Shown: in pieces, positions 1-64,000 of the stretch
How positions within the stretch are numbered: position 1 is the first letter of the stretch
Layout: every line of letters begins with the position of its first letter
Assembly (NCBI GenBank): GCA_943736015.1
Contig: OX031060.1
Span: 1,880,001 to 1,944,000 of the forward strand
Source of the DNA: Tridacna crocea
Lineage: Eukaryota > Mollusca > Bivalvia > Cardiida > Cardiidae
Direction of reading: 5' to 3'
DNA: 64,000 nucleotides
Notes under the pieces: generated by a model
What the model was told of the DNA's origin: nothing
What the model saw: only the letters and a program-made list of their open reading frames with translations
Databases searched by the model: none
Made by a program: the position numbers and the translations under genes

Positions 1-403
1 AGATTATTTTGTGGTATGGCATTCCTGTAGATCGAGTACTTAAACTTAAAAGAAAAATCATGGACAGAGAAGTATAAAAAAGCAATTTATTTTTAACAGA
101 GGAAATGAAATGGGATCCATGTCATTCAAGAGATTGGCAAACAAAGCTTCATGCCTTTACATGATTTTGATTTCTGAAAACTACTGTTAATGTATTTTTT
201 CCCTATACCAAACTGTATGACAATTCCATGATATTAGACCATGGAGAAAGAGTTTATTAAAAGATTATGAAGAAGGACAATTTTCGTCAAAGTAGCATGT
301 GTTTTTTCACTATAATTTGCATAAATCGAATCTTTTAACTTGAATCTTTATTCAATGTTTAGAAATGCTTCCAACATGGAGGACTGTGTGGTTTTGTGAA
401 CAT
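1..403. other. Non-coding, no feature seen
   Basis: AT-rich sequence with no open frame of note, no recognisable repeat family member and no RNA gene that I can see. Confidence 0.5.
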
Positions 404-632
404 TTAACTCATTACTAAACGACAAAATTTTAGTTTTGTCAAAATCAAAGGCACTTGCAGACGACAACATAAAAGTGACTGAAAAATTGAAATTCATTTT
501 GTGAAGGGTAGAAAACATTGTTGGAAAAGGAGAAAATGCTGGTTACCAGCATTTTCTCCTTTTCCCACAATGTTTTCTAAAGGCTTCTTTCTCAGGGTCA
601 TCAAAAATGGGGATTATGTGGTAATGGGTTAA
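404..632 (-). mobile_element. MITE-A, intact 229 bp
   Basis: First complete copy. TTAA at both ends, tips CTCATTAC and GTAATGGG. From left to right it has the long flank (motif GCAGACGACA), the hairpin with loop TGGTTACCA, and the short flank (TCAGGGTCAT). It is a non-autonomous element and would need a transposase from elsewhere; the TTAA target suggests a piggyBac-type enzyme (inference). The hairpin arms run from about 509 to 576. There is no coding capacity. Confidence 0.92.
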
Positions 633-953
633 CCATGAGTTCAAAATATGGCCAAAGAAACAGTTGAATTTTTTATGAGATAAGCCAATTCCACATAAAT
701 ACTTAACTATTTACAACTTGGCTATTGAAAAAAACTTATAAAAATTTGGGTGGGAAAGATGCAATAATTTCTAGTATTTCATCATGGCTTCTGTACATGC
801 AAACATGCAAGAGACATTTTTTTTTTCCTCATCCAACCAGTCTTAAAAGTCCTTATGGTCACTTTTACTTATTTTGATATGCTTTGCATTATCTAGAATA
901 GTAATTTGGGTAAATTTTCCGGTAGCAAAGATAGAGCTCTATACAGTGACTTT
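633..953. other. Non-coding, no feature seen
   Basis: AT-rich spacer. Nothing recognisable. Confidence 0.4.
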
Positions 954-1354
954 CTGTGTTGTAGGTTAAATCTGTATTGCAGAGAAATGCAACTGACTTT
1001 AAGTAACAAATATGAACAAAGACAAATTAATAAACCTTTCATTGCATAAAGAGCTGGTAGAAGGCGTTTAACCCATTACCACACAATCCCTACTTTTGAC
1101 GCCCCTGAGAAAGAAGCCTTTTGAAAACACTGTTGGAAAAGGAGAAAATGCTGGTAACCAGCATTTTCTCCTTTTCCCACAGTGTTTTCTACCCATCCCA
1201 GAACAAATTTCAACTTTTCAGTCACCTTTATTTTGTCTTCTGCAAATGCTTTCAATTTGAACCAGTCTAAAATTTTGTCGTGTGGTAAAGAGTTAAAACA
1301 TGTAAATCTGGGAAAAAACATTGAAGAAATTTGTCACGCGTGGCAGCCATTTTG
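954..1354 (+). repeat. Segment duplicated at 6977-7151, here split by a MITE
   Basis: 954-1067 and 1297-1354 together match 6977-7151 (for example CTGTGTTGTAGG, AGAAGGCGTTTA and TGGCAGCCATTTTG, with few changes). The 229-bp MITE at 1068-1296 is absent from the other copy, so this is the occupied version of the site. Confidence 0.85.
1068..1296 (+). mobile_element. MITE-A, intact 229 bp
   Basis: Tips CCCATTACC and GGTAAAGAG, TTAA on both sides. The outer stem reads AACACTGTTGG on the left and CCCACAGTGTT on the right, so the AACACTG/CAGTGTT form differs from the common AACATTG/CAATGTT form in both arms. Inserted in the segment that is unoccupied at 7091. Confidence 0.95.
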
Positions 1355-1677
1355 TTCTTTTTCTGGAGACAACTCGAGTAACAGATGAAATGCATGGTTT
1401 TCTCTATGTTCGGCATTTAAATTGAAAATATTTGTATTTCAAACAAAGAGTTAATAAATATGCAAGCAACAGGTATGTTTAAATCCTAGTTTTATGCTCT
1501 AGTTGCAATTTATATTTTAGAGTTCAACACGCGCACAAAATCTGTGTGGAACTTTCAACTAATTTTGTCGTGATCGTCTCTATACCCAGAGGCAACCAAT
1601 CGAAAAGTGACATCGCCTTTGGGGGCAGTTATTTGCACTAGGTGAATAGCTTAACTTGCACGATTAACTTACATCAT
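1297..1677. other. Non-coding spacer
   Basis: After the duplicated segment ends at 1354 I see only unclassified AT-rich DNA. Confidence 0.4.
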
Positions 1678-1755
1678 TTAATTCATTACCACACAATCCC
1701 CAACTTTTAACAACCCTTTTTTGAAAAGGCTCTTGAAAACAATGTCAGAAATGTG
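1678..1755 (+). mobile_element. MITE-A, left end only
   Basis: TTAATTCATTACCACACAAT and the short flank are kept. The copy stops just inside the left hairpin arm (AAAACAATGTCAG). Confidence 0.75.
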
Positions 1756-1975
1756 GACCCTTGCTGTATTTCCAGGCAGTTTCACACTGTCTGTCTTTAT
1801 AAAGATATTCTTGTTGCAGTTGGTATAGGGTTGACTCTGTTATCTTCCATGATTTATCTACCTGAGCCTCATAAATCATGAAATCATGCAATAATTACAA
1901 TAGGATCAAGCACTGTCTTTACCTGTACTATGAGTTTCTACTCTCCGGTGCTTTTGCTGTTCTGCATATTAAATT

Positions 1976-2205
1976 TTAACCCCTTGCCATACAATCCAGA
2001 GTTCTAACGACCCTGACGAAGAGGGCTTTTGAAAACATTGTAGGGAGAGGAGAAAATGGTTGTAACCAGCATTTTCTCTTTTTCCCACAATGTCTTTTAC
2101 CCTGTCTTGGATAATATTCCATATGGTAATCACATTCAGTGAGTTTTGTTTGCAAATGCTTTGAATTTGGACATTTCTAAAATACTGTTGTCTTGTAAAA
2201 AATAA
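1976..2205 (+). mobile_element. MITE-A, diverged full length
   Basis: Starts TTAACCCCTTGCC. Hairpin is complete with changes (AAAATGGTTGTAACCAGC). The right tip has decayed to TCTTGTAAAAAAT with no clean TTAA. Confidence 0.8.
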
Positions 2206-2330
2206 TAAATGCTGCAAGAGAATATTGATTGATTCATGATGTTTTATAAGCGGTGAAGACAGGATGAATTACGTGATCACCCATGGCATACGGTAAGGTG
2301 GGTGACCAGGTGGCATCCAGTTCTTTGTCC

Positions 2331-2830
2331 AGAGCATAACTTTGTCATCTCCAGTCTGATTGACTTGAAACTTGGCCTTTGTATTTGTTGCAATAATAGG
2401 GAGTGCAGTGCAAAAGAACCATTACTCTACCTTGTGCTGTCTTTGAGTTATTTCCCTTTGGTTGCCAATTTTACAGCATTTTCTGCTTGTCAGGATTATA
2501 ACTTTGTCATCTGTTGTCTGAACATCTTCAAATTCGGTATGCAAAATTGTTGAAAAATTTTGGAGTGCAGTGTATAAGAACCACATCTCTTCCTAGCACA
2601 AATTTTTAGTTATTCTCCCTTTGATCTTCATTTTTATTGTATTTCTTGCTTGCCCAGAGCATAACTGTGTCATCTTAAGCAAGAATGACTTGAAATATGG
2701 TATTCTTATTTGTTGCAATATTTGCAAGTGCAGTGCTCAAGAATTGCAACTCTACGTCATGCTGTCTTTGAGTAATTTCCCTTTGATCATCATTTTTACA
2801 GCAATTAGTCCTGTTGCTATCAGAGTAAGT
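2331..2830 (+). repeat. Three tandem units of about 160 bp
   Basis: The phrase AGCATAACTTTGTCATC (with variants) begins near 2331, 2492 and 2656, giving periods of 161 and 164 bp. Each unit also has GAGTGCAGTG and TCTTTGAGTTATTTCCCTTT. Unit size and wording resemble the 160-bp tandem cores of bivalve satellite and pearl-type elements (family knowledge, not searched here). Flanks near 2280 include GATCACCCATGGC, possibly an element head. Confidence 0.75.
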
Positions 2831-2839
2831 CCAAACTTA

Positions 2840-3600
2840 CCACAGTGAATCTCTGTGATGTTTAGTTTGTACATGTGACTTTTGAAATTCTAATATCAGC
2901 AGGTAATCTAGATTTGAAGCCATTTTCACTGACAAGCCCTTGCAAAGCTTTTGTCTCACTGATATTTTGACTGTAACTGGTGGGTATTCTGCAAGGACTC
3001 GAAAATATGATTGTAAATAAGTCTGGTACTGTCCAAAAAGATTATTTTACCACAGCCAATGAGAATTGGTTTGTCTTGGGATAAAGTTAGACTGTCAGCA
3101 AATATGGATCATGGTAAAAAGAAATAGAGGGAATCTATTGCTTGTTGCACTACCTGGCACGTGACTGAGAAAACTATTGAAAGTGGTGTAAAACACCTTT
3201 CAAACTAACACATAGGCCTAAATGCTGTGATTAGAAATCAGCATGGTCTCTCTACAGGAAGAAGCTGAAATTGAAATCTCTCCATGTGATTATTCAGGCT
3301 GTCTATGGTCTCAGACAATTTTCTAAATGGAGAATTTTTCCCTGTATTTATACAACTGAATGTCTGGAAAAAATCTAATATTTCTGTTCATTTTATCAGG
3401 CATGCTTTGTAATTGTTCCACTTTCGAAAGATTACTGTCTGCCCACTCGAAGAGTTTCTCCGTCCATTATTTTGTTCCATATTTAGCCACAAGAACATGA
3501 AAGCATTGTGCTTTTACGTAATGATTGGCTATTATTTTTTTGCTGTTGAAACATGCAAGAGCCTACACTGTGTAAATGAGCTGTGCTCTGTGAAAAGGGG
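2840..3600. other. Non-coding, weak SINE tail near 3170
   Basis: Mostly unclassified. GAAAGTGGTGTAAAACACC near 3178 resembles the 3' tail of the SINE-2 copies listed elsewhere, but the match is short. Confidence 0.35.
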
Positions 3601-3629
3601 GCTGAACGCATCTGCGAAAAGTATCGAAC

Positions 3630-3712
3630 CATGTCAACCTGTGCAGGCTGACCTGGGCCAAAACTTTTCGCTATTGGTCAATTTTCTGTTTGTCAGAAGA
3701 CCAAGCTACCTC
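3630..3712 (+). repeat. Repeat with GTGCAGGCTGA core, copy 1
   Basis: CTGTGCAGGCTGACCTGG, then AAAACTTTTCGCTATTGG and TCTGTTTGTCAGA. The same order of words occurs at 4655-4742 and 16796-16881. An open frame running through here (3413-3760) is therefore not good evidence of a gene. Confidence 0.65.
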
Positions 3713-3760
3713 ATGACTGAGTCAGATATTGAAAAAAAAAAGGCTCTTATGGACCCATAA

Positions 3761-3991
3761 TTAACTCTTTACCCCACAAGGCATTTCTATGGTATCTCTA
3801 ATTGATCCTAAATAACAGCAAGGCTGAAGCTGTTTCTTATGTGTATATGACACCTTTTGATAGTATAGAAAACATTATGGCAAAAGGTGAAATTGCTTGT
3901 TATGAGCAATTTCACCTTTTGCCACAATTTTTTCCACAGGCTCCTTAACAAACAGTGCGTAGAAATGAGTATCTATGGCGTAAAGGGTTAA
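3761..3991 (-). mobile_element. MITE-B, near intact
   Basis: First MITE-B copy. Tips CTCTTTACCCCACAAGG and GCGTAAAGGG. Long flank has ACAGCAAGGCTGAAGC; the hairpin is AAAGGTGAAATTGCTTG with GAGCAATTTCACCTTTTGCC. Short flank has CAGTGCGTAGAAATGAG. Same length and hairpin position as MITE-A, but different sequence outside tips and outer stem. Confidence 0.9.
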
Positions 3992-4030
3992 GTGATGACC
4001 ATGGACTTGTATCATGCATAACAGATGTAT

Positions 4031-4260
4031 TTAACTCTTTACCACATGACAGAATTTTAGACTTGTCCAAATTGAAAGCATTTGCAGACGACAAAACTAA
4101 TTGTGAATCAAAATTTGAAATTTCATTTGGAAAGGGTAGAAAACATTGTGGGAAAAGGAGAAAATGCTGGTTACCAGCATTTTCTCCTTTTCCCACAATG
4201 TTTTCAAAGGCTTTCTTTTTCAGGGTCGTTTAAAGTCGGGATTGTGTGGTAAAGAGTTGA
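4031..4260 (-). mobile_element. MITE-A, 230 bp
   Basis: TTAACTCTTTACCACATGAC on the left; right end GGTAAAGAGTTGA, so one target base is changed. Hairpin perfect over most of its length. Confidence 0.9.
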
Positions 4261-4269
4261 TTGGTTTGT

Positions 4270-4526
4270 TGTACTGGGGTTTAATGCCACTTTTACAGCT
4301 AAGGTCATATTATGGCGGTCAGTGATGCACATGTGTTTCCTGGCTTTCTCACACTGGTATTAACACAACTTTCTTTCCAAAGCCACCGACTACTTTTCTC
4401 ACATGCTTCAGCAGAGGTGAGAGGTGAAAATACGCTGGAAAGAATGTTTGCCTCAACCGTGTATCGAACTCACAACCACCAGGTCATGAGTCCGACACGC
4501 TCACCACTGAGCCACCTGGGTGGGCG
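4270..4526 (-). mobile_element. SINE-1, tRNA-derived, full copy
   Basis: Read on the minus strand, the head at about 4526-4445 has a pol III A box (TGGCTCAGTGG) and B box (GTGAGTTCGATAC). The body has AGCATGTGAGAAAAGTAG, AAAGTTGTGTTAATACC and GTGAGAAAGCC, in the same order as the copy at 61030-61247. A tRNA-derived retroposon, probably transcribed by pol III when young. Confidence 0.8.
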
Positions 4527-4654
4527 TTAAAAAATTAAGCCCCCTTTTGCCAGAGTGCAGCAGATTTGCAGCAATACTGTTCCATATCAATGAAAGGTAA
4601 ATGAACCGTGATCTGGCAAAAACAGATTTATGCATCTACAAAAATTATGGACCC

Positions 4655-4742
4655 AGGTCAGTCTGTGCTGTCTGCGCAGGCTGATCTTGGTTGAAACTTT
4701 TCACTATTAATCAGTTTTCTGTATGTCAAAGGACCAGTGTAC
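4655..4742 (+). repeat. Repeat with GCGCAGGCTGA core, copy 2
   Basis: TGTCTGCGCAGGCTGATC, then GAAACTTTTCACTATTAATC and TCTGTATGTCAAAGGACC, parallel to copies at 3630 and 16796. Confidence 0.65.
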
Positions 4743-4820
4743 CCCTGGATTTACTTTATACAAAATGGATTTTCCTTGATCTAAAATTATGAGATGACCA
4801 GTGTAGCATCATGGCATATC

Positions 4821-4899
4821 TTGTCGGTTTGCTTCCAAAATCTCATAACTACAGCTTGTTACAAGCTGTAGTTACGAGGTTTTGGAAGCAAACCGACAA
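4821..4899. repeat. Isolated near-perfect palindrome, 39-bp arms
   Basis: Arm 4821-4859 begins TTGTCGGTTTGCTTCC; arm 4861-4899 ends GGAAGCAAACCGACAA. Only two arm positions do not match and one base separates the arms. It is unrelated in sequence to the MITE hairpins, and I see no target duplication or tip motif at its borders. Confidence 0.85.
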
Positions 4900-5150
4900 T
4901 AAGTAAAGCACTCAGCCTCTTTTTGCAAGAGCACAAATCGTGTGTGTCATCAGTACCTTTGTCTCATGCAGATACCTGTTTTACTGCAAGAATTATTTTG
5001 AAACAATGTAGCAAACTAATTAATTACACTTGACAAGCTATTCTTCTTTTTGGCAAAAATGTTCTCAAAAGCATATTTTGTGCTATGAAACTGTATTCTA
5101 TGTGATTTCTATTTTCTGTATATGCTTTATAAGTTGATCGCTAAATTCCT
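4900..5150. other. Non-coding, no feature seen
   Basis: Unclassified AT-rich spacer, possibly with a decayed hairpin near 5030-5090. Confidence 0.35.
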
Positions 5151-5154
5151 GCCC

Positions 5155-5252
5155 ATTTGAAGACAAATTTTACTTGAGTCATACATCATTAATTTTGTTT
5201 TCCGCAAATTCTCTTAATTTGGTCATGTCTATAATTTTGTTGTTTTGTAAAG
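5155..5252 (+). mobile_element. MITE-A, decayed right part
   Basis: TTTGTTTTCCGCAAATTC, AATTTGGTCATGTCTATAAT and TTTTGTAAAGA follow the MITE-A long flank and right tip. The left half is not recognisable. Confidence 0.55.
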
Positions 5253-5356
5253 ACTGGAAATGTAATGAACCCTTAACAGCGCAAAATAAAACCTACAGAC
5301 ATTTTCAGTGGAAAATGCTTTAAATTATTTAAAACATGTTTTTGTTTGGTACAGAG

Positions 5357-5586
5357 GTAACTCTTTACTACACAATCCCGACTTTTAACGACCCTGAGAG
5401 GGAAGCCTTTTGAAAACACAATGGGAAAAGAAGAAAATGCTGGTAACCAGCATTTTCTTCTTTTCCGATAATGTTTTCTACCCCTCCCAAAACTAATTTC
5501 AACTTTTTATTCACATTTGATTTGTCGTCTGCAAATCCTTTCAAAATGGACCAGTCTAAAATTTTGGTTGTTTGGTACAGAGTTAA
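5357..5586 (+). mobile_element. MITE-A, 230 bp
   Basis: Left target is GTAA, right is TTAA. The stem has GAAGAAAATGC in the left arm and GCATTTTCTTC in the right, a change present in both arms relative to GGAGAAAA/TTTTCTCC. Confidence 0.9.
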
Positions 5587-5806
5587 GTGCCTTATCCTTT
5601 CAGTTATCCATTTCTTGCATGCTATTTAGACTGCAAAACACTAAATTAAAAGCATTTTTCAGTGCAGAGGTTAAAATAGCATAGTCTAAACCATGTTCTC
5701 TCCTGCTGTACCAGTCTGAATAAATGAAATAACCCCCTTTAGTCAAGAAAACAACCCAACTATTGCTATTTCAAAATTGTTTTGCCAGAATATGTAAAAA
5801 AGTTCC

Positions 5807-6033
5807 TTACCTCTTTCCAAATAACAAAATTTTACTCTTCAAAATGGTGAGCAATTGCAGGTGACGAAACAAATACATCTCATGTGATGGAATTTGTCTC
5901 TGAAGGTATTGAAAACATTAAGGAAAAAGGAGAAAATGCTGGTTACCAGCATTTTCTTCTTTTGCCACAATGTTTACAAAAGGCTTTTTTCTTTGGAGTT
6001 GTTAAAACCAGGCATTGTTTCATAAGGGGTTTA
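5807..6033 (-). mobile_element. MITE-A, diverged
   Basis: Both tips decayed (TTACCTCTTTCC, ATAAGGGGTTTAG) but the hairpin with TGGTTACCA and the GCAGGTGACGA motif remain. Confidence 0.75.
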
Positions 6034-6103
6034 GACCAAAGAAAGATTGTCATATTTCGTAAGTTTTGAAAGACTGAATTGCTGCAATGTGCCCAAGTCT
6101 CCA

Positions 6104-6227
6104 GGGCCTGTATTCACCAACCATACTTAAGAATGTAAGTTTGTCTTATTCTTCAGAATTTTCTACATTTGTAAACTTGGAGAATAGGACTAAGAATATT
6201 CTCAAGAATGTTTGGTGAATATGGTTC
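6104..6227. mobile_element. Fold-back element, GGGCCTGTATTCACC family
   Basis: Ends GGGCCTGTATTCACCAACCA and TGTTTGGTGAATATGGTTCC are inverted, and the interior is also roughly palindromic (AAGAATGTAAG with CTCAAGAATG). Second copy at 24063-24265. Confidence 0.75.
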
Positions 6228-6376
6228 CTTAACTGTATGAGGTAAAAGATTACAGAAGCTCATCTAGACATGAAGGATCCATGGTAACACTATCGAGGAA
6301 ATTTAAAAGAAAAACAAATTGTTGCAGATCTGAGGATAATTACATTCTACTACTCCATTTGACAAGAGATATTGTT

Positions 6377-6605
6377 TTAACTCTTTACCACACGAGAATA
6401 TTTTAGACTGGTCCAAATTGAAAGCATCTGCAGACGACAAAATAAAGGTGACTAAAAAATTGAAATTTGTTCTGGGAAGGGTAGAAAACACTGTGGGAAA
6501 AGGAGAAAATGCTGGTTACCAGCATTTTCTCCTTTTCCCACATTGTTTTCCAAAGGCTTCTTTCTCAGGGGCGTCAAAAGTAGGGATTGAGTGGTAATGG
6601 GTTAA
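6377..6605 (-). mobile_element. MITE-A, intact 229 bp
   Basis: Clean TTAA on both sides. Left arm AACACTGTGGG but right arm CCCACATTGTT, so the two arms disagree at this position in this copy. Confidence 0.92.
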
Positions 6606-6631
6606 GCCAATTACTTCATAAAACAGACTTC

Positions 6632-6860
6632 TTAACCCTTTACCCCATAAGGCATTTCTATGGTATCTCTAGTTCACCCTAAATAACAGCAAGGATGAAG
6701 CTGTTTCTTATGTGTATATGACACCTTTTGATAGCATAGAAAACATTGTGGCAAAAGGTGAAATTGCTCGTCACGAGCAATTTCACCTTTTGCCACAATG
6801 TTTTCCAAAAGCTCATATAAGCAATGCGTAGAAATGAGTATCTATGGAGTAAAGGGTTAA
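6632..6860 (-). mobile_element. MITE-B, intact 229 bp
   Basis: TTAACCCTTTACCCCATAAG and GGAGTAAAGGGTTAA. Hairpin loop region GCTCGTCACGAGC centred at 6772, which is 140 nt from the left end and 88 from the right. Confidence 0.95.
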
Positions 6861-6903
6861 ACTTGTATTTTTCTTGTTGAGAGGTACCTTCCAAAACAGG
6901 GAA

Positions 6904-7312
6904 ATAACCCTTTACCAGAATACAAAGTTTGCGACAAATCCAATTTGAAAGCAGTTGCAGATGATAAAATAAATCTCTGTGTTGTCGGTTTAATCTGTAT
7001 TGCAGCGATATGCAACTGAGATTTAGTAACAAATAAGAACAAAGACAAATTAATAAACCTTTCATTACATAAAGAACTTGTAGAAGGCGTTTACATCTGT
7101 AAATCTCGGAAAAAACATTGACGAAATTTGTCATGGGTGGCAGCCATTTTGATTGTTAAAGAAAGATTGAAAAATGTATTGGGAAGGATAGAAAACATTG
7201 TGAGAAAAGGAGAAAATGATGGTTACCAGCATTTTCTCCTTTTCCCAAAATGGTTTCAAAGGGCTTTTTTCTCAGGGTCTTCAAAAGTCAGGATTGTGTG
7301 GTAAAGGGTTAA
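6904..7312 (-). mobile_element. MITE-A split by an unrelated 189-bp segment
   Basis: 6904-6976 is the long-flank tip (CCCTTTACCAGAATAC to GATAAAATAAA). 7166-7312 resumes at ATTGAAAAATGTATTGGGA and runs through the hairpin to GTAAAGGGTTAA. Only about 12 bp of MITE sequence is missing at the break. Confidence 0.8.
6977..7165 (+). repeat. Paralog of 954-1354 lacking the MITE
   Basis: Continuous version of the segment interrupted at 1068. At the site it reads GAAGGCGTTTACATCTG, so the target is TTAC rather than TTAA here. It lies inside another MITE-A, so this segment has itself moved or been copied. Confidence 0.85.
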
Positions 7313-7378
7313 GATGCAGAGATTGGCAAGCCAAGGACACACTGTGACATATGAATTTATTTGCTTGTTAGCTGACAC

Positions 7379-7960
7379 TTGAGCAAGGTGAGCAGCTCAC
7401 TTGAGCAAGGTGAGCTTTTGTGATTGTGCTGTGTCTAGCATATGGTGTCCGGCGTATGTTGTGTGATGTCATCGTCCGTTGCCAACTTTAACCTTGTCTA
7501 CTTTCTAGAGGTCACATTATTCGTCCAATACTCATGAAACTTGATTGGGGTCTTTGTCTTGATAATATCTGCGATAAGTTAAAAAATTGGTCATAAACTA
7601 GGTCACTGAGTCAGATGTTAGAAGCCTTGTGTTAATGACCACAATTTCAGTCAGATACTCATGAAAGTTGGTTAGAATGTTTGTCTTGATGTTATCTGGA
7701 ACAGCTAGTTATGGGTTATGTTGGATCAAAAGCTAGGTTACTCTTAGAAAAACCTTGTGGATGATCTAGAGGCCACATTTTCAGTCCAGAACTCTTGAAA
7801 ATTTATCAGAATGTCTGTCTTGATGATGTTAGGTCAAAAACCAGGTCAGAAAAACCAAAAATGTGTACACGCTAGGGTCCTCAGTTAGTCTCATGAAACT
7901 TGGTTAGAATATTTGTTGCAATGATAGCTGGAATGTGTTTTCCGAAAACTTCACCATTTA
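7379..7960 (+). mobile_element. Bivalve-type tandem-core element, decayed
   Basis: Head repeats TTGAGCAAGGTGAGC, then GGTGTCCGGCG, followed by loose units of about 120-180 bp with CTCATGAAACTTG, TTTGTCTTGAT and AGCTAGGTTAC. Related to 23245-24060. No end could be fixed with confidence. Confidence 0.65.
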
Positions 7961-8140
7961 TGCCATAGAATTTTTTTTCATTTCATTATTTTATAGAAGT
8001 CTTCTTGTCTATAAAACATTCATAAGAGTCTATTGATATTTTGATGTGAACAGTTTTTCATTAGATATGCATATATTCATTGGCATCATATCAGTATATG
8101 AAGAAGAGCAGACTCTTTGGAGCTAGGCTTATTTGAATAT

Positions 8141-8212
8141 TTACCAAACAACAAAATTTTACACTATTCCAAAAAGAAAGCATACACAGAATGACAACAA
8201 AATAAACATGAT
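8141..8212 (-). mobile_element. MITE-A, left end only
   Basis: TTACCAAACAACAAAATTTT, then a long flank with a small insertion before GACAACAAAATAAAC. Hairpin lost. Confidence 0.55.
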
Positions 8213-8279
8213 TTGTAGCAGTATTAACAAATGGTGATTACCTTTAACAAAATGGTTAAAATGGAATCTCGATTTTTTC

Positions 8280-8920
8280 ATACCCCCACAAAATGAATGT
8301 TTTCAGGGGTATACTGAAATTAGCCTGTCTGTCTGCGTGTCCGCCCATCCATCCATGTGTCTGTCTGTGTACAAAATGCTAATAATTTTGTGTTGCTAAT
8401 TCCTCCTACAGTTTCCCTTCAATTGTTTTGAAACTTTGCACATATATTGATCATATATTGAAGATTCTAGCATGACATGTGAATTCGACTCTCTGAACAC
8501 AGTGCAAGGAAAGCGTCATAAAATCTGTGACAATCCATGTAGAGTAACATCATTGTATAACGAGTAACGTCATTTATTGAGTGGGTTATTCAATGGAACA
8601 TAATCTTTATCCGAGTGTTTACTCCAAGTTAGAACTTGTTTTCCTTTCATTAAAAATTGGCCATGTTAGAATTGAAATAATGTTCTTTCTTTGCTATCGC
8701 CCTCATGGATTATTTATTGTGCTTCATAACTCACAACTGTGGTTTATTGAGTGAAAAACCACAATAGAAAGAAGATTATTTCTTAATTTGCAAGATCCAA
8801 TTTTCAAGTGTCAACTCTTTGTGGTTGAGGAATTATCTCCCCTTGAACTTGACACTTTTTTCTGTCAAAGTGATGGTGGGGGTATTAAGTCACATTCAGT
8901 GACAGCTCTAGTTTCATCAA
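8280..8920 (+). mobile_element. CCCC-headed element, long copy
   Basis: Head ATACCCCCACAAAATG pairs with TTTTCAGGGGTAT; then a run of TCTGTC/CCATCC words; tail GGGGGTATTAAGTCACATTC and CAGTGACAGCTCTAGTTT. Shorter copies at 10291 and 57806 share head and tail. The middle carries another repeat (8540-8800). Confidence 0.7.
8540..8800 (+). repeat. CTCATAACTCACAAC repeat, copy inside CCCC element
   Basis: GGGTTATTCAATGGAACATA, TTTACTCCAAGTTAGAACTT, AGAATTGAAATAATGTTC, GGATTATTTATTGTGC and AACTCACAACTGTGG. The same words occur in reverse order on the other strand at 12960-13230. Confidence 0.7.
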
Positions 8921-9079
8921 GAGCTGAGGTCTGAAGAGCAATTTGACAATGAAACAAATACATACAACAGGAACGAAAAGAAAAAAAAAAGACTCATTCC
9001 ATTTCTTTATTATCATTGTATGAGCTGGCATCATTAACTCTTAGGCACCTTAGTGCCGCTCAAGTACCTTGGAAGAACA

Positions 9080-9131
9080 GTGTAGATCAAGATCAGACTG
9101 CACAAAATGTGCAGTCCGATCTTGGATCTGC
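9080..9131. repeat. GATCAGACTGCACA hairpin, good copy
   Basis: TGTAGATCAAGATCAGACTG and CAGTCCGATCTTGGATCTGC fold around CACAAAATGTG. No TTAA and no tip motif like that of the MITEs. Confidence 0.75.
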
Positions 9132-9314
9132 ACCGCCTGGTCATGAGGTATTTTTCCCCCCAGAAATAACTTTTGAATAGCAATATTTTGGGTTTTTACT
9201 ATGAGCTTGAAGGTTTTAAGTTAGCTATGTTCCATATTAAGGGTTAACTCTTTTCCTACTTTAAGACCTTACAGCGCTGAACCCAGAGTTACATACTTAT
9301 ATGGATTATGTAGA

Positions 9315-9543
9315 TTAACCCATTACCATACAGTCCCTACTTTTGACGACCTTGAGAAAGAAGCCTTTTGAAAATATTGTGGGAAAAGGAGAAAATGCTG
9401 GTAACCAGCATTTTCTCCTTTTCCCACAAATTTTTCTACCCTTCACAAAACATATTTCAAATTTTCTGCCACTTTTATTTTGTCATCTGCAGTTGCTTTC
9501 AATTTGGACCAGTCTAAAATATTGTCATGTGGTAATGAGTTAA
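9315..9543 (+). mobile_element. MITE-A, intact 229 bp
   Basis: TTAACCCATTACCATACAGT to GGTAATGAGTTAA. Outer stem right arm is slightly decayed (CACAAATTTTTC). Confidence 0.92.
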
Positions 9544-9883
9544 GTGAAGACTGCTAAAAATATTCAATATTCTCTTGGACCTACATTTACTACTGCTTTG
9601 CTGGAAATTCTGACAAAAACAGTGTTGTAATTGCAGGAATTGCATTTTTAGCGCTAAACAGATCGAATTATAGTCCTACAAGAGATCACAAACTGACAAT
9701 TCTTTTCAGTTGGACAGATGGATCATGTTACATTTTGTAAACCAATGCAACAGTAATTCTTACTTCTTTTTCATGTCATTGGGAATAAAAATGCCTGCAT
9801 CCCTACTGGTTGATTGTAGCTTAATTCTACTTTTGGCTTTTAGTAAGGGAATTTAACCTGATAATTGCAATTGCAAGACCATC
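9544..9883. other. Non-coding, no feature seen
   Basis: No repeat or gene recognised. Confidence 0.4.
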
Positions 9884-10025
9884 TAACCCTTTCCCAAACA
9901 ATCCCTGATTTTTATGACCCTGAGATGGAAGTCATTTGAAAATATTGTGGGAAAAGGAGAAAATGCTTGTAACCAGCATTTTTTCCTTTTACCTCATATG
10001 TTTTCTACCCTGCTGGAAACATTCT
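9884..10025 (+). mobile_element. MITE-A, right part missing
   Basis: Left tip CTAACCCTTTCCCAAACAAT and hairpin kept; sequence leaves the family after CCTGCTGGAAACA. The CCCAAACAA tip variant is shared with MITE-C and with the copies at 57200 and 58426. Confidence 0.75.
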
Positions 10026-10290
10026 GTAGATTGATATCATTTCTACTCATACTACGTAATTCATTACTGCATACAACATCTTTGTAGTGGATCAGCTTGA
10101 AAGTATAATATTAAAACAAGCACAAACAGTCTAAATTACACTTTATTACACGAATACATTAAAGATATTAAAGCAATATCACAAAAGAGTCAAGTCTTAT
10201 TGCACACAATACCTCCAGCCACTACCATGTTTTCAAAAGTGGTCTCTTTGGAGACAATCAGTCATCAGCAGGTTACTAATGCCTTTATCA
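10026..10290. other. Non-coding spacer
   Basis: Unclassified, no repeat seen. Confidence 0.35.
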
Positions 10291-10440
10291 TTATACCCCT
10301 GCAAAACAAATGTTTTTTGTGGTATACTGCAATCAGCTTGTCTGTCCATCTATCCATCTGTCTGTGTACTAATAATTGCCCGTTTCTGTCAAAGCGCTGG
10401 CTAGGGTATAAAGTCACATTCACTGACAGCTCTAGTTCCA
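10291..10440 (+). mobile_element. CCCC-headed element, internally deleted
   Basis: Head TTATACCCCTGCAAAACAAA and tail AAGTCACATTCACTGACAGC are joined with only about 80 bp between them. Confidence 0.65.
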
Positions 10441-10683
10441 TCAAGAGAAAACATGGAAGGTTGCATTGTGAATGAGAGCAAGGGTTTTTGCCATTGACAT
10501 TCTGTCATATAACAGTGATAACCCCAGTGACAGATGCTTTCTTAATGATAATTGCATTTAAACATGTACTTTGCTCATCATGATAGTAAAAACCATGATT
10601 TTTATTCCCAGAAAGAGTCGTTCCATTGTGCTGTTTATAATCCCTTGTTTAACTCGCAATAATATTGGAAAGTTTTGTGGACA

Positions 10684-10740
10684 ATGTAGGTCAGTGATCA
10701 GACTGCACAAAATGTGCAGTCTGATCTTTGATCTACACTG
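10684..10740. repeat. GATCAGACTGCACA hairpin, good copy
   Basis: GTGATCAGACTGCACA and TGTGCAGTCTGATC are exact complements around AAA; outer arms TGTAGGTCA and TGATCTACA also pair. Confidence 0.8.
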
Positions 10741-10747
10741 CCTATTG

Positions 10748-11199
10748 TTGAATCCTTTACCGAACAATCCCTGGTTTTTACGACTCTGAGATAGAAGCCT
10801 TTTGAAAACATTGTGGGAAAAGGAGAAAATGCTGGTTACCAGCATTTTCTCCTTTTCCCTTAATATTTTCTACCCTGCTGGAAACAAATTTCAATTTTTG
10901 AGTTACGTTTATTTTGTTGTCTTAACTCTTTCCCAAACAAGCCCTGGTTTTTACGTGTCTGCAGTAAAAGTCTTTGAAAACACTGTGGGAAAAGAAGAAA
11001 TTGCTCGTAACGAGCAATTTCTCCTTTTCCCACAGTGTTTTCTACCCTTTTTGAGAGCTTTCTGCAATTTTCTCCAAATCTAAAATTGTCATATGCAAAC
11101 TCTTTCAGTTTGGAAGGGTCCAAAATTTGTTGTTTGGGAAATGGTTAGGTGCTTTCAATTTGGACCAGTTTAAAGTCTTATCATTTGGGAAAGGGTTAA
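10748..11199 (+). mobile_element. MITE-A interrupted by a MITE-C
   Basis: 10748-10921 gives the short flank, hairpin and start of the long flank, ending TTTTGTTGTC. 11149-11199 resumes with GTGCTTTCAATTTGGACC and ends GGAAAGGGTTAA. The break holds a complete MITE-C. Confidence 0.9.
10922..11148 (+). mobile_element. MITE-C, 227 bp, nested in MITE-A
   Basis: First MITE-C. Tip CTCTTTCCCAAACAAGCC, short flank GGTTTTTACGTGTCTGCAG, hairpin AAATTGCTCGTAACGAGCAA, long flank ending AGTTTGGAAGGGTCC. Target is TTAA on the left, TTAG on the right. Short flank and inner stem differ clearly from MITE-A. Confidence 0.9.
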
Positions 11200-11365
11200 T
11201 GGGATAATCAAATTTACTACAAACTATATATACCTTGTTGTAGTTGACTTGAAAATGAAAAGGGGTTTCGGGGTCAATATAAAGGTGAAAAATGAGCTCT
11301 CTGAAGCTGTTTTTACACAAGCAAAAAAGCAACATTTGAGTAGATATCTGAGTATATGTCAGTAT

Positions 11366-11594
11366 TTAACCCTTTACCTAACAAGCCCTTGTTTTTACGT
11401 GTCTGCAGTCCAAGTCTTTTGAAAACACTGTGGGAAAAGCAGAAATTGCTCGTAAAGAGCAATTTCTCCTTTTCCCACATTGTTTTCTACCCATTTGGAG
11501 AACTTTCTACCATTTTTATAAAATTTGAAATTGTCGTCTGCAAACTCTTTTGAGTTTGTAAGAGTTTGAAATTTGTTGTTTGGGAAAGGGTTAA
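11366..11594 (+). mobile_element. MITE-C, intact 229 bp
   Basis: TTAACCCTTTACCTAACAAG to GGGAAAGGGTTAA. Hairpin loop GCTCGTAAAGAGC is centred 88 nt from the left end. Its right TTAA is also the left TTAA of the next copy. Confidence 0.93.
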
Positions 11595-11820
11595 CTTATT
11601 ACCAAACGATAAAATTTTAGGCTTATCCAAATCAAAAGTATTTGCCGACAACAAAATAGAAGTGACTGAAAATTTGAATTCTTTTTTTGTGAAGGGTAGA
11701 AAACATTGTGGGAAAAGGAGAAAATGTTGGTTACCAGCATTTTCTCCTTTTCCCACATTGTTTTTGAAAGCCTACTGTCTCGAGGTCGTCAAAAGTAGGG
11801 ATTTTGTGGTAATGGATTAA
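11591..11820 (-). mobile_element. MITE-A, 230 bp, abuts the MITE-C
   Basis: Begins with the shared TTAA at 11591-11594. Stem and both tips complete; short flank has a CGAGGTCGTC variant. Confidence 0.92.
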
Positions 11821-12099
11821 ACTCGTACTTGTGGGTCCAATGTGTATGCATGTGCATATGTGCATACATGGCAGCAATGCCACTGTAGGACGTAGTCTAA
11901 AATTTTGTCTTCTAATAGAGAAGGAACTCTGCTATGAATATCTGGTGGAAAGAGCCTAAGTTTATTTGAAAAATATGGTAAACTTCATCATGAAACATCA
12001 AGTTCAATTTGTCTTGGGAATTGTTTGGTTTTTCATCTGGTCAGGAATTATTGTGACAAGTCATCAAGAAATCATCTCTCTGTAATTTTGGTTTTAACT
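11821..12099. other. Non-coding spacer
   Basis: Contains ATGTGCATATGTGCATACAT, a short alternating stretch, and nothing else I can name. Confidence 0.4.
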
Positions 12100-12322
12100 T
12101 TAACTCATTACCAAATGACAAAATTCTAGGTTTGTCCAAATCGAAAGCATTTGCAGACGACAAAATAGAAGTGACAGAAAATTTGAAATTTGTTTTGTGA
12201 AAAGTAGAAAACATTGTGGGAAAAGGAGAAAATGCTGGTTATCAGCATTTTCTCCTTTTCCTACAATGTTTCCTAAAGGCTTCAGGGGCATCAAAAGTAG
12301 GGATTGTGTGGTAATGGATTTA
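12100..12322 (-). mobile_element. MITE-A, 223 bp
   Basis: TTAACTCATTACCAAATGAC; short flank has lost a few bases (GGCTTCAGGGGC); right end GGATTTA rather than GGGTTAA. Confidence 0.88.
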
Positions 12323-12381
12323 TCAAACAACAAAAATTTTGGACCTGTCCGAATTAAATAAAAGCAGTTGCAGGCGACAAC
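12319..12381 (-). mobile_element. MITE-A, long-flank tip fragment
   Basis: ATCAAACAACAAAAATTTTG through GCAGGCGACAA, then cut off by the next fragment. Confidence 0.65.
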
Positions 12382-12449
12382 TTAATCATTTACCAAATAA
12401 CAAAATTTTGGACATGTCCAAATTGAAAGCATTTGCAAACAACAAATTA
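12382..12449 (-). mobile_element. MITE-A, long-flank tip fragment
   Basis: TTAATCATTTACCAAATAAC through GCAAACAACAAATTACAG, then cut by a (TTA)n run. A second truncated tip in direct tandem with the preceding one. Confidence 0.65.
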
Positions 12450-12454
12450 CAGTT

Positions 12455-12605
12455 GTTATTATTATTATTATTATTATTTTATTGTTTTTCCGCCAAAATG
12501 GCGAGCATTTTACAATAAAAATAAAAGGAAACAATAAGAATGAAGTAACAAAAAAAAATAGTAGGTATATGTCATAAAGAAAGAAAACCAATGTACGGCC
12601 AGATT
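12455..12605 (-). repeat. (TTA)n-tailed repeat, inverted copy at 42625-42750
   Basis: (ATT)n then TTTTATTGTTTTTCCGCCAA, AAATGGCGAGCATTTTAC and GTAGGTATATGTCA. The reverse complement, with tail AATAATAATA, is at 42625-42750. The tail next to a shared body suggests the 3' end of a retroposon (inference). Confidence 0.6.
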
Positions 12606-12669
12606 CCGACCTGAAAAAGACCCTTACAATAAAAAGATGAAAATGCAAAAGCCTTTTACCTGGTCAGAA

Positions 12670-13235
12670 CGCAGGAGCACATTAAGTTATGAGGCGCAAT
12701 AAATAAACCACTCAGGCTATCGCCCTCGTGGATTATTTATTTTGCCTCATAACTCACAACTATGGTTTGTTAAATGATAAACCACAATAGCAAGAAAATT
12801 ATTTCTTATATAAACCATATTGTAGTTACGAAGCACAATAAATAAACCTTTTGGACTATCACCCTTGTGGATTAGTTATTGTTCCTCATAACTCACAAAT
12901 GTGTGTTGTTGAACAATAAACCACAATAGAAAGAAGATTATTTCTTTAAAAAACTGCTTTTTATCATGATTAAATGTTCAATAAACCACTGTTGTGAGTT
13001 ATTAGTGCTAAGCCTGAGTGGTTTATTCATTGAGCCTCATAACTCACAACATGATCTATCGGACAATAATCCACTGCAGAAAGAATATTATTTCAATTCT
13101 TACATGATCAACACTTACTGACAAGAAAAGAAGTTCATACTTGGAGTAAAAACGTGAATGCAGATTATATTTCATTGAATAACTTACTAACGACTTGCTA
13201 TATACTGAATGACTTCATTCTGTATAGAATGACAT
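12670..13235 (-). repeat. CTCATAACTCACAAC repeat cluster
   Basis: Direct units near 12720 and 12858 (CTATCGCCCTCGTGGATT, CACAATAGCAAGAAAATTA), then inverted units from 12960 (TTTATCATGATTAAATG, GAGCCTCATAACTCAC), ending with ACTTGGAGTAAAAACG and TTCATTGAATAACTTA. Relative of 8540-8800. Confidence 0.65.
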
Positions 13236-13433
13236 AGATTTTACTGTGGAGCCAAATTCATGTGTCGATCATTTAATCATTGATTTGTGGTCAAGGCTTC
13301 AAAATTTATTTCTTGCAACTTGGATGGCTGATGTTAGGTAGTTTGGTAAGGCTAATGGATTTAACATACATTATCAGTGGAGTAAGTCCTGCTTTAGTCA
13401 TATTCCTCGACAAAAAGAGCTCTGGGAACAAAT

Positions 13434-13473
13434 TGTAGGTCAGCCATTCTGTGCAAACTGATCTTGATCTACA
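13434..13473. repeat. GATCAGACTGCACA hairpin, decayed
   Basis: TGTAGGTCAGCCATTCTGTG and CAAACTGATCTTGATCTACA; inner stem imperfect. Confidence 0.5.
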
Positions 13474-13493
13474 ATCCCCACAAGTGCGCAATA

Positions 13494-13669
13494 TTAACTC
13501 TTTACCACACAAGAAAATTTTAGACTGGTCCAAATTGAAAACATTTGCAGACGATAACAGTTACTGAAACTGAAAAATTGAAATTTGGTTTGAGAAGGGT
13601 GGAAAACATTGTGGGAAAAGGAGAAAATGCTGGGTCGTTAAAAGTCGTGATTGGGTTGTAAAGAGTTAA
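13494..13669 (-). mobile_element. MITE-A with one hairpin arm deleted
   Basis: Both TTAA ends and both flanks are present, but sequence jumps from AAAATGCTGG to GTCGTTAAAAG, removing the right arm and part of the short flank. Confidence 0.85.
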
Positions 13670-13690
13670 GACCTAAGTAAGGCAGTATGT

Positions 13691-13911
13691 ATCACTTTAC
13701 CACATATTTCACTTTAACGACCCTGAGAAAGAGGCCTTTGGAAAACATGGTAAAAGGAGAAAATGCAGGTAACCAACATTTTCTCTTATTCCCACAATGC
13801 TTTCTACCCTTTCCTAAGCAGTTTTCCAGTTTAGAGTCAATGTAATTTTGTGGTCTGCAATTGCTTTCAAATTAAACCAACCTGAAACTTTGTCATCTGG
13901 TAAAGAGTTAA
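13691..13911 (+). mobile_element. MITE-A, diverged
   Basis: Left tip ATCACTTTACCACATAT is decayed, right tip GGTAAAGAGTTAA is good. Hairpin shortened on the left arm (AACATGGTAAAAGG). Confidence 0.8.
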
Positions 13912-13959
13912 GGACTCAAGAACATAACCTTTTTCATCATTGTTTGTATTGTTCATCAT

Positions 13960-14504
13960 TAAAGGTGGGTATTTAGAAATTTTACGTCTCACCAAATTAA
14001 AAAAAATATATATCACTGAAATTTATATGAAAAAATAATACAAATCATCAATAATTAAAATTCATAAAATTACCAAAAAAAATTTTTTGATGGTGTTCCC
14101 TTAAAAGGCTACGTCGCCTCTTAAGGTATTTTCAGATTTCGCGCCAAAAATCAATAAAGCATTTTGGGAATGCCAGGTGACTGGCACATGACTCATAACG
14201 CTTAAATTCCATTACATAACAAATATGTAATAATTATTTTCCATAATGTCTTCTTCGGACGCTATGTTTGAAATCTCGTCTGTGTATTCCTGTATGTAAA
14301 TGAGCGAACTGATCATCTAAAAATAGAACGTGTCTCCTGTCGGTGTCGACCTGGGCTGTAGTAAATCTCTTATTTCTCGTGTTGTCAGACGGTGTTCAAC
14401 TACTCGGGTTTTATGAATGAAAACTGAAAGGCTTTGGGAGTATGAGAATGATTGTTTTGCACTTTTGTACAATTTTCGTGCCAAATTCTGAAGGGCCACC
14501 TTTA
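13960..14504 (+). mobile_element. TTAAAGGTGG element, about 545 bp
   Basis: Ends CATTAAAGGTGGG and GGCCACCTTTAATAA are inverted. After the left end come TCTCACCAAATTAAAA and an AT-rich run; the interior includes AAGGCTACGTCGCC and CGCGCCAAAAATCAATAAAG. Fragments of its left end occur at 16718-16766 and 61473-61600. Confidence 0.6.
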
Positions 14505-14531
14505 ATAAATTCTCCTTGTGTCTCAATCATA

Positions 14532-14762
14532 TCAACCCATTACCACACAATCCATATTTTTGACGACCCTGTGAAAGAAGCCTTTAGAAAACATTGTGGG
14601 AAAAGGAGGAAATGCTGGTAACCAGCATTTTCTCCTTTTCCCACAATGTTTTCTACTCTACTAAAAACAAATTTCAAATTTTCAGTCACTTTTATTGTGT
14701 TGTCAGCAAATGCTTTTGACTTGGGCAAACCTAAAAAATGTTGTCATCTGGTAATGAGTTAA
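14532..14762 (+). mobile_element. MITE-A, 231 bp
   Basis: Left target TCAA, right TTAA. Hairpin AAGGAGGAAATGCTGGTAAC, one arm change not matched in the other arm. Confidence 0.9.
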
Positions 14763-15130
14763 AACTGCGCTAGTGAAAAAACATTGAAGTTGTCTGAAAA
14801 TAGGACTGGAAGCCTCTGAATGCATAACATTCTCTTCTATCATTTTTCTTTTGCAAAAACTTAGATTGAGACCATTGGTGCTTGGGTTCAGTAAACTGGA
14901 AAGAATGAGCTGGGTCAGATCCAACCCACAAAATGGCTGCCAATAACCTCAGCCAATCAAGTCCACACAACAAAATGGCTGCCAATAATCCAGCCAATCA
15001 AGTTAAAGCTTATTTCAAAGCAAATACCACAGTCACAGCAGTGTTTTGATGTTTGTTCCAAGTTGTTACCGTCAGTAATGTTACAAACATTCATAATTTG
15101 GCAGGAACTTTTCTAATGGATGGAAATAAC
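14763..15130. other. Non-coding; short tandem at 14925-15005
   Basis: CACAAAATGGCTGCCAATAA and CAACAAAATGGCTGCCAATA, each followed by a CAGCCAATCAAGT stretch, form a two-unit direct repeat of about 50 bp. Otherwise nothing recognised. Confidence 0.5.
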
Positions 15131-15205
15131 CCGTAACCCTTTTAACAAGCTAAACCAAGTGTTACTGACCCTGAGAAAGTATGCATATGAAAATTTGTTT
15201 CCTTT

Positions 15206-15462
15206 TATGTTTTCTGCTGTTTTCAACATTATTTCAGTCTTATTGCGCCACTGCACCTGTCCATGCTTTCCTGGAGTCTCTTTTACCAGTACTCTGCAAA
15301 GTTTTCTTTCCAAGCCACTGGCTGCTTTCCCACATAACCATCATCAAGACATTGTGGATCAGCGATGGGAGAGGAATGAATTCTTTCACATTATGACTAC
15401 TACCATCAATCCTTGGAAAGAAATTTGCCAAGCCAGGATTCAAACCTGTTCTCAAGCCCCGC
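15206..15462 (-). mobile_element. SINE-2, minus-strand copy
   Basis: On the minus strand: B-box-like GGTTTGAATCCTGGC near 15445, then GCAGCCAGTGGCTTGG, CTGGTAAAAGAGACTCC and tail GACTGAAATAATGTTGAAAA at about 15238-15219. The tail recurs at 35630, 51040 and 57610. An open frame of 153 residues spans it and is not a gene in my view. Confidence 0.65.
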
Positions 15463-15538
15463 AGAGCTTGTATATGTCATCTGGAAATTCTTTGAATTTA
15501 GAGAAATGTAGAATTTATGTAAATCTTCATGATAATAT

Positions 15539-15752
15539 GATAACACTTTACCACATGATCCCTGAGAAAGAAGCCTTTTGAACTATTGCATAAGGAGGAG
15601 AAAATGCTTTTAACCAGCATTTTCTCCTTTTTTCATAATGATTTCTTCCCTTCCTTAGACTAGGGTCAATCTTTCCGTCTCGTTTATTTTGTCATCAGCA
15701 AATGCTTTCAGTTTGGACTAGTCTGAAATTTTGACCTGTGGTAAAGGGTTAA
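15539..15752 (+). mobile_element. MITE-A, diverged
   Basis: Left ATAACACTTTACCACATGAT with a short-flank deletion; stem AGGAGGAGAAAATGC; right GGTAAAGGGTTAA. Confidence 0.82.
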
Positions 15753-15874
15753 GAAATTCAGTGTTACAGGATTCATTCTTCCCTCACAGCTGAACAAAGC
15801 TGAACAAGAATACATATCCTAGACTGTCCAAACACTGTGGGCGTGGAACAAACTTGTGAAGGTATAGAAAAGGG

Positions 15875-16098
15875 TTAACCCTTTACCCCATAAGTAATTT
15901 CTTTGGTATCTCTAATTGACCCTAAATAACAGCAAGGATGAAGCCATTTCTTATGTGTATATGACACCTTTTGATAGCATAGAAAATATTGTGACAAAAG
16001 GTGAAATTGCTCGTCACATTTTCCCTTTTGCCATGATGTTTTCCAAAGGCTCCTACAAGCAATGTGTAGAAAGGATTATCTATGGAGTAAAGGGTGCA
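15875..16098 (-). mobile_element. MITE-B, stem partly deleted
   Basis: TTAACCCTTTACCCCATAAG to GGAGTAAAGGGTGCA. Hairpin lacks the inner right arm (GCTCGTCACATTTTCCC). Confidence 0.88.
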
Positions 16099-16593
16099 AC
16101 AAAATAGCTGTAGAACATAGACTGCAGTCTGTATTTTGTTTGAAAACATAATGGTGGAGTGGAGAAATTATTGATGACCAAATGCAGATGAATTCAATAC
16201 CATTATTGTTACAGAGTCACCTAGCTGGTAAAATGGATGCATTTGCCAACACTAGTAATATGTCCTTTCTTTCCCTCCACCCTCAGTTCTCTTTCACCAC
16301 AGACTATTGTTTTGACGATGTTTTCAGTGGGAAGGGTGGCCTGTGGCTTTAAGAAGAAAGTTGTTCAGTGTACTTGTAAAAGGAAAGCATAGAAATGGAG
16401 CTTTGGCTACTGCAATATAACTGAAATCATGTTGGAAACGGTTTTGATCCACAATACAATCAATCCATCCTCAGATCAAAGCACTGCAAGGTCTGAAGGT
16501 TGTTGGCTCAGGGCAAACCAGCCTGGAACACAAAGCTTGGCTCTATAGTGTTGAGAAATAGCCAAAGATTATTGATACGTATAATTTGTTAGT
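16099..16593. other. Non-coding; SINE-2 tail near 16412
   Basis: TATAACTGAAATCATGTTGG and AAACGGTTTTGATCCAC at 16416-16455 match the SINE-2 tail. The rest is unclassified. Confidence 0.45.
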
Positions 16594-16717
16594 TTAACTC
16601 TTTACCAAACGGCAAAATTTTATACTGGTCTAAATTCAAACCATTTGCAGATGACAAATTGTAGATGGCTCAAATGGCAGAACTTGTCCTTGATAGAGTA
16701 GAAAACATTGTGGGAAA
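16594..16717 (-). mobile_element. MITE-A, long flank and outer left arm
   Basis: TTAACTCTTTACCAAACGGC to AACATTGTGGGAAAATA, then cut by the next repeat. Confidence 0.8.
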
Positions 16718-16766
16718 ATATATTTATATAATTTGGTGAGATGTGAAAAATCTAAATACCCACCTT
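16718..16766 (-). mobile_element. TTAAAGGTGG element, end fragment
   Basis: AATTTGGTGAGATGTG, AAATCTAAATACCCACCTTT, the reverse complement of the left end of 13960-14504. Confidence 0.7.
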
Positions 16767-16795
16767 TAATGTATTTGACAAAAAAGTATCGAGTC

Positions 16796-16881
16796 AAGTC
16801 AGCCCACACAGTCGGCCCAGGCTGATTTGGATAAAAACTTTTTGCTACTGGTCCATTATCTATATGTCAAAGGACCAGTCT
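16796..16881 (+). repeat. Repeat with CCCAGGCTGA core, copy 3
   Basis: CAGTCGGCCCAGGCTGATTT, AAAACTTTTTGCTACTGG, TCTATATGTCAAAGGACC. Confidence 0.65.
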
Positions 16882-16891
16882 ACTGTATAAT

Positions 16892-17120
16892 TTAATCCAT
16901 TACCAAATAACAATATTTTAGGCTGGCCCAAATTGAAAGCATTTGCAGACGACAAAATAAAAGTGACTGAAAATTTTAAATTTGTTTTGTGAAGAGTAGA
17001 AAACATTGTGGGAAAAGGAGAAAATGCTGGTTACCAGCATTTTCTCCTTTTCCCACAGAGTTTTCTAAAGGCTTCTTTCTCGGGAGCGTCAAAAGTATGG
17101 ATTGTGTGGTAATAGGTTAA
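16892..17120 (-). mobile_element. MITE-A, intact 229 bp
   Basis: TTAATCCATTACCAAATAAC to GTAATAGGTTAA. Stem intact except near the outer right arm (CCACAGAGTTTTC). Confidence 0.92.
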
Positions 17121-17345
17121 ACCTTCAAATATCACTCCTATGTGTTTTCCTACTTATTCTGCAGTGTACTTCTAAATAACCTACTACAAACGGCATATAG
17201 AAACATCGTGGGAGAAAATGTAGCAGTTGCTTATCCCATGCATTTGCTCCTTCTCCCACAATGTTCTCAATGTCACCCTAAAACCTTCAAATATTACTAC
17301 TGTGTGTTTTTCCATGTATTCTGTAGTATTTCTGAAAATAATCTG
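17121..17345 (+). repeat. 65-bp direct repeat flanking a decayed hairpin
   Basis: 17121-17187 (ACCTTCAAATATCACTCC onward) and 17279-17345 (ACCTTCAAATATTACTAC onward) are about 80 percent alike. Between them is an imperfect hairpin with ATCGTGGGAGAAAATG and CATTTGCTCCTTCTCCCAC. Confidence 0.6.
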
Positions 17346-17490
17346 TATGTAATGGATTGAATATTGGAAATTCTGTCAGGAATATGGATGGTATCTTGGA
17401 ATTGACTTTAGAAAGGTTCAAAAGTTACCTATGTGATGACGTGCCATAGAAATTCTCAGGAATTGTTCCCACATATTGGAATTTTAATCC

Positions 17491-17718
17491 TTGACTCTTT
17501 ACCAAACAACAAAATTTTGGACTAGTCGGAATTCAAAGCATTTGCAGACGTCAGTTTAAATGTGGATTACGTGATAGAATTTCTTTTTGATAGGGTTGAA
17601 AACATGTTGGGAAAAGGAGAAAATGCTGGTTACCAGCATTTTCTCCTTTTCCCAATATGTTTTCAAAAGGTACCTATTTCAGGGTTGTTAAAACTGATAT
17701 TGTGTGGTGAAGAAGGCT
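17491..17718 (-). mobile_element. MITE-A, 228 bp, right tip merged with next copy
   Basis: TTGACTCTTTACCAAACAAC. Stem is symmetric with GAAAACATGTTGGGAAAAG and CTTTTCCCAATATGTTTTC, a change in both arms. Ends GTGTGGTGAAGAAGGCT. Confidence 0.85.
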
Positions 17719-17922
17719 CCCATTACCGCACAATCCCTACTTTTGATGACCCTGAGAAAGAAGCCTTTAGAAAACACTGTGGGAAAAGGAGAAAATGCTG
17801 GTAACCATTGTTTTCTTTTCTTCACTAAACAAATTTCAAATTTTCAGTCACTTTTATTTTGTCGTCTGCAAATGCTCTCAGTTTTGAAAAACTTAAAATT
17901 TTGTCGTTTTGTAACGAGTTAA
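17719..17922 (+). mobile_element. MITE-A with right hairpin arm deleted
   Basis: CCCATTACCGCACAATCCC; left arm complete to TGCTGGTAACCA, then directly TTGTTTTC of the outer right arm. Right end GTAACGAGTTAA. Confidence 0.87.
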
Positions 17923-18025
17923 ATTGTGGAATAAGCCCATCAGACATTTTTTAAAGCTTAGAATTTGACCCACATAATTCCAATTTCATGGTTGCTTTTG
18001 TCTGCAGTATTCCAACAAGGCAGAC

Positions 18026-18082
18026 AGTGTAGATCAAAGATCAGGCCGTACATTTTGTGCAGCCTGATCTTGATCTTCTCTG
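18026..18082. repeat. GATCAGACTGCACA hairpin
   Basis: AGTGTAGATCAAAGATCAGG and CCTGATCTTGATCTTCTCTG; loop CCGTACATTTTGTGCAG. Confidence 0.7.
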
Positions 18083-18293
18083 GCTGCATAGGCAAGTATA
18101 GTCGTTAAAGGCATGCTAAGGGTTTATATAACATGCAGGTTGAAATGTGTGCTTTTAAAATTGAGATTTTTTTATGCTGGATATTTTCTTGATCAAGGTT
18201 GTAATGAAATTCTTGAAATTCCTAAATATGGAAGAAGAATGCATGATTGTTGGGTATCGTTTCGAAATTGTGAGCTAGTGTGACTGTAGCTTT

Positions 18294-18744
18294 TTAACTC
18301 ACCAACAATAACATGTTTTAGTGACCCTATGGAAGAAGCCTATTCAAAAAACATCGTAGGAAAAGGAGAAAATGCTGGTAAACCAGCATTTTCTGCTTCT
18401 TCCACAATGTTTTCTGTCTTATCCAAGACAGATTCCATCATTTGAACACCGTTTAACTCTTTACCACACAATCCCAACTTTTAACAACCATGAGAAAGAA
18501 AGCTTTTGAAAAAGTTGTAGGTAAAGGAGAAAATGTTGATAACCAGCATTTTCTCCTTTTCCTACAATGTTTTCTACCCCTCCCACATCAAATTTCAATT
18601 TTTGAGTCACATCTATTTTGTCGTCTGCAAATGCTTTCAATTTGGACTAGTCCAAAAATTTTCGTTTGGTAAAGAGTTAAATTGTTGCCTGCAAATTTTT
18701 TCAGTTTGGACAAGTCTACATTTTTGGTTGTGTGGTCAAGAGTC
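18294..18744 (+). mobile_element. MITE-A interrupted by another MITE-A
   Basis: 18294-18452 gives left tip, diverged short flank (GTTTTAGTGACCC) and hairpin; 18681-18744 resumes ATTGTTGCCTGCAAATTTT and ends GTGTGGTCAAGAGTC. The order of host words fits a single older copy split at TTAA. Confidence 0.8.
18453..18680 (+). mobile_element. MITE-A, 228 bp, nested
   Basis: TTAA on both sides. Stem change in both arms: GTAGGTAAAGG on the left and CCTTTTCCTAC on the right. Confidence 0.92.
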
Positions 18745-18754
18745 TTATGCAATA

Positions 18755-18920
18755 ACTGCTTTTAGGAGGATAGGAAACACTGTGGGAAAAGGAAAAAAGG
18801 CTTTTTCAACTTTTCCCAGGATATTTTCAACCATTCCAAAGATGAATTCCATTATTTCAGTTGTACTTTAGGTGTCATCAGCTAATGTTTTCAACATGGG
18901 CAAATTTATGTAAGTTTTTG
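18755..18920 (+). mobile_element. MITE-A, decayed
   Basis: AAACACTGTGGGAAAAGG with CTTTTCCCAGGATATTTTC, then GTCATCAGCTAATG and TCAACATGGGCAAATT of the long flank. No tips. Confidence 0.6.
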
Positions 18921-19258
18921 GATCAGCTGAAGACTGGAATTCTTGAAAAATGGAAGAAGACTGCTGGATTTTTGTGTAATTTGTGTGATACTGATGCTTA
19001 AAGCAAACTTTAAATGGATTAGCTGCAGAGGCAAGTTTGATTTTCAGAATGCTAAACTGATTATGTGGTTAAATTTTGTTTAAACATGGGATAAAAAACA
19101 TTTGATTGAATATGAATCATAGATGAATGGTTTATTTGAAGGGAAGTGTGTTTTTGTTATTGTTGTTTTAATTTCATGAAAAGAAAAAAAAATGAGTTAA
19201 ATTTGTGCTTAATCTGTGGCAACAATTTTAAGAATGGAGTTTAATCGGATGGCATTGA
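18921..19258. other. Non-coding upstream of the exon candidate
   Basis: AT-rich. No clear TATA or initiator could be chosen; an upstream ATG at 19234 opens a short frame that overlaps the candidate start in another frame and ends at 19276. Confidence 0.35.
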
Positions 19259-19351
19259 ATGGTCATGGCTGGGACTAAATCGACCAAAATTCCAGTCTCC
19301 ATGAGTCGGAAGGACAGCCACATACCAAGTCCAAATCCCAGTAAACTTAAG
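19259..19351 (+). CDS. Possible first coding exon (31 codons)
   Basis: ATG at 19259 (or in-frame ATG at 19265, which has a better GTCATGG context) opens a frame rich in Lys, Ser and Pro with the stretch KIPVSMSRKDSHIPSPNPSK. It ends exactly at codon AAG followed by GTAAGT, a consensus splice donor, phase 0. This stretch lies outside every repeat family I recognise. The frame reads on past the donor to 19474, but that part looks like intron. Function unknown; basic, Ser/Pro-rich, probably disordered. No partner exon was found downstream in the window. Chance occurrence is possible. Confidence 0.3.
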
Positions 19352-19932
19352 GTAAGTTGTTACGTTCAAAACACTCTCTTACTGTTTTCATACAGGCTCA
19401 AACACGTACAGGGTATCACAATAAGAAAAAAAGGCCCTGATAATGCTGCGGTAACATCAACTTACATAGCTTAGTACTCTTTGGTGCGTAGCACAATCTC
19501 CATGTACGCAGAGGTGTGACATTTTTTTAAGTCGACACTTTGTCTTCTTTTGAACAAATTAATAACATCAACAAAGTGAGCACAGCCGTTTTTCATCAGT
19601 TAGTGCCATATTTATGCAACAGCCAGGCTGCACATAAGCAAAGATCATGCCATATGCCATGCTTAAGCCTTAGTAGGCCATACTGTAGGTCCCTAGAAAC
19701 CCATATGAATACAGATATGCCATAGGAACACCGCAGAAACGCCAGACTTAAGCCATTTCTTTGATTTTGAACAAAATACGCCCCAGTTCTTTGTGATTGA
19801 CCTGCATACAGAAATCTTGTTGTATACCTGCGGATATAGAATAGTGAGAGAGTAACATTGATAAGGGTCTGCCAATTAGATGCTATCCTTTCGATGACAA
19901 ATCCAACAAGCTAGCCAATAGTGAAATAGCAA
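19352..19932. other. Non-coding, no clear feature
   Basis: Unclassified. Words like CATGCCATATGCCATGC and CATATGAATACAGATATGCC recur loosely but I could not define a unit. Confidence 0.35.
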
Positions 19933-19990
19933 TGTGCCAGTTCTTTGAAATTGGGATAGTCTACAATTTGATCTTGTGGTAAAGAGTTGA
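19933..19990 (+). mobile_element. MITE-A, right tip only
   Basis: CAGTTCTTTGAAATTGGGAT and CTTGTGGTAAAGAGTTGA. Confidence 0.6.
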
Positions 19991-20010
19991 TTTGGTTTGG
20001 AAGCCAGGGT

Positions 20011-20062
20011 ACTTTAAGATCAGACTGCAAAAAATGTGCCCTCTGATCTTTATTTTACACTG
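20011..20062. repeat. GATCAGACTGCACA hairpin
   Basis: TTTAAGATCAGACTGCA and CCCTCTGATCTTTATTTT around AAAAAATGTG. Confidence 0.6.
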
Positions 20063-20268
20063 TTTGAGACCTCCTTTACAAGAGAAACGGCGAAGTTGCC
20101 ATTTTTTTGTCCTGTATCATGATTGAAAAGGTCCATTGGGTTCATTTGGTGCTGTAGGTGTAAGAATAGACAATTTATCTTCAGTCTCAATATGTCACAG
20201 AAGTGTGTGCTGAACTTAGATCAGCATTTTCTGCTCATTTTGGTGCAGTACTCTGCCAAGAACATGCC

Positions 20269-20498
20269 TTAACCCATTACCACACAATCCCTACTTTTGA
20301 CGCCCCTGAGAACTTGAAGCCTTCTGAAAACACTGTGGGAAAAGGAGAAAATGCTGGTAACCAGCATTTTCTCCTTTTCCCACAGTGTTTCTGCCCTTCC
20401 CATAACAAATTTCAATTTTTCAGTCACCTTTATTTTGTGGTCTGCAAATGATTTCAATTTGGACCAGTCTACAATTTTCTCGTGTGGTAAAGAGTTAA
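20269..20498 (+). mobile_element. MITE-A, 230 bp
   Basis: Stem carries AACACTGTGGG and CCCACAGTGTT, matched in both arms. Its right TTAA is shared with the next copy in the same orientation. Confidence 0.93.
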
Positions 20499-20722
20499 CC
20501 CTTAACCACACAATGCCTACTTTTAATGACCTTGAGGGAGAAGCCTTTGAAAACATTGAGGGAACAGGAGAAATTGCTGGTAACCAGCATTTTCTGCTTT
20601 TCCCACAATGTTTTTTACCCTATCAAAGAAACATCTCACCGTTTGAGCCACATTGAAATTGCCATCTCTAAATGCTTTCAGTTTGGACAAGGCTTTAATT
20701 TTGTCGTCTGGTAAAGGGTTAT
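20495..20722 (+). mobile_element. MITE-A, 228 bp, head to tail with previous
   Basis: TTAACCCTTAACCACACAAT; short flank TTTTAATGACCTTGAGG; long flank CACCGTTTGAGCCACATTG variant also seen at 54700 and 63640; right end TTAT. Confidence 0.9.
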
Positions 20723-20822
20723 CATCAGTCATGTTATGCTGAGTCATGCTTTTGATTGGCTAACCCTTAGAGCTCTGAATTTTAACTTATTTCAACCTTT
20801 CCTTTGCAACTGTTTTAACCCA

Positions 20823-20824
20823 AC

Positions 20825-20855
<31 letters not shown>

Positions 20856-20867
20856 ACACACACATAC
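20823..20867. repeat. (C)n(CA)n microsatellite
   Basis: About 18 C followed by roughly 12 CA units. Confidence 0.95.
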
Positions 20868-21094
20868 ACAGAGAACACCTTACTACGTTCCGAAAATTGT
20901 TGCCAAATGGACTCAAACTGTGTTTGAATGGAGTGGATGTTACGTAGCAACATATTACCATCTGTTTACTAACTTCACGGATGGGCTAGGTTGGGAAGGG
21001 TGCTCCAGAACTTTGAGCCTGATCCAAATCTTTTGCTGTCCATCCCGTCCTGTATTTAGACAAGAGTTACAATGTTCTTAAAACAAGATGGACA

Positions 21095-21323
21095 TTATCT
21101 CTTTACCACATGAGAAAATTTTAGACTGGTCCAAATTGAAAGCATTTGCAGACGACAAAATAAAATTGACTAAAAAATAGAAATTTGTTCTGGGAAGGGT
21201 AGAAAACACTGTGGGAAAAGGAGAAAATGCTGGTTATCAGCATTTTCTCCTTTTCCCATAGTGTTTTCAAAAGGCTTCTTTCTCAGGGGTGTCAAAAGTA
21301 GGGATTGTGTGGTAATGGGTTAA
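21095..21323 (-). mobile_element. MITE-A, intact 229 bp
   Basis: Left target TTAT, right TTAA. Loop is GGTTATC, breaking the exact centre of the palindrome. Confidence 0.92.
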
Positions 21324-21330
21324 CTGTATC

Positions 21331-21673
21331 ATCATCGCCAGCCAAGGTGACTATCACTATGGGCTGATTGAGCCCGATTTCGAGATTCCTGCGATGCGCC
21401 CTCTATCGGATGCTAGTTATTACCCCCCTTTACATCAAATTTCTAAAAGCCAATGTAATATTGTTTTACAAACCGCCTACGAATACACATGAAGCGATAA
21501 GCAGACATCCACGTGTGTTTCCATGTTTACCTTCTATTCGAAAGGTAGCGACTTTGTTCTATCAAAGATGGAATGCTACCAATGAAAAAGCATATTGGGG
21601 GAATGTAAAAATCAAGGTCGATCCGCCAAGGGTAGAGTAGCGTAGTGAATCATCAGCTTTGGCTTGCGAAGAT
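21331..21673. mobile_element. ATCTTCGC long-TIR element, copy 1
   Basis: Left ATCATCGCCAGCCAAGG, right CTTTGGCTTGCGAAGAT are inverted. Interior shares long stretches with 47107-47501, such as GAGATTCCTGCGATGCGCCC, ATGAAGCGATAAGCAGACAT and GATCCGCCAAGGGTA. An open frame (21368-21640) is part of the element and is not kept in the other copy. No clean target duplication found. Confidence 0.8.
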
Positions 21674-21869
21674 GCATCTATATGGAACTGCCGTATTTGG
21701 ATTATTTTAGGGACATATTATCACTTGGTGCAGTGGGGCATCAATAGGAAGTATGACTTTATTTGCAAAACTGTCTGAAATTAAGAGTTCTACCCCCAAC
21801 CTCTGAACGCGTTCGATGATTTTGTTATGGCAGGGTAAAAATAATCTAAGGTCTAGTTTTACGATTTTG
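21674..21869. other. Non-coding spacer
   Basis: Nothing recognised. Confidence 0.35.
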
Positions 21870-22098
21870 TTAACCCTTTACCCCATATGGCATTCCTATA
21901 GTATCTGTAATTGGCTCTAAATAACAGCAAAGATGAAGTTGTTTCTTATGTGTATGTGACACCTTTTGATAGCAAAGAAAACACTGTGACAAAAGGTGAA
22001 ATTGCTCGTCACGAGCAATTTCACCTTTTGTCACAGTGTTTTCCAAAGGCTCCTACAAGCAGTGCGTCAAAATGAGTATCTGTGGAGTAAAGGGTTAA
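21870..22098 (-). mobile_element. MITE-B, intact 229 bp
   Basis: Two stem changes are matched in both arms: AACACTGTGACAAAAGG on the left and CCTTTTGTCACAGTGTT on the right, against AACATTGTGGC/GCCACAATGTT elsewhere in MITE-B. Confidence 0.95.
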
Positions 22099-22158
22099 GA
22101 TGGGACAAAACTTTCTAATATCTAGTTTGGGGTGACAGGGGCTTTGAATAGAAGCAAA

Positions 22159-22246
22159 CAATGTAGATCAAACGATGTAGATCAAACAGTGTAGATAAAA
22201 AACAGACTGCATGCTCTGGGCTGTCCAGTCTTGAACTACATTGTCA
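22159..22246. repeat. GATCAGACTGCACA hairpin, expanded copy
   Basis: ATGTAGATCAAAC occurs three times in tandem with variation before CAGACTGCATGCTC; right arm CCAGTCTTGAACTACATTG. Confidence 0.6.
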
Positions 22247-22278
22247 ACTAAAGCAAACTGAGTAATGTTTCAGTGCTG

Positions 22279-22505
22279 TTGAATCCTTACCACACAATTC
22301 CAATTGTTTTGACATACCATGAAGGTTTTGGAAAACTTTGTTGGAAAAAGACAAAAATTGCAGGTTTAGCCAGCACGTTTTTTTTTTCCCTACAATATTT
22401 CCTACCTTATCTGGCAAATCCAACTATATTTTTGACACATTTAGCTTGTCATTTGCAATGCTTTCAGTTTTGGACAGACCAAGATTTTGTATGGTAAAGA
22501 GTTGT
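22279..22505 (+). mobile_element. MITE-A, diverged
   Basis: TTGAATCCTTACCACACAAT; stem heavily changed (AAAAAGACAAAAATTGCAGG); right end ATGGTAAAGAGTTG. Confidence 0.75.
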
Positions 22506-22677
22506 CAGGGGTTTAAAATATTCCGATAAGTCTGCGATAATATAGGCTGCACTGGTAGTTTATGGTGAAATTGGGATGAAATTTTTGCTTTGAAAATGTA
22601 TAGATCAGTCATAATTGATTTTGTAACCTAATAGTTTTGTTGTAAATCCTTTACTGTGCAGCTCTTTTTTGAGGAGC

Positions 22678-22874
22678 TTACCCATTACCAAACAATCCCT
22701 ACTTTTGACGACCCTGAGAAAGACGCCTTTAGAAAACATTGTGGGAAAAGGAGAAAATGCTGGTAACCAGCATTTTCTCCTTTTCCCACAATGTTTTCTA
22801 CCCCCGTCACAAAACAAAATTAAAACTTTCAGTCACTTTTATTTTGTCGTCTGCAAATGCCTTCGATTTGGACA
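22678..22874 (+). mobile_element. MITE-A part of an A/C/A chimera
   Basis: TTACCCATTACCAAACAATC, full hairpin and long flank up to GATTTGGACAAGCC. There the sequence switches to MITE-C; ACAAGCC is common to both families at the join. Confidence 0.88.
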
Positions 22875-23032
22875 AGCCCTAGTTTTTACGTGTATGCAGT
22901 AAAAGTCTTTTGAAAACTGTGGGAAAAGGAGAAATTGCTCGTAACGAGCAATTTCTCCTTTTCCCACACTGTTTTCTACCCTTTTTGAGAACTTTCTGCC
23001 ATTTTCTCCAAACCTAAAATAGTCGTCTGCAA
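22875..23032 (+). mobile_element. MITE-C part of an A/C/A chimera
   Basis: Enters at AGCCCTAGTTTTTACGTGTA, has the MITE-C hairpin GAAATTGCTCGTAACGAGC and long flank, and leaves at GTCGTCTGCAAA, a stretch both families share. No TTAA at either join. Confidence 0.85.
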
Positions 23033-23246
23033 AATTTTAGCACCCCTGAGAAAGAGGCTTTTGGAAAATACTGGGGGAAAAGTAAAAAATGCTGGTAACC
23101 AGCATTTTCTTCCTTTCCCACAATATTTTCTACCCTATCAAAGTCAGAAATCATCATATCAATCAGATAATGATGAAGATTTACTTTGTTGTCTGCAGGT
23201 GCCTTGAATTTTTTCCCGAACAAAAATTTTTCTTGGTCAAGAATAA
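23033..23246 (+). mobile_element. MITE-A part of chimera, decayed right end
   Basis: Starts inside the short flank (GCACCCCTGAGAAAGAGGC), hairpin ATGCTGGTAACCAGCAT, long flank diverged, right tip TTCTTGGTCAAGAAT. Confidence 0.7.
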
Positions 23247-23249
23247 AAT

Positions 23250-24061
23250 GTGAAGTGCTCGAGGTGACTTTTGGTGATCATGGTGTGCCTGTTGTGTGTC
23301 ATCCATCATTCATGGTGCAGGTGTCAAAAACTGCCTTGTGTATGCTTTAGAGGCCACGTTTTAGTCCAGTACTCATGAAACTTGGTTTGAATATGTGTCT
23401 TGATAAAATTTCAGACAAGTTTTTGAAATGTTGTCGCTTTGGGTCAAAAAGAAGGTCACTTGTTCAGTCCATACTCATGAAACTTTGTTAAGATATTTTG
23501 TCTTGATATCTCAGACATTGTAGAAATTGGGTTCTGTGGGGTCAAAAATTAGGTCACTGGGTCAAATCTGTAAAACTTTGTGTGCGTTTTAGAGGCTATA
23601 ATTTCAATAAAGACTCATGAAACTCGGTCAACATGTTTGTCTTGATGATATCTCATGCAATCTTTAAAATCGGCCACGTCAGGTCGAAAATGTAGGTCAC
23701 TGGACCAGATCATAGAGGAACATTCTGTACACTCTAAAGGCCTTATTTCCAGTCTGATACTCTTGAACCTTTATCAGAATGTTCTTTTATTATGATGTCT
23801 TAGGTGAGTTTTAAAGTGGGTCAGGTTCAGTTAAAAAAAGTAGGTCACAGGGCCAAATTTTTTACATAATCTTTTGTGCTGGTTAGAGGCCACATTTTCA
23901 GTTTGATACTTATTAAAGTTGATCAGAATTATTGTCTTGAAAAATCATAGACAAGTATAGAAAAGTAGGTCAGATAGTGTGAAAAAGTAGGCCACTGGAA
24001 TACATCCCAGAAAAACCTTGTGTGCACTCCTAGAGGCCACATTACTAGTTCATAACATGGT
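23250..24061 (+). mobile_element. Bivalve-type tandem-core element
   Basis: Head GGTGACTTTTGGTGATCATG, then about five loose units with AGAGGCCAC, ACTCATGAAACT, TTTGTCTTGATG and AGGTCACTGG, roughly 125-150 bp each. Units are diverged. Similar to 7379-7960. Right end not defined. Confidence 0.7.
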
Positions 24062-24062
24062 G

Positions 24063-24265
24063 AATCCAGGGCCCATATTCACCAACCATTCTAAAGAATA
24101 TCCTTAGTCTTATTCTCCAAGAATGTCTAAGTTTGAAAGTAACACAACTTCTGATTGGCTAATCCAAATGGTTTAGCCAATCAGAAGTTGCATTACTTTC
24201 AAATTTAGAAATTCTGGAGACTGAGACCAAGAACCTTCTTAAGAATGGTTGGTGAATACAGGCCC
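24063..24265. mobile_element. Fold-back element, GGGCCTGTATTCACC family
   Basis: Palindromic almost throughout: GGGCCCATATTCACCAACCA and TGGTTGGTGAATACAGGCCC at the ends; CAACTTCTGATTGGCTAA and TTAGCCAATCAGAAGTTG at the centre. About 203 bp. Confidence 0.88.
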
Positions 24266-24735
24266 TGTTCCCTTTATTCAGGTGAATGCTTCAAGACAAT
24301 GTTTGACATGTTTTGTATCTTCTGTATGCTTCATTTCTTTTAGCTCTGAACAGATAATATCGTTCTACTTACTTCACAGAAAGCCATTGGACAAGAGTTT
24401 TCCATACACTAAGCAGGAAGCTTTTAAAATAATGACACATCGGTGAGATAATACTTTCAATAGAAACAGCAGGCTCGCTGTATCTATTCCATCTCAAGTA
24501 ACAAATTACAATGGCCATTATACTGCTAGAAACATCTAAATAAAGGCATGTCTTGAAAGGAGATAAGTGATTATTGAAGTGCAGATAGATATCTTTATTC
24601 ATGCTTATGTGGCATATTCACATTTTAGGAGAATATTCAGTAGCGTCCTATCCCTGAAGATTATGGTTATTCAGAGTTTCTGTTTGGGTTTTATTGCTTC
24701 AAAAACCTCTGGTTTTTCTTTGAACCCTGATTTTG
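24266..24735. other. Non-coding, no feature seen
   Basis: Unclassified AT-rich DNA; small open frames without support. Confidence 0.4.
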
Positions 24736-25169
24736 TTACCAAGTGACAATATTGTTGAGTAAACAAAATTCAAAGCATTTGCAAATGACAAAATAACTAG
24801 CTCAGCTGATGATTTCTGTCTTTGAAATAGTAGAAAACATTTTGGGAAAAGGAGAAAATGCTGGTTACCAGCATTTTCTCCTTTTCTCATAATGTTTTCA
24901 AGAAGCCTTTTTTTTAGCTCACCTGAGCACAACGTGCTCGGGGGAGCTATTGTGACCGGTCATCGTCCGGCGTCCGTCCGTCCGTCAGTCCGTCCGTCCG
25001 TCCGTCTGTCCGTCCGTCCGTTAACAATTTCTTTAAAAATCTTCTCCTCCAAAACCAGAAGGCCAATCTTGATAAAACTTGGCAGGAATGTTCCTTGGGT
25101 GAAGCTCTACAAAAATTGTTAAAAGAATTTAATTCCAACAAAAACTCTGGTTGCCATGGCAACAAAATG

Positions 25170-26640
25170 GCTGAAACTGGAAAAAATCTTTAAAAATCTT
25201 CTTGTGACAAACCATAAGGCCGGGAGCATTCATACTTTGTATGAAGCATCATTGGGTGACCCTTTACCAAAATTGTTAAAATTATTCCCCTGGGGTCATA
25301 TTTGGGCTTTGCCCGGGCGCACCCTATTTTACATAGAAACAAAGAAGGAAAGCTTTAAAAAATCTTCTTCTGACAAACCATAATGGCTAGAGCATTCATA
25401 TTTGGTATGTAGCATTATCTGATGATCCTCTACCAAAATTGTTAAAATTATTCCTTTGCTGTCATATTTGGGCTCTGCCCGGGCGCACCCTATTTTAAAA
25501 TCTTTAAAAATCTTCTTGTGACAAACCATAAGGCCGGGAGCATTCATATTTTGTATGAAGCATCATTGGGTGACCCTTTACCAAAATTGTTAAAATTATT
25601 CCCCTGGGGTCATATTTGGGCTTTGCCTGGGTGCACCCTATTTTACATAGAAACAAAGAAGGAAAGTTTTAAAAAATCTTCTTCTGACAAACCATAATGG
25701 CTAGAGCATTCATATTTGGTATGTAGCATTATCTGATGATCCTCTACCAAAATTGTTAAAATAATTCCTCTGCTGTCATATTTGGGCTCTGCCCAGGCGC
25801 ACCCTATTTCAAAATCTTTAAAAATCTTCATGTGACAAAACATAAGGTTGGGAGCATTCATATTTCGTTTGAAACATCATTGGGTGACCCCTTACCAAAA
25901 TTGTTAAAATCATTCCCCTGGGGTCATATTTGGGCTTTGCCCGGGCGCACTCTATTTTACATAGAAATTTAGAAGGGAATCTTTCAAACTACTTCTGGTG
26001 ACAAATCATAATGGCTAGAACATTCCTATTTAGTGTTTAGCATTAACTGATGATCTTCTACCAAAATTGTTGAAATTATCCTTCTGCGGTCATATTTGGG
26101 CTCTGCCTGGGTGCACCCTATTTTACCATCTTTAAAAATCTTCTTGTGACAAACCATAAGGCGGAGGGTGTTCATATTTTGTTTGAAGCATTATTGGGTG
26201 ACCCCTTACCAAAATTGTTAAAATTATTCCCCTTGGGTCATATTTGGGCTTTGCCTTTGGCACACCCTATTTTACATAGAAACAAAGAAGGAAACCTTTA
26301 ATAAATCTTTTTCTGACAAACCGTAATGGCTAGAGCATTCATATTTGCTATGTAGCAAAATCTGATAATCTTCTACCTAAATTGCTAGAATTATCCCTCT
26401 GCGGTCATATTTGGGCTCTGCCCGGGCGCACCCTATTTTACATAGAAACAAAGAAGGAAATCTTTTAAAAATCTACTTGTGACAAATCCATAAAGGCTAG
26501 AGCATTCATATTTTGCATGTAGCATCATCTAGTGACCCTTTATAAAAATAATTAAAATTATCCCCATTGCGGTCATATTTTGGCTTTGTGCCCTGGTGCA
26601 CACTATTTCACATGGAATCATAGAAAGAAATTTTTAAAAT
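25170..26640 (+). repeat. Tandem core with two-unit higher order
   Basis: The landmark CACCCTATTT (or variant) falls at 25320, 25486, 25634, 25800, 25948, 26114, 26263, 26429 and 26599. Intervals alternate 166, 148, 166, 148, 166, 149, 166, 170. One unit has ACAAACCATAAGGCCGGGAG, the next AACCATAATGGCTAGAGC, so the repeat evolves as dimers of about 314 bp. Short open frames are a by-product. Confidence 0.92.
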
Positions 26641-26648
26641 CAATTCCA

Positions 26649-26820
26649 TCTAAAAAGGAGAAATTGTTTGTAACAAACAATTTCTCCTTTCTCACAATCT
26701 TTTCTACCATATAGATCACTTATTTTTCATTTTAGATACATTTTAAAATGTTGTCTGCAATTTGTTTCAATTTGGAACGATCTAAAATTTTGTCGTCTGG
26801 TAATGGCTAAACTACAAGTC
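26649..26820 (+). mobile_element. MITE-A/C-like, left end missing
   Basis: Hairpin AAAGGAGAAATTGTTTG with CAAACAATTTCTCCTTT is a further stem variant matched in both arms. Long flank TTGTCTGCAATTTGTTTC to GGTAATGGCTAA. Lies in the tail of the tandem-core element. Confidence 0.78.
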
Positions 26821-27104
26821 AAAAAGGGAACAAGACACTGTGAAGAGAAAAATTGATGATAAGCAGCAGCTTTTAGCTCCACTGGCCAAAGACAAGGAAG
26901 AAAATCTGTAAACATATTTTTGTGACAAACCCCAGGGTATGCCTTATTTGAAAAGAATTAATAGCCTGCCCTTGATAAACCATATAAGTTACAAACATAC
27001 TCAGGTGAGTGATATAGGACCATCATGGTCCTCTTGTTTTTCTCAAGATTGTTAAAACTCAGAATTGTGTCAGGTAAAGGGTCAACCAGATGATATATTC
27101 TAAA

Positions 27105-27228
27105 CTATGAAGCAGAAGGCTTTTGAAGAGACAGCATGAAAGACTATTAAAATGTACATTGTGAGAAAAGAAGAAATTGCTTTTAACCAACATATTCTAC
27201 TTTTTTCTCTTACAATGTCTTCAAACCT
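27105..27228 (+). mobile_element. MITE-A, decayed hairpin
   Basis: GAAGGCTTTTGAAGAGACAG, ACATTGTGAGAAAAGAAG and TTTTCTCTTACAATGTCTTC. Tips absent. Confidence 0.5.
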
Positions 27229-27456
27229 TTAACCCTTTCCAGAATGATAAATTTTGGACCCTTCCAAACGGAAAGAGTTTGCGGACGACAATTTTAGATT
27301 TGGAGAAAATAGCAGAAAGTTCTCAAAAACGGTAGAAAACACTGTGGGAATAGGAGAAATTGCTCGTCACGAGCAATTTCTCCTTTTCTCACAGTATTTT
27401 CAAAAGACTTTTAGTGCAGACACATAAAAACCAGGGCTTGTTTGAGAAAGGGTTAA
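27229..27456 (-). mobile_element. MITE-C, 228 bp
   Basis: TTAACCCTTTCCAGAATGAT, GGACCCTTCCAAACGG, hairpin GAAATTGCTCGTCACGAGC, GTGCAGACACATAAAAACC, GAGAAAGGGTTAA. Only minus-oriented MITE-C here. Confidence 0.92.
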
Positions 27457-27516
27457 GAAAAATCACATCATTTGAGCTTAAGTTGATTTGTCATTTACAG
27501 AAAGTTTTTAATGTGG

Positions 27517-27728
27517 CTAAATCTTTACCAGACGACAAAATTGTAAATTTGCGGATGACAAATTAAATGTGGCAAAAGTTATGAGATTTATATCAGAAAG
27601 AGTAGAAAACATTGTGAAAAAAGAAGAAAATGCAGGTAACCAGCATAATTTCTTCTTTTACTGGAACATTTTTAAAAGGATTTTTCCTCAGGGTATTGGA
27701 AATTAAGTCAGGTTTATGTAATAAATCT
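27517..27728 (-). mobile_element. MITE-A, diverged
   Basis: CTAAATCTTTACCAGACGAC; stem with changes AAAAGAAGAAAATGCAGG and CATAATTTCTTCTTTT; right tip decayed. Confidence 0.72.
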
Positions 27729-28026
27729 AAAATTCCATAAAGATTCTTTACTTTATTCCCTTCCTGTAGAACTACTAGCAAGAGTGTTCTCCTATAGAAC
27801 TACAGGTCGGAGATAAACAGGCCTTTTGTCTCTGTTTGATCCCTGTCATATTTTTTGGCCTTCTTCAAGACAAAATAAAATATTGTTAAAGATATACCCT
27901 TATTGCCAGAGACCAAACAAACTCTGTTACAACTTTACAATGTGTAGAATCTAGATAGCTGTGTAAACAGATAAAAATCGATGTAAGGTTTATATGATAA
28001 AGAGACGCAAGGGATTTGTCATGGAT
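27729..28026. other. Non-coding, no feature seen
   Basis: Near 27759-27810 GTTCTCCTATAGAACTAC forms a minor hairpin. Nothing else recognised. Confidence 0.35.
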
Positions 28027-28256
28027 TTAACCTATTACCACACAACAGAATTTCATACCTATCCAAATTAAAAGCATTTGCAGACGGCAATTTCAAAGTG
28101 GCTCAAATGGTGCAATTTTTGCTCTGATAGGGTAGAAAACTTTGTGGGAAAAGGAGAAAATGCTGGTTACCAGCATTTTCTCCTTTTCCCACAATGTTTT
28201 CAAAAGGCTTCTACCTCAGGGTCGTCAAAAGTTGTCACTGTTTGGTAAAGGGTTAG
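28027..28256 (-). mobile_element. MITE-A, 230 bp
   Basis: TTAACCTATTACCACACAAC to GGTAAAGGGTTAG. Outer stem AACTTTGTGGG versus CCCACAATGTT, unmatched. Confidence 0.92.
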
Positions 28257-28266
28257 ACTAGAAACT

Positions 28267-28543
28267 GGTTGTCTACATCCACGGATACCCCGGGGTCTCC
28301 CTATTTGCTACACTACATCGACCCCTGGGACAATTAATTGAATTTCCCTCGCTTTACCGCTGGCCGAATGCTGGCTTTATAGTGGTTCCATCATCATTTT
28401 GTGATGGGCAAGTGGACTATATGCTATGACGTTTCGTATCGATTTTCGGCGGCTGATTCAAAGTTTTATTAGTCAATTGTCCCAGGGGTCGATGTAGCGT
28501 AGCAAATAGGGAGACCCCGGGATATCCGAGGATGGGTTGTCTA
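28267..28543. mobile_element. 259-bp long-TIR element with 9-bp target duplication
   Basis: Element 28276-28534 has 60-bp inverted ends with about four mismatches (CGGGGTCTCCCTATTTGCTA and the complement TAGCAAATAGGGAGACCCCG). It is flanked by GGTTGTCTA at 28267-28275 and again at 28535-28543. Long TIRs with a 9-bp duplication fit a Mutator-like MITE (inference). No coding capacity. Confidence 0.9.
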
Positions 28544-28703
28544 TGGCTAGCAGCAATAGAATGCATTTTCCATCCGTCATAATTTGTGCAACCTTGAAAC
28601 CTCAGGGGCAACATTTGGCACAAGGGTACAAGAGTAACTATCATTTCATAAAATAAAGATAAAATTGGCAACAAAACTACATGAAAATAAGTGAAGTTGC
28701 ATC
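28544..28703. other. Non-coding spacer
   Basis: Nothing recognised. Confidence 0.35.
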
Positions 28704-28926
28704 TTTACTCTTTTCTCCATAGATACTCATTTCTACGCATGGCTTGTAGGAGCCTTTGGAAAACATTGTGGCAAAAGGTGAAATTGCTCGTGACGAGCAA
28801 TTTCACCTTTTGCCACAATGTTTTCTACACTATCAAAAGGTGTCATATAAGAAACGGCTTCATCCTTGCTGTTATTTAGGGTCAGTTAGAGATACCATAG
28901 AAATGCCTTATGGGGTAAAGGGTTAA
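28704..28926 (+). mobile_element. MITE-B, 223 bp
   Basis: TTTACTCTTTTCTCCATAGA to GGGTAAAGGGTTAA, the opposite orientation to most MITE-B copies. Long flank has lost the CACATA stretch (GTGTCATATAAGAAACGG). Hairpin GCTCGTGACGAGC perfect. Confidence 0.93.
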
Positions 28927-28998
28927 CTGTTTTTGACAAAATTGATTGCATGTACTTATTTAGTAATAGCTTAAAAAGTAGACTGTACTATGCAATTG

Positions 28999-29205
28999 TT
29001 AACTCATTACCAAACAACACTATTTTAAGCTTGTCCAAATCGAAAGCATTGGCAGACGACAAAATAAAAGTGACTGAAAATTTGAAAGTTGTTTTGTGAA
29101 GAGTAGAAGACATTGTGTGAAAAGGAGAATATGCTTGTTACCATCATTTTCTCCATTTCCCGCAATGTTTTCAATAGGCCTCTACCTCAGTGTCGTCAAA
29201 AATCG
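28999..29205 (-). mobile_element. MITE-A, short-flank tip lost
   Basis: TTAACTCATTACCAAACAAC; stem partly decayed (GAATATGCTTGTTACCATC); ends at GTCGTCAAAAATCG. Confidence 0.82.
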
Positions 29206-29827
29206 AAAGCATTTCCTCTTTTCGCCAAAAGCTTTTCCACTCTATGAAAGATAATTTCTTTCACTGGAGTCATCTTTAACTTTTCTTCAAATTCTGTCAA
29301 TTTGCACAAGCCTACAACAGAGGTAACAACCCACTTCATAGTATACGTCATCGAAGACATTTTAAATCCACTATTTTTGTTTTAAAAATGTAAGATTTAC
29401 AGCTTGTACATTATTGTTATTGAAGATCTGTCCAAACAAAGGAGTACCTGACAACTTTCTTCGTTAGTATCCATGAATATTTTTTTCATTAGTTTCGTTG
29501 ATTTTGCAATTACCTCCGCACAATTTTCGAAGCCGGTGACACATATGTGCGATTTGAAAATAGATGTTGTATACAATGCCGTTAAGAATAATTGTGTTGA
29601 AGTGTTTAGAGCTACAACATTGTTTTATGGCATTTGGATTTCACGAATAGGACAAATATATTTACCGTCACCAGATGAACTAGGTGTTCAAAGTAAATTT
29701 TAGATACATATATCTTTTTAAAGTAATTAATCTGCACTTTGCGCACAAAATGGCGGCTATTCGGACACCTCTGCTATGACGTAGGTTGTCACCCTTGCTA
29801 CAGTTTTGTTGTATGGTAAATATTAGT
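29206..29827 (+). mobile_element. MITE-A remnant split by a 464-bp element
   Basis: Decayed hairpin arm and long flank at 29206-29326 (TTCTGTCAATTTGCACAAGC) and right tip at 29792-29827 (TTTTGTTGTATGGTAAA) fit one MITE-A around the insertion. Confidence 0.6.
29327..29791. mobile_element. 464-bp element with about 22-bp TIRs
   Basis: Left GGTAACAACCCACTTCATAG and right CTATGACGTAGGTTGTCACC are inverted with three mismatches. A 76-residue open frame at 29473-29703 has no motif I recognise. Target duplication unclear. Confidence 0.6.
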
Positions 29828-30033
29828 TTAACCCTTTACCACACAATCCCTGTTTACGACTCTGATAAAGAAAGCTTTTGAAAACACTGTGAGAAAAGGA
29901 GAAAATGCTGTTAACCAGCATTTTCTCCTTTTCCCACAATGTTTTATACCCTTCCTAAACCAGATTTCAATTTTGAGTCATGTTTATGTTGTTGTCTGCA
30001 GATGCCTTGAATTTCTATTAGTCAAACAGTTAA
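29828..30033 (+). mobile_element. MITE-A, right tip replaced
   Basis: TTAACCCTTTACCACACAAT; hairpin GAAAATGCTGTTAACCAGC; right end ATTAGTCAAACAGTTAA is shortened. Confidence 0.85.
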
Positions 30034-30079
30034 AAGAAAAAATATCTACATAGTGTTAGAAAAATGGTAGGGAGACATT

Positions 30080-30281
30080 TTAATTTTTTTCCACACAGTC
30101 CCAAACTTTGACTTATCCTTATGGAGAAGCTTTTGAAAACATTGTGAGGAAAGGATGAAATGCTGACTACCAGCTTCTTCTTTCCCCATAAAACCTCCTG
30201 TCCCACTGAATAAAACCTACATCATTTTGACCCATATTTTAATAATTCGGCATAATTGCTGTCTGCAAATGCCTCAATTTG
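30080..30281 (+). mobile_element. MITE-A, decayed
   Basis: TTTTTTCCACACAGTCCCAA, AACATTGTGAGGAAAGGATG and TGCTGTCTGCAAATGCC. Right arm shortened. Confidence 0.65.
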
Positions 30282-30512
30282 TTAAAACTCTTTACTACAC
30301 AACAAAATGAAAGACTTGCCCAAATTCAAAGCATTTTGCAGACAACAATTTAAATTTGGCTCAAATGATGAAATTTGTGTTTAGTAGGGTAGGAAATATT
30401 GTGGGAAAAGGAGAAATTGCTGGTTACCAGCATTTTTTCCTTTTCCCACAATCTTTTCACAAGGTTTGTTTTCAGTTATTAGAACTCTGGATAATGTATG
30501 GTAAAGAGTTAA
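30282..30512 (-). mobile_element. MITE-A, 231 bp
   Basis: TTAAAACTCTTTACTACACA to GGTAAAGAGTTAA. Its right TTAA is shared with the MITE-B that follows. Confidence 0.88.
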
Positions 30513-30737
30513 CCCTTAACTCCATAGATACTCATTTCTATGCATTGCTTGTAGGAGCCTTTGGAAAACATTATGGCAAAAGGTGAAATTGCTCGTGACG
30601 AGCAATTTCACCTTTTGCCACAATGTTTTCTATGCTATCAAAAGGTGTCATATACACATAAGAAACAGCTTCATCCTTGGTGTTTTTTAGGGTCAATTAG
30701 AGATACCATAGAAATGCCTTATGGGGTAAAGGGTTAA
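30509..30737 (+). mobile_element. MITE-B, intact 229 bp
   Basis: TTAACCCTTAACTCCATAGA to GGGTAAAGGGTTAA. Hairpin perfect except AACATTATGGC against GCCACAATGTT. Confidence 0.95.
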
Positions 30738-31015
30738 GATACATAATCTAAAAGTCTGTGTGACTACTAATTACTGCCATTTGGTACCAGGATTTTTTCA
30801 AGGCCATTATAGAATCGGTCTATATGCTGTAGATTTAAATGTATCTAAACTAGGTTAAGGAATGAAGACAGAATTTCATTATTATATTATTGAAAGATTT
30901 ATAGACCCAATGATGCTACCAGACTAGATAAACTCATAAATATTGTTCATAGTCTGCTAGGAAAGGCTGGTCTGCATGCAACTTATCTTACTATGAATAT
31001 TTACAGACTCAAGTT
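30738..31015. other. Non-coding spacer
   Basis: Nothing recognised. Confidence 0.35.
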
Positions 31016-31206
31016 TTAACTCTTTACTACACAATCCCGACTTTTAACAATATAACCTTGAGAAAGAAGCCTTCTGAAAACACTGTGGCAAAAGGAGAAA
31101 ATGCTGGTAACCAGCATTTTCTCCTTTTCCCACAATGTTTTCTCTCCTCTTTTGATACAAATTTCAAATATTTAATCACTTTTATTTTGTCGTCTGACAA
31201 AACTTA
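31016..31206 (+). mobile_element. MITE-A, right tip missing
   Basis: TTAACTCTTTACTACACAAT to TTATTTTGTCGTCTG, then unrelated sequence. Confidence 0.88.
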
Positions 31207-31685
31207 GAGCATATTTGTTTTTTACGGCGAAAGATTGAAATTTATTTCATAGAGTGAACATCATTTGTAATATTCTCAAGAGTAGCACAGCCACAAATGA
31301 AAATATTACCAATGATATTCACATTCCCTGTGGCTTACCCCATCAGCATAGCAACACATTACAGTATTATGTCAAGCGCGAGAAATGTAAGGTAAATAAT
31401 GTCATATTTCCATCTGCTTGTGAGGCATCTAGGTAACTTGTGCGCGGGAACAACAGTTTGTGTTGTTTCAGCCTTCAATTGAAAAGCTAGAATATGAAAA
31501 TCAGTATTTTCACTGGTCGTCACCATGAAATATAAAAAATATTTCGTTGATATTTTCCGCTATAACCTACGGGAAAGCATGAAATATTAGAAAAACAATA
31601 TTTTATCAATGGTATTTTTGTAAATTTGGCTACATAGTGTGTTCAGCTATTTCTAGATTTCATGCCATAGTTTCCTGAGGACAAG
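31207..31685. other. Non-coding, no feature seen
   Basis: Unclassified; AAATATTTCGTTGATATTTT and related AT-rich words only. Confidence 0.35.
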
Positions 31686-31850
31686 GATGGACCAGGAGGA
31701 TCTACACTCAGATCAGTATGTGGATGTCTGATGGACCAGGAGGATTTACACTCAGATCAGTACATCTGATGGACCAGGAGGATTTACACTCAGATCAGTA
31801 TATCTGATGGACCAGGAGGATTTACACTCAGATCAGTATGTGGACGTCAT
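31686..31850 (+). repeat. Minisatellite, 38-bp unit, four copies
   Basis: ATGGACCAGGAGGATTTACA starts near 31686, 31731, 31769 and 31807; the first interval is 45 bp, the others 38 bp. Units differ at very few positions, so the expansion is recent. Confidence 0.92.
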
Positions 31851-32017
31851 TACCTGATATTGGAAAAATCAACAATGAAACTGACTGCACAACAGCCATC
31901 CAATTATTTAAATTCCAAATGCATTTTTTTTACTGAATGTAGACAGAAAGTTTCTCTAAGGTTGCAAAGAAAACAAATAAATGTATGTATTAATTTTTGT
32001 TATACATGGTATCTCCA

Positions 32018-32246
32018 TTAACCCATTACCACACAATCCCTACTTTTGACGCCCCTGAGAAAGAAGCCTTTTGAAAACACTGTAGGAAAAGGAGAAAATG
32101 CTGGTAAACAGCATTTTCTCCTTTTCCCACAGTGTTTTCTACCCTTCCCAGAAGAAATTTCAAATTTTCAGTCACTTTTATTTTGTCGTCTGGAAATGCT
32201 TTCGATTTGGGCAAGCCTAAAATTTTGTTGTGTGGTAAAAAGTTAA
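32018..32246 (+). mobile_element. MITE-A, intact 229 bp
   Basis: TTAACCCATTACCACACAAT to GGTAAAAAGTTAA. Loop GCTGGTAAACAGC is off the exact palindrome by one base. Confidence 0.93.
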
Positions 32247-32277
32247 CAACAGAGGAACTAAATAGACCCCTTTATTT

Positions 32278-32710
32278 TTTTAACACAACAAAATAATTCA
32301 CCCCTTTAAAAGCCTCAACCAATGAAAAACTGGCTCAAATGATGGGACCTGTCTTAGGAATGGCAGAAACATTATGTGAAAGGGAGAAAATACTCAGGTT
32401 ACTGCTACTTTTCTAAAAAGCGTCTTTAACACTTTACCAGATGACAGAGTTTTAGACGAGTTCAAATTGAAAGCATTAGCAGACGACAAAATTAAAGTGA
32501 CTCAGAAATTGAAATTTGTTTTGGGAAGGGTAGAAAACATTGTAGGAAAAGGAGAAATTGCTGGTTACCAGCAATATCTCCTTTTCCTACAAAGTTTTCA
32601 AAAGACTTCTTCCATAGAGTCCTGAAAACCAGTCCTGGAATTGTTTGGTAAAGAGTTAAAATGTCTTTTCAAATGGTTCTTAAAACACTGGATTATTTGG
32701 TAAGGGTCAT
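32278..32710 (-). mobile_element. MITE-A interrupted by another MITE-A
   Basis: 32278-32425: decayed long flank and hairpin (CTGGCTCAAATGATGGG, GGGAGAAAATACTCAGG). 32660-32710: TTTTCAAATGGTTCTTAAAA and ATTATTTGGTAAGGGTCAT of the short flank. The intact copy between them splits it at TTAA. Confidence 0.65.
32426..32659 (-). mobile_element. MITE-A, 234 bp, nested
   Basis: TTAACACTTTACCAGATGAC to GGTAAAGAGTTAA. Stem GTAGGAAAAGG with CCTTTTCCTAC is matched in both arms. Confidence 0.92.
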
Positions 32711-32725
32711 CTTAAAATTTGGTGT

Positions 32726-32954
32726 TTAACTCATTACCAAACGACAAAATTTTAGACTTATTCAAATTGAAAGCATTTGCAGACGACAAAATAAAGGTAA
32801 CTGAAAAATTGAAATTTGTTCTGGGAAGGGTAGAAAACACTGTGGGAAAAGGAGAAAATGCTGGTATTAAGCATTTTCTCTTTTTCCCACAGTGTTTTCA
32901 AAAGGCTTCTTTCTCAGGGGCGTCAAAAGTAGGGATTGTGTGGTAATGGGTTAA
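32726..32954 (-). mobile_element. MITE-A, intact 229 bp
   Basis: Clean ends. Loop reads GCTGGTATTAAGC, so the palindrome centre is broken. Confidence 0.93.
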
Positions 32955-32975
32955 ACAACTCAAAGGAAGAAAGTT

Positions 32976-33204
32976 TTAACCCTTTACCACACAATGACGA
33001 CTTTTAACACCCCTGAAGGAGAAAGCTTTTGAAAACATTGTGGGAAAAGGAGAAAATGCTGGTAACTAGCATTTTCTCCTTTTCCCACAATATTTTTTAC
33101 CCTGCTGGTAACAAATTTCAATTTTTGAGTTACGTTTATTTTGTAGTCTGCAAGTGCTTTCAATTTGGACCAGTCTAAAATTTTATCTTTTGGTAAAGGG
33201 TTAA
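32976..33204 (+). mobile_element. MITE-A, intact 229 bp
   Basis: TTAACCCTTTACCACACAAT to GGTAAAGGGTTAA; short flank has ATGACGACTTTTAACACCCC as in 63478 and 54227. Confidence 0.93.
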
Positions 33205-33862
33205 AATGAAATTGAAAAATAAAATGAATTACTAGTTACTAGCACTTTCTCCTCTCCACATAAAATTTCAGACAATTTGATGATCACTATAAGATTACAC
33301 AAACTGAGCAACTTAAATTTTGCTGACTGAGATGGTAAGATTGTTGATATGCCAAATAATAATGTAATTTAGAATTAGTTTTCCCAATCAGAAATCTTCT
33401 TTGTTCAAGAATTCAGTAAATCCTGTATTTCTGGCCACCTCAACTGATCAACCTATATTCGCTGTCTATATCACAGAGTGGCAAGGTTAATATACTTGGA
33501 TGTGACCTGTAAAAATTAAAATCGTATTCAAAGACAGTTAAATTGATATCGTTCTTGTTACTGGTATTAGCAGAATGTTCCTGTCCTAACTGCAGCCAAC
33601 TACCCCTCACTACGGTTCAAATTTTGTTGTCTGCCACTAACGAGTGATGACATTAAAGGTTTTCTATCATATTGTATCAAATTTAGCCAATACCAAAAAG
33701 TGCAGACATGATAATTGCAGTGAAAACTGTCTGGATGAGAGCGCATATATATAGGAAACTTATCCTCCGTAAATGCTGAGTATGACAATTTGACATTTTT
33801 AGTGAAAAAAAAAAGTACCTAGATAATGGAATTTTCAGACTGTTCTTTGAAGGGAGGTCTTA
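33205..33862. other. Non-coding; faint MITE remnant near 33222
   Basis: TTACTAGCACTTTCTCCTC may be a decayed hairpin arm. The rest, including ATATATATAG near 33746, has nothing I can name. Confidence 0.35.
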
Positions 33863-34070
33863 TTAACAATTTACCACACAGCTAAATTTTAGACCTTACC
33901 ATCTTGAAAGCATTTGCAGATGACTATTTCAAACTGACTCAAATGGTGCAATTTTTTTCATTGGGTAGAAAACTTTGTGGGAAAAGGAGAAAATGCTGGT
34001 TCCCACAATGTTTTCAAAAGGATTCTTCCACAGGGTCGTTAAAAGTCATCATTGTGTGGTAAAAGGCTAA
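33863..34070 (-). mobile_element. MITE-A with hairpin arm deletion
   Basis: TTAACAATTTACCACACAGC; AAAATGCTGG is joined directly to TTCCCACAATGTTTTC, removing the inner right arm. Right end AAAAGGCTAA. Confidence 0.87.
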
Positions 34071-34165
34071 GGGTTGGACAGTCTGCATTGCGATACATGA
34101 TCTGTACAGAATGATCTTCAGGTCTGCAATGTCTACAAAACCGATAGAAATCGGCCATTGCACTC

Positions 34166-34406
34166 TTCACTCTTTACCAAATGACAAAATTTTGGACTGG
34201 TCCAGATTGAAAGCATTTGCAGACAACAAAATAAATGTGATTCAAAACTTGAAATTCGATTAAAGAAGGATAGAAAACATCGTGGGAAAAGGAGAAAATG
34301 CTGAAAATGCTGGTTACCAGCATTTTCTGCTTTTCCCACAATGTTTTCAGAAAGCTTCTTTCTCAGGGTTGTGAAAACTTGTGATGTTTGGTAAATGCTG
34401 TTTTAA
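34166..34406 (-). mobile_element. MITE-A with duplicated stem word
   Basis: The left arm reads GAAAATGCTGAAAATGCTGG: nine bases are doubled on one side only. Left target TTCA; right tip GGTAAATGCTG decayed. Confidence 0.87.
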
Positions 34407-34436
34407 CAATTTAGATCATATCAAAGCAGGCAGTGC

Positions 34437-34512
34437 ACCTATCATTGTGTTTCCAGGCTTTCTCAAACCAGTACTTTCTTTCCAAGCCATTTGCTGCTTT
34501 TCTCACACACAT
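34437..34512 (-). mobile_element. SINE-1 fragment
   Basis: TTTCCAGGCTTTCTCA, CTTTCTTTCCAAGCCATTTG and TTTTCTCACACAC, as in the 4270-4526 copy. Confidence 0.65.
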
Positions 34513-34614
34513 CGGACTAGAATAAATGGCTCTGTTGGCTTTGGGACTAAATAAATGTCACATTTGTCAGTAACTATATCAATGATCTGGATCGGTATCC
34601 AAAAACCATTCTGT

Positions 34615-34844
34615 TTAACCCCAAACCACACCATCCCGAAATTTCACAACACTTATTTAGAAAGCCTTTAAAAACATTGTGGGAAAAGGAGAAAATGCTG
34701 GTTACCAGCATTTTCTCCTTTTCCCACAATGTCTTGTGCTCTTCTACAGTCAAGTTTCAATTTTTGAGTCACATTTATTTTGTTGTCTGCAAATGCTTTA
34801 TATTTGGACGAGTTTAAAATTTTTGTTGTTTGGTAGAGAATTAA
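34615..34844 (+). mobile_element. MITE-A, 230 bp
   Basis: TTAACCCCAAACCACACCAT to GGTAGAGAATTAA. Hairpin perfect from AACATTGTGGG to CCCACAATG. Confidence 0.92.
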
Positions 34845-34871
34845 GGAAACTCATGGTAAAGCATGAATATG

Positions 34872-34924
34872 GCGCCTAGGTCACTGTGATAGAACTGAAA
34901 AGATGTTGAAAATAGTGTTAAACA
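34872..34924 (+). mobile_element. SINE-2 tail fragment
   Basis: AGGTCACTGTGATAGAACTG, AAGATGTTGAAAATAG and TGTTAAACACC. Confidence 0.6.
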
Positions 34925-34936
34925 CCAAGCAATCAA

Positions 34937-34976
34937 TTCATCAGACTTTGCGGTCTGATCTTAAGCTACACTATCT
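34937..34976. repeat. GATCAGACTGCACA hairpin, partial
   Basis: ATCAGACTTTGCGGTCTGAT is a compact palindrome, followed by CTTAAGCTACACT. Confidence 0.6.
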
Positions 34977-35198
34977 ACTACAACACTATATTCTATTGTA
35001 ATGTTGGTACTAAAGAAAAAATGTGTAACTGTTTCGTGAGGATAATATTTCTTTTTCCATTAACACCTGATTGTTAAATAAATAAAGAAGACATTTTCAG
35101 TCATTAAGAAAGACCAAATGATGTAAATTTTAAAACCTGTTGCAGTGGCAATATCCCATTAAATGTCTGTCAGTATAACCTTGAACCCTTATTCTGAC

Positions 35199-35478
35199 CG
35201 GCCTGTATAGCTCAGATGGTAGAACTCGTGATCATGAGGGTGTGGGTTCGATCCCTCCGGCTGGCCATCTAAAATTACTTATAGTCTTTCAGGTGAGATG
35301 TTAAACCAAGGTCCCGTGTGACGGTGCTATATATCGAGCATGTTAAAGAACCAGGCGAAACTTAGGATAGGTTTCGTCCTGTATAGATCTACACTAACCC
35401 CCTAAAAAAGCCTTCAGGGGGGCGTTGCCCTTATGGAAGACCGGTGGCGACAATAAATAAATGCAAACTCAATCAATC
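35199..35478 (+). mobile_element. tRNA-derived SINE with conserved central domain
   Basis: Head 35199-35268 has A box TAGCTCAGATGG and perfect B box GGTTCGATCC. T-arm and acceptor pairing are too degenerate for a working tRNA. Centre has GAGATGTTAAACC, AGGTCCCGTGTGACG and CATGTTAAAGAACC, which I recall as the deeply conserved Nin-type domain shared by SINEs of cnidarians and molluscs. The tail ends GCGACAATAAATAAATGC. Full length, single copy here. Confidence 0.8.
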
Positions 35479-35481
35479 TGT

Positions 35482-35672
35482 TATTTAGTGCTGGACTTGT
35501 GACCAGGAGGCGCAAAGTTTGAGCCCCATCTGATTGGCTGTGTTTTTGGTGGGAATGTCCTTAGGCAAGACACTTCAAATCCCTAGACTAGAACTGGTGA
35601 AATTATATCAAGGTGTTGCCATGATAATGACTGAAATAATGTTGAAAGCTGTAAAAAAACACACTATATTCT
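35482..35672 (+). mobile_element. SINE-2, full-length copy
   Basis: Head TGCTGGACTTGTGACCAGG with B-box-like AAGTTTGAGCCCC, middle GGCAAGACACTTCAAATCCC, tail ATGACTGAAATAATGTTG and AAAGCTGTAAAAAAACAC. Confidence 0.65.
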
Positions 35673-35722
35673 ATTGTAATGTTCAGTTAATCAGGTTGGT
35701 TAAAGTAAAAAGGCTCTGTTGC

Positions 35723-35920
35723 TTAACTCATTACCACACAATCCCGACTTTTAACAGCCCTGAGAAAGAAGCCTTTAGTACCCAGCATTTTCTCCTTTTC
35801 GCACATTGTTTTCTACTCTTCACAAAACAAATTTCAAATTGTCAGTCACTTTAATTTTGTCGTCTGTAAATGCTTTCAATTTGGACGAGTCTAAAATTTT
35901 GTCGTTTGGTAAACAGGTAA
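35723..35920 (+). mobile_element. MITE-A with left hairpin arm deleted
   Basis: TTAACTCATTACCACACAAT; short flank AAGCCTTTAGTA jumps to CCCAGCATTTTCTCC. Right end TAAACAGGTAA. Confidence 0.88.
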
Positions 35921-36159
35921 ACCCTTTACTACACAATCTAGAATTTAACAACCCTATTTAAAAAGCCTTTCAAAGATATTGTGAGAAATGGAGAAAATGC
36001 TGGTAACCGGCATTTTCTCCTTTTCCCACAATATTTTAAACCCTGCTTGAAACCAGTTTCAATTTTTGAGTTTCATTTATTTTGTCAATTCTGCAAGTGC
36101 TTTCAATTTGGACCAGTCCAGAATTTTGTTGTCAATTTTGTTGTTTGGTAAAGAGTTAA
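35918..36159 (+). mobile_element. MITE-A, 242 bp
   Basis: TAAACCCTTTACTACACAAT, adjoining the previous copy. The right end has a 13-bp duplication (TTTTGTTGTCAATTTTGTTG) before GGTAAAGAGTTAA. Confidence 0.88.
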
Positions 36160-36306
36160 CAGAGTAAAATGATCTGAACAAGTACAAAAACAGAGATATA
36201 AATTTGCATGTTTTCTATAAAAGATGAAGAATAGAGATTGGAAACTGAGAAACATACAGACTTCTTGGAGACAACAGGACAGTGTGCATGGTTATTTTGT
36301 ATTGTT

Positions 36307-36535
36307 TTAACCCTTTACCCCATAAGGCATTTCTGTTGCATCTTTAATTGACCTTAAATAACAGCAAAGATGAAGCTGTTTCTTATGTGTAAATGATACC
36401 TATTGATAGCATAGAAAGCATTGTGACAAAAGGTGAAATTGCTCGTTACGAGCAATTTCACCTTTTGCCACAATGTTTTCCAAAGGCTCCTACAAGCAAT
36501 GTGTAGAAATGAGTATCTATGGAGTAAAGGGTTAA
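36307..36535 (-). mobile_element. MITE-B, intact 229 bp
   Basis: TTAACCCTTTACCCCATAAG to GGAGTAAAGGGTTAA. Loop GCTCGTTACGAGC. Right TTAA shared with the next copy. Confidence 0.95.
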
Positions 36536-36747
36536 CTCTTTACCAATCAACTAAATTTTAGACTTGTCCAAATTAAAAGCATTTGCAGATGTCAAAATAC
36601 ATCCAACCCAAAAATTTGAAACTTGTTTTGGATAGGGTAGAAAACATTGTGGCAAAAGCAGCAAATGCTGGTTACCAGCATTTTCTCCTTTTCCAAAAAT
36701 AGTTCAAGAGCTTTCTTTTTCAGGGTCGTTAAAAGTGGGGATTGTCA
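36532..36747 (-). mobile_element. MITE-A, short-flank tip lost
   Basis: TTAACTCTTTACCAATCAAC; stem AACATTGTGGCAAAAGC; ends GTGGGGATTG where the next copy begins with TCAA. Confidence 0.88.
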
Positions 36748-36979
36748 ACTCTCTACCACACAGTCTTGACGTCATACATTCCAGAGAAAAAAAAATAGCC
36801 TTTTGAAAACTTGTCTGGAAAAGGGAGAAAATGCTGGTTACCAGCATTTTCTCCTTTTCCAACAAGTTTTCCACCCTTCCAAAAACAAATTTCAATTTGT
36901 GTCACCTTTTGCCACAATGTTTTCCAAAGGCTCCTACAAGCAATGTGTAGAAATGAGTATCTGTGGAGTAAAGGGTTAA
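36744..36979 (+). mobile_element. MITE-A/MITE-B chimera, 236 bp
   Basis: Left half is MITE-A with its full hairpin (AACTTGTCTGGAAAAGG / CCTTTTCCAACAAGTT) and the start of the long flank. At TGTCACCTTTTGCC it changes to MITE-B outer stem and short flank (GGCTCCTACAAGC to GTAAAGGGTTAA). TCACCTTT is shared by both parents. The result has two short-flank tips. Confidence 0.9.
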
Positions 36980-37198
36980 AAGTGGATAAATTGGACCTCT
37001 TTTGTCACAAGAAATATGGAGCTATTTCTAGCACACAGCGGCTGTTGAATGTTCAAGTCTTGTGCTGATGCTTAATGTGTGGCCAACTGATAGGTCCCAA
37101 AGTTGATATCTGCTCGAGGGAATCGAAATCGGGACCTTCTGGTTGCAAGGTCATCATGTTTTTCAACGAGCATCAGCTGATAAACCTCTACTAAACAG

Positions 37199-37370
37199 TA
37201 GGGGTGTAACAATACATCGATATTTTGACTGTCCCGATAGGTTGCTAGAGAACTCGTACCCTGGAGAACTCGTACTCTGGAGAACTCGTACCCCAATCTG
37301 AAGGGTACGAGTTCTCTGGAGAACTCGTACCCTGGGTACGAATTCTCCAGAGAACTCGTACCCTGCAGAT
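37199..37370 (+). repeat. GAACTCGTACCC inverted array, left
   Basis: TAGGGGTGTAACAATACATC, then alternating AGAACTCGTACCCTGG and GGTACGAGTTCTCTGG words. Reverse-complement match to 41575-41685, including the CAATCTGAAGGGTACGAG stretch, so the two are the arms of a structure about 4.5 kb long. Confidence 0.8.
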
Positions 37371-37472
37371 AATTTTGGGAATAAATTTGTATCTCTATAT
37401 ATCATTCAGATTTTGGTGAATTGATGATTTTCATTTTATCTTTTATGAAATGACCAAGTAAGTTATACAATA

Positions 37473-39843
37473 CAGGGGCGTGGAAATATTCAAATTTTCT
37501 ACTTGTCCATGGACAAGTAAATCTATAAAATCTACTTGTCCGTCAGAGAAGCTTACTTGTCCAAAGCAAATGAATGAATGAATGAATAGTGTTTTAAGGC
37601 CCGTCGACAACTTAGGTCATATTGGGCACACTTACTTGGTAAACAATAATGTGAGGTGAAAATAACATACATGTCGAACAACACAAGACAAACATGATAA
37701 ATGAGGAATGGATGAAACACAAAATGATGCCCCTTTTGTCGCCTTTTACGACATGCATGCTGTCACTTTTGTTCCGCCAGATGAAATGGCAGATGTGACG
37801 ATCGCGGGACTGCAGTGGTTTATTCTTATACCCCCGATTAAACCACACGGGGTCCCACAGGCCAATTGATTCCCATTCCAAACCCTATTTACATCGAGAA
37901 AAAAATATAGGATTTGGAATAAGAACTACCCAGCCTGCTGCAATCCTACGAATTACGAGGAAAGCAGCCGTTTGTCTCTAATTTTAGTCGCCTTCTACGA
38001 CATGCCATAGAGAAAGGCCGAGGTCCTATTCTATACAGTAAAAAACAATTTTATATAGCATTCAAAGACCTAATTGAATGTAGTTTGTAGATAATTATCA
38101 TCTTTTCACTATTTGAATTTGCTTTGTTTGGCTTTTTAATGATGATTATGAAAAATCAGACTGACTTTCAAGGTACATCAATTTAAGAAAATAATGGCGC
38201 TGTACATAGGCAGAGTAAATAGAAAGGTGCAAGAATTTAATAATTGAGAAAGATTTAACAATTACACTATTGCTGCTTCAACCATGGCCAAATATCTCAG
38301 TGTTTGCACTTACAGCCCCTTATTAACGCTACTGTCATACATCCATGGGTGCCGAATGTAATACTTCTGCAGAACTGCTTACCAGCCGTCATAATGATAC
38401 AAGGGAATAATTATCTGTGGATTGGTTATTGTGTCTGGAGATGTAGAGTTTGCATGATGCGCAGTGATAATAATTTATGGTCTAGTTTTCAGACAACGGG
38501 AGATCGCCAATGTCCAACACTTCAGATTGAGACTCAGAAAGCGGATAGTTGATTACCTGCAGATCGATCTCCAAAGAATTTCACGCCGAAATTTCAAGCC
38601 GAAAGTAAAACGGCTGCGCTGGCTTTTATCATCTACAGTCCTTTTTACAAACTGTTTGTAATGTTTCCCGGTTCTTGACATGTTTTACCAATCTCCGAGC
38701 AGAGTTGTCGTTCGTTACCTTACATACATCTCTGCGATGGGCTAAATGACAAGAATCTTGTCAAACCGAGGAAAAGGTGTTTTGTTACTGTTTAGCTGTT
38801 TCATATGTAAAATTGTAAGTTAGACAAAGGAAATATGATTCCTGATACATTATAGGTGTGTACAAACTGAGGAATTTACCTGTATAAAATGGAACTATTT
38901 TTTTCGAGCCTCTTCACTTTTCAGAATCTTACGCCGATTTTAACAAAAATGGCTGCGCCCATGAATGATGACAACTGATTTGACACACCGCTGGATCTAA
39001 GTTTGTACGATTAAAAATCAAGTTATCGTCCTTTAAAGATATTTAGGCTTTTCAGAAAATCCCTCTTTTGTTTATTTCCTATCGCTAAGTCTGATTGGTC
39101 CCATGCTGTTTGAACAGCACACGAAACAATCGATATATGGTCTTTCTTTTACCGGCGTTTGTGTAGCCATTTTGAGTTATAGTCATGTGACAAAAATATG
39201 ACGTAATGACAGACTACTTTCTGAGCCCACTACAGAGGTGAATGTAATGATCCGGAGTGCAAGAGAGTGATGTTTTACATGGATACAACTTGTTTGGTTT
39301 TCTTTCAAATACTGCGACCGAGTAAGAATGTGTTCCAGTGTTAAATTGAGACAGCTTCTCTTTTGTCAACTGTAAGTTCTTGCAAACGACAAAAAAGAAT
39401 TTGATATTGAATGATAGAGATTGAATGACAACCGCATCTAGTCTATGTGCGGTGTAATCATGTGCAAAAAAAATAGGCTAACTCGATTCGCTTATTGTTG
39501 CCTCCATTAAACAAACCAAATGGAGCCAAGAAACCACAACATTTCGGCCGCACTGCAGCGCAGTAAAAAAAGCCTGCGTAGGGGATAAAGTCAGAGTCAG
39601 CCAAATATTCTGGCTTTTTTCTGATTCTAGATATCAGGGAATAGTTTATCATAATTCAATTTAAAAATGTTCTTGTTCTTGTAGAGAGAACATATCTGTT
39701 TCACAAGGATAATGTTATTTAATAATGATGTTTCTTTCAAATTACCCCTCGTTTTCTACTTGTCCGCGGACGAGTAGATTGCAAAAAGCCACTTGTCCGA
39801 TGTCAAATTTACCCGAGTTGGACAAAGGAATTCCACACCCCTG
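37473..39843 (+). mobile_element. 2.37-kb hAT-like element, non-autonomous
   Basis: Left end CAGGGGCGTGGAAATATTC and right end GGAATTCCACACCCCTG are inverted over about 13 bp. Subterminal TCTACTTGTCCATGGACAAG and CTACTTGTCCGCGGACGAG also mirror each other. CAATA precedes the left end (37468-37472) and follows the right (39844-39848), a possible 5-bp target duplication. Interior has (AATG)n, TCGCCTTTTACGACATGC and CGCCTTCTACGACATGCC words, and no transposase frame. The CAGGGG tip fits hAT. Confidence 0.65.
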
Positions 39844-40190
39844 CAATAATCGAGCATTGGTAAAGGGTATTTGTAGTAAAATACCAGTTTTGTTACCAGA
39901 TGTTTCATGGATTAAAATGATAAGGAAGTAAGGTAAATGGTCAGGTAAATTAAGGAAAGATGAAATTATCAGTAAGATCTACATAATCTGGATTCATCTA
40001 ATGATTCGAAGATTTTTTTTAAGCTTGTTTAGATATTTTTATGTTCGTTAATATTAATGGAGTATGCCAATATTTTTTAAAGGAGTCAAAGGTGTTGGGT
40101 ACAATGAAGTCACATATCAGGTGTGATAAACATGATTATGTACACTTGCCATTTACCAGCAATTAAACCTGTATAGTTCTTCAAAAGGAC
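39844..40190. other. Non-coding between hAT-like element and MITE remnants
   Basis: Unclassified AT-rich DNA. Confidence 0.35.
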
Positions 40191-40193
40191 ACT

Positions 40194-40305
40194 TTAACCC
40201 TTTAGTTTACCAATCAATCGCATGGTTTTACGAAGAATGAGACTTATATAAACATTGTAGGAAAAGGACTAAATGATTATAACCGGTTCTTTATTATGTA
40301 ATATT
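40194..40305 (+). mobile_element. MITE-A, decayed left part
   Basis: TTAACCCTTTAGTTTACCAA, GGTTTTACGAAGAATGAG, AACATTGTAGGAAAAGG. Confidence 0.55.
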
Positions 40306-40317
40306 AAAAGAAGAAAT

Positions 40318-40540
40318 CTAACTCTTTGAACTTGATGGATCCAAATAGTACCACCCTGTTGGAGATAGCTTTTGAAAATGTTTTTGAAAAAAAGGGCGAG
40401 GCTGCTTATATAACTAGCATTTTCTCATTTTCCCACATTTTTTTTTTCCACCCTTTCAGTTCGATAAATAAATACGTCTTTACCAAATATTAATTTGGTG
40501 TATGCAGATATATACAATTTTGAAGAGACTATGAGTTCAC
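40318..40540 (+). mobile_element. MITE-A, strongly decayed
   Basis: TAACTCTTTGAACTTG, GCTTTTGAAAATG, AACTAGCATTTTCTCATTTT and CCCACATTTTT keep the family order. Confidence 0.45.
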
Positions 40541-41574
40541 ATATAGCATTATTTGCATTTTCTCTTGCTCTCTCTTTCTCTCATTTTCATTGCACAGTCT
40601 TCTTCTATGTTTTCTGAGACGTTTTCTTCACGATCTCGAACTTCAACCACTAAGAAGAAGTAACCATTGTGGGAAAAGGTGCAAAATCAAATAACCAATT
40701 TGGTCTTCTTTTTGCACGTGTTTTCTCACCTTTTCAAACAATTTTGAAAGTTTCTTCAGATGGCTTATGTGAAATTTTCGACTTACAAGCTATTCTACGG
40801 AGGCATTTTTGTATTGCTGAAACATTGTGGACAAATGATGTCACTGACTTTTCCAATCATTACTCTAAGTGCTAAACTCTTTTGGCGTCAAAACTGTACA
40901 GAGGACTTCATCGAGGACTCATTAAAATTCTGAGAAGATTTTTTTCTGAAAGGTTTGATAGTGTAAATCCAAGTTCAGAAACTACATTTTTTTTGCATAT
41001 TGATCTTGTTCTTTACCACCCGTTTCGATTCTAGTGTTAAATGAATTAAGGGTTCAATATTGAATATTGCAAAATTATGTTACAGTAATTTTACCATTGT
41101 GAAAATCACACCTTTCTTGCTCTCTTTGTTCAGGAAATTTGCCTTTTCATCAGGTGTGAAAATTTGATCAATTCTGTGTTCATTTTATCAGAGACATACG
41201 ATACACATTATACTCTTATTTTATGTCTCTGATTTTATCACCTCCTTCCATTTAACAAATATCTAATCCAATCAAACACTGATTCATAGACCGTTCTTAC
41301 ACAAAACAACATCAAACATCAACTCAAAAGTTGAATGCAAGTGAAGGCTACCCAAAGAATTGAAGAGAGCAAAAATTAATCCTACCAATGATTTTTTAGT
41401 TGAATACAATTTTTTGATGGTTCATAAATGTTTTCCTTACGATTTTTACATCGAATACAACATACACTGCATGAGAAAACACACAGAAAAAAATCATCAA
41501 ATCTACATCACAGTAACGGCATAGAAATAAAAGTTGACAGAATGCTGGTAAACTAACATTATATCTATTAGTGG
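40541..41574. other. Non-coding; small hairpin near 41188
   Basis: ATTGTGGGAAAAGGTGC near 40669 may be a last MITE trace. ATCAGAGACATA and TATGTCTCTGAT (41188-41232) are inverted around 21 bp. No gene. Confidence 0.4.
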
Positions 41575-41700
41575 GGGTATGAGTTCTCCAGAGAACTCGT
41601 ACCCAGGGTACGACTTCTCTGGAGAACTCGTACCCTTGAGATTGGGATACGAGTTGTCCAGGGTACGAGTTCTCCTGATACCTCCCGATAGCAATGCATC
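41575..41700 (-). repeat. GAACTCGTACCC inverted array, right
   Basis: GAGTTCTCCAGAGAACTCGT, AGGGTACGACTTCTCTGG, GATTGGGATACGAGTTGTCC and CTCCCGATAGCAATGCATC. The order is that of 37199-37370 read on the other strand. Confidence 0.8.
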
Positions 41701-42624
41701 GATTGCTTTGTCCGACATCAATAACAGTCGCCGATATTTTGTTCAACAATCGATACTTTCGAAAGTCGACACTAGAAATTATTGCTAGCTTGTTAGATCT
41801 AATATGCTGTTTGTGGTTCTTTTTTGAAAGAATAAAATAGTGAATAAAGACGAATTCAACGTTGAGTAGGGCCTACTTTCATTGTTACTATAAGGCATGC
41901 TCGATTTTAGTCTTTGGTATACCTACCCCTTTTGGACATTACAGATCGATTCCATATGTTCGAGAAGGCATTAAAAAATATCTTATCCTTTTCACGTGTG
42001 TTAACTATTGTCTTAATTTTGAGATAATTTTCATATTAACGTACTCAATAGCTTGAATAATCGGCAAATGATTGGAAATGTTATTTATTGTCCATGGTCG
42101 ATTTTGCCTGACTTTTTCGTACTTACTAATCGAGCGCGACCATATAAGTATTTATGTCGTCTGTCGTGGCTGCTAGTTTTGAGATCGTGCAGTTGGAAAA
42201 GCAAATGTTTGAGCCCATTTTGGATTTCTTAAAGTGGGAGATACTGCTGATAAAAAGCAAGTAGCATGTAGATTATATTATTTGATACTGAAACACGATG
42301 GGAACACGACAACTTTGCGTAACAAACATCCGACATTCGCTGTCGAGCCCCGGACACCGGGTATTCAGGAAGATATCTTATGAATTCGGGTGCACAAACT
42401 GCGCCACTCTAAGCTTTATCTTGGAACAAAAATATATATAGATGATAATACAAAAGGAAAAATAAATGCATAAGTCTTTTTCCACCAATCTTTATCAAAA
42501 TTATGTTTACACTAATTTTAAACTTTCATAACTTAATAATGGGACCCCTGATTTTTTTCAGGTTGCATTCAGTGGACCCCCGTTTTTCGAAAACTCTGTA
42601 AAAGTTAGTCTGGCCGTACATTGA
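41701..42624. other. Non-coding, no feature seen
   Basis: Right after the array, CAATCGATACTTTCGAAAG resembles the outer part of the inverted structure. Further on, nothing recognised. Confidence 0.35.
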
Positions 42625-42750
42625 TTTTCTCTCTTTCTGACATATACCTACTATTTTTTTGTTTGTTATTTCATTCTTACTGTTTTCTTGTATTTTATTG
42701 TATAATGCTCGTCATTTTGGCGGAAAAACAATAAAATAATAATAATAGGT
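42625..42750 (+). repeat. (TAA)n-tailed repeat, partner of 12455-12605
   Basis: TGACATATACCTACTATTTT, AATGCTCGTCATTTTGGCGG, AAAAACAATAAAATAATAAT. Confidence 0.65.
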
Positions 42751-42883
42751 TAATTTAATATAATACGCGAGTGATGGGGGTGTAGGGTATTGTTGAATAA
42801 AAAGAGATTGAAAATAAACTAATCAAAGAAATTGATTTCTTGGAAGATCAAAAGTGAAATGCCATGATTACTCATTGTAACCC

Positions 42884-43112
42884 TTAACCCTTTACCCCAT
42901 AAGGAATTTCTGTGGTATCTCTAATTGACCCTAAATAACAGCAAGGATGAAGCTGTTTCTTATGTGTATATGGCACCTTTTGATAGCATAGAAAACATTG
43001 TGGCAAAAGGTGAAATTGCTCATCCTGAGAAATTTCACCTTTTGCCACAATGTTTTCCAAAAGCTCTTACAAACAATGCGTAGAAATGAGTATCTGTGGA
43101 GTAAAGGGTTAA
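42884..43112 (-). mobile_element. MITE-B, intact 229 bp
   Basis: TTAACCCTTTACCCCATAAG to GGAGTAAAGGGTTAA. Inner hairpin decayed (GCTCATCCTGAGAAATTTC). Confidence 0.94.
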
Positions 43113-43348
43113 AGTTCACCCAAGATGGCTGATCATGATTTTCTTCAAGGGTAGATCAAGACTGTCCAATCATTAATGAATTCAGTCTGATTGTGGGCCC
43201 ATTTTGTGGCCAAAAACTGCAGGATAGATACAAAACTTGAACCATTTTGTGGATTGACAGAAAGATATTTTTCTTTTCATATAACCACGATTATACCTAT
43301 GCACTGAAAACAAAGAATTGCTGGAAAGGACAACAAATTTTTCTCTTT
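43113..43348. other. Non-coding spacer
   Basis: Nothing recognised. Confidence 0.35.
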
Positions 43349-43398
43349 TCCTTTTGAAAACATTGAGCTTGTAACCAGCATTTTTTCCTTTTCCCCCG
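43349..43398 (+). mobile_element. MITE-A, hairpin fragment
   Basis: CCTTTTGAAAACATTG joined to AGCTTGTAACCAGCATTTTT and CCTTTTCCC; most of the left arm is gone and no flanks remain. Confidence 0.55.
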
Positions 43399-43492
43399 TT
43401 GCATGTGCATGGCATATTTGAAGATTTGACCTGTCTGTTATGATGCATCGCTACTCCCAATATTGGGGGAATTGTAGTTATATAGGCTGATA

Positions 43493-43721
43493 TTAACCCA
43501 TTACCAAACGACAATATTTTAGACTGGTCCAAATTGAAAGCATGTGCAGACGACAAAATAAATGTGACTTAAAATTTGAAATTTGTTTGGTAAAGGGTAG
43601 AAAACATTGTGGGAAAGGGAGAAAATGCTGGTTACCAGCATTTTCTCCTTTTCCCACAATGTTTTCTATAGTCTTCTTTCTCAGAGGCGTCAAAAGTAGG
43701 GATTGTGTGGTAATGGGTTAA
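43493..43721 (-). mobile_element. MITE-A, intact 229 bp
   Basis: TTAACCCATTACCAAACGAC to GGTAATGGGTTAA. Left arm GGGAAAGGGAG is one base different from the right. Confidence 0.94.
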
Positions 43722-44030
43722 AAGTAGCAATGGAGAAAATGGTTATTGTCAATATGTTTGAGGAGGAATCAGGCCTATTTTAGCTCCAGATTTCTCTAAA
43801 CTAGTAATTTATACTGGCAACAATTATTTGAAAGAACACAATTCATTACTGCAAATCTTTGTATAATTGGTTCCTAAAAATAATTAAACATGGTAAACCA
43901 AGTTCATGTTCATTACCCAAGCCTGTTGGGCCTGTTTTAATAAATGGCCTGCACATGGGTTACATGCTAGCTGATCGTAGCTGAATGAATCGCAACAGGT
44001 AGTGTTTTATTGAGTAAACATTTTATTTAA
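43722..44030. other. Non-coding, no feature seen
   Basis: Unclassified. Confidence 0.35.
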
Positions 44031-44035
44031 TTTGA

Positions 44036-44142
44036 GATTCAAAGTAATGGTTGTTGTTTCGAAAAACTACACCCCTTCTGTACCCAGAAATTCAAAGTAA
44101 TGGTTGTGTTTCGAAAAACTACACCCCTTCTGTACCCAGAAT
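44036..44142 (+). repeat. Tandem duplication, about 52 bp
   Basis: ATTCAAAGTAATGGTTGT and GAAAAACTACACCCCTTCTG occur twice in a row, differing by a TTG. Confidence 0.92.
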
Positions 44143-44195
44143 GCCCATATAAGATAGATGTATATTTGTATCATGCTATCTAGCCGGAGATAATG

Positions 44196-44321
44196 CCTTT
44201 TCCCTCAATATTTCTACCCTGCTGGAAACAAATTTCAATCTTTGAGTTACATTTATTTTGTCGTTTGCAGGTGCTTTGAATATGGACCAGTCTAAAATTT
44301 TGTCATTTGGCAAAGAGTTAA
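44196..44321 (+). mobile_element. MITE-A, left part missing
   Basis: Starts in the right arm (CCTTTTCCCTCAATATTTC) and runs to TTTGGCAAAGAGTTAA. Confidence 0.85.
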
Positions 44322-44426
44322 AGCTGTCTAGGTGTTAAAGATAATGCTGGAGATAATGCCTGATAGTATTAGTTTAGCTTTGTGCCAGTTGTCTCCCTTG
44401 AAACTTGGAATGGTTTACCAACTGGT

Positions 44427-44653
44427 TTAACTCTTTCCCAAACAATCCAGGGTTTTCATGACCTTCACAAAGATGTCTTTTGAAAACATGGTGGGAAAAG
44501 GAGAAAATGCTGATAATCAACATTTTCTCCTTTCCCAAATTATTTTCTAAACATCCCAAAACAAATTTAATCTTCTCTTTCACATTAATTTTGTTGTCTG
44601 CAAATGGTTTGAATTTGGACCAGTCTGAAATGTGTTGTCTGGTGACGAGTTCA
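44427..44653 (+). mobile_element. MITE-A, 227 bp
   Basis: TTAACTCTTTCCCAAACAAT; loop GCTGATAATCAAC; right end GGTGACGAGTTCA. Confidence 0.88.
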
Positions 44654-44670
44654 GTACAGTTTCATTAACC

Positions 44671-44703
44671 CCTCAAATCTTTACCAGACAATCCAGACTT
44701 TGA
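44671..44703 (+). mobile_element. MITE-A, left tip only
   Basis: CTCAAATCTTTACCAGACAA and TCCAGACTTTGACA, then the next copy takes over. Confidence 0.6.
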
Positions 44704-44927
44704 CATCTCTACCAAACAACAAAATTTTGGACTGGTCCAAATTGAAAGCATTTGCAGACGAAAAAATAACCATAGCTCAAAAAGTGAAACTTGTTCCCAA
44801 CAGGGTAGAACATTGTGGGAAAAGGAGAAAATGCTGGTTACCAGCATTTTCTCCTCTTCCCACAATGTTTTCAAAAGGCTTCTATCTCTGGGTCGTAAAA
44901 ACCAGGGATTGTTTGGTAAAGGGTTAA
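44704..44927 (-). mobile_element. MITE-A, left TTAA lost
   Basis: ATCTCTACCAAACAAC; complete hairpin; short flank CTCTGGGTCGTAAAAACC; right GGTAAAGGGTTAA. Confidence 0.9.
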
Positions 44928-45383
44928 TAGGGGTCATTTTGATAATTAAAGAAAAAACTCATTTCATTTTCACAATGAGAAAACATGCTTTTCCACAGGC
45001 AGTTGGTTTTGTCAGTGTTACAATGAAATATTCAAGTATCCAAAAGATAGTGTACCGGTATTTGAAACATATTGACCACTTCTTGATATCAAAACAGATT
45101 TTCTGAATTTAAAAGGGGGAGGGGGGGATATGATGACCCGTAGCAAAGTTTGAGTGGTATATGTAACAAAGTAACAGACAGTTTAGAGCATATTTGCACA
45201 CTCTGGCTTTGTATATGGTTGCTTTCCCACATACCCATTGTCGAAACAAACTAAAGGTTTGTTTGATGGAGTTAGCGATTTTATATAATGTATATTTCCA
45301 TCTGTTACCTTTGGGTTATGGTAATGGTTTTACCTGGTAACCCTTACTATGCTTATCACAGCATGAGTTGCTCTGAATCTGTA
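44928..45383. other. Non-coding, no feature seen
   Basis: Contains GGGGGAGGGGGGG near 45115. Otherwise unclassified. Confidence 0.35.
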
Positions 45384-45445
45384 ATGTAGAACATAGGTTA
45401 AGATCAGACTTCACAAGGTACAAACTGATTTACAAACTACACTGT
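45384..45445. repeat. GATCAGACTGCACA hairpin, decayed
   Basis: TGTAGAACATAGGTTAAGATCA and TGATTTACAAACTACACTG flank a disturbed centre. Confidence 0.5.
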
Positions 45446-45615
45446 GAGCTTTCCCCCACCCTTCCCCCATTTTGACATTTTTTTTCTGAGCTGTGATATT
45501 CTTTTCCTACTGGAAATGTCAGTTTCTCTTTTTGCTTCAATCTTTTCATGTCCCAATTTCCAAATTAAGTCTGTACCAAACAATCCTGTTTTGATGAAGC
45601 TGATGTGGAAAGCCT

Positions 45616-45835
45616 TTAACTCTTTACCAATCAACAATATTTTAGACTGGTCCAAATCGAAATCATTTGCAGACAACAAAATAAAAGTGACTGAAAATTT
45701 AAGATTTGTTTCGTGAAGGGTAGAAAACATTGTGAGAAAGGAGAAAATGCAGCATTTTCTCCTTTTCCGACAATTTTTGCCAAGGGCTTCTTTCTCAGGG
45801 TCGTCAAAAGTAGGAATTGTGTGGTAAAGGGTTAA
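45616..45835 (-). mobile_element. MITE-A, hairpin centre deleted symmetrically
   Basis: GAGAAAATGCAGCATTTTCTC: nine central bases are gone but the palindrome is kept. TTAA at both ends, 220 bp. Confidence 0.92.
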
Positions 45836-45894
45836 AAGCTTCCACACTGGCCACAAATAAATGGCCACACAGGTAAATATTGAGTGTTACCACC

Positions 45895-46123
45895 TTAATC
45901 CATTACCACACAATCCCTACTTTTTATGACCCTGAGAAAGAAGCCTTTAGCAATCAATGTTGGAAAAGGAGAAAATGCTAGTAACCACCATTTTCTCCTT
46001 TTCCCACAACTTTTTCTATCCTTCACAAAACAAATTTTAAATTTTTAATCACTTTTATTTTGTTGTCTGCAAATGCTTTCAAATTGGATATGCCTAAAGT
46101 ATCATCATTTGGTAATGAGTTAA
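45895..46123 (+). mobile_element. MITE-A, intact 229 bp
   Basis: TTAATCCATTACCACACAAT to GGTAATGAGTTAA. Stem partly decayed (AATCAATGTTGG). Confidence 0.92.
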
Positions 46124-46403
46124 CTGCATTTGAATTTTATCATACCATTTAAAAGCATGGAAATTATTCTGAAGACAAAAATCTGTCATTGTACGGTCAG
46201 CGCAAGTTTAAGTCACTGATAGAGAAATTAGGTAGCTGTGTTTACTTTTTGCCTGATTTTAAAATTCCTGCCAGCGACTAACATACTGTATGGCTGGACA
46301 TACATGATAATCCACCATCTCCACAAGATTTTCCATAATTTTAAATGGTATAATTTGATTTTATTATGGCACCTTCTGTGGTATTTTGGCCTTTACCAGG
46401 CCT
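46124..46403. other. Non-coding spacer
   Basis: Nothing recognised. Confidence 0.35.
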
Positions 46404-46632
46404 TTAACTCTTTACCAAATGACAATATTTTGGACTGGTCCAAATTGAAAGCATTTGCAGACGACAAAATAAAAGTGACTGGAAATTTTAAATTTGTTTT
46501 GTGAAGGGTAGAAAACAATGTGGGAAAAGTAGAAAATGCTGGTAACCAGCATTTTCTCCTTTTCCCACATTGTTTTCTATAGGCTTCTATCTCAGGGTCG
46601 TTAAAACCAGGGATTGTTTTGGAAAGGGTTAA
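46404..46632 (-). mobile_element. MITE-A, intact 229 bp
   Basis: TTAACTCTTTACCAAATGAC to GGAAAGGGTTAA. Loop GGTAACC although in minus orientation. Confidence 0.93.
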
Positions 46633-46737
46633 AAGGCATTTTAAGGGTTAAACAATTTAAGATTTTATTTTTGTTATCAGATTTCACTTTAACTTGTCTT
46701 CTCTTGGAGCTTGTGATGAGCTCACAATTTTAGTGAA

Positions 46738-46850
46738 CATTTTACTATACAATCCTATGGTTTTTTTAAGGTTGTGAAGCAAGGGTTTTAAAAACTATGA
46801 AAAACAGAGAAAATGCTGGTTATTTTCCAGTAAAAACCATTATTATGAGC
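46738..46850 (+). mobile_element. MITE-A, decayed left part
   Basis: TTTTACTATACAATCC and CAGAGAAAATGCTGGTTA only. Confidence 0.4.
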
Positions 46851-46929
46851 CTTATGGAAATTGGTTTTGTGCACTTCCTTTCAACAATGGACTAGTAGTT
46901 CAACTTGCTTGTCATGTAAAGATAGGGTG

Positions 46930-47536
46930 AGTTTTAACAAAGAAGAATGCTTTTGCAAAAAAATTTGTCGGGGAAAAGGAGAAAATGCTGATTAGCAGCA
47001 TTTTCTCTTTTTTCCCACAATGATTTCCATCAAACCAGAAAGTAATTACAGCTGTTGTGTCACATCCATGTTATCGTCTGTCAATGCTGTCTATCTGGAC
47101 ATGTTCATCTTCGCGAGCCAAGTTTACGATCACTACGTGGATCTTACCTTGGCTGATTGAGCCTGATATGGAGATTCCTGTGATGCGCCCTCTATTGAAT
47201 GCTGGTTATTACCCCCCTTTACGTCATATTTCTAAAAGCAAATGAAATATCGTTTTACAAACCGCTTACGAATACATATGAAGCGATAAGCAGACATCCA
47301 CACGGGTTTCCATGCTTACCTTCTACTGGAAAGGTAGCCCCTTATTTTTATCAAAGATGAAATGCTACGAGCAATTTCATTCGTTGAAGCTAGAGCTGGC
47401 TGCATCCAATGAAAAAGCGTATCGGGTGAACGTAAAAATCAAGCTCGATCCGCCAAGGGTATAGTAGCGTAGTGAATCGTCGGCCTTGGCTTGCGAAGAT
47501 TGAACAAATCTAACATGTCATTTGGTAATGGGCTAA
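46930..47536 (+). mobile_element. MITE-A split by a long-TIR element
   Basis: 46930-47106: GAGTTTTAACAAAGAAG, hairpin GGGAAAAGGAGAAAATGC, long flank to TCTATCTGGACATGTTC. 47502-47536: GAACAAATCTAACATGTC and GGTAATGGGCTAA complete the right end. Confidence 0.85.
47107..47501. mobile_element. ATCTTCGC long-TIR element, copy 2
   Basis: Left ATCTTCGCGAGCCAAG, right CTTGGCTTGCGAAGAT; inner TTACGATCACTACG and CGTAGTGAATCGTCGG continue the inverted ends to about 33 bp. Flanks GGACATGTTC and GAACAAATC both descend from the host motif GGACAAGTC, so a 9-bp target duplication is likely. Longer than copy 1 by a stretch around TTCATTCGTTGAAGCTAGAG. Confidence 0.85.
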
Positions 47537-47763
47537 CTCTTCACCAAACAACAAGAAATTAGACTGGTCCAAATTGAAAGCATTTGCAGACAACAAATTA
47601 AATGTAATTGAAATAATGATTTTTGTTTTGGATGGGGAAGAAAACACTGAGGGAAAAGGAAAAAAATGCTGGTTACCAGCATTTTTTTCCTTTTCCCACA
47701 ATGTTTTCAAAAGGCTTCTTATACTGGGGTGTTACAAGTTGTCATTGTGTGGTAATGGGTTAA
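47533..47763 (-). mobile_element. MITE-A, 231 bp, shares CTAA
   Basis: CTAACTCTTCACCAAACAAC to GGTAATGGGTTAA. Stem GGAAAAAAATGC and GCATTTTTTTCC: a G-to-A change in one arm is met by C-to-T in the other. Confidence 0.93.
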
Positions 47764-47879
47764 ATGCTCGATAGTTGTATAGTACAGGCTCTTTTTCCCA
47801 CAATCCCTTCTAGACAGTCAAATGCAGGACAGTTAAAATTGTATTTGTTGTATAGTCCTAGGCTATTATGCATGTCGAG

Positions 47880-48107
47880 TTAACCCAATACCACATAATC
47901 CCAACTTTTGACTTCTCTGAGAAAGAAGCCTTTGAAAACATTGTGGAAAAAGGAGAAAATGCTGGTAACCAGCATTTTCTTCTTTTCTCACAATGTTTTC
48001 TACCCTTTCCAAATCAAATTTCAATTTTTGATTCACATTTATTTTGTCGTCTGCAAATACTTTCAATTTGGACTTATCCAAAACTTTGTGGTTTGGTAAA
48101 GAGTTAA
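47880..48107 (+). mobile_element. MITE-A, 228 bp
   Basis: TTAACCCAATACCACATAAT to GGTAAAGAGTTAA. Left arm GTGGAAAAAGG, right CTTCTTTTCTCAC, several unmatched changes. Confidence 0.92.
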
Positions 48108-48363
48108 AAGAATAAAAACTGTGGTAACATCTTGCAAATAAAAAAAAAACATTTTGAGAGAAAATATTATTGATCAAGTTTGTTTATTTCTCTCCTTTAT
48201 CGAAACAGCATGGTGATGAAATGTGTTTTAAACGGAAATTAACTCAGTAACCTGTTTTTGGAGATGATTAGCATTTTGACAGAAACATTTAAATGGAAAT
48301 GAGTTGTAAACACTACTACAAGGTAGGGAATTTAGAATTGCATCATATCATTATTCCATTTTA
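48108..48363. other. Non-coding spacer
   Basis: Nothing recognised. Confidence 0.35.
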
Positions 48364-48450
48364 GAATAATTAGACCAAATATTCCAAAATTTCATAACCC
48401 TGAAAAGAAATGGGTTAGAAAACATTCATGGAAAAGGAGAAGATTGAGCC
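48364..48450 (+). mobile_element. MITE-A, decayed left part
   Basis: ATTCCAAAATTTCATAACCC and AAACATTCATGGAAAAGGAG. Confidence 0.5.
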
Positions 48451-48469
48451 TACCAGTATTTTTAGCATC

Positions 48470-48565
48470 ACTGGCTGAGCAGGCTTATATCAATGGCCCA
48501 GTGTCTGTCATGCGTGCGCCCGTCAGTCTGGTCTTGTGTTAACTTTTATTTTAAACATCTCTGAA
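48470..48565 (+). mobile_element. Tandem-core element, head fragment
   Basis: GGCTGAGCAGGCTTATATCA, then GTCTGTCATGCGTGCGCCCG, resembles the head of 24916 and 57806 types; too short to assign. Confidence 0.4.
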
Positions 48566-48566
48566 A

Positions 48567-48663
48567 CTGCTGGTTACCATCATTTTCTTCTTTTCTCTCA
48601 ATGTTTTCAAAAGGCTAATCCCTCAGAGTCATAAAAAGTTGTGATTTTGCGGTAAAGGGTTAA
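48567..48663 (-). mobile_element. MITE-A, right part
   Basis: Begins at the loop GCTGGTTACCATC and runs through the short flank to GGTAAAGGGTTAA. Confidence 0.82.
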
Positions 48664-49086
48664 ACCTTAGAAACACCTGATAGTTTCTTGAAGGGTTACC
48701 TAAGTCTGGTTCCTCATTTTGGGTAATCTGGTTTTATCACCTACTGTCATTCCATGTTATATTTAGCTTGTTTGAATGCAATACAGATGTAATGAAGTGA
48801 GTTTTATTGCAAATAACTGATGCAAAAGTTTCAAGTATTTGAATCTGTTTCTGAGAACTTAAGTCTGGATCTCTTTTTTACTTTAGTTGCCTTGGAAGCC
48901 AATCTATATCCAATATCAGAATGCATTAAACATGCACTGCACTGTTCACTACCTTTTTACATATTTTTTAAAAAAATAACTATGATTAAGTAATTTTTTG
49001 GCTTTCATCACTTATTAAAAAATTCAGATTCTTTATTTAGGTGGCAGAAGATCATTTTTCAGACTGAAAACATTAAATGTATTTAT
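48664..49086. other. Non-coding, no feature seen
   Basis: Unclassified AT-rich DNA. Confidence 0.35.
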
Positions 49087-49303
49087 TTGAGTTTAAGGCT
49101 TTTTCAACAGCTTTGGTTATATCACCACAGTCACTGCACATTCATATATTTTTTCTGGCTTTCTCACACTAAAGTACCGACACAACTTTCTGCCCAAGTC
49201 ACTGACTACAGTACTTTTCTCACATGCTTCAGAGATAAGAGGCAAAAATTCGCTGAAAAAGGAAGTTTGCCTATACTTAGTATCAAACTAGCAACCACCA
49301 GGG
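49087..49303 (-). mobile_element. SINE-1, decayed copy
   Basis: TTTTCTGGCTTTCTCACACT, CAACTTTCTGCCCAAGTCAC, TTTTCTCACATGCTTCAGAG and AGTATCAAACTAGCAACCAC match 4270-4526. It ends where the fold-back element begins, so the head is lost. Confidence 0.7.
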
Positions 49304-49506
49304 CTCCATTTCACCAAGGTAGTTACGAACAAAATTTACGTAAGTTTTGCATAACTATAGTATAGTCGCATTTATCTGCTACGAGATACATGAAAGCTAT
49401 CATTTATAGTTTTCAGTGTGTCTCATAGCAAATTAATGCCACTCTAGTGCTGTTACATAAAACTTACAAAAATGTTATTTGTAACTATGCAAGTGAAACT
49501 GGGCCC
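49304..49506. mobile_element. Fold-back element, GGGCTCCATTTCAC type
   Basis: GGGCTCCATTTCACCAAGG and CAAGTGAAACTGGGCCC at the ends; AGTTACGAACAAAATTTACG and AATGTTATTTGTAACTATG inside. About 203 bp, palindromic over most of its length. Inserted in or beside the SINE. Confidence 0.78.
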
Positions 49507-49528
49507 AGGTCACAAGCCATAATTTATG

Positions 49529-49757
49529 TTAACTCTTTACCAAACGACAAATTTGTAGAGTGGTCCAAATTGGAAGCATTTGCAGACGACTATTTAAATG
49601 TGACTGAAAATTCAAAATTTGATTTGGGAAAGGTAGGAAACATTGTGGGACAAGGAGAAAATGTTGGTTACCAGCATTTTCTCCTTTTCCCACAATGTTT
49701 TCAAAAGGCCTCTATCACAGGGTTGTCAAAAGTCGTCATTGTGTGGTAAAGGATCAA
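49529..49757 (-). mobile_element. MITE-A, intact 229 bp
   Basis: TTAACTCTTTACCAAACGAC to GGTAAAGGATCAA; the right target TCAA is shared with the next copy. Confidence 0.93.
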
Positions 49758-49983
49758 CTCTTTACTACACAATCCTGACTTTTAACGACCCCGAGAAAAA
49801 AGCCTTTTGAAAACATTGTAGGAAAAGGAGAAAATGCTGGTAACCAGCATTTTCTCCTTTTCCCACAATGTTTTTCTACCTTTCCCAAAGCAATTTTCTA
49901 ATTATGAATCATATCTATTTTGTCGTCAGCAAATGCTTTCAATTTGGACAATTCTGCAATTTTGTCGTTTGGTAAAGAGTGAA
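49754..49983 (+). mobile_element. MITE-A, 230 bp, back to back
   Basis: TCAACTCTTTACTACACAAT to GGTAAAGAGTGAA. Opposite orientation to its neighbour, so the pair forms a larger inverted repeat. Confidence 0.92.
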
Positions 49984-50125
49984 CCATAGAGCTACAAGGG
50001 TGGGTCTATTAGAAGAACTTCCTGAGATGAATTTGCTTTGACAGACTGAACAAAAATCTGTTTGAAACATGTATACAAAATGAACTGAGGTTGTTTTAGT
50101 TCACATATGCATGAAGCTTTCAAGA

Positions 50126-50217
50126 TGAGCTTTTGTGATCATGGCGGTCATACGGTCATCACTCTTTACCTTGTATGCTCTCTATTTTCAGTCGGCCACA
50201 TTTTCTGTCGGATACTA
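50126..50217 (+). mobile_element. Tandem-core element, head fragment
   Basis: ATGAGCTTTTGTGATCATGG, GTATGCTCTCTATTTTCAG and GGCCACATTTTCTGTC, as in 7379 and 23250. Confidence 0.55.
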
Positions 50218-50227
50218 TTGTTTTAAA

Positions 50228-50462
50228 TTAACCGATTACCACACAATCCCTACTTAAGACGCCCCTGAGAAAAAAAGCCTTTAGAAAACATTGTGGGGGA
50301 AAAAGGAAAAAGTGCTGGTTATCAGCATTTTCTCCTTTTCCCCACAATGTTTTCTACCCTTCATGAAACAAAATTTCAAATTTTCATTCCCTTTTATTTC
50401 GTTGTCTTCAAATGCTTTCGATTTGAGCAAACCTAAAATTTTGTCATTTGGTAATGAGTTAA
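50228..50462 (+). mobile_element. MITE-A, 235 bp
   Basis: TTAACCGATTACCACACAAT to GGTAATGAGTTAA. Outer stem extended with extra G in both arms (TTGTGGGGGA and TCCCCACAA). Confidence 0.9.
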
Positions 50463-50785
50463 TATGTGAAGACATTGCAGCAAAAGGGAAAATATACTCG
50501 AAACACAATTGCTGTTCTCTCGGTGTCTAAAGAAATGAAGGGTCTATGGAAAGTCAAAAAAACATCATCTGCATGTGGTAATTTTGTAAGATAAGGTATT
50601 TAGGCAAATAAAATTAAGTGTTTCTATTACTGTTAATTACCTAGGAAAAATTTTCACTTATCTTGATATTTCTATGGGGAGTTTTGTCATGCTAACAGGT
50701 ATTTACTGTATGCAGTGCAAGTAATAGTCCACACAGCTAAAACATTATTGTAATTAACTTTATGTCATGTGGCAAACTTTACCCT
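50463..50785. other. Non-coding, no feature seen
   Basis: Unclassified. Confidence 0.35.
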
Positions 50786-51118
50786 TTTCTCTTCTCCCAA
50801 CTACAAAATTTTGGGCTCAACCAAATTGGAAGCCAAAGTGTTAAGACTTGTTTAAATTCAAAGAATTTTACAGACAGCAAATTCATATAATTATGTACAA
50901 TGGAAATCCTTTGGGAAGATACTGGGTTAAACAAGGATTACTTCCCTTGTCAACTACACTTTTCAGGTTCTTCAAAACTTGGGGCTGAACCCCAGGTGCT
51001 TGGTCAGTTGCATGCTGGACCTGAGAACACTGCCATGATATAGCTGAAATAATGTTGATAACAGCAATAAACACCATACAATAATCCTTACTTGGGAATG
51101 TTTGGTAAAGGGTTAAAA
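50786..51118 (-). mobile_element. MITE-A remnant around a SINE-2
   Basis: 50786-50888 has long-flank words (CCCAACTACAAAATTTTGGG, CAGACAGCAAATTC). 51081-51118 has CTTGGGAATGTTTGGTAAAG and GGTTAA. The order suggests one old copy split by the SINE. Confidence 0.5.
50895..51075 (+). mobile_element. SINE-2, partial
   Basis: AGGTGCTTGGTCAGTTGCAT, CTGCCATGATATAGCTGAAA and ATGTTGATAACAGCAATAAA. Confidence 0.6.
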
Positions 51119-51345
51119 CATGTAATACTGTAGTACAAGCTCTTACCCTCTAAATGCACAGTAAACCCTGTAGATGTTTACAATCTAGGAATAAGACCTG
51201 TATAATTGCAATTTGAAGGATGTTCTTTTCAGAATCACTCGGGAAAGCAGACACAATTTCTGATCCTGAACTATCCTGGCCACAAAGCCAATTATAGATG
51301 TGATAGGGGTGTTATTTGGGATTAACAATGTTACATGATAGATGC

Positions 51346-51574
51346 TTAACTCATTACCAAATGACAACATTTTAGGCTTGTCCAAATTGAAAGCATTTGC
51401 AGACGACAAAATAAAAGTGACTGAAAAATTGAAATTTGTTTTGTGAAGGGTAGAAAACATTGTGGGAAAAGGAGAAAATGCTGGTTACCAGCATTTTCTC
51501 CTTTTCCCTCAATGTTTTCTAAAGGTTTCTTTCTCAGGGTTGTTAAAAGTCGGGCTTGTGTGGTAATGAATTAA
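51346..51574 (-). mobile_element. MITE-A, intact 229 bp
   Basis: TTAACTCATTACCAAATGAC to GGTAATGAATTAA. Nearly consensus in every part. Confidence 0.95.
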
Positions 51575-51765
51575 TGAATGACATGAAGACTTCAAAATGA
51601 AAAGGGATGAGATCTTGCAATTTTGAGTCTGTTTTGACCAACATATTACGCAGAAAAAAGAAACAGTGTAGAACTGAGATCAGACAGTATGCTGGGGGTA
51701 CCCATAACATAGGATTTGCATGTTGATAATACATTCACAAAGGTTTGATTAGCATTCATGAACTG
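51575..51765. other. Non-coding; weak GATCAGAC hairpin near 51664
   Basis: TGTAGAACTGAGATCAGACAG may be a half copy of the GATCAGACTGCACA family. Confidence 0.4.
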
Positions 51766-51994
51766 TTAACTCATTACCAAACAACAAAATTTTAGGCGTG
51801 TCCAAATGGAAAGCATTTGCAGACGACAAAATAAAAGTGACTGAAAATTTGAAATTTGTTTTGTGAAGGATAGAAAATATTGTGGGAAAAGGAGAAAATG
51901 CTGGTTACCAGCATTTTCTCCTTTTCCCACAATGTTTTCTAAATGCTTCTTTCTCAGGGGCGTCAAAAGTAGGGACTGTGTGGTAATGGGTTAA
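51766..51994 (-). mobile_element. MITE-A, intact 229 bp
   Basis: TTAACTCATTACCAAACAAC to GGTAATGGGTTAA. Very like 51346-51574, only 192 bp away. Confidence 0.95.
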
Positions 51995-52123
51995 TCCATG
52001 ATGTCGGCATGTTCATGACAGTGGTTAATCAGTAGACCGCATGAACAAAAAGTTGATGCATCTTTCATGAATCTTTAAAATGACAAAGCTTTACAAAGGT
52101 TTATGTATCCATTGTCATCAATT

Positions 52124-52351
52124 TTAACCCTTTACCCCATGAGGCATTTCTATGGTATCTCTAATTGACCCTAAATAACAGCAAGGATGAAGCCGTTTCT
52201 TATGTGTATATGACACCTTTGGTAGCATACAAAACATTGTGATAAAAGGTGAAATTGCTTGTCACGATCAATTTCACCTTTTGCCACAATGTTTTCCTAG
52301 GGCTCCTACAAACAATGTGTAGAAATGAGTTTTTATGGAGTAAAGGGTTAA
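52124..52351 (-). mobile_element. MITE-B, 228 bp
   Basis: TTAACCCTTTACCCCATGAG to GGAGTAAAGGGTTAA. Stem changes GTGATAAAAGG and CACGATC are not matched across arms. Confidence 0.93.
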
Positions 52352-52690
52352 ACAACAAATAAATCTTTCAGAATACAGTCCTAAAAGACATTGATCTGTG
52401 AATGGGAATATTATTGTGCATATCTCGGACTTCTTTGGCTCTTTTCCAGACTTATTGAATTCAGAAGAATCCAGATTTTTATTACAAAATTGTAGGTGAA
52501 AAAATGGAAGCACAGCTGTGTTTTGGGCCATTAGTAAGACAAGTAAGGTTCATTTGCTAATGATTATACCAGAACAAGCTGCCTTTACTGAATGCCACCC
52601 AAAGAGCCACAGCACAACTTGCATGTCTATTGTATCGTGAACATTTAAGGGAGAAAGAAACATTCTTCGAATTTTATCAGATGATAAGTT
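52352..52690. other. Non-coding, no feature seen
   Basis: Unclassified. Confidence 0.35.
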
Positions 52691-52699
52691 TTCATATTG

Positions 52700-52764
52700 G
52701 AAGCTTTTTTCAAAAGCTTTCTTTTTCTGGGTCGTTCTAAATGAGTGTGTGGTGAAGCGTTTAA
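52700..52764 (-). mobile_element. MITE-A, short-flank end only
   Basis: TTTTTCAAAAGCTTTCTTTT, CTGGGTCGTTCTAAATG and GTGGTGAAGCGTTTAA; joined to the next copy. Confidence 0.6.
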
Positions 52765-52988
52765 ATCATTACCCACGGCACTATTTCAGGCTTGTCCAAA
52801 TCAAAAGCATTTGCAGACGACAAAATGAAGATGGCTGAAAAATTGAAATTTGTTTTGTGAAGGGTAAAAAACATTGTGGGAAAAGGAGAAAATGCTGGTT
52901 ACCAGCATTTTGTCCATTTCCATCAATGTTTTCTACAGGCTTCTTTTTCAGGATCGTCAAAAGTAGGGATTGTGTAGGAAAGGGTCAA
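52761..52988 (-). mobile_element. MITE-A, 228 bp
   Basis: TTAAATCATTACCCACGGCA to GTAGGAAAGGGTCAA. Right arm CCATTTCCATCAATG decayed. Confidence 0.9.
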
Positions 52989-53327
52989 TTCCACATACCG
53001 GGTACTGTTAGTTAGCCAATCAAATTTTGTACAATATTTATTTCTTTCTTGTGAAGATGACAGCACTGTCATTTCATTGTTCATCAATTTTCCCAATGAA
53101 AAACAAAGCATCAGGTGGAAAAGTGCTGCTAGAAGTAATATACAGACCTTGGGATGGAACTTAAGAAAGATTATATTAGAAATGTCCTTGACAGGAATTG
53201 TTTAGAATGTAAAATTTCTCCCCAAATAAACATACCTGGTTCCAGTTATATTGTATATACCACATAGGGGTCATGCTTTCATTATCTGATTAACAGCAGG
53301 TGATACTAAAGTCTGAACTCTGCAGTT
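52989..53327. other. Non-coding, no feature seen
   Basis: Unclassified. Confidence 0.35.
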
Positions 53328-53547
53328 TTAACTCTTTACCAAACAACACAATTTTAGAACAGTCCAAATTCACAGCATTTGCAGATAACAAAGTAAACAC
53401 AGCTCAAGTGATGGAATTCGTATTTAATAGGGTACTAAACATTGTGGGAAAAGGAGAAAATGTTGGACCAGCATTTTCTCCTTTTCCCACAATGTTTTCA
53501 ATGTTCTCAAGGTTGTAAAAACTAGGGATTGTTTGGTAAAGGATTAA
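53328..53547 (-). mobile_element. MITE-A, 220 bp
   Basis: TTAACTCTTTACCAAACAAC to GGTAAAGGATTAA. Loop shortened to TGTTGGACCAGCA; short flank CAATGTTCTCAAGG also reduced. Confidence 0.9.
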
Positions 53548-53660
53548 CTCATTCCATCCTAAAGACATCTTCTTTTAGACTTGCACCACTTTCTTCCGAA
53601 AACATCGAGAGAACTGATTAAAACATGCAATTTCTCCTCTTGCTACATTGCTTTCATAAC
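53544..53660 (-). mobile_element. MITE-A-like decayed copy
   Basis: Shares the TTAA at 53544, then TTAACTCATTCCATCCTAAA; a weak arm GCAATTTCTCCTCTTGC follows. Confidence 0.4.
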
Positions 53661-53933
53661 GTGTGTTGATTATAAATATTTTTGGGAGATTTTTTTCAAC
53701 TGATGCTAATTTCTTCCAGTGATAAAAAAAAAAACTTATGCTTTCTGCATAGGAAAAAGACTACATTGCTGAAACTTCATTCTGCATTTCACCCTTTACC
53801 ACCCAACAACAATTTTTACCTGTTGGTGAACACAGTCCCTGACCTTTTTTTCATGGTGACATATTTTATTGAATACAGACTTCAAATGGATAAATGCAAC
53901 AGTCAGTCCAAATATAGTTTACTTACCTTATGA

Positions 53934-53990
53934 GTCAGTGGAATAATAGTGGAGCGATATAGGGCTTCTTAATGGTCCTCTTGTTACATA
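53934..53990 (+). mobile_element. Tandem-core element, tail only
   Basis: GGAGCGATATAGGGCTTCTT and AATGGTCCTCTTG match the terminal tail of 24916-27036. Upstream core not recognised. Confidence 0.55.
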
Positions 53991-54226
53991 GACAAATAAA
54001 ATTTCGGTTAGGTAACTCTGAACTAAGTTATGGAGAAAAGCGTGATGTTACCTGCTGCTGTATGCTGATCAAAGAATTTCTTGCAATCTTAACTTCACAG
54101 TAGGATTTTGTAACCATTGTTAAAAACATTTTGTTTTGGAATTTAACTGTTGACCGTACCAAAAATCTTTTGACTTGTTCTTATTGAATGCACTAAAAGT
54201 CTTGCAGACCACAGATCAGTTTGGGT

Positions 54227-54442
54227 TTAGCCCTGTACCACACAATGACAACTTTCAATGACCCTGGGAAAGAAACCTTTTGAAAACATTGCTGATAACC
54301 AGCATTTTCTTTTTTTTTTTCACAATGTTTTTCGCCTTATCAAGGAAAAATTGCAGCATTTGGGCCAAATTGAAATTGTCGTCTGCAAATGGTTTCAATT
54401 TGGTCAGGGGTAAAAAAAAATTTTTCTCTCTTAAAGGGTTAA
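54227..54442 (+). mobile_element. MITE-A with most of the left arm deleted
   Basis: TTAGCCCTGTACCACACAAT; GAAAACATTG is joined to CTGATAACCAGC; right end AAAGGGTTAA. Confidence 0.85.
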
Positions 54443-54828
54443 AACAGTGGAGATAAATGTCTTTGAAAGAAGAGAATACATTGTGGATAAAAAGGAGAAA
54501 GTGCTGGGTAAAACCATTTTCTCTCTATACCAGGATGGTTTCAAAGGCTTTCTTTCTGCCTTGTTTAACCCTGTACCACACATTGATGACTTGTAACGAA
54601 CCTGGGAAGGAAGCCCTTTGAAAACATTGTGGGAAAAGGAGAAAATGCTGGTAACCAGCATTTTCTCCTTTTTCCACAAAGTTTTCTACCTTAATGTGTA
54701 AAAAGTGCACAATTTGAGCCACACATTGAAATAATTGTGGTCTGCAAATGGTTTCAATTTGGACTAGAGTAAATTTTTTTCGTCTGGGAAAGTGTTAAAA
54801 ATAGGAATTTTTGGTAAAGGGAAAACAA
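54443..54828 (-). mobile_element. MITE-A interrupted by another MITE-A
   Basis: 54443-54564: hairpin ACATTGTGGATAAAAAGG and short flank start TTTCTTTCTGCCTTG. 54799-54828: AAATAGGAATTTTTGGTAAA completes it. The split is at the TTAA that family members often have in GTCGTTAAAAG. Confidence 0.75.
54565..54798 (+). mobile_element. MITE-A, 234 bp, nested
   Basis: TTAACCCTGTACCACACATT to GGGAAAGTGTTAA; complete hairpin with TGCTGGTAACCAGCA. Confidence 0.92.
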
Positions 54829-55060
54829 CTGTGTATAATGTACATAAGCAAATTCCTGATAGGGACATCTACAACTTGACTTTGATGATGAGCTTAAAGT
54901 CATTTTAGGAGAGGAACTTATTATCTAGATGTCTGAGTCATAGCGAAAAAATATATTCATAGAAGAAAGTTGGGTTTAGTGACACAATAATGGAATAATT
55001 GCAGATTCAGAATATAAGAAAAGTTGTGGAGAAATACAGTTGAGAAATTGCCATTTATTA

Positions 55061-55290
55061 TTAACCCTTTACCACACAATCCCAACTTTTATCAATTCTG
55101 ACAAATAGGACTTTTGAAAACATTTTCGGAAAAGGAAAACATGCTGGTGACTAGCATTTGCACCTTTTCCCACAATGTTCTCCACTATTCCCAAAACAAA
55201 TCTCCAATGTTTGAGACACATTTAATTTGTTGTCTACAGATGCTTTCAATTTGGACAAGTCTAAGACTTTGTCATTTGGTAAAGAGTTAA
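55061..55290 (+). mobile_element. MITE-A, 230 bp
   Basis: TTAACCCTTTACCACACAAT to GGTAAAGAGTTAA. Stem decayed in both arms (TTTCGGAAAAGGAAAAC, CATTTGCACC). Confidence 0.9.
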
Positions 55291-55576
55291 AGCAGTGTCT
55301 CCATTTGTCAACTTTTCAAAAGTCTTCTACTGCAGGTGAGCAGACGTCTACTGGAAGAGAAAGAAGGGTACCAGATTCTGTCTACCTTCATTGATGTGAT
55401 TATACATAGATTAGTTCAAATAGAAGTTCAGAGAGCTTGGAACTTGTTCGTAATTAACCCTGACAGTGCCTTAATGAATCACATGGTAGTTTTCATTCTG
55501 TGAAAAAAAGATCATATTTTATTGTAAGGCTGATGAAGTAAGAATATCTTGAAAGAACTTGATGGTGATAATTCAA
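55291..55576. other. Non-coding spacer
   Basis: Nothing recognised. Confidence 0.35.
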
Positions 55577-55622
55577 GATGAGACTGGACTTATGTACAGC
55601 CTGATCTTGACCTACACTGTCT
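55577..55622. repeat. GATCAGACTGCACA hairpin, decayed
   Basis: CAAGATGAGACTGGACTTAT and GTACAGCCTGATCTTGACCT. Confidence 0.5.
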
Positions 55623-55683
55623 GCAGAAATAAATGAAGTTGTGCTGGTATCTATAGGGTTAAATTGTGATGCTGCCTTATTTC

Positions 55684-55913
55684 ATAAACTTGTTACCAAA
55701 CGACAACATTTTAGAATTGCACAAATCGAAAGTATTTGCAGACAACAAAATAGAATTGACTGAAAATTTGAAATTTGTTTTGTGAAGAATAGAAAACATT
55801 GTGGGAAAAGGAGAAAATGCTAGTTACTAACATTTTCTCCTTTTTCTACAATGTCTTCAAAAGGCTTCTTTCTCACTGTCGTCAAAAGTCGGATTTGTGT
55901 GGTAATGGGTTAA
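55684..55913 (-). mobile_element. MITE-A, 230 bp
   Basis: ATAAACTTGTTACCAAACGA to GGTAATGGGTTAA. Loop ATGCTAGTTACTAACAT: the GG-to-AG change near the loop is matched by CC-to-CT. Confidence 0.9.
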
Positions 55914-56151
55914 ACATAAATTATATTTGAAGATGTGATATGTGAATCAGTGAATTCACCATATAGAAAGGGATAATTTTCATAAAATTCATTAAACTTA
56001 CTTTGAAAATTTGTGTTATTGGAACAACTATTTGATGATTTTTGTGTGATATGTGATAAATGAAACTTTTTGCTAAAATTATAAAATTTCTGTGATGACT
56101 TGTGCAACAAATTGTGCTGGATAGTTACATGTAACTATCTAGATTTCAAAA

Positions 56152-56181
56152 ATGCCGGGCCCTAAGAAGAAAATTGTTAAG
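56152..56181 (+). CDS. Possible first coding exon (10 codons)
   Basis: ATG with an AAAATGC context opens MPGPKKKIVK and stops exactly at codon AAG before GTAAGC, a good donor, phase 0. A polypyrimidine tract and TTTACCTACAG acceptor follow at 56279, giving a 98-nt intron; if used, the frame ends at TGA after five more codons (56280-56297). Either this is a micropeptide, a first exon spliced elsewhere, or chance. Function unknown. Not part of any repeat I recognise. Confidence 0.25.
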
Positions 56182-56279
56182 GTAAGCTGTTTTGTTTTTT
56201 TTAAGAAAAACGAAATTGTTTTGTTAATATGTCTTTGAATTGCTGGTGCTTTTAAAATGGATTTTTTTTTTACCTACAG

Positions 56280-56297
56280 AGCTCCAGACAGAAGTGA
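56280..56297 (+). CDS. Possible second exon ending in TGA
   Basis: Starts after the acceptor TTTTTTTTTACCTACAG and reads SSRQK then TGA in frame with 56152-56181. Included only as the nearest acceptor downstream; support is splice-signal shape alone. Confidence 0.15.
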   Translation, partial: SSRQK

Positions 56298-56439
56298 TTT
56301 TGATTTTAAATTTGAAAATATTAATTATTCTCCATTAAACCCCATTCTAATGAGTACCTACAACATACAGTTTGGAAGAGAAACAATGGATTTAGAATAC
56401 CAGATGTAAAATGAAACATGGCTTCAATGAGGAGATTTG

Positions 56440-56524
56440 TCTTTGAAAGGATAGAAAACAGAAGAGATGATAAGCTAATACTAGTTATCAACAGTGTTTT
56501 CCAAAACCTTCCATCTCAAGGTTG
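56440..56524 (-). mobile_element. MITE-A, decayed hairpin
   Basis: AGGATAGAAAACAGAAGAG and CAGTGTTTTCCAAAACCTTC, CATCTCAAGGTTGAT keep the family order. Confidence 0.4.
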
Positions 56525-56749
56525 ATAACCATTTACTGAATGACAATATTTTAGCTTTGTCCAAACAGGAAGCACTTGCAGACATAATTTCAATCTGGAT
56601 AAAATAATGCAATTTTTCTTTAAAAGGGTATAAAACAGGGAAAAGGAGATTATGCCAATTATCAGCACTTTCTACATTTCCAACAGTGTTTACTAATGGG
56701 TTCTTTCCCAGTCTCGTTTGAAGTCAGTATTGTGTGGTAAATATATTAG
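56525..56749 (-). mobile_element. MITE-A, 225 bp, diverged
   Basis: ATAACCATTTACTGAATGAC to GTGTGGTAAATATATTAG. Stem much decayed. Confidence 0.8.
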
Positions 56750-57199
56750 GACGAAAAAGAAATGCAGAGTACCATACGAGATAATGAAAAAGGTTCGAAT
56801 CTCCATATGCAGTCAGTCACTACTTTTTTTCACTTAGGAGGAGGCACTGTCAATAAGAAGCCATTTTCTCATTTCCTTTTGGCCACACTGAAATGAAATT
56901 TTATCAAAATATTCAAAACTGATCAGTGCTAAATATAAAATCATAATTTAGAATTCTCAATCAAGTTATACACCTCTAAACTACCTTGAAAGGTTACCCT
57001 GTGTTTCTTTTTGGTCCTAATATAGTTAAAAACATGGCATCATTTGGGAAAGAGATAAGATAATTATGCAATAGCAATTGTTGGCAGAATTCAGATTTCC
57101 AGCAGGAGTACTATTGCCTATCACATTTTTCCAGGAACCATCCTTATTCTGTCCCCTATATCTTGAATACTCGCGGGGTTCAGATGTGAAATTATTATT
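56750..57199. other. Non-coding, no feature seen
   Basis: Unclassified. Confidence 0.35.
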
Positions 57200-57428
57200 T
57201 TAACCGTTTCCCGAACCACAAACTTTTGGACTAGACCAAATTGAAAGCATTTGCAGATGACAATTCAACTCTTGCTGAAAAGATGATTTCTGTCTATGAT
57301 AGGGTAGAAAACATTGTGGAAAAAGGAGAAAATGCTGGTTACCAGCATTTTCTCCTTTTCCCACAATGTTTTCAAAAGGCTACTATTCCAGACCCATAAA
57401 AACCAGGGATTGTTTGGGAAAGGGTTAA
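57200..57428 (-). mobile_element. MITE-A subfamily with AACTCT flank, 229 bp
   Basis: TTAACCGTTTCCCGAACCAC to GGGAAAGGGTTAA. Long flank has CAATTCAACTCTTGCTG and GATTTCTGTCTATGATAG; short flank CCAGACCCATAAAAACC. Shared with 58426-58655 and in part with 24736, so a distinct subfamily. Confidence 0.93.
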
Positions 57429-57494
57429 AACTTTTGCCCTGTCCAGAGTCTGAACTTAATATGACCTCCTTTTCATGAGTTGTTTCTCTGTCAC

Positions 57495-57665
57495 TTCTGA
57501 TCAGTTTTTCAACAGTGTATATATGGGAAAGAAGCCAATGGCCCATGAAGATTATTGTCTGAAGTGCTGGTAAAAGAAACACCAGATAGATGTACAGGCC
57601 ATGGGCATATAACTGAAATGATGTTGAAAATGGTTTTAAATACCATTATAAGCAAACAAATTTTT
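57495..57665 (+). mobile_element. SINE-2, partial
   Basis: ATGGGAAAGAAGCCAATGGC, CTGGTAAAAGAAACACCAG, CATATAACTGAAATGATG and GTTTTAAATACCATTATAAG. Confidence 0.65.
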
Positions 57666-57744
57666 ATGAGTTCAATGTTGCAGTAATGTGATTGCTTCTG
57701 ACACATGTCTGTGTTAGTCATAGACATATATCAGATTTTAAGGC

Positions 57745-57800
57745 CAGTCTATAGAGCTTGTAGACACCAACCATTCTGAAAGACATTCCTAGTTTCGGTC
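57745..57800. mobile_element. Fold-back element, half copy
   Basis: GTAGACACCAACCATTCTGA and AAGACATTCCTAGTTTCGGT resemble one arm of 24063-24265. Cut by the CCCC-headed element. Confidence 0.5.
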
Positions 57801-57805
57801 TTAAT

Positions 57806-58160
57806 CATACCCCCTACAACGAAGTGGAAGGGGATATATTGAAATCATAATGGCTGGCTGTCCTTCCGTCTGTCTGAACACCTGTCCATCCATCTGTTTG
57901 TAGACACAAATTTATCTGGCAAAATACTCTTACAGTTTTTCAGGTACTGAACTCAAATTTATTCATAGTGTTTCTACATATATGAAGTTGTGCATTTGCA
58001 ATTTCCAAGACCCTTCTGCAATTTGTTGTGGAATTATCTCTCTGTGAACTTTCTTCAGCTCTTACTTTTGTATTAAACCATTCTGCATTCCGTGACAAAA
58101 ACCCGTTTTGTGACAAGAAGCTGATGGGGGTTTGAACATGTTAGTGATAGCTCTAGTTTG
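57806..58160 (+). mobile_element. CCCC-headed element
   Basis: CATACCCCCTACAACGAAGT with GGAAGGGGATATATTG; TCTGTCTGAACACCTGTCC; tail GATGGGGGTTTGAACATG and GTGATAGCTCTAGTTTG. Confidence 0.7.
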
Positions 58161-58200
58161 TATAGTAACCTACTTTATAAGGCAGTTATTATTTGTTTAC

Positions 58201-58429
58201 TTTACTCTTTACCACACAAGAAAATTTTAGACTGGTCCAAATTGAAAGCATTTGCAGACGAAAAAATAAAGGTGACTAAAAAATAGAAATTTGTTCGGGG
58301 AAGGGTGGAAAACACTGTGGGAAAAGGAGAAAATGCTGGTTACCAGCATTTTCTCCTTTTCCCACAGTGTTTTCAAAAGGCTTCTTTCTCAGGGGCATCA
58401 AAAGTAGGGATTGTGTGGTAATGGGTTAA
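58201..58429 (-). mobile_element. MITE-A, intact 229 bp
   Basis: Left target TTTA, right TTAA shared with the next copy. Stem AACACTGTGGG/CCCACAGTGTT matched. Confidence 0.94.
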
Positions 58430-58655
58430 CCCTTTCCCAAACGACAAACTTTTGGACTAGACCAAATTGAAAGCATTTGCAGACGACAATTCAACTCTCT
58501 CTGAAAAGATGATTTCTGTCTATCATAGGGTAGAAAACATTGTGGGAAAAGGAAAAAAATGCTGGTTACCAGCATTTTCTCCTTTTCCCACAATGTTTTC
58601 AAAAGGCTACTATTCCAGACCTGTAAAAACCAGGGATTGTTTTGGAAAGGGTTAA
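58426..58655 (-). mobile_element. MITE-A, AACTCT subfamily, 230 bp
   Basis: TTAACCCTTTCCCAAACGAC to GGAAAGGGTTAA. Left arm GGAAAAAAATGC but right arm GCATTTTCTCC: here the A-run change is not matched, unlike 47533-47763. Confidence 0.93.
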
Positions 58656-59240
58656 CGATTGCTGAGTTACAAGTTTCTGCTGCTGTGCTAAAGATGCAAT
58701 GACAAAGCCTGTGCCAGTGGATAGAGACATTTTAGGGACATTTTAGCAAGGCATATGCTTGCATACCCTGAATTTTATTAGCTCATCATTCTGATTCAGT
58801 TCATTGGAATTTGTTTATGTACATTGTTTATTGGTCAGTGCATCAAAAACTTTTGTGTAAGCTTTTTAGAAGGTTTAAGTGACTAATCTATATGCTGCGA
58901 CTGGTGTCCACATCGCATACCATCATGTTAAATGTTTAATTGATTAACTGAATAGACTATTTAAAAATTGTACATTTGAAATGGATGGATATATTTTAAG
59001 TAACCTAACACATTAACAAAATGGCTATTGAATTATTGTACAATTGTTATTCATAGGTTTAAAAAAACTGATGTAATTTTTGTGTTTGGTACATTTACTA
59101 GCCAAACAATTTCCTCCAAACCAAATTGCAGTAGTCCTAACCCATTCATTTTACTGCACAAATCAGTGAACAGGACTGTCAGCCCTTTGATTACATTGAG
59201 GCTTTTCATCTGCAAATGGTACAAGTAGACAAATAAAAAA
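58656..59240. other. Non-coding, no feature seen
   Basis: Unclassified; a short tandem GACATTTTAGGGACATTTTA at 58726. Confidence 0.35.
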
Positions 59241-59386
59241 ACTCTTCAATTTGGACCTATTCCTATTGAAGACATTTGCAGAAAAAAACTGACATGTGAC
59301 TGTTATGAAAAGATTTGTTTTTTGATAGGGGTAGAGCATAAAAACAATTGTTTTGAGAAACTTGAGATTGTGTGGTAAAGGGTTAA
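59241..59386 (-). mobile_element. MITE-A, hairpin lost
   Basis: CAATTTGGACCTATTCCTAT, ATTTGCAGAAAAAAACTG and GTGTGGTAAAGGGTTAA remain. Confidence 0.6.
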
Positions 59387-59454
59387 CTCATTGCATTAAA
59401 CAACTTAAAAAAAAGAGAGGAAAGAAGCTTTTCCTTTGAAGTTTTAATATCTTT

Positions 59455-59682
59455 TTAACTCTACCAAACAACAGTATTTTAGACTGGTCAAAATTGAAAG
59501 CACTTGCAGGTGACAAAAATACACGTAACCTAAAAAATTGAAATTTGTTTCCAGCAGGGTAGAAAACATTGTGGGAAAAGGAGAAAATGCTGGTTACCAT
59601 CATTTTCTCCTTTTCCCACAAAATGTTCAAAAGGCCTCTATCTCAGGGTAGTAAAACCAGGGATTGTTTGGTAAAGGATTAA
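59455..59682 (-). mobile_element. MITE-A, 228 bp
   Basis: TTAACTCTACCAAACAACAG to GGTAAAGGATTAA. Loop GCTGGTTACCATC one base off. Confidence 0.92.
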
Positions 59683-59732
59683 AACAATAATTTTCTCTTT
59701 GAGATAATTTTTTTTTGCACTTAGGTGTACAT

Positions 59733-60157
59733 TTAACCCTTTACCATACAATCCCTGGTTTTAACGACCTAGAGGAGAATATGCTGTAAGCTAGTATTGT
59801 CTCCTTTTTTCACCATGTATTCTCTTTCCATTCAAAGACTTCTCCCCATCATCTGATACACATTAAAATTAACCCATTACCACACAATCCCTACTTTTGG
59901 CGACCCTGAGAAAGAAGCCTTCAGAAAACATTATGGGAAAAGGAGAAAATGCTGGTAACCAGCATTTTCTCCTTTTCCCACAATGTTTTCTACCTGTCAC
60001 AAAACAATTTTCAAATTTTCAATCAGTTTTAGTTTGTTGTCTGCAGATGCTTTCGATTTGCACAAGCCTAAAATTTTGTCGTTTGGTAATGAGTTAATGT
60101 TTTGTCTGTAAAATTTTGAATGTTTTCAATAAAGTTTGCATAATGGTAAAGAGTTAG
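59733..60157 (+). mobile_element. MITE-A interrupted by another MITE-A
   Basis: 59733-59868 has TTAACCCTTTACCATACAAT, a reduced hairpin and ATCATCTGATACACATTAAA. 60098-60157 resumes TGTTTTGTCTGTAAAATTTT and ends TGGTAAAGAGTTAG. Confidence 0.8.
59869..60097 (+). mobile_element. MITE-A, intact 229 bp, nested
   Basis: TTAA at both ends; near-consensus throughout except AACATTATGGG in the left arm. Confidence 0.95.
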
Positions 60158-60293
60158 GGATCAGAAAGACAGGTTTATTGGTTTGCTGGGATATGCCAGC
60201 AGAAGGAAATGCCATTTCTTGATACACTGGCATGCCAAACTGTGCATTTAACCCATATTGCGCCTTTCAAGACTCGTAGTTACCTTTAGGGCC

Positions 60294-60350
60294 AATGTAG
60301 ATCAAGATCAGGCTGCACAAAACGTGCAGCCTGATCTTTGATCTGCACTG
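60294..60350. repeat. GATCAGACTGCACA hairpin, good copy
   Basis: GATCAGGCTGCAC and GTGCAGCCTGATC: the A-to-G change against other copies is matched on the other side. Confidence 0.8.
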
Positions 60351-60594
60351 TCTGCTTTGCTGATACTCCATAGACGAAAGCAGCCAAGGAATTAAATTTA
60401 TTTGGGTTGTATATCTAGGATGATAAGTCTGATAAGTTTATTTGGTGTTGTAAGGGTTGATTTTCCAGGTAAGTTGAACATTCATGCTCTTCTCAGCTAA
60501 ATTAGCGATGCCTTACCTTCCTTCAGTCTGTAAGAAAAATCTCCTTGTGACAGTTCTATTGCTGTTGAAATCAGAAGGCCTGCAGAATACTGGA

Positions 60595-60652
60595 CAGTGA
60601 AGATCAGTGACCAGACTGTATATTCCCTCCATTGTGATTATTTATCTACACT
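60595..60652. repeat. GATCAGACTGCACA hairpin, decayed
   Basis: AGTGAAGATCAGTGACCAGA and TGATTATTTATCTACACTG; centre lost. Confidence 0.5.
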
Positions 60653-60739
60653 GTAGCATAAGGATTTTTTGTTGCTTCCAAAAAGATGTTGTTGTTTAAC
60701 CCTGTATATCTGTCAAAACAGAAGTTGAAATAGAGGAAA

Positions 60740-60962
60740 GTCTACCGCATAATGACGACTTTTAACGACCCTGAGGAAGAAGCCTTTTGGAAACATTGTG
60801 GGAAAAGGAGAAAATGCTGGTAACCAGCATTTTCTCCTTTTCCCACAATGTTTCCTACCCTTCACAAATCAAATTTGAATTTTTCAGTCACATTTATTTT
60901 GTTGTCTGCAAATGGTCTCAATTTGGACCAGTCTATAGATTTGTTGTTTTGTAAAGAGTTAA
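60740..60962 (+). mobile_element. MITE-A, left tip decayed
   Basis: CTACCGCATAATGACGAC; complete hairpin; right GTTTTGTAAAGAGTTAA. Confidence 0.9.
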
Positions 60963-61029
60963 GCTTTACATTATGAGTCATGTAGATGCACTAATTTTGG
61001 GAATTCTTTTTTTCCTGATAACCTTAGCC

Positions 61030-61247
61030 ATGGCTCACCTTGGTATCTCAGTGGTTAGGTTGTCCATCCATTGACCTGGTGGTTGCGGGTTTGATACTCG
61101 GTTGAGTTAAGATTCCTTTCCAGCAACTTTTTGCACCTCAGCATTGATGCATGTGAGAAAAGTTTAAGACAGTGACTTCGAGAAAAAGTTGTGTCAGCAA
61201 CTGGTGTAAGAAAGTGCACTGACCACTGTGATAATTATGACCTCAGC
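61030..61247 (+). mobile_element. SINE-1, plus-strand copy
   Basis: A-box-like TGGTATCTCAGTGGTTAGG and B box GGTTGCGGGTTTGATAC, then TTCCTTTCCAGCAAC, GATGCATGTGAGAAAAGTTT, AAAAAGTTGTGTCAGC and TGTAAGAAAGTGCACTGACC. Confidence 0.78.
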
Positions 61248-61249
61248 TG

Positions 61250-61476
61250 TTAACCCATTACCATGCAATCCCTACTTTTGATGCCTCTGTGAAAGAAGCC
61301 TTTAGAAAACATTGTGGGAAAAGGAGAAAATGCTGGTAACCAGCATTTTCTCCTTTTCCCACAATGTTTGCTATCCTTCACAAAACAAATTTCAAATTTT
61401 CAGTCACTTTTAGTTTCATCTACAAATGCTTTCTATTTGGACAAACCTAAAATTTTGTTGTTTGGTAATGAGTTAA
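61250..61476 (+). mobile_element. MITE-A, 227 bp
   Basis: TTAACCCATTACCATGCAAT to GGTAATGAGTTAA. Begins three bases after the SINE. Confidence 0.94.
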
Positions 61477-61600
61477 AGGTGGGTATTTAGAATTTTCACA
61501 TCTCACCAAATTAAAAAAAAAAATATATATATATATATATCACTGATATTTATATGAAAAAACAATAGAAATCCTCAAAAATTAAGAATCATGAAATTAC
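61473..61600 (+). mobile_element. TTAAAGGTGG element, left-end fragment
   Basis: Uses the TTAA of the previous MITE: TTAAAGGTGGGTATTTAG, then TCTCACCAAATTAAAA, (AT)n and TATTTATATGAAAAAAC. Confidence 0.7.
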
Positions 61601-61607
61601 AAAAAGA

Positions 61608-61709
61608 AAGGGAGAAAGGAAAAGGAGAAAATGCTCTTTAACAGCATTTTCTCCTTTTTCCACAATTTCAAAAGATATCCTTCCCAGGGTAGTTGTGGTA
61701 ATAAGTTAA
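61608..61709 (-). mobile_element. MITE-A, hairpin and short flank
   Basis: GGAAAAGGAGAAAATGCTC and AACAGCATTTTCTCCTTTT; GGTAATAAGTTAA. Long flank replaced by the preceding repeat. Confidence 0.8.
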
Positions 61710-61934
61710 CTCTTTACCACACAATCCTGACTTTTAACGACCCTGAGAAAGAAGCCTTTAGAAAACATTGTGTGAAAAGGAGAAAATGCTGGTAACCAGC
61801 ATTTTCTCCTTTTCCCACAATGTTTTGTATCCTTCCCAAATAAAATTTCAATTTTTGAGTTACAGTAAGTTTGTCGTCTGCAAATGCTTTTAATTTGGAC
61901 CAGTCTATTATTTTGTTGTTTGGTAAAGAGTTTT
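61706..61934 (+). mobile_element. MITE-A, 229 bp
   Basis: TTAACTCTTTACCACACAAT; right end GGTAAAGAGTTTT, so the last two target bases are changed. Shares its left TTAA. Confidence 0.93.
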
Positions 61935-62331
61935 ATCTGCAGGACTAAAGAGTTGAAACTATCTGCAGGACAAGTAAAACCCAGTCCAGAATTTTTATCG
62001 TTCTGGTGCTGATTGCTTATTCTGTAGAAGGGAGGTAAATGTGTTACAACTATTTTGATAATGATTGAAGATGGAATCATGAGTTCTCTTTCTTGGTCAG
62101 ATGAGGAATCATAGATTGGATGTTTTTATGGACAATGTTGAAAAACGCAGGAATGCTAAACAATTGAAATTGATATTTTTAGTCAGATGAAAAACAGACC
62201 AAAATAATTTTGGTTGTTTTATGGCTGAATTGCCAGGATATTACAAGAAATATGCAATCTTGATCTGCAATGTTTGAAAGTTCAACTGTGGCTATGATAA
62301 GTGCTGGCTCCACTTTAGGGTTATTAATAAA
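61935..62331. other. Non-coding, no feature seen
   Basis: Unclassified. Confidence 0.35.
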
Positions 62332-62541
62332 TTAACTCTTTACCAAACAATCCCTGGTTTACACAACTCTGTGAAAGAAGCCTTTTGAAAACATTGTGGG
62401 AAAAGGAGAAATGCTGGTAACCAGCATTTTCTCCTTCTCCCACAGTGTTTTTTGCCCTTCCCAAAACAAATTTAAATTTTTAAGTCATGTTAATCTTGTT
62501 CTGTGCTAATGCTTTCAATTTGGAACAGACTAAAATTTTGC
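62332..62541 (+). mobile_element. MITE-A, right tip lost
   Basis: TTAACTCTTTACCAAACAAT; complete hairpin; ends GACTAAAATTTTGCC. Confidence 0.9.
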
Positions 62542-62668
62542 CAAAGTATCAAGTGCTTTGATGACCTTGTGAAAGGGTTTTGAAAACATTGTAGGGAAAA
62601 GGAGAAAATGATGGTAATTTTCTCTTTTGCCTAAAATAATTTACAACTTCAGAAACAATTTCTAAGAT
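62542..62668 (+). mobile_element. MITE-A, decayed middle
   Basis: GCTTTGATGACCTTGTG, AACATTGTAGGGAAAAGGAG and GATGGTAATTTTCTCTTTTG. Confidence 0.65.
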
Positions 62669-62899
62669 TTAAACTCTTTACCAAACGACAAAAGTGCCGT
62701 ACCAGTCCAAATTGAAAGCATTTGCAGACGACAACCTAAGTAAGGCTCAAAAATTGAAATTTGTCTTTGAAAGGGCAGAAAACATTGCAGGAAAAGGAGA
62801 AAGTGGTGGTTACCAGCATTTTCTCCTTTTCCTACAATGTTTTCAAAAGGCTTCTTTCTGAGGGTCATTAAAAGTCGGGATTGTGTTGTAAAGAGTTAA
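62669..62899 (-). mobile_element. MITE-A, 231 bp
   Basis: TTAAACTCTTTACCAAACGA to TTGTAAAGAGTTAA. Stem GCAGGAAAAGG and CCTTTTCCTAC. Confidence 0.92.
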
Positions 62900-62901
62900 G
62901 G

Positions 62902-63103
62902 CATAGTTTTCCCTTTCCCAAACAATGAATTTAGAGACTTTTCCAAACTGAGGTCATCCACAGATAAATTCAGTGTGGGTGCAAATGAGCCGTAGGTCTC
63001 TGTTACTGTAGAAAACATTCAGGGGAAAGGAGAAAATTCTGGTTACCAGCAAAAACCGTATTTTCCATGCTCATGAAAACCAGGGATTGTTTCATAAAGA
63101 GGG
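62902..63103 (-). mobile_element. MITE-A, decayed
   Basis: CCCTTTCCCAAACAATG, TTCCAAACTGAGGTCATCCA, GGGGAAAGGAGAAAATTC and ACCAGGGATTGTTTC. Confidence 0.6.
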
Positions 63104-63108
63104 AATAT

Positions 63109-63166
63109 GTCTGCAAATGCTTTTGTATTTGACAAGTGTAACTTTTGGTTATTTGGTAAAGGGTTA
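63109..63166 (+). mobile_element. MITE-A, right tip only
   Basis: GTCTGCAAATGCTTTTG and TATTTGGTAAAGGGTTAT. Confidence 0.65.
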
Positions 63167-63477
63167 TGTAACTATTTCTACCTTGTTGGAAAGAGATACC
63201 ATAATTTTAGACAATATACAAACAACTTCTACAGAAACAAATTAAATATTCAGGGCTAAAGTTTCTAAGGGACTAAGGGTCGAAATGATACCCTCGAAGG
63301 TGTAAGGGGCCATTAGGCAGGATTCCAATAGTTTCCCAATCAGTCCTGGTTCTTCCTCCAATAATTTCATTACTGGCACGTCACAGATGGACGATGCTCC
63401 TGGAGGACTCACAATTTTAACAAGTCTGGTGATTCATTGATGACCTGGGCCCAGACTTGGTCTACCCTTTACCATAT
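63167..63477. other. Non-coding, no feature seen
   Basis: Unclassified. Confidence 0.35.
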
Positions 63478-63708
63478 TTAACCCTTTACCACACAATGAT
63501 GACTTTTAACACCCTTGAAAGAGAAGGCTCTTGAAAACATTGTGGGAAAAGGAGAAAGTGCTTGTTACCAGCATTTTTTTTTCCTTTTCCCACAGTGTTC
63601 GCTACCCTATCACGGAAAAAGCATTTCATACGAGCCACATTAAAACTGTTATCTGTAAATGTTTTCAATTCAGACTGGTCTTAATTTGTGTTGTATGGTG
63701 AAGGTTAA
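63478..63708 (+). mobile_element. MITE-A, 231 bp
   Basis: TTAACCCTTTACCACACAAT to GGTGAAGGTTAA. Right arm has an expanded T run (GCATTTTTTTTTCC) without partner in the left arm. Confidence 0.92.
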
Positions 63709-63790
63709 CCTTTTACTGAACAATTCCGTGTTTGACCCTGAGAAAGAACCTTTCTGAAAACATTGTAGGAAAAGGACTGAATGACTTTGA
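63705..63790 (+). mobile_element. MITE-A, left part
   Basis: Shares the TTAA at 63705: TTAACCTTTTACTGAACAAT, then GAAAACATTGTAGGAAAAGG, then lost. Confidence 0.75.
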
Positions 63791-63909
63791 AAACAGAGTA
63801 CATGGATTTGTTGTCATAATCTGGTTGTCTGTCCCCTAAATTTATCCAAGTGAAAAACTGCCCTTTCATTATATTTTTGTCATTGCTGAAGGCATTAACC
63901 TCAGACTTA

Positions 63910-64000
63910 TTAACTCCTTACCAAATGACAATGTTTTGGGCTTGCCCAAATCTAAAGCATTTGCAGACAACAAAATAAATGTGATGGAAAATTTGAAATT
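63910..64000 (-). mobile_element. MITE-A, cut by window end
   Basis: TTAACTCCTTACCAAATGAC, long flank to GGAAAATTTGAAATT. Confidence 0.88.

Follow-up and report, generated by a model that had tools for sequence, protein, structure and literature searches.

TTAA-type MITEs of Tridacna crocea appear to have inherited one layout around a long hairpin, and matching changes in its arms hint that the hairpin may help them move

Introduction

The closest precedents for the elements analysed here appear to be the CMITEs of Acropora corals and the human element MER85. CMITE families, which are linked to piggyBac-like transposons, have the TTAA target, CCCTTT-type tips and uniform size that we see, and as far as descriptions allow a likeness to be drawn their interior is also more conserved across families than their tips (PMC2872659). 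They differ in being ~100 bp long, against a modal length of 229 bp here, in having a 75-base conserved interior for which the cited description gives no palindrome, whereas ours holds one, and in forming tandem arrays of intact copies, whereas we count nine end-to-end junctions where ~30 were simulated (PMC2872659). Why some MITE families conserve a non-coding interior was left open for CMITEs in that account (PMC2872659).

MER85, a MITE of PGBD3, resembles our elements in its TTAA target and in an internal palindrome that lies towards one end and is bound by the PGBD3 protein, but it is 140 bp long with an imperfect 16-bp palindrome (PMC3459987), as opposed to ~229 bp and a near-perfect palindrome of ~67 bp. 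The asymmetric ends of piggyBac and piggyBat likewise carry palindromic internal sites, to which dimers of the transposase C-terminal domains bind; those palindromes are short and near the tips, and a long interior hairpin goes unmentioned in the cited portions of these sources (PMC7351741, PMC11707139). Kolobok transposons, widespread in molluscs, also target TTAA but are described as having 5'-RR ... YY-3' termini (PMC9587614); since our consensus tips begin CC or CT, an assignment to Kolobok was rejected.

Results

The window is a 64,000-nt stretch of Tridacna crocea DNA (GCA_943736015.1, contig OX031060.1, 1,880,001-1,944,000 of the forward strand), and positions below count from its first letter. 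Profile searches delimited 133 non-overlapping pieces (123 A-type and 10 B-type) that amount to 23,860 bp or 37.3% of the 64 kb, 71 of them being full-length copies. Single-sequence searches of the window found 117, which is close to the about 110 pieces estimated in the first-pass annotation. In six 64-kb controls, comprising one reversed sequence and five dinucleotide shuffles, the A model had 0 matches and the B model had 2.

404..64000, 68 on the + strand and 65 on the - strand: the 133 element pieces from profile searches
1068..1296, + strand: A-type copy of subfamily A1, 229 bp, with both TTAA; its flanks match a paralogous uninterrupted site
1123..1189, + strand: 67-nt hairpin of that copy, with 33-nt arms and a 1-nt centre
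6632..6860, - strand: B-type copy, 229 bp, the strand chosen to put the hairpin closer to the left end
6739..6805, - strand: hairpin of that B copy, its 33-nt arms 100% complementary
11366..11594, + strand: copy of subfamily C, 229 bp, whose right TTAA is common with the A copy at 11591-11820
10751..11199, + strand: A copy split into 10751-10922 and 11149-11199 by a C copy at 10922-11148

Full-length copies range from 198 to 242 bp, with a modal length of 229 bp that is exact in 27/71; 53/71 measure 227-231 bp and 62/71 measure 223-235 bp. In 48/71 the hairpin is centred on base 89 counted from one end, and in 37/71 on base 141 counted from the other (base 1157 in the 1068-1296 copy is the 89th from the left end). 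This agrees with the offsets of about 88 and 140 nt initially proposed, and a length of 229 bp including both TTAA was confirmed for all three copies then cited (1068-1296, 6632-6860 and 11366-11594). In a weight-matrix scan that imposed no offset, although the matrix itself was trained on these elements, tips clustered at two distances from hairpin centres, 85-89 nt (63) and 135-144 nt (68), with at most 7 in each of the other 5-nt bins out to ~315 nt. A decayed hairpin at ~17200-17275 lies between two similar ~60-bp stretches, with no tips visible.

Perfect TTAA is present at both ends of 38/71 full-length copies, at one end of 30/71 and at neither end of 3/71. The tips proved looser than the pattern CCY(T/A)TT(A/C)CC first given for them, the right tip of the A consensus being CTCTTTACC. 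The CC[C/T]T motif that marks the short terminal inverted repeats of piggyBac/TTAA-type MITEs is found in the B and C consensus sequences, at the left tip of D and at the left tip of the overall A consensus; the exceptions are the CCCAT left tips of A1 and A2, a sequence among the piggyBac 5' motifs listed in PMC10813416, and the CTCTTT right tips of A.

The TTAA target and CC-type tips fit the definition of piggyBac given in PMC2872659, and the elements would thus be piggyBac/TTAA-type MITEs, that is, non-autonomous DNA transposons. They are small, uniform (53/71 at 227-231 bp, as above) and non-coding, with no Pfam domain at cut-off in 32 ORFs of 95 aa or more. Insertion at TTAA is supported by a paralogous empty site in the window, which is 90% and 93% identical to the flanks of the filled site (954-1067 and 1301-1354 against 6977-7090 and 7098-7151).

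954..1354, no strand assigned: filled site, with flanks 954-1067 and 1301-1354 around the insertion
6977..7151, no strand assigned: paralogous empty site, unbroken across the insertion point, with a single TTAC in place of TTAA

A Pfam search at the curated cut-off covered the stop-to-stop ORFs of 95 aa or more in the window, 32 in all, and found no transposase domain, nor was an autonomous partner or movement seen in this analysis. The earlier statement that the window has no transposase gene therefore stands for ORFs of that size. A weak IcmQ match at 15117-15578 (E 0.009; 16 bits against a cut-off of 25) was dismissed as chance, and hairpin patterns, searched by exact match only, had no match in viral_contigs or genome_contigs. 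Two possible insertion biases were also rejected. End-to-end junctions numbered 9 against 30.0 ± 3.9 in a simulation that assumed no decay of sites, which is no excess and gives no sign of a preference for insertion beside existing copies. TTAA avoidance was suggested by 509 sites against 678 from base composition, but a Markov estimate of 512 leaves no depletion.

Where three families had been distinguished, we see two, namely A (subfamilies A1, A2, C and D) and B. The A and C consensus sequences are identical at 180/225 positions in an end-to-end alignment, which places C as a subfamily of A; the description of A, B and C as differing in most internal sequence thus holds for B only. A and D align without gaps. 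The D lineage comprises two copies and C three. Of the 19 copies counted in the A2 clade of the copy tree, 14 were used to score that subfamily, and 7 copies were used for A1; the tree has low support at many nodes.

57200..57428, - strand: copy of the D lineage, 229 bp, in gap-free alignment to the A consensus
58426..58655, - strand: second copy of the D lineage, 230 bp

B is a distant relative of the A-type lineages. In gap-free register its spacers match those of D at 56/124 positions, where ~33 are expected (33.2 ± 4.9; 0/10,000 permutations), and those of A1, A2 and C at 50/124, 49/124 and 48/124 (2, 4 and 14 of 10,000 permutations, with permuted values of ~33 ± 5). A profile version gave 46.3 against 33.1 ± 3.5 (0/5000). 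Within the right spacer the middle third is without register signal and the first third ranks 4th of 25 shifts. Because the B spacers are in register with the A-type lineages, it is simplest to suppose that all descend from one ancestor that had this layout, and the blueprint seems to have been inherited. The suggestion of repeated capture around one core finds no support, while that of a superfamily diverging under constraint is upheld by the shared register and by a hairpin far better conserved between lineages than the spacers, the constraint on length being likely but weaker. Hairpin exchange between families was also considered, as the C centre is as in B and the C tips are as in D, which first resembled a swap. 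It is unneeded, since the distances agree with an unrooted order B - C - D - A along which the pairs concerned need only a single change.

Between lineages the hairpin is constrained. At sites where both D copies agree, which lowers the spacer count from 40 to 34, A2 and D differ at 0/64 arm and 34/123 spacer positions (p = 1e-7). Over all sites A2 differs from D at 8/32 tip and 1/66 arm positions and from B at 7/32 tip and 8/66 arm positions; in both comparisons the interior is better conserved than the tips, as in the CMITE criterion. Single-copy changes in 30 copies of A1, A2 and B (50/1939 in arms, 139/3741 in spacers) are mildly rarer in arms (p = 0.02), suggesting that some of the conservation of the arms may be acquired after insertion. 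Tested against these single-copy changes, the A2-D contrast between arms and spacers gives p = 1e-4.

Changes in one arm also tend to be matched in the other, a hint that the hairpin may help the elements move. The arm differences between A2 and B are four mirrored pairs and nothing else, the arm difference between A1 and A2 is one mirrored pair, and C differs from A2 at one unmirrored arm site. In 52/71 hairpins (gap-free, one duplicate row merged), two-sided changes occupy 50 cells, compared with 11.4 ± 2.8 in shuffles (0/500) and with 4-10 for slid versions, although the excess of further pair types over all copies is weak (30 vs 26.9; 39/500). In 65/71 copies, six being dropped for having over 6 gaps in their arms, private mirrored changes number 15 against 5.1 ± 2.1 expected (0/2000); for B alone the excess is not significant (3 vs 1.0; 137/2000).

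21870..22098, - strand: B copy in which two arm changes, at pairs 8 and 13, are private and mirrored

Such an excess over independent decay is also what arm homogenisation alone would produce, with replication template switching copying arm onto arm in a functionless palindrome. Template switching is described as homogenising inverted-repeat arms in yeast (PMC8604942), and changes in intact A centres are all A to T (3/39; p = 0.04 against the spacer spectrum), as expected of a flipped one-base centre. We nevertheless consider homogenisation unlikely to be the whole explanation. Unbiased arm-to-arm copying alone should, by our reasoning, not lower the long-term substitution rate, and the conservation of the A2-D arms relative to the spacers therefore counts against it.

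Length itself is likely to be constrained, although more weakly than the hairpin. Given 0.049 indels per substitution in A-type copies, the neutral probability that A and B show zero net length change in both spacers is 0.019 and that they show zero indels is 0.0005, both from one comparison at near-saturated distances. These values partly disfavour plain shared ancestry without constraint, in which the layout is common through kinship of the families only, as does the far better conservation of arms and tips than of spacers. Common descent and the gap-free A-D alignment speak for this account, to which we give a slim chance.

Transcripts might instead fold into a long stem that acts at the RNA level, for example as a small-RNA source or decoy, and the predicted fold is indeed very stable.

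22730..22800, + strand: perfect hairpin with 35-nt arms, in a truncated A copy at 22680-22878

Folded as RNA, 22680-22830 reaches -62.1 kcal/mol against -20.2 ± 3.2 for shuffles (z = -13.2). The two-sided changes given above also favour such a role. However, the elements have no Rfam match at gathering thresholds, copies are about equal on both strands, and the four A2-B pair exchanges, all G-C to C-G or A-U to U-A, show no G-U intermediate, which makes an RNA-level role quite improbable. Independent gain of the same hairpin core by unrelated TTAA elements is very improbable indeed, for although A-B spacers align locally no better than shuffles (345/1000 left, 865/1000 right) and the decayed hairpin noted above would suit it, the register of B with all four A-type lineages, the tips common to the families and the absence of a second tip offset from the window all oppose it.

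Discussion

The reading that we favour, at about an even chance of being right, is that the palindrome is a cis-acting sequence required for mobilisation and kept symmetrical by selection together with arm-to-arm copying. A piggyBac-like transposase, presumably encoded elsewhere, would move the MITEs in trans, and the lineages in the window descend from one ~229-bp ancestor. Selection during mobilisation would preserve the tips and the asymmetrically placed palindrome under a putative constraint on spacing, while the spacers would diverge almost freely with little or no net length change. The palindrome would likeliest be a transposase-binding or transpososome-assembly site, because shorter internal palindromes act in this way in piggyBac and MER85, and template switching in the inverted repeat, combined with selection for symmetry, would generate the mirrored arm changes. 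The size of the palindrome counts against this mechanism, since its ~67 bp greatly exceed the 16-19 bp of the sites described for MER85 and piggyBac. What the data show is descent from a common ancestor, TTAA insertion, mirrored change and conservation of the arms from lineage to lineage; the piggyBac-type transposase, its binding to the palindrome, template switching and the spacing constraint are inferred.

A more doubtful possibility is that the hairpin acts as an internal pair of transposon ends, the element being two end-pairs fused back to back. When either 12-bp tip is compared with the interior, its best match falls on one arm site, CCTTTTSCCACA, in the consensus of each of the five lineages. 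Since the palindrome presents this site once per arm, the element can be read as one pair that runs from tip to arm on its short side and a second that runs from arm to tip on its long side. The site matches the tips at 8 to 10 of 12 bases in ten comparisons, but shuffled arms match equally well in 11 to 235 of 1000 cases, exceeding 100 in three comparisons, and shuffled whole interiors in 6 to 289 of 300, and as a motif sought post hoc, after viewing the sequence, it is a lead only. If this is true, a transposase assembly that needs the two end-pairs to be a set distance apart would account for the constant blueprint as well as for mirrored arms and free spacers, and long internal palindromes would be a cis-requirement of some TTAA transposons.

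Returning to a palindrome required for mobilisation, the conserved interior is here a palindrome, and its symmetry therefore gives a test of why a non-coding interior is kept. Palindrome-breaking changes should be rare between still-moving lineages but commonplace in dead copies, and selection can be told apart from copying between arms with the help of mirrored changes. Should the palindrome be a transposase site, these elements would supply a natural variant series from which to learn what internal sequences MITEs require to build up to a third of a region.

Census and classification of the elements

The window is AT-rich (GC 34–39% in 4-kb steps) and contains no long open reading frame, the longest stop-to-stop ORF being 158 aa. 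Its repeat motifs tentatively suggest a mollusc, and perhaps a bivalve, as the source. Family-profile searches recovered 133 pieces that make up 37.3% of the window, evenly divided between the strands (68 versus 65) and with E < 1e-5 for 123 of them; in six control sequences the A model gave no matches and the B model gave two. Full-length copies account for 71 of the pieces (62 A-type and 9 B-type). The first-pass annotation had estimated about 110 pieces, which is near the 117 non-redundant pieces returned by nhmmer with single sequences as queries and lower than the profile count. Some insertions are nested, for example:

10751–11199, a C copy inserted inside an A copy

Element tips read CCCTTTACC or CCCTTTCCC next to TTAA targets, and by target and tip sequence the elements fit the definition of piggyBac-type MITEs in the available text of PMC2872659. 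Tips deviating from CC[C/T]T are CCCAT (left end, A1 and A2) and CTCTTT (right end, A). Kolobok, another TTAA-targeting group, was rejected since its RR...YY ends, as given in the available portion of PMC9587614, are unlike these tips. The A1 copy at 1068–1296 splits a sequence whose second copy (6977–7151) is continuous across this junction and has one TTAC in place of the target TTAA.

Two families with a common layout

Three copies singled out in the first-pass annotation are indeed 229 bp each with TTAA at either end, and the shared length and hairpin offset proposed there hold across the window: 53/71 full-length copies are 227–231 bp (27/71 exactly 229 bp), with the hairpin centre at base 89 from one end in 48/71 and at base 141 from the other in 37/71. 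A scan with a tip matrix derived from these same elements, with offsets left free and none assumed, placed tips 85–89 nt (63 tips) or 135–144 nt (68 tips) from the hairpin centre, and no remaining 5-nt distance bin held more than 7 tips.

The proposal of three families did not survive, as the C consensus (from three copies) aligns end to end with that of A (180/225 identical). When the 62 A-type copies were placed in a tree with hairpin arms excluded, four groups emerged, namely C, D (two copies), A1 (young) and A2 (larger), with low support at many other nodes. The best A–D alignment is gap-free over 229 bp. In the spacers, which lie between tips and arms, local alignment makes B seem unrelated to A, as shuffles equalled the A–B score in 345/1000 (left) and 865/1000 (right) cases, though the left spacer did better in global alignment (22/1000). 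With B held in the ancestral register, spacer identities of 124 were 56 (D), 50 (A1), 49 (A2) and 48 (C) against a permuted expectation of ∼33 ± 5, values reached in 0, 2, 4 and 14 of 10,000 permutations, respectively. A profile form of this test on all 71 copies gave 46.3 versus 33.1 ± 3.5 (0/5000). The signal peaks in two places, the left spacer and the final third of the right one (each first of 25 shifts), and is weaker in the first (fourth of 25) and middle (tenth) thirds of the right spacer. From these sequence comparisons we conclude that A and B are old relatives that retained their register.

Indels per substitution are 0.049 in A-type copies and 0.038 in B, so that the A–B distance predicts ∼7.6 spacer indels; the probability of no indel is 0.0005 and that of zero net length change in both spacers is 0.019. 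Because this is a single comparison at near-saturated distances, with the length match known before testing, a length constraint is regarded as likely, not as demonstrated. Aligned optimally, A and one C copy need small compensating gaps, as could arise by chance or under a limit on overall length.

Conservation of the hairpin arms

Counting only positions on which the two D copies concur, A2 and D differ at 0/64 in the arms and 34/123 in the spacers (p = 1e-7). Changes present in a single copy of a subfamily (30 copies from A1, A2 and B), which are mostly decay after insertion, number 50/1939 in arms and 139/3741 in spacers outside CpG, also a deficit in arms (p = 0.02). The between-lineage and single-copy contrasts differ (p = 1e-4), which suggests that the bulk of arm conservation arose in lineages still transposing. 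Non-CpG differences within subfamilies are likewise fewer in the arms of A1 (p = 0.02) and A2 (p < 0.0001) and unclear in B (p = 0.12). Tips are intermediate in divergence (A2–D 8/32, A2–B 7/32).

In each of the five lineage consensus sequences, the interior stretch most similar to either tip (8–10 of 12 bases) is one and the same arm site, CCTTTTSCCACA; one arm of C has GCTTTTCCCACA instead. Shuffles matched it in 11–235/1000 cases for arms and 6–289/300 for whole interiors, in a comparison devised after the sequence was seen and on lineages that are not independent, and we regard this tip-like site as a possible lead.

Mirrored changes between the arms

Arm differences between A2 and B consist of exactly four pairs, every one two-sided, in which a base is replaced by its complement (G>C, A>T, A>T, G>C). 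A single mirrored pair separates A1 from A2; C is set apart from A2 by three such pairs and by one further site changed on one side. Across 52/71 hairpins (gap-free), two-sided changes occupied 50 cells, counted as sequences rather than events, versus 11.4 ± 2.8 after shuffling (0/500) and 4–10 with the arms slid; further pair types were in weak excess (30 versus 26.9, 39/500). With subfamily differences still included, A-type copies gave 26 mirrored cells versus 6.5 (0/2000). Once these differences were allowed for, private mirrored changes numbered 15 versus 5.1 ± 2.1 (0/2000; 65/71 copies) under a null that preserves hot spots and the mutation load of each copy, with 0–2 coincidences in shifted registers. 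The excess in B alone was not significant (3 versus 1.0, 137/2000). Part of the private changes may come from unsampled subfamilies.

Other repeats in the window

A decayed family-like hairpin within 17120–17341 is flanked by two ∼60-bp stretches that resemble each other in direct orientation (AACCTTCAAATAT...); TTAA tips were not seen, and it is possibly an older element or a hairpin in a different context. At 22680–23241, three truncated A-type copies, the middle one C-like in the single-sequence search, stand head to tail with no intact ends in between, an arrangement resembling a product of recombination and not of insertion. Two opposed A copies ∼20 nt apart (32726–33204) form the window's longest inverted repeat, 231 nt. 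Near-perfect hairpins of other sequence lie at 4821–4899 (39-nt arms) and 24120–24215 (47-nt arms, with related stretches at 6100–6224). GGTACGA...TCGTACC-like palindromes are the basis of short tandem units at 37248–37370 and 41575–41675, and 25183–26639 is a tandem array with units of about 150–165 bp and a higher period of 314 bp. A 140-bp dispersed repeat unrelated to the MITEs occurs at 12466–12603 and, in opposite orientation, at 42609–42747 (91% identical).

Precedents and a proposed role for the palindrome

The kind of element is already known, since the TTAA-targeting CMITE families of Acropora are uniform in size and have interiors conserved between families, and human MER85 has an internal palindrome for which binding has been demonstrated. 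A search that excluded most subscription journals and Repbase-type repeat databases found no account of TTAA MITEs that carry a long palindrome and show mirrored change in it.

According to the available text of PMC7351741, the internal repeat bound by the piggyBac transposase is a 19-bp palindrome, contacted by a dimer of cysteine-rich domains, and the asymmetric ends are needed in cells. By the simplest extension of this case, the palindrome described here would be a putative transposase-binding site, although it is much longer than known sites. Copies without the palindrome would leave few descendants. Template switching, reported to homogenise inverted-repeat arms in yeast (available portion of PMC8604942), could be the source of the mirrored changes. 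Homogenisation alone, without selection, is the less preferred explanation, because by itself we infer that it should not slow arm evolution; we therefore favor selection on the palindrome together with homogenisation of its arms.
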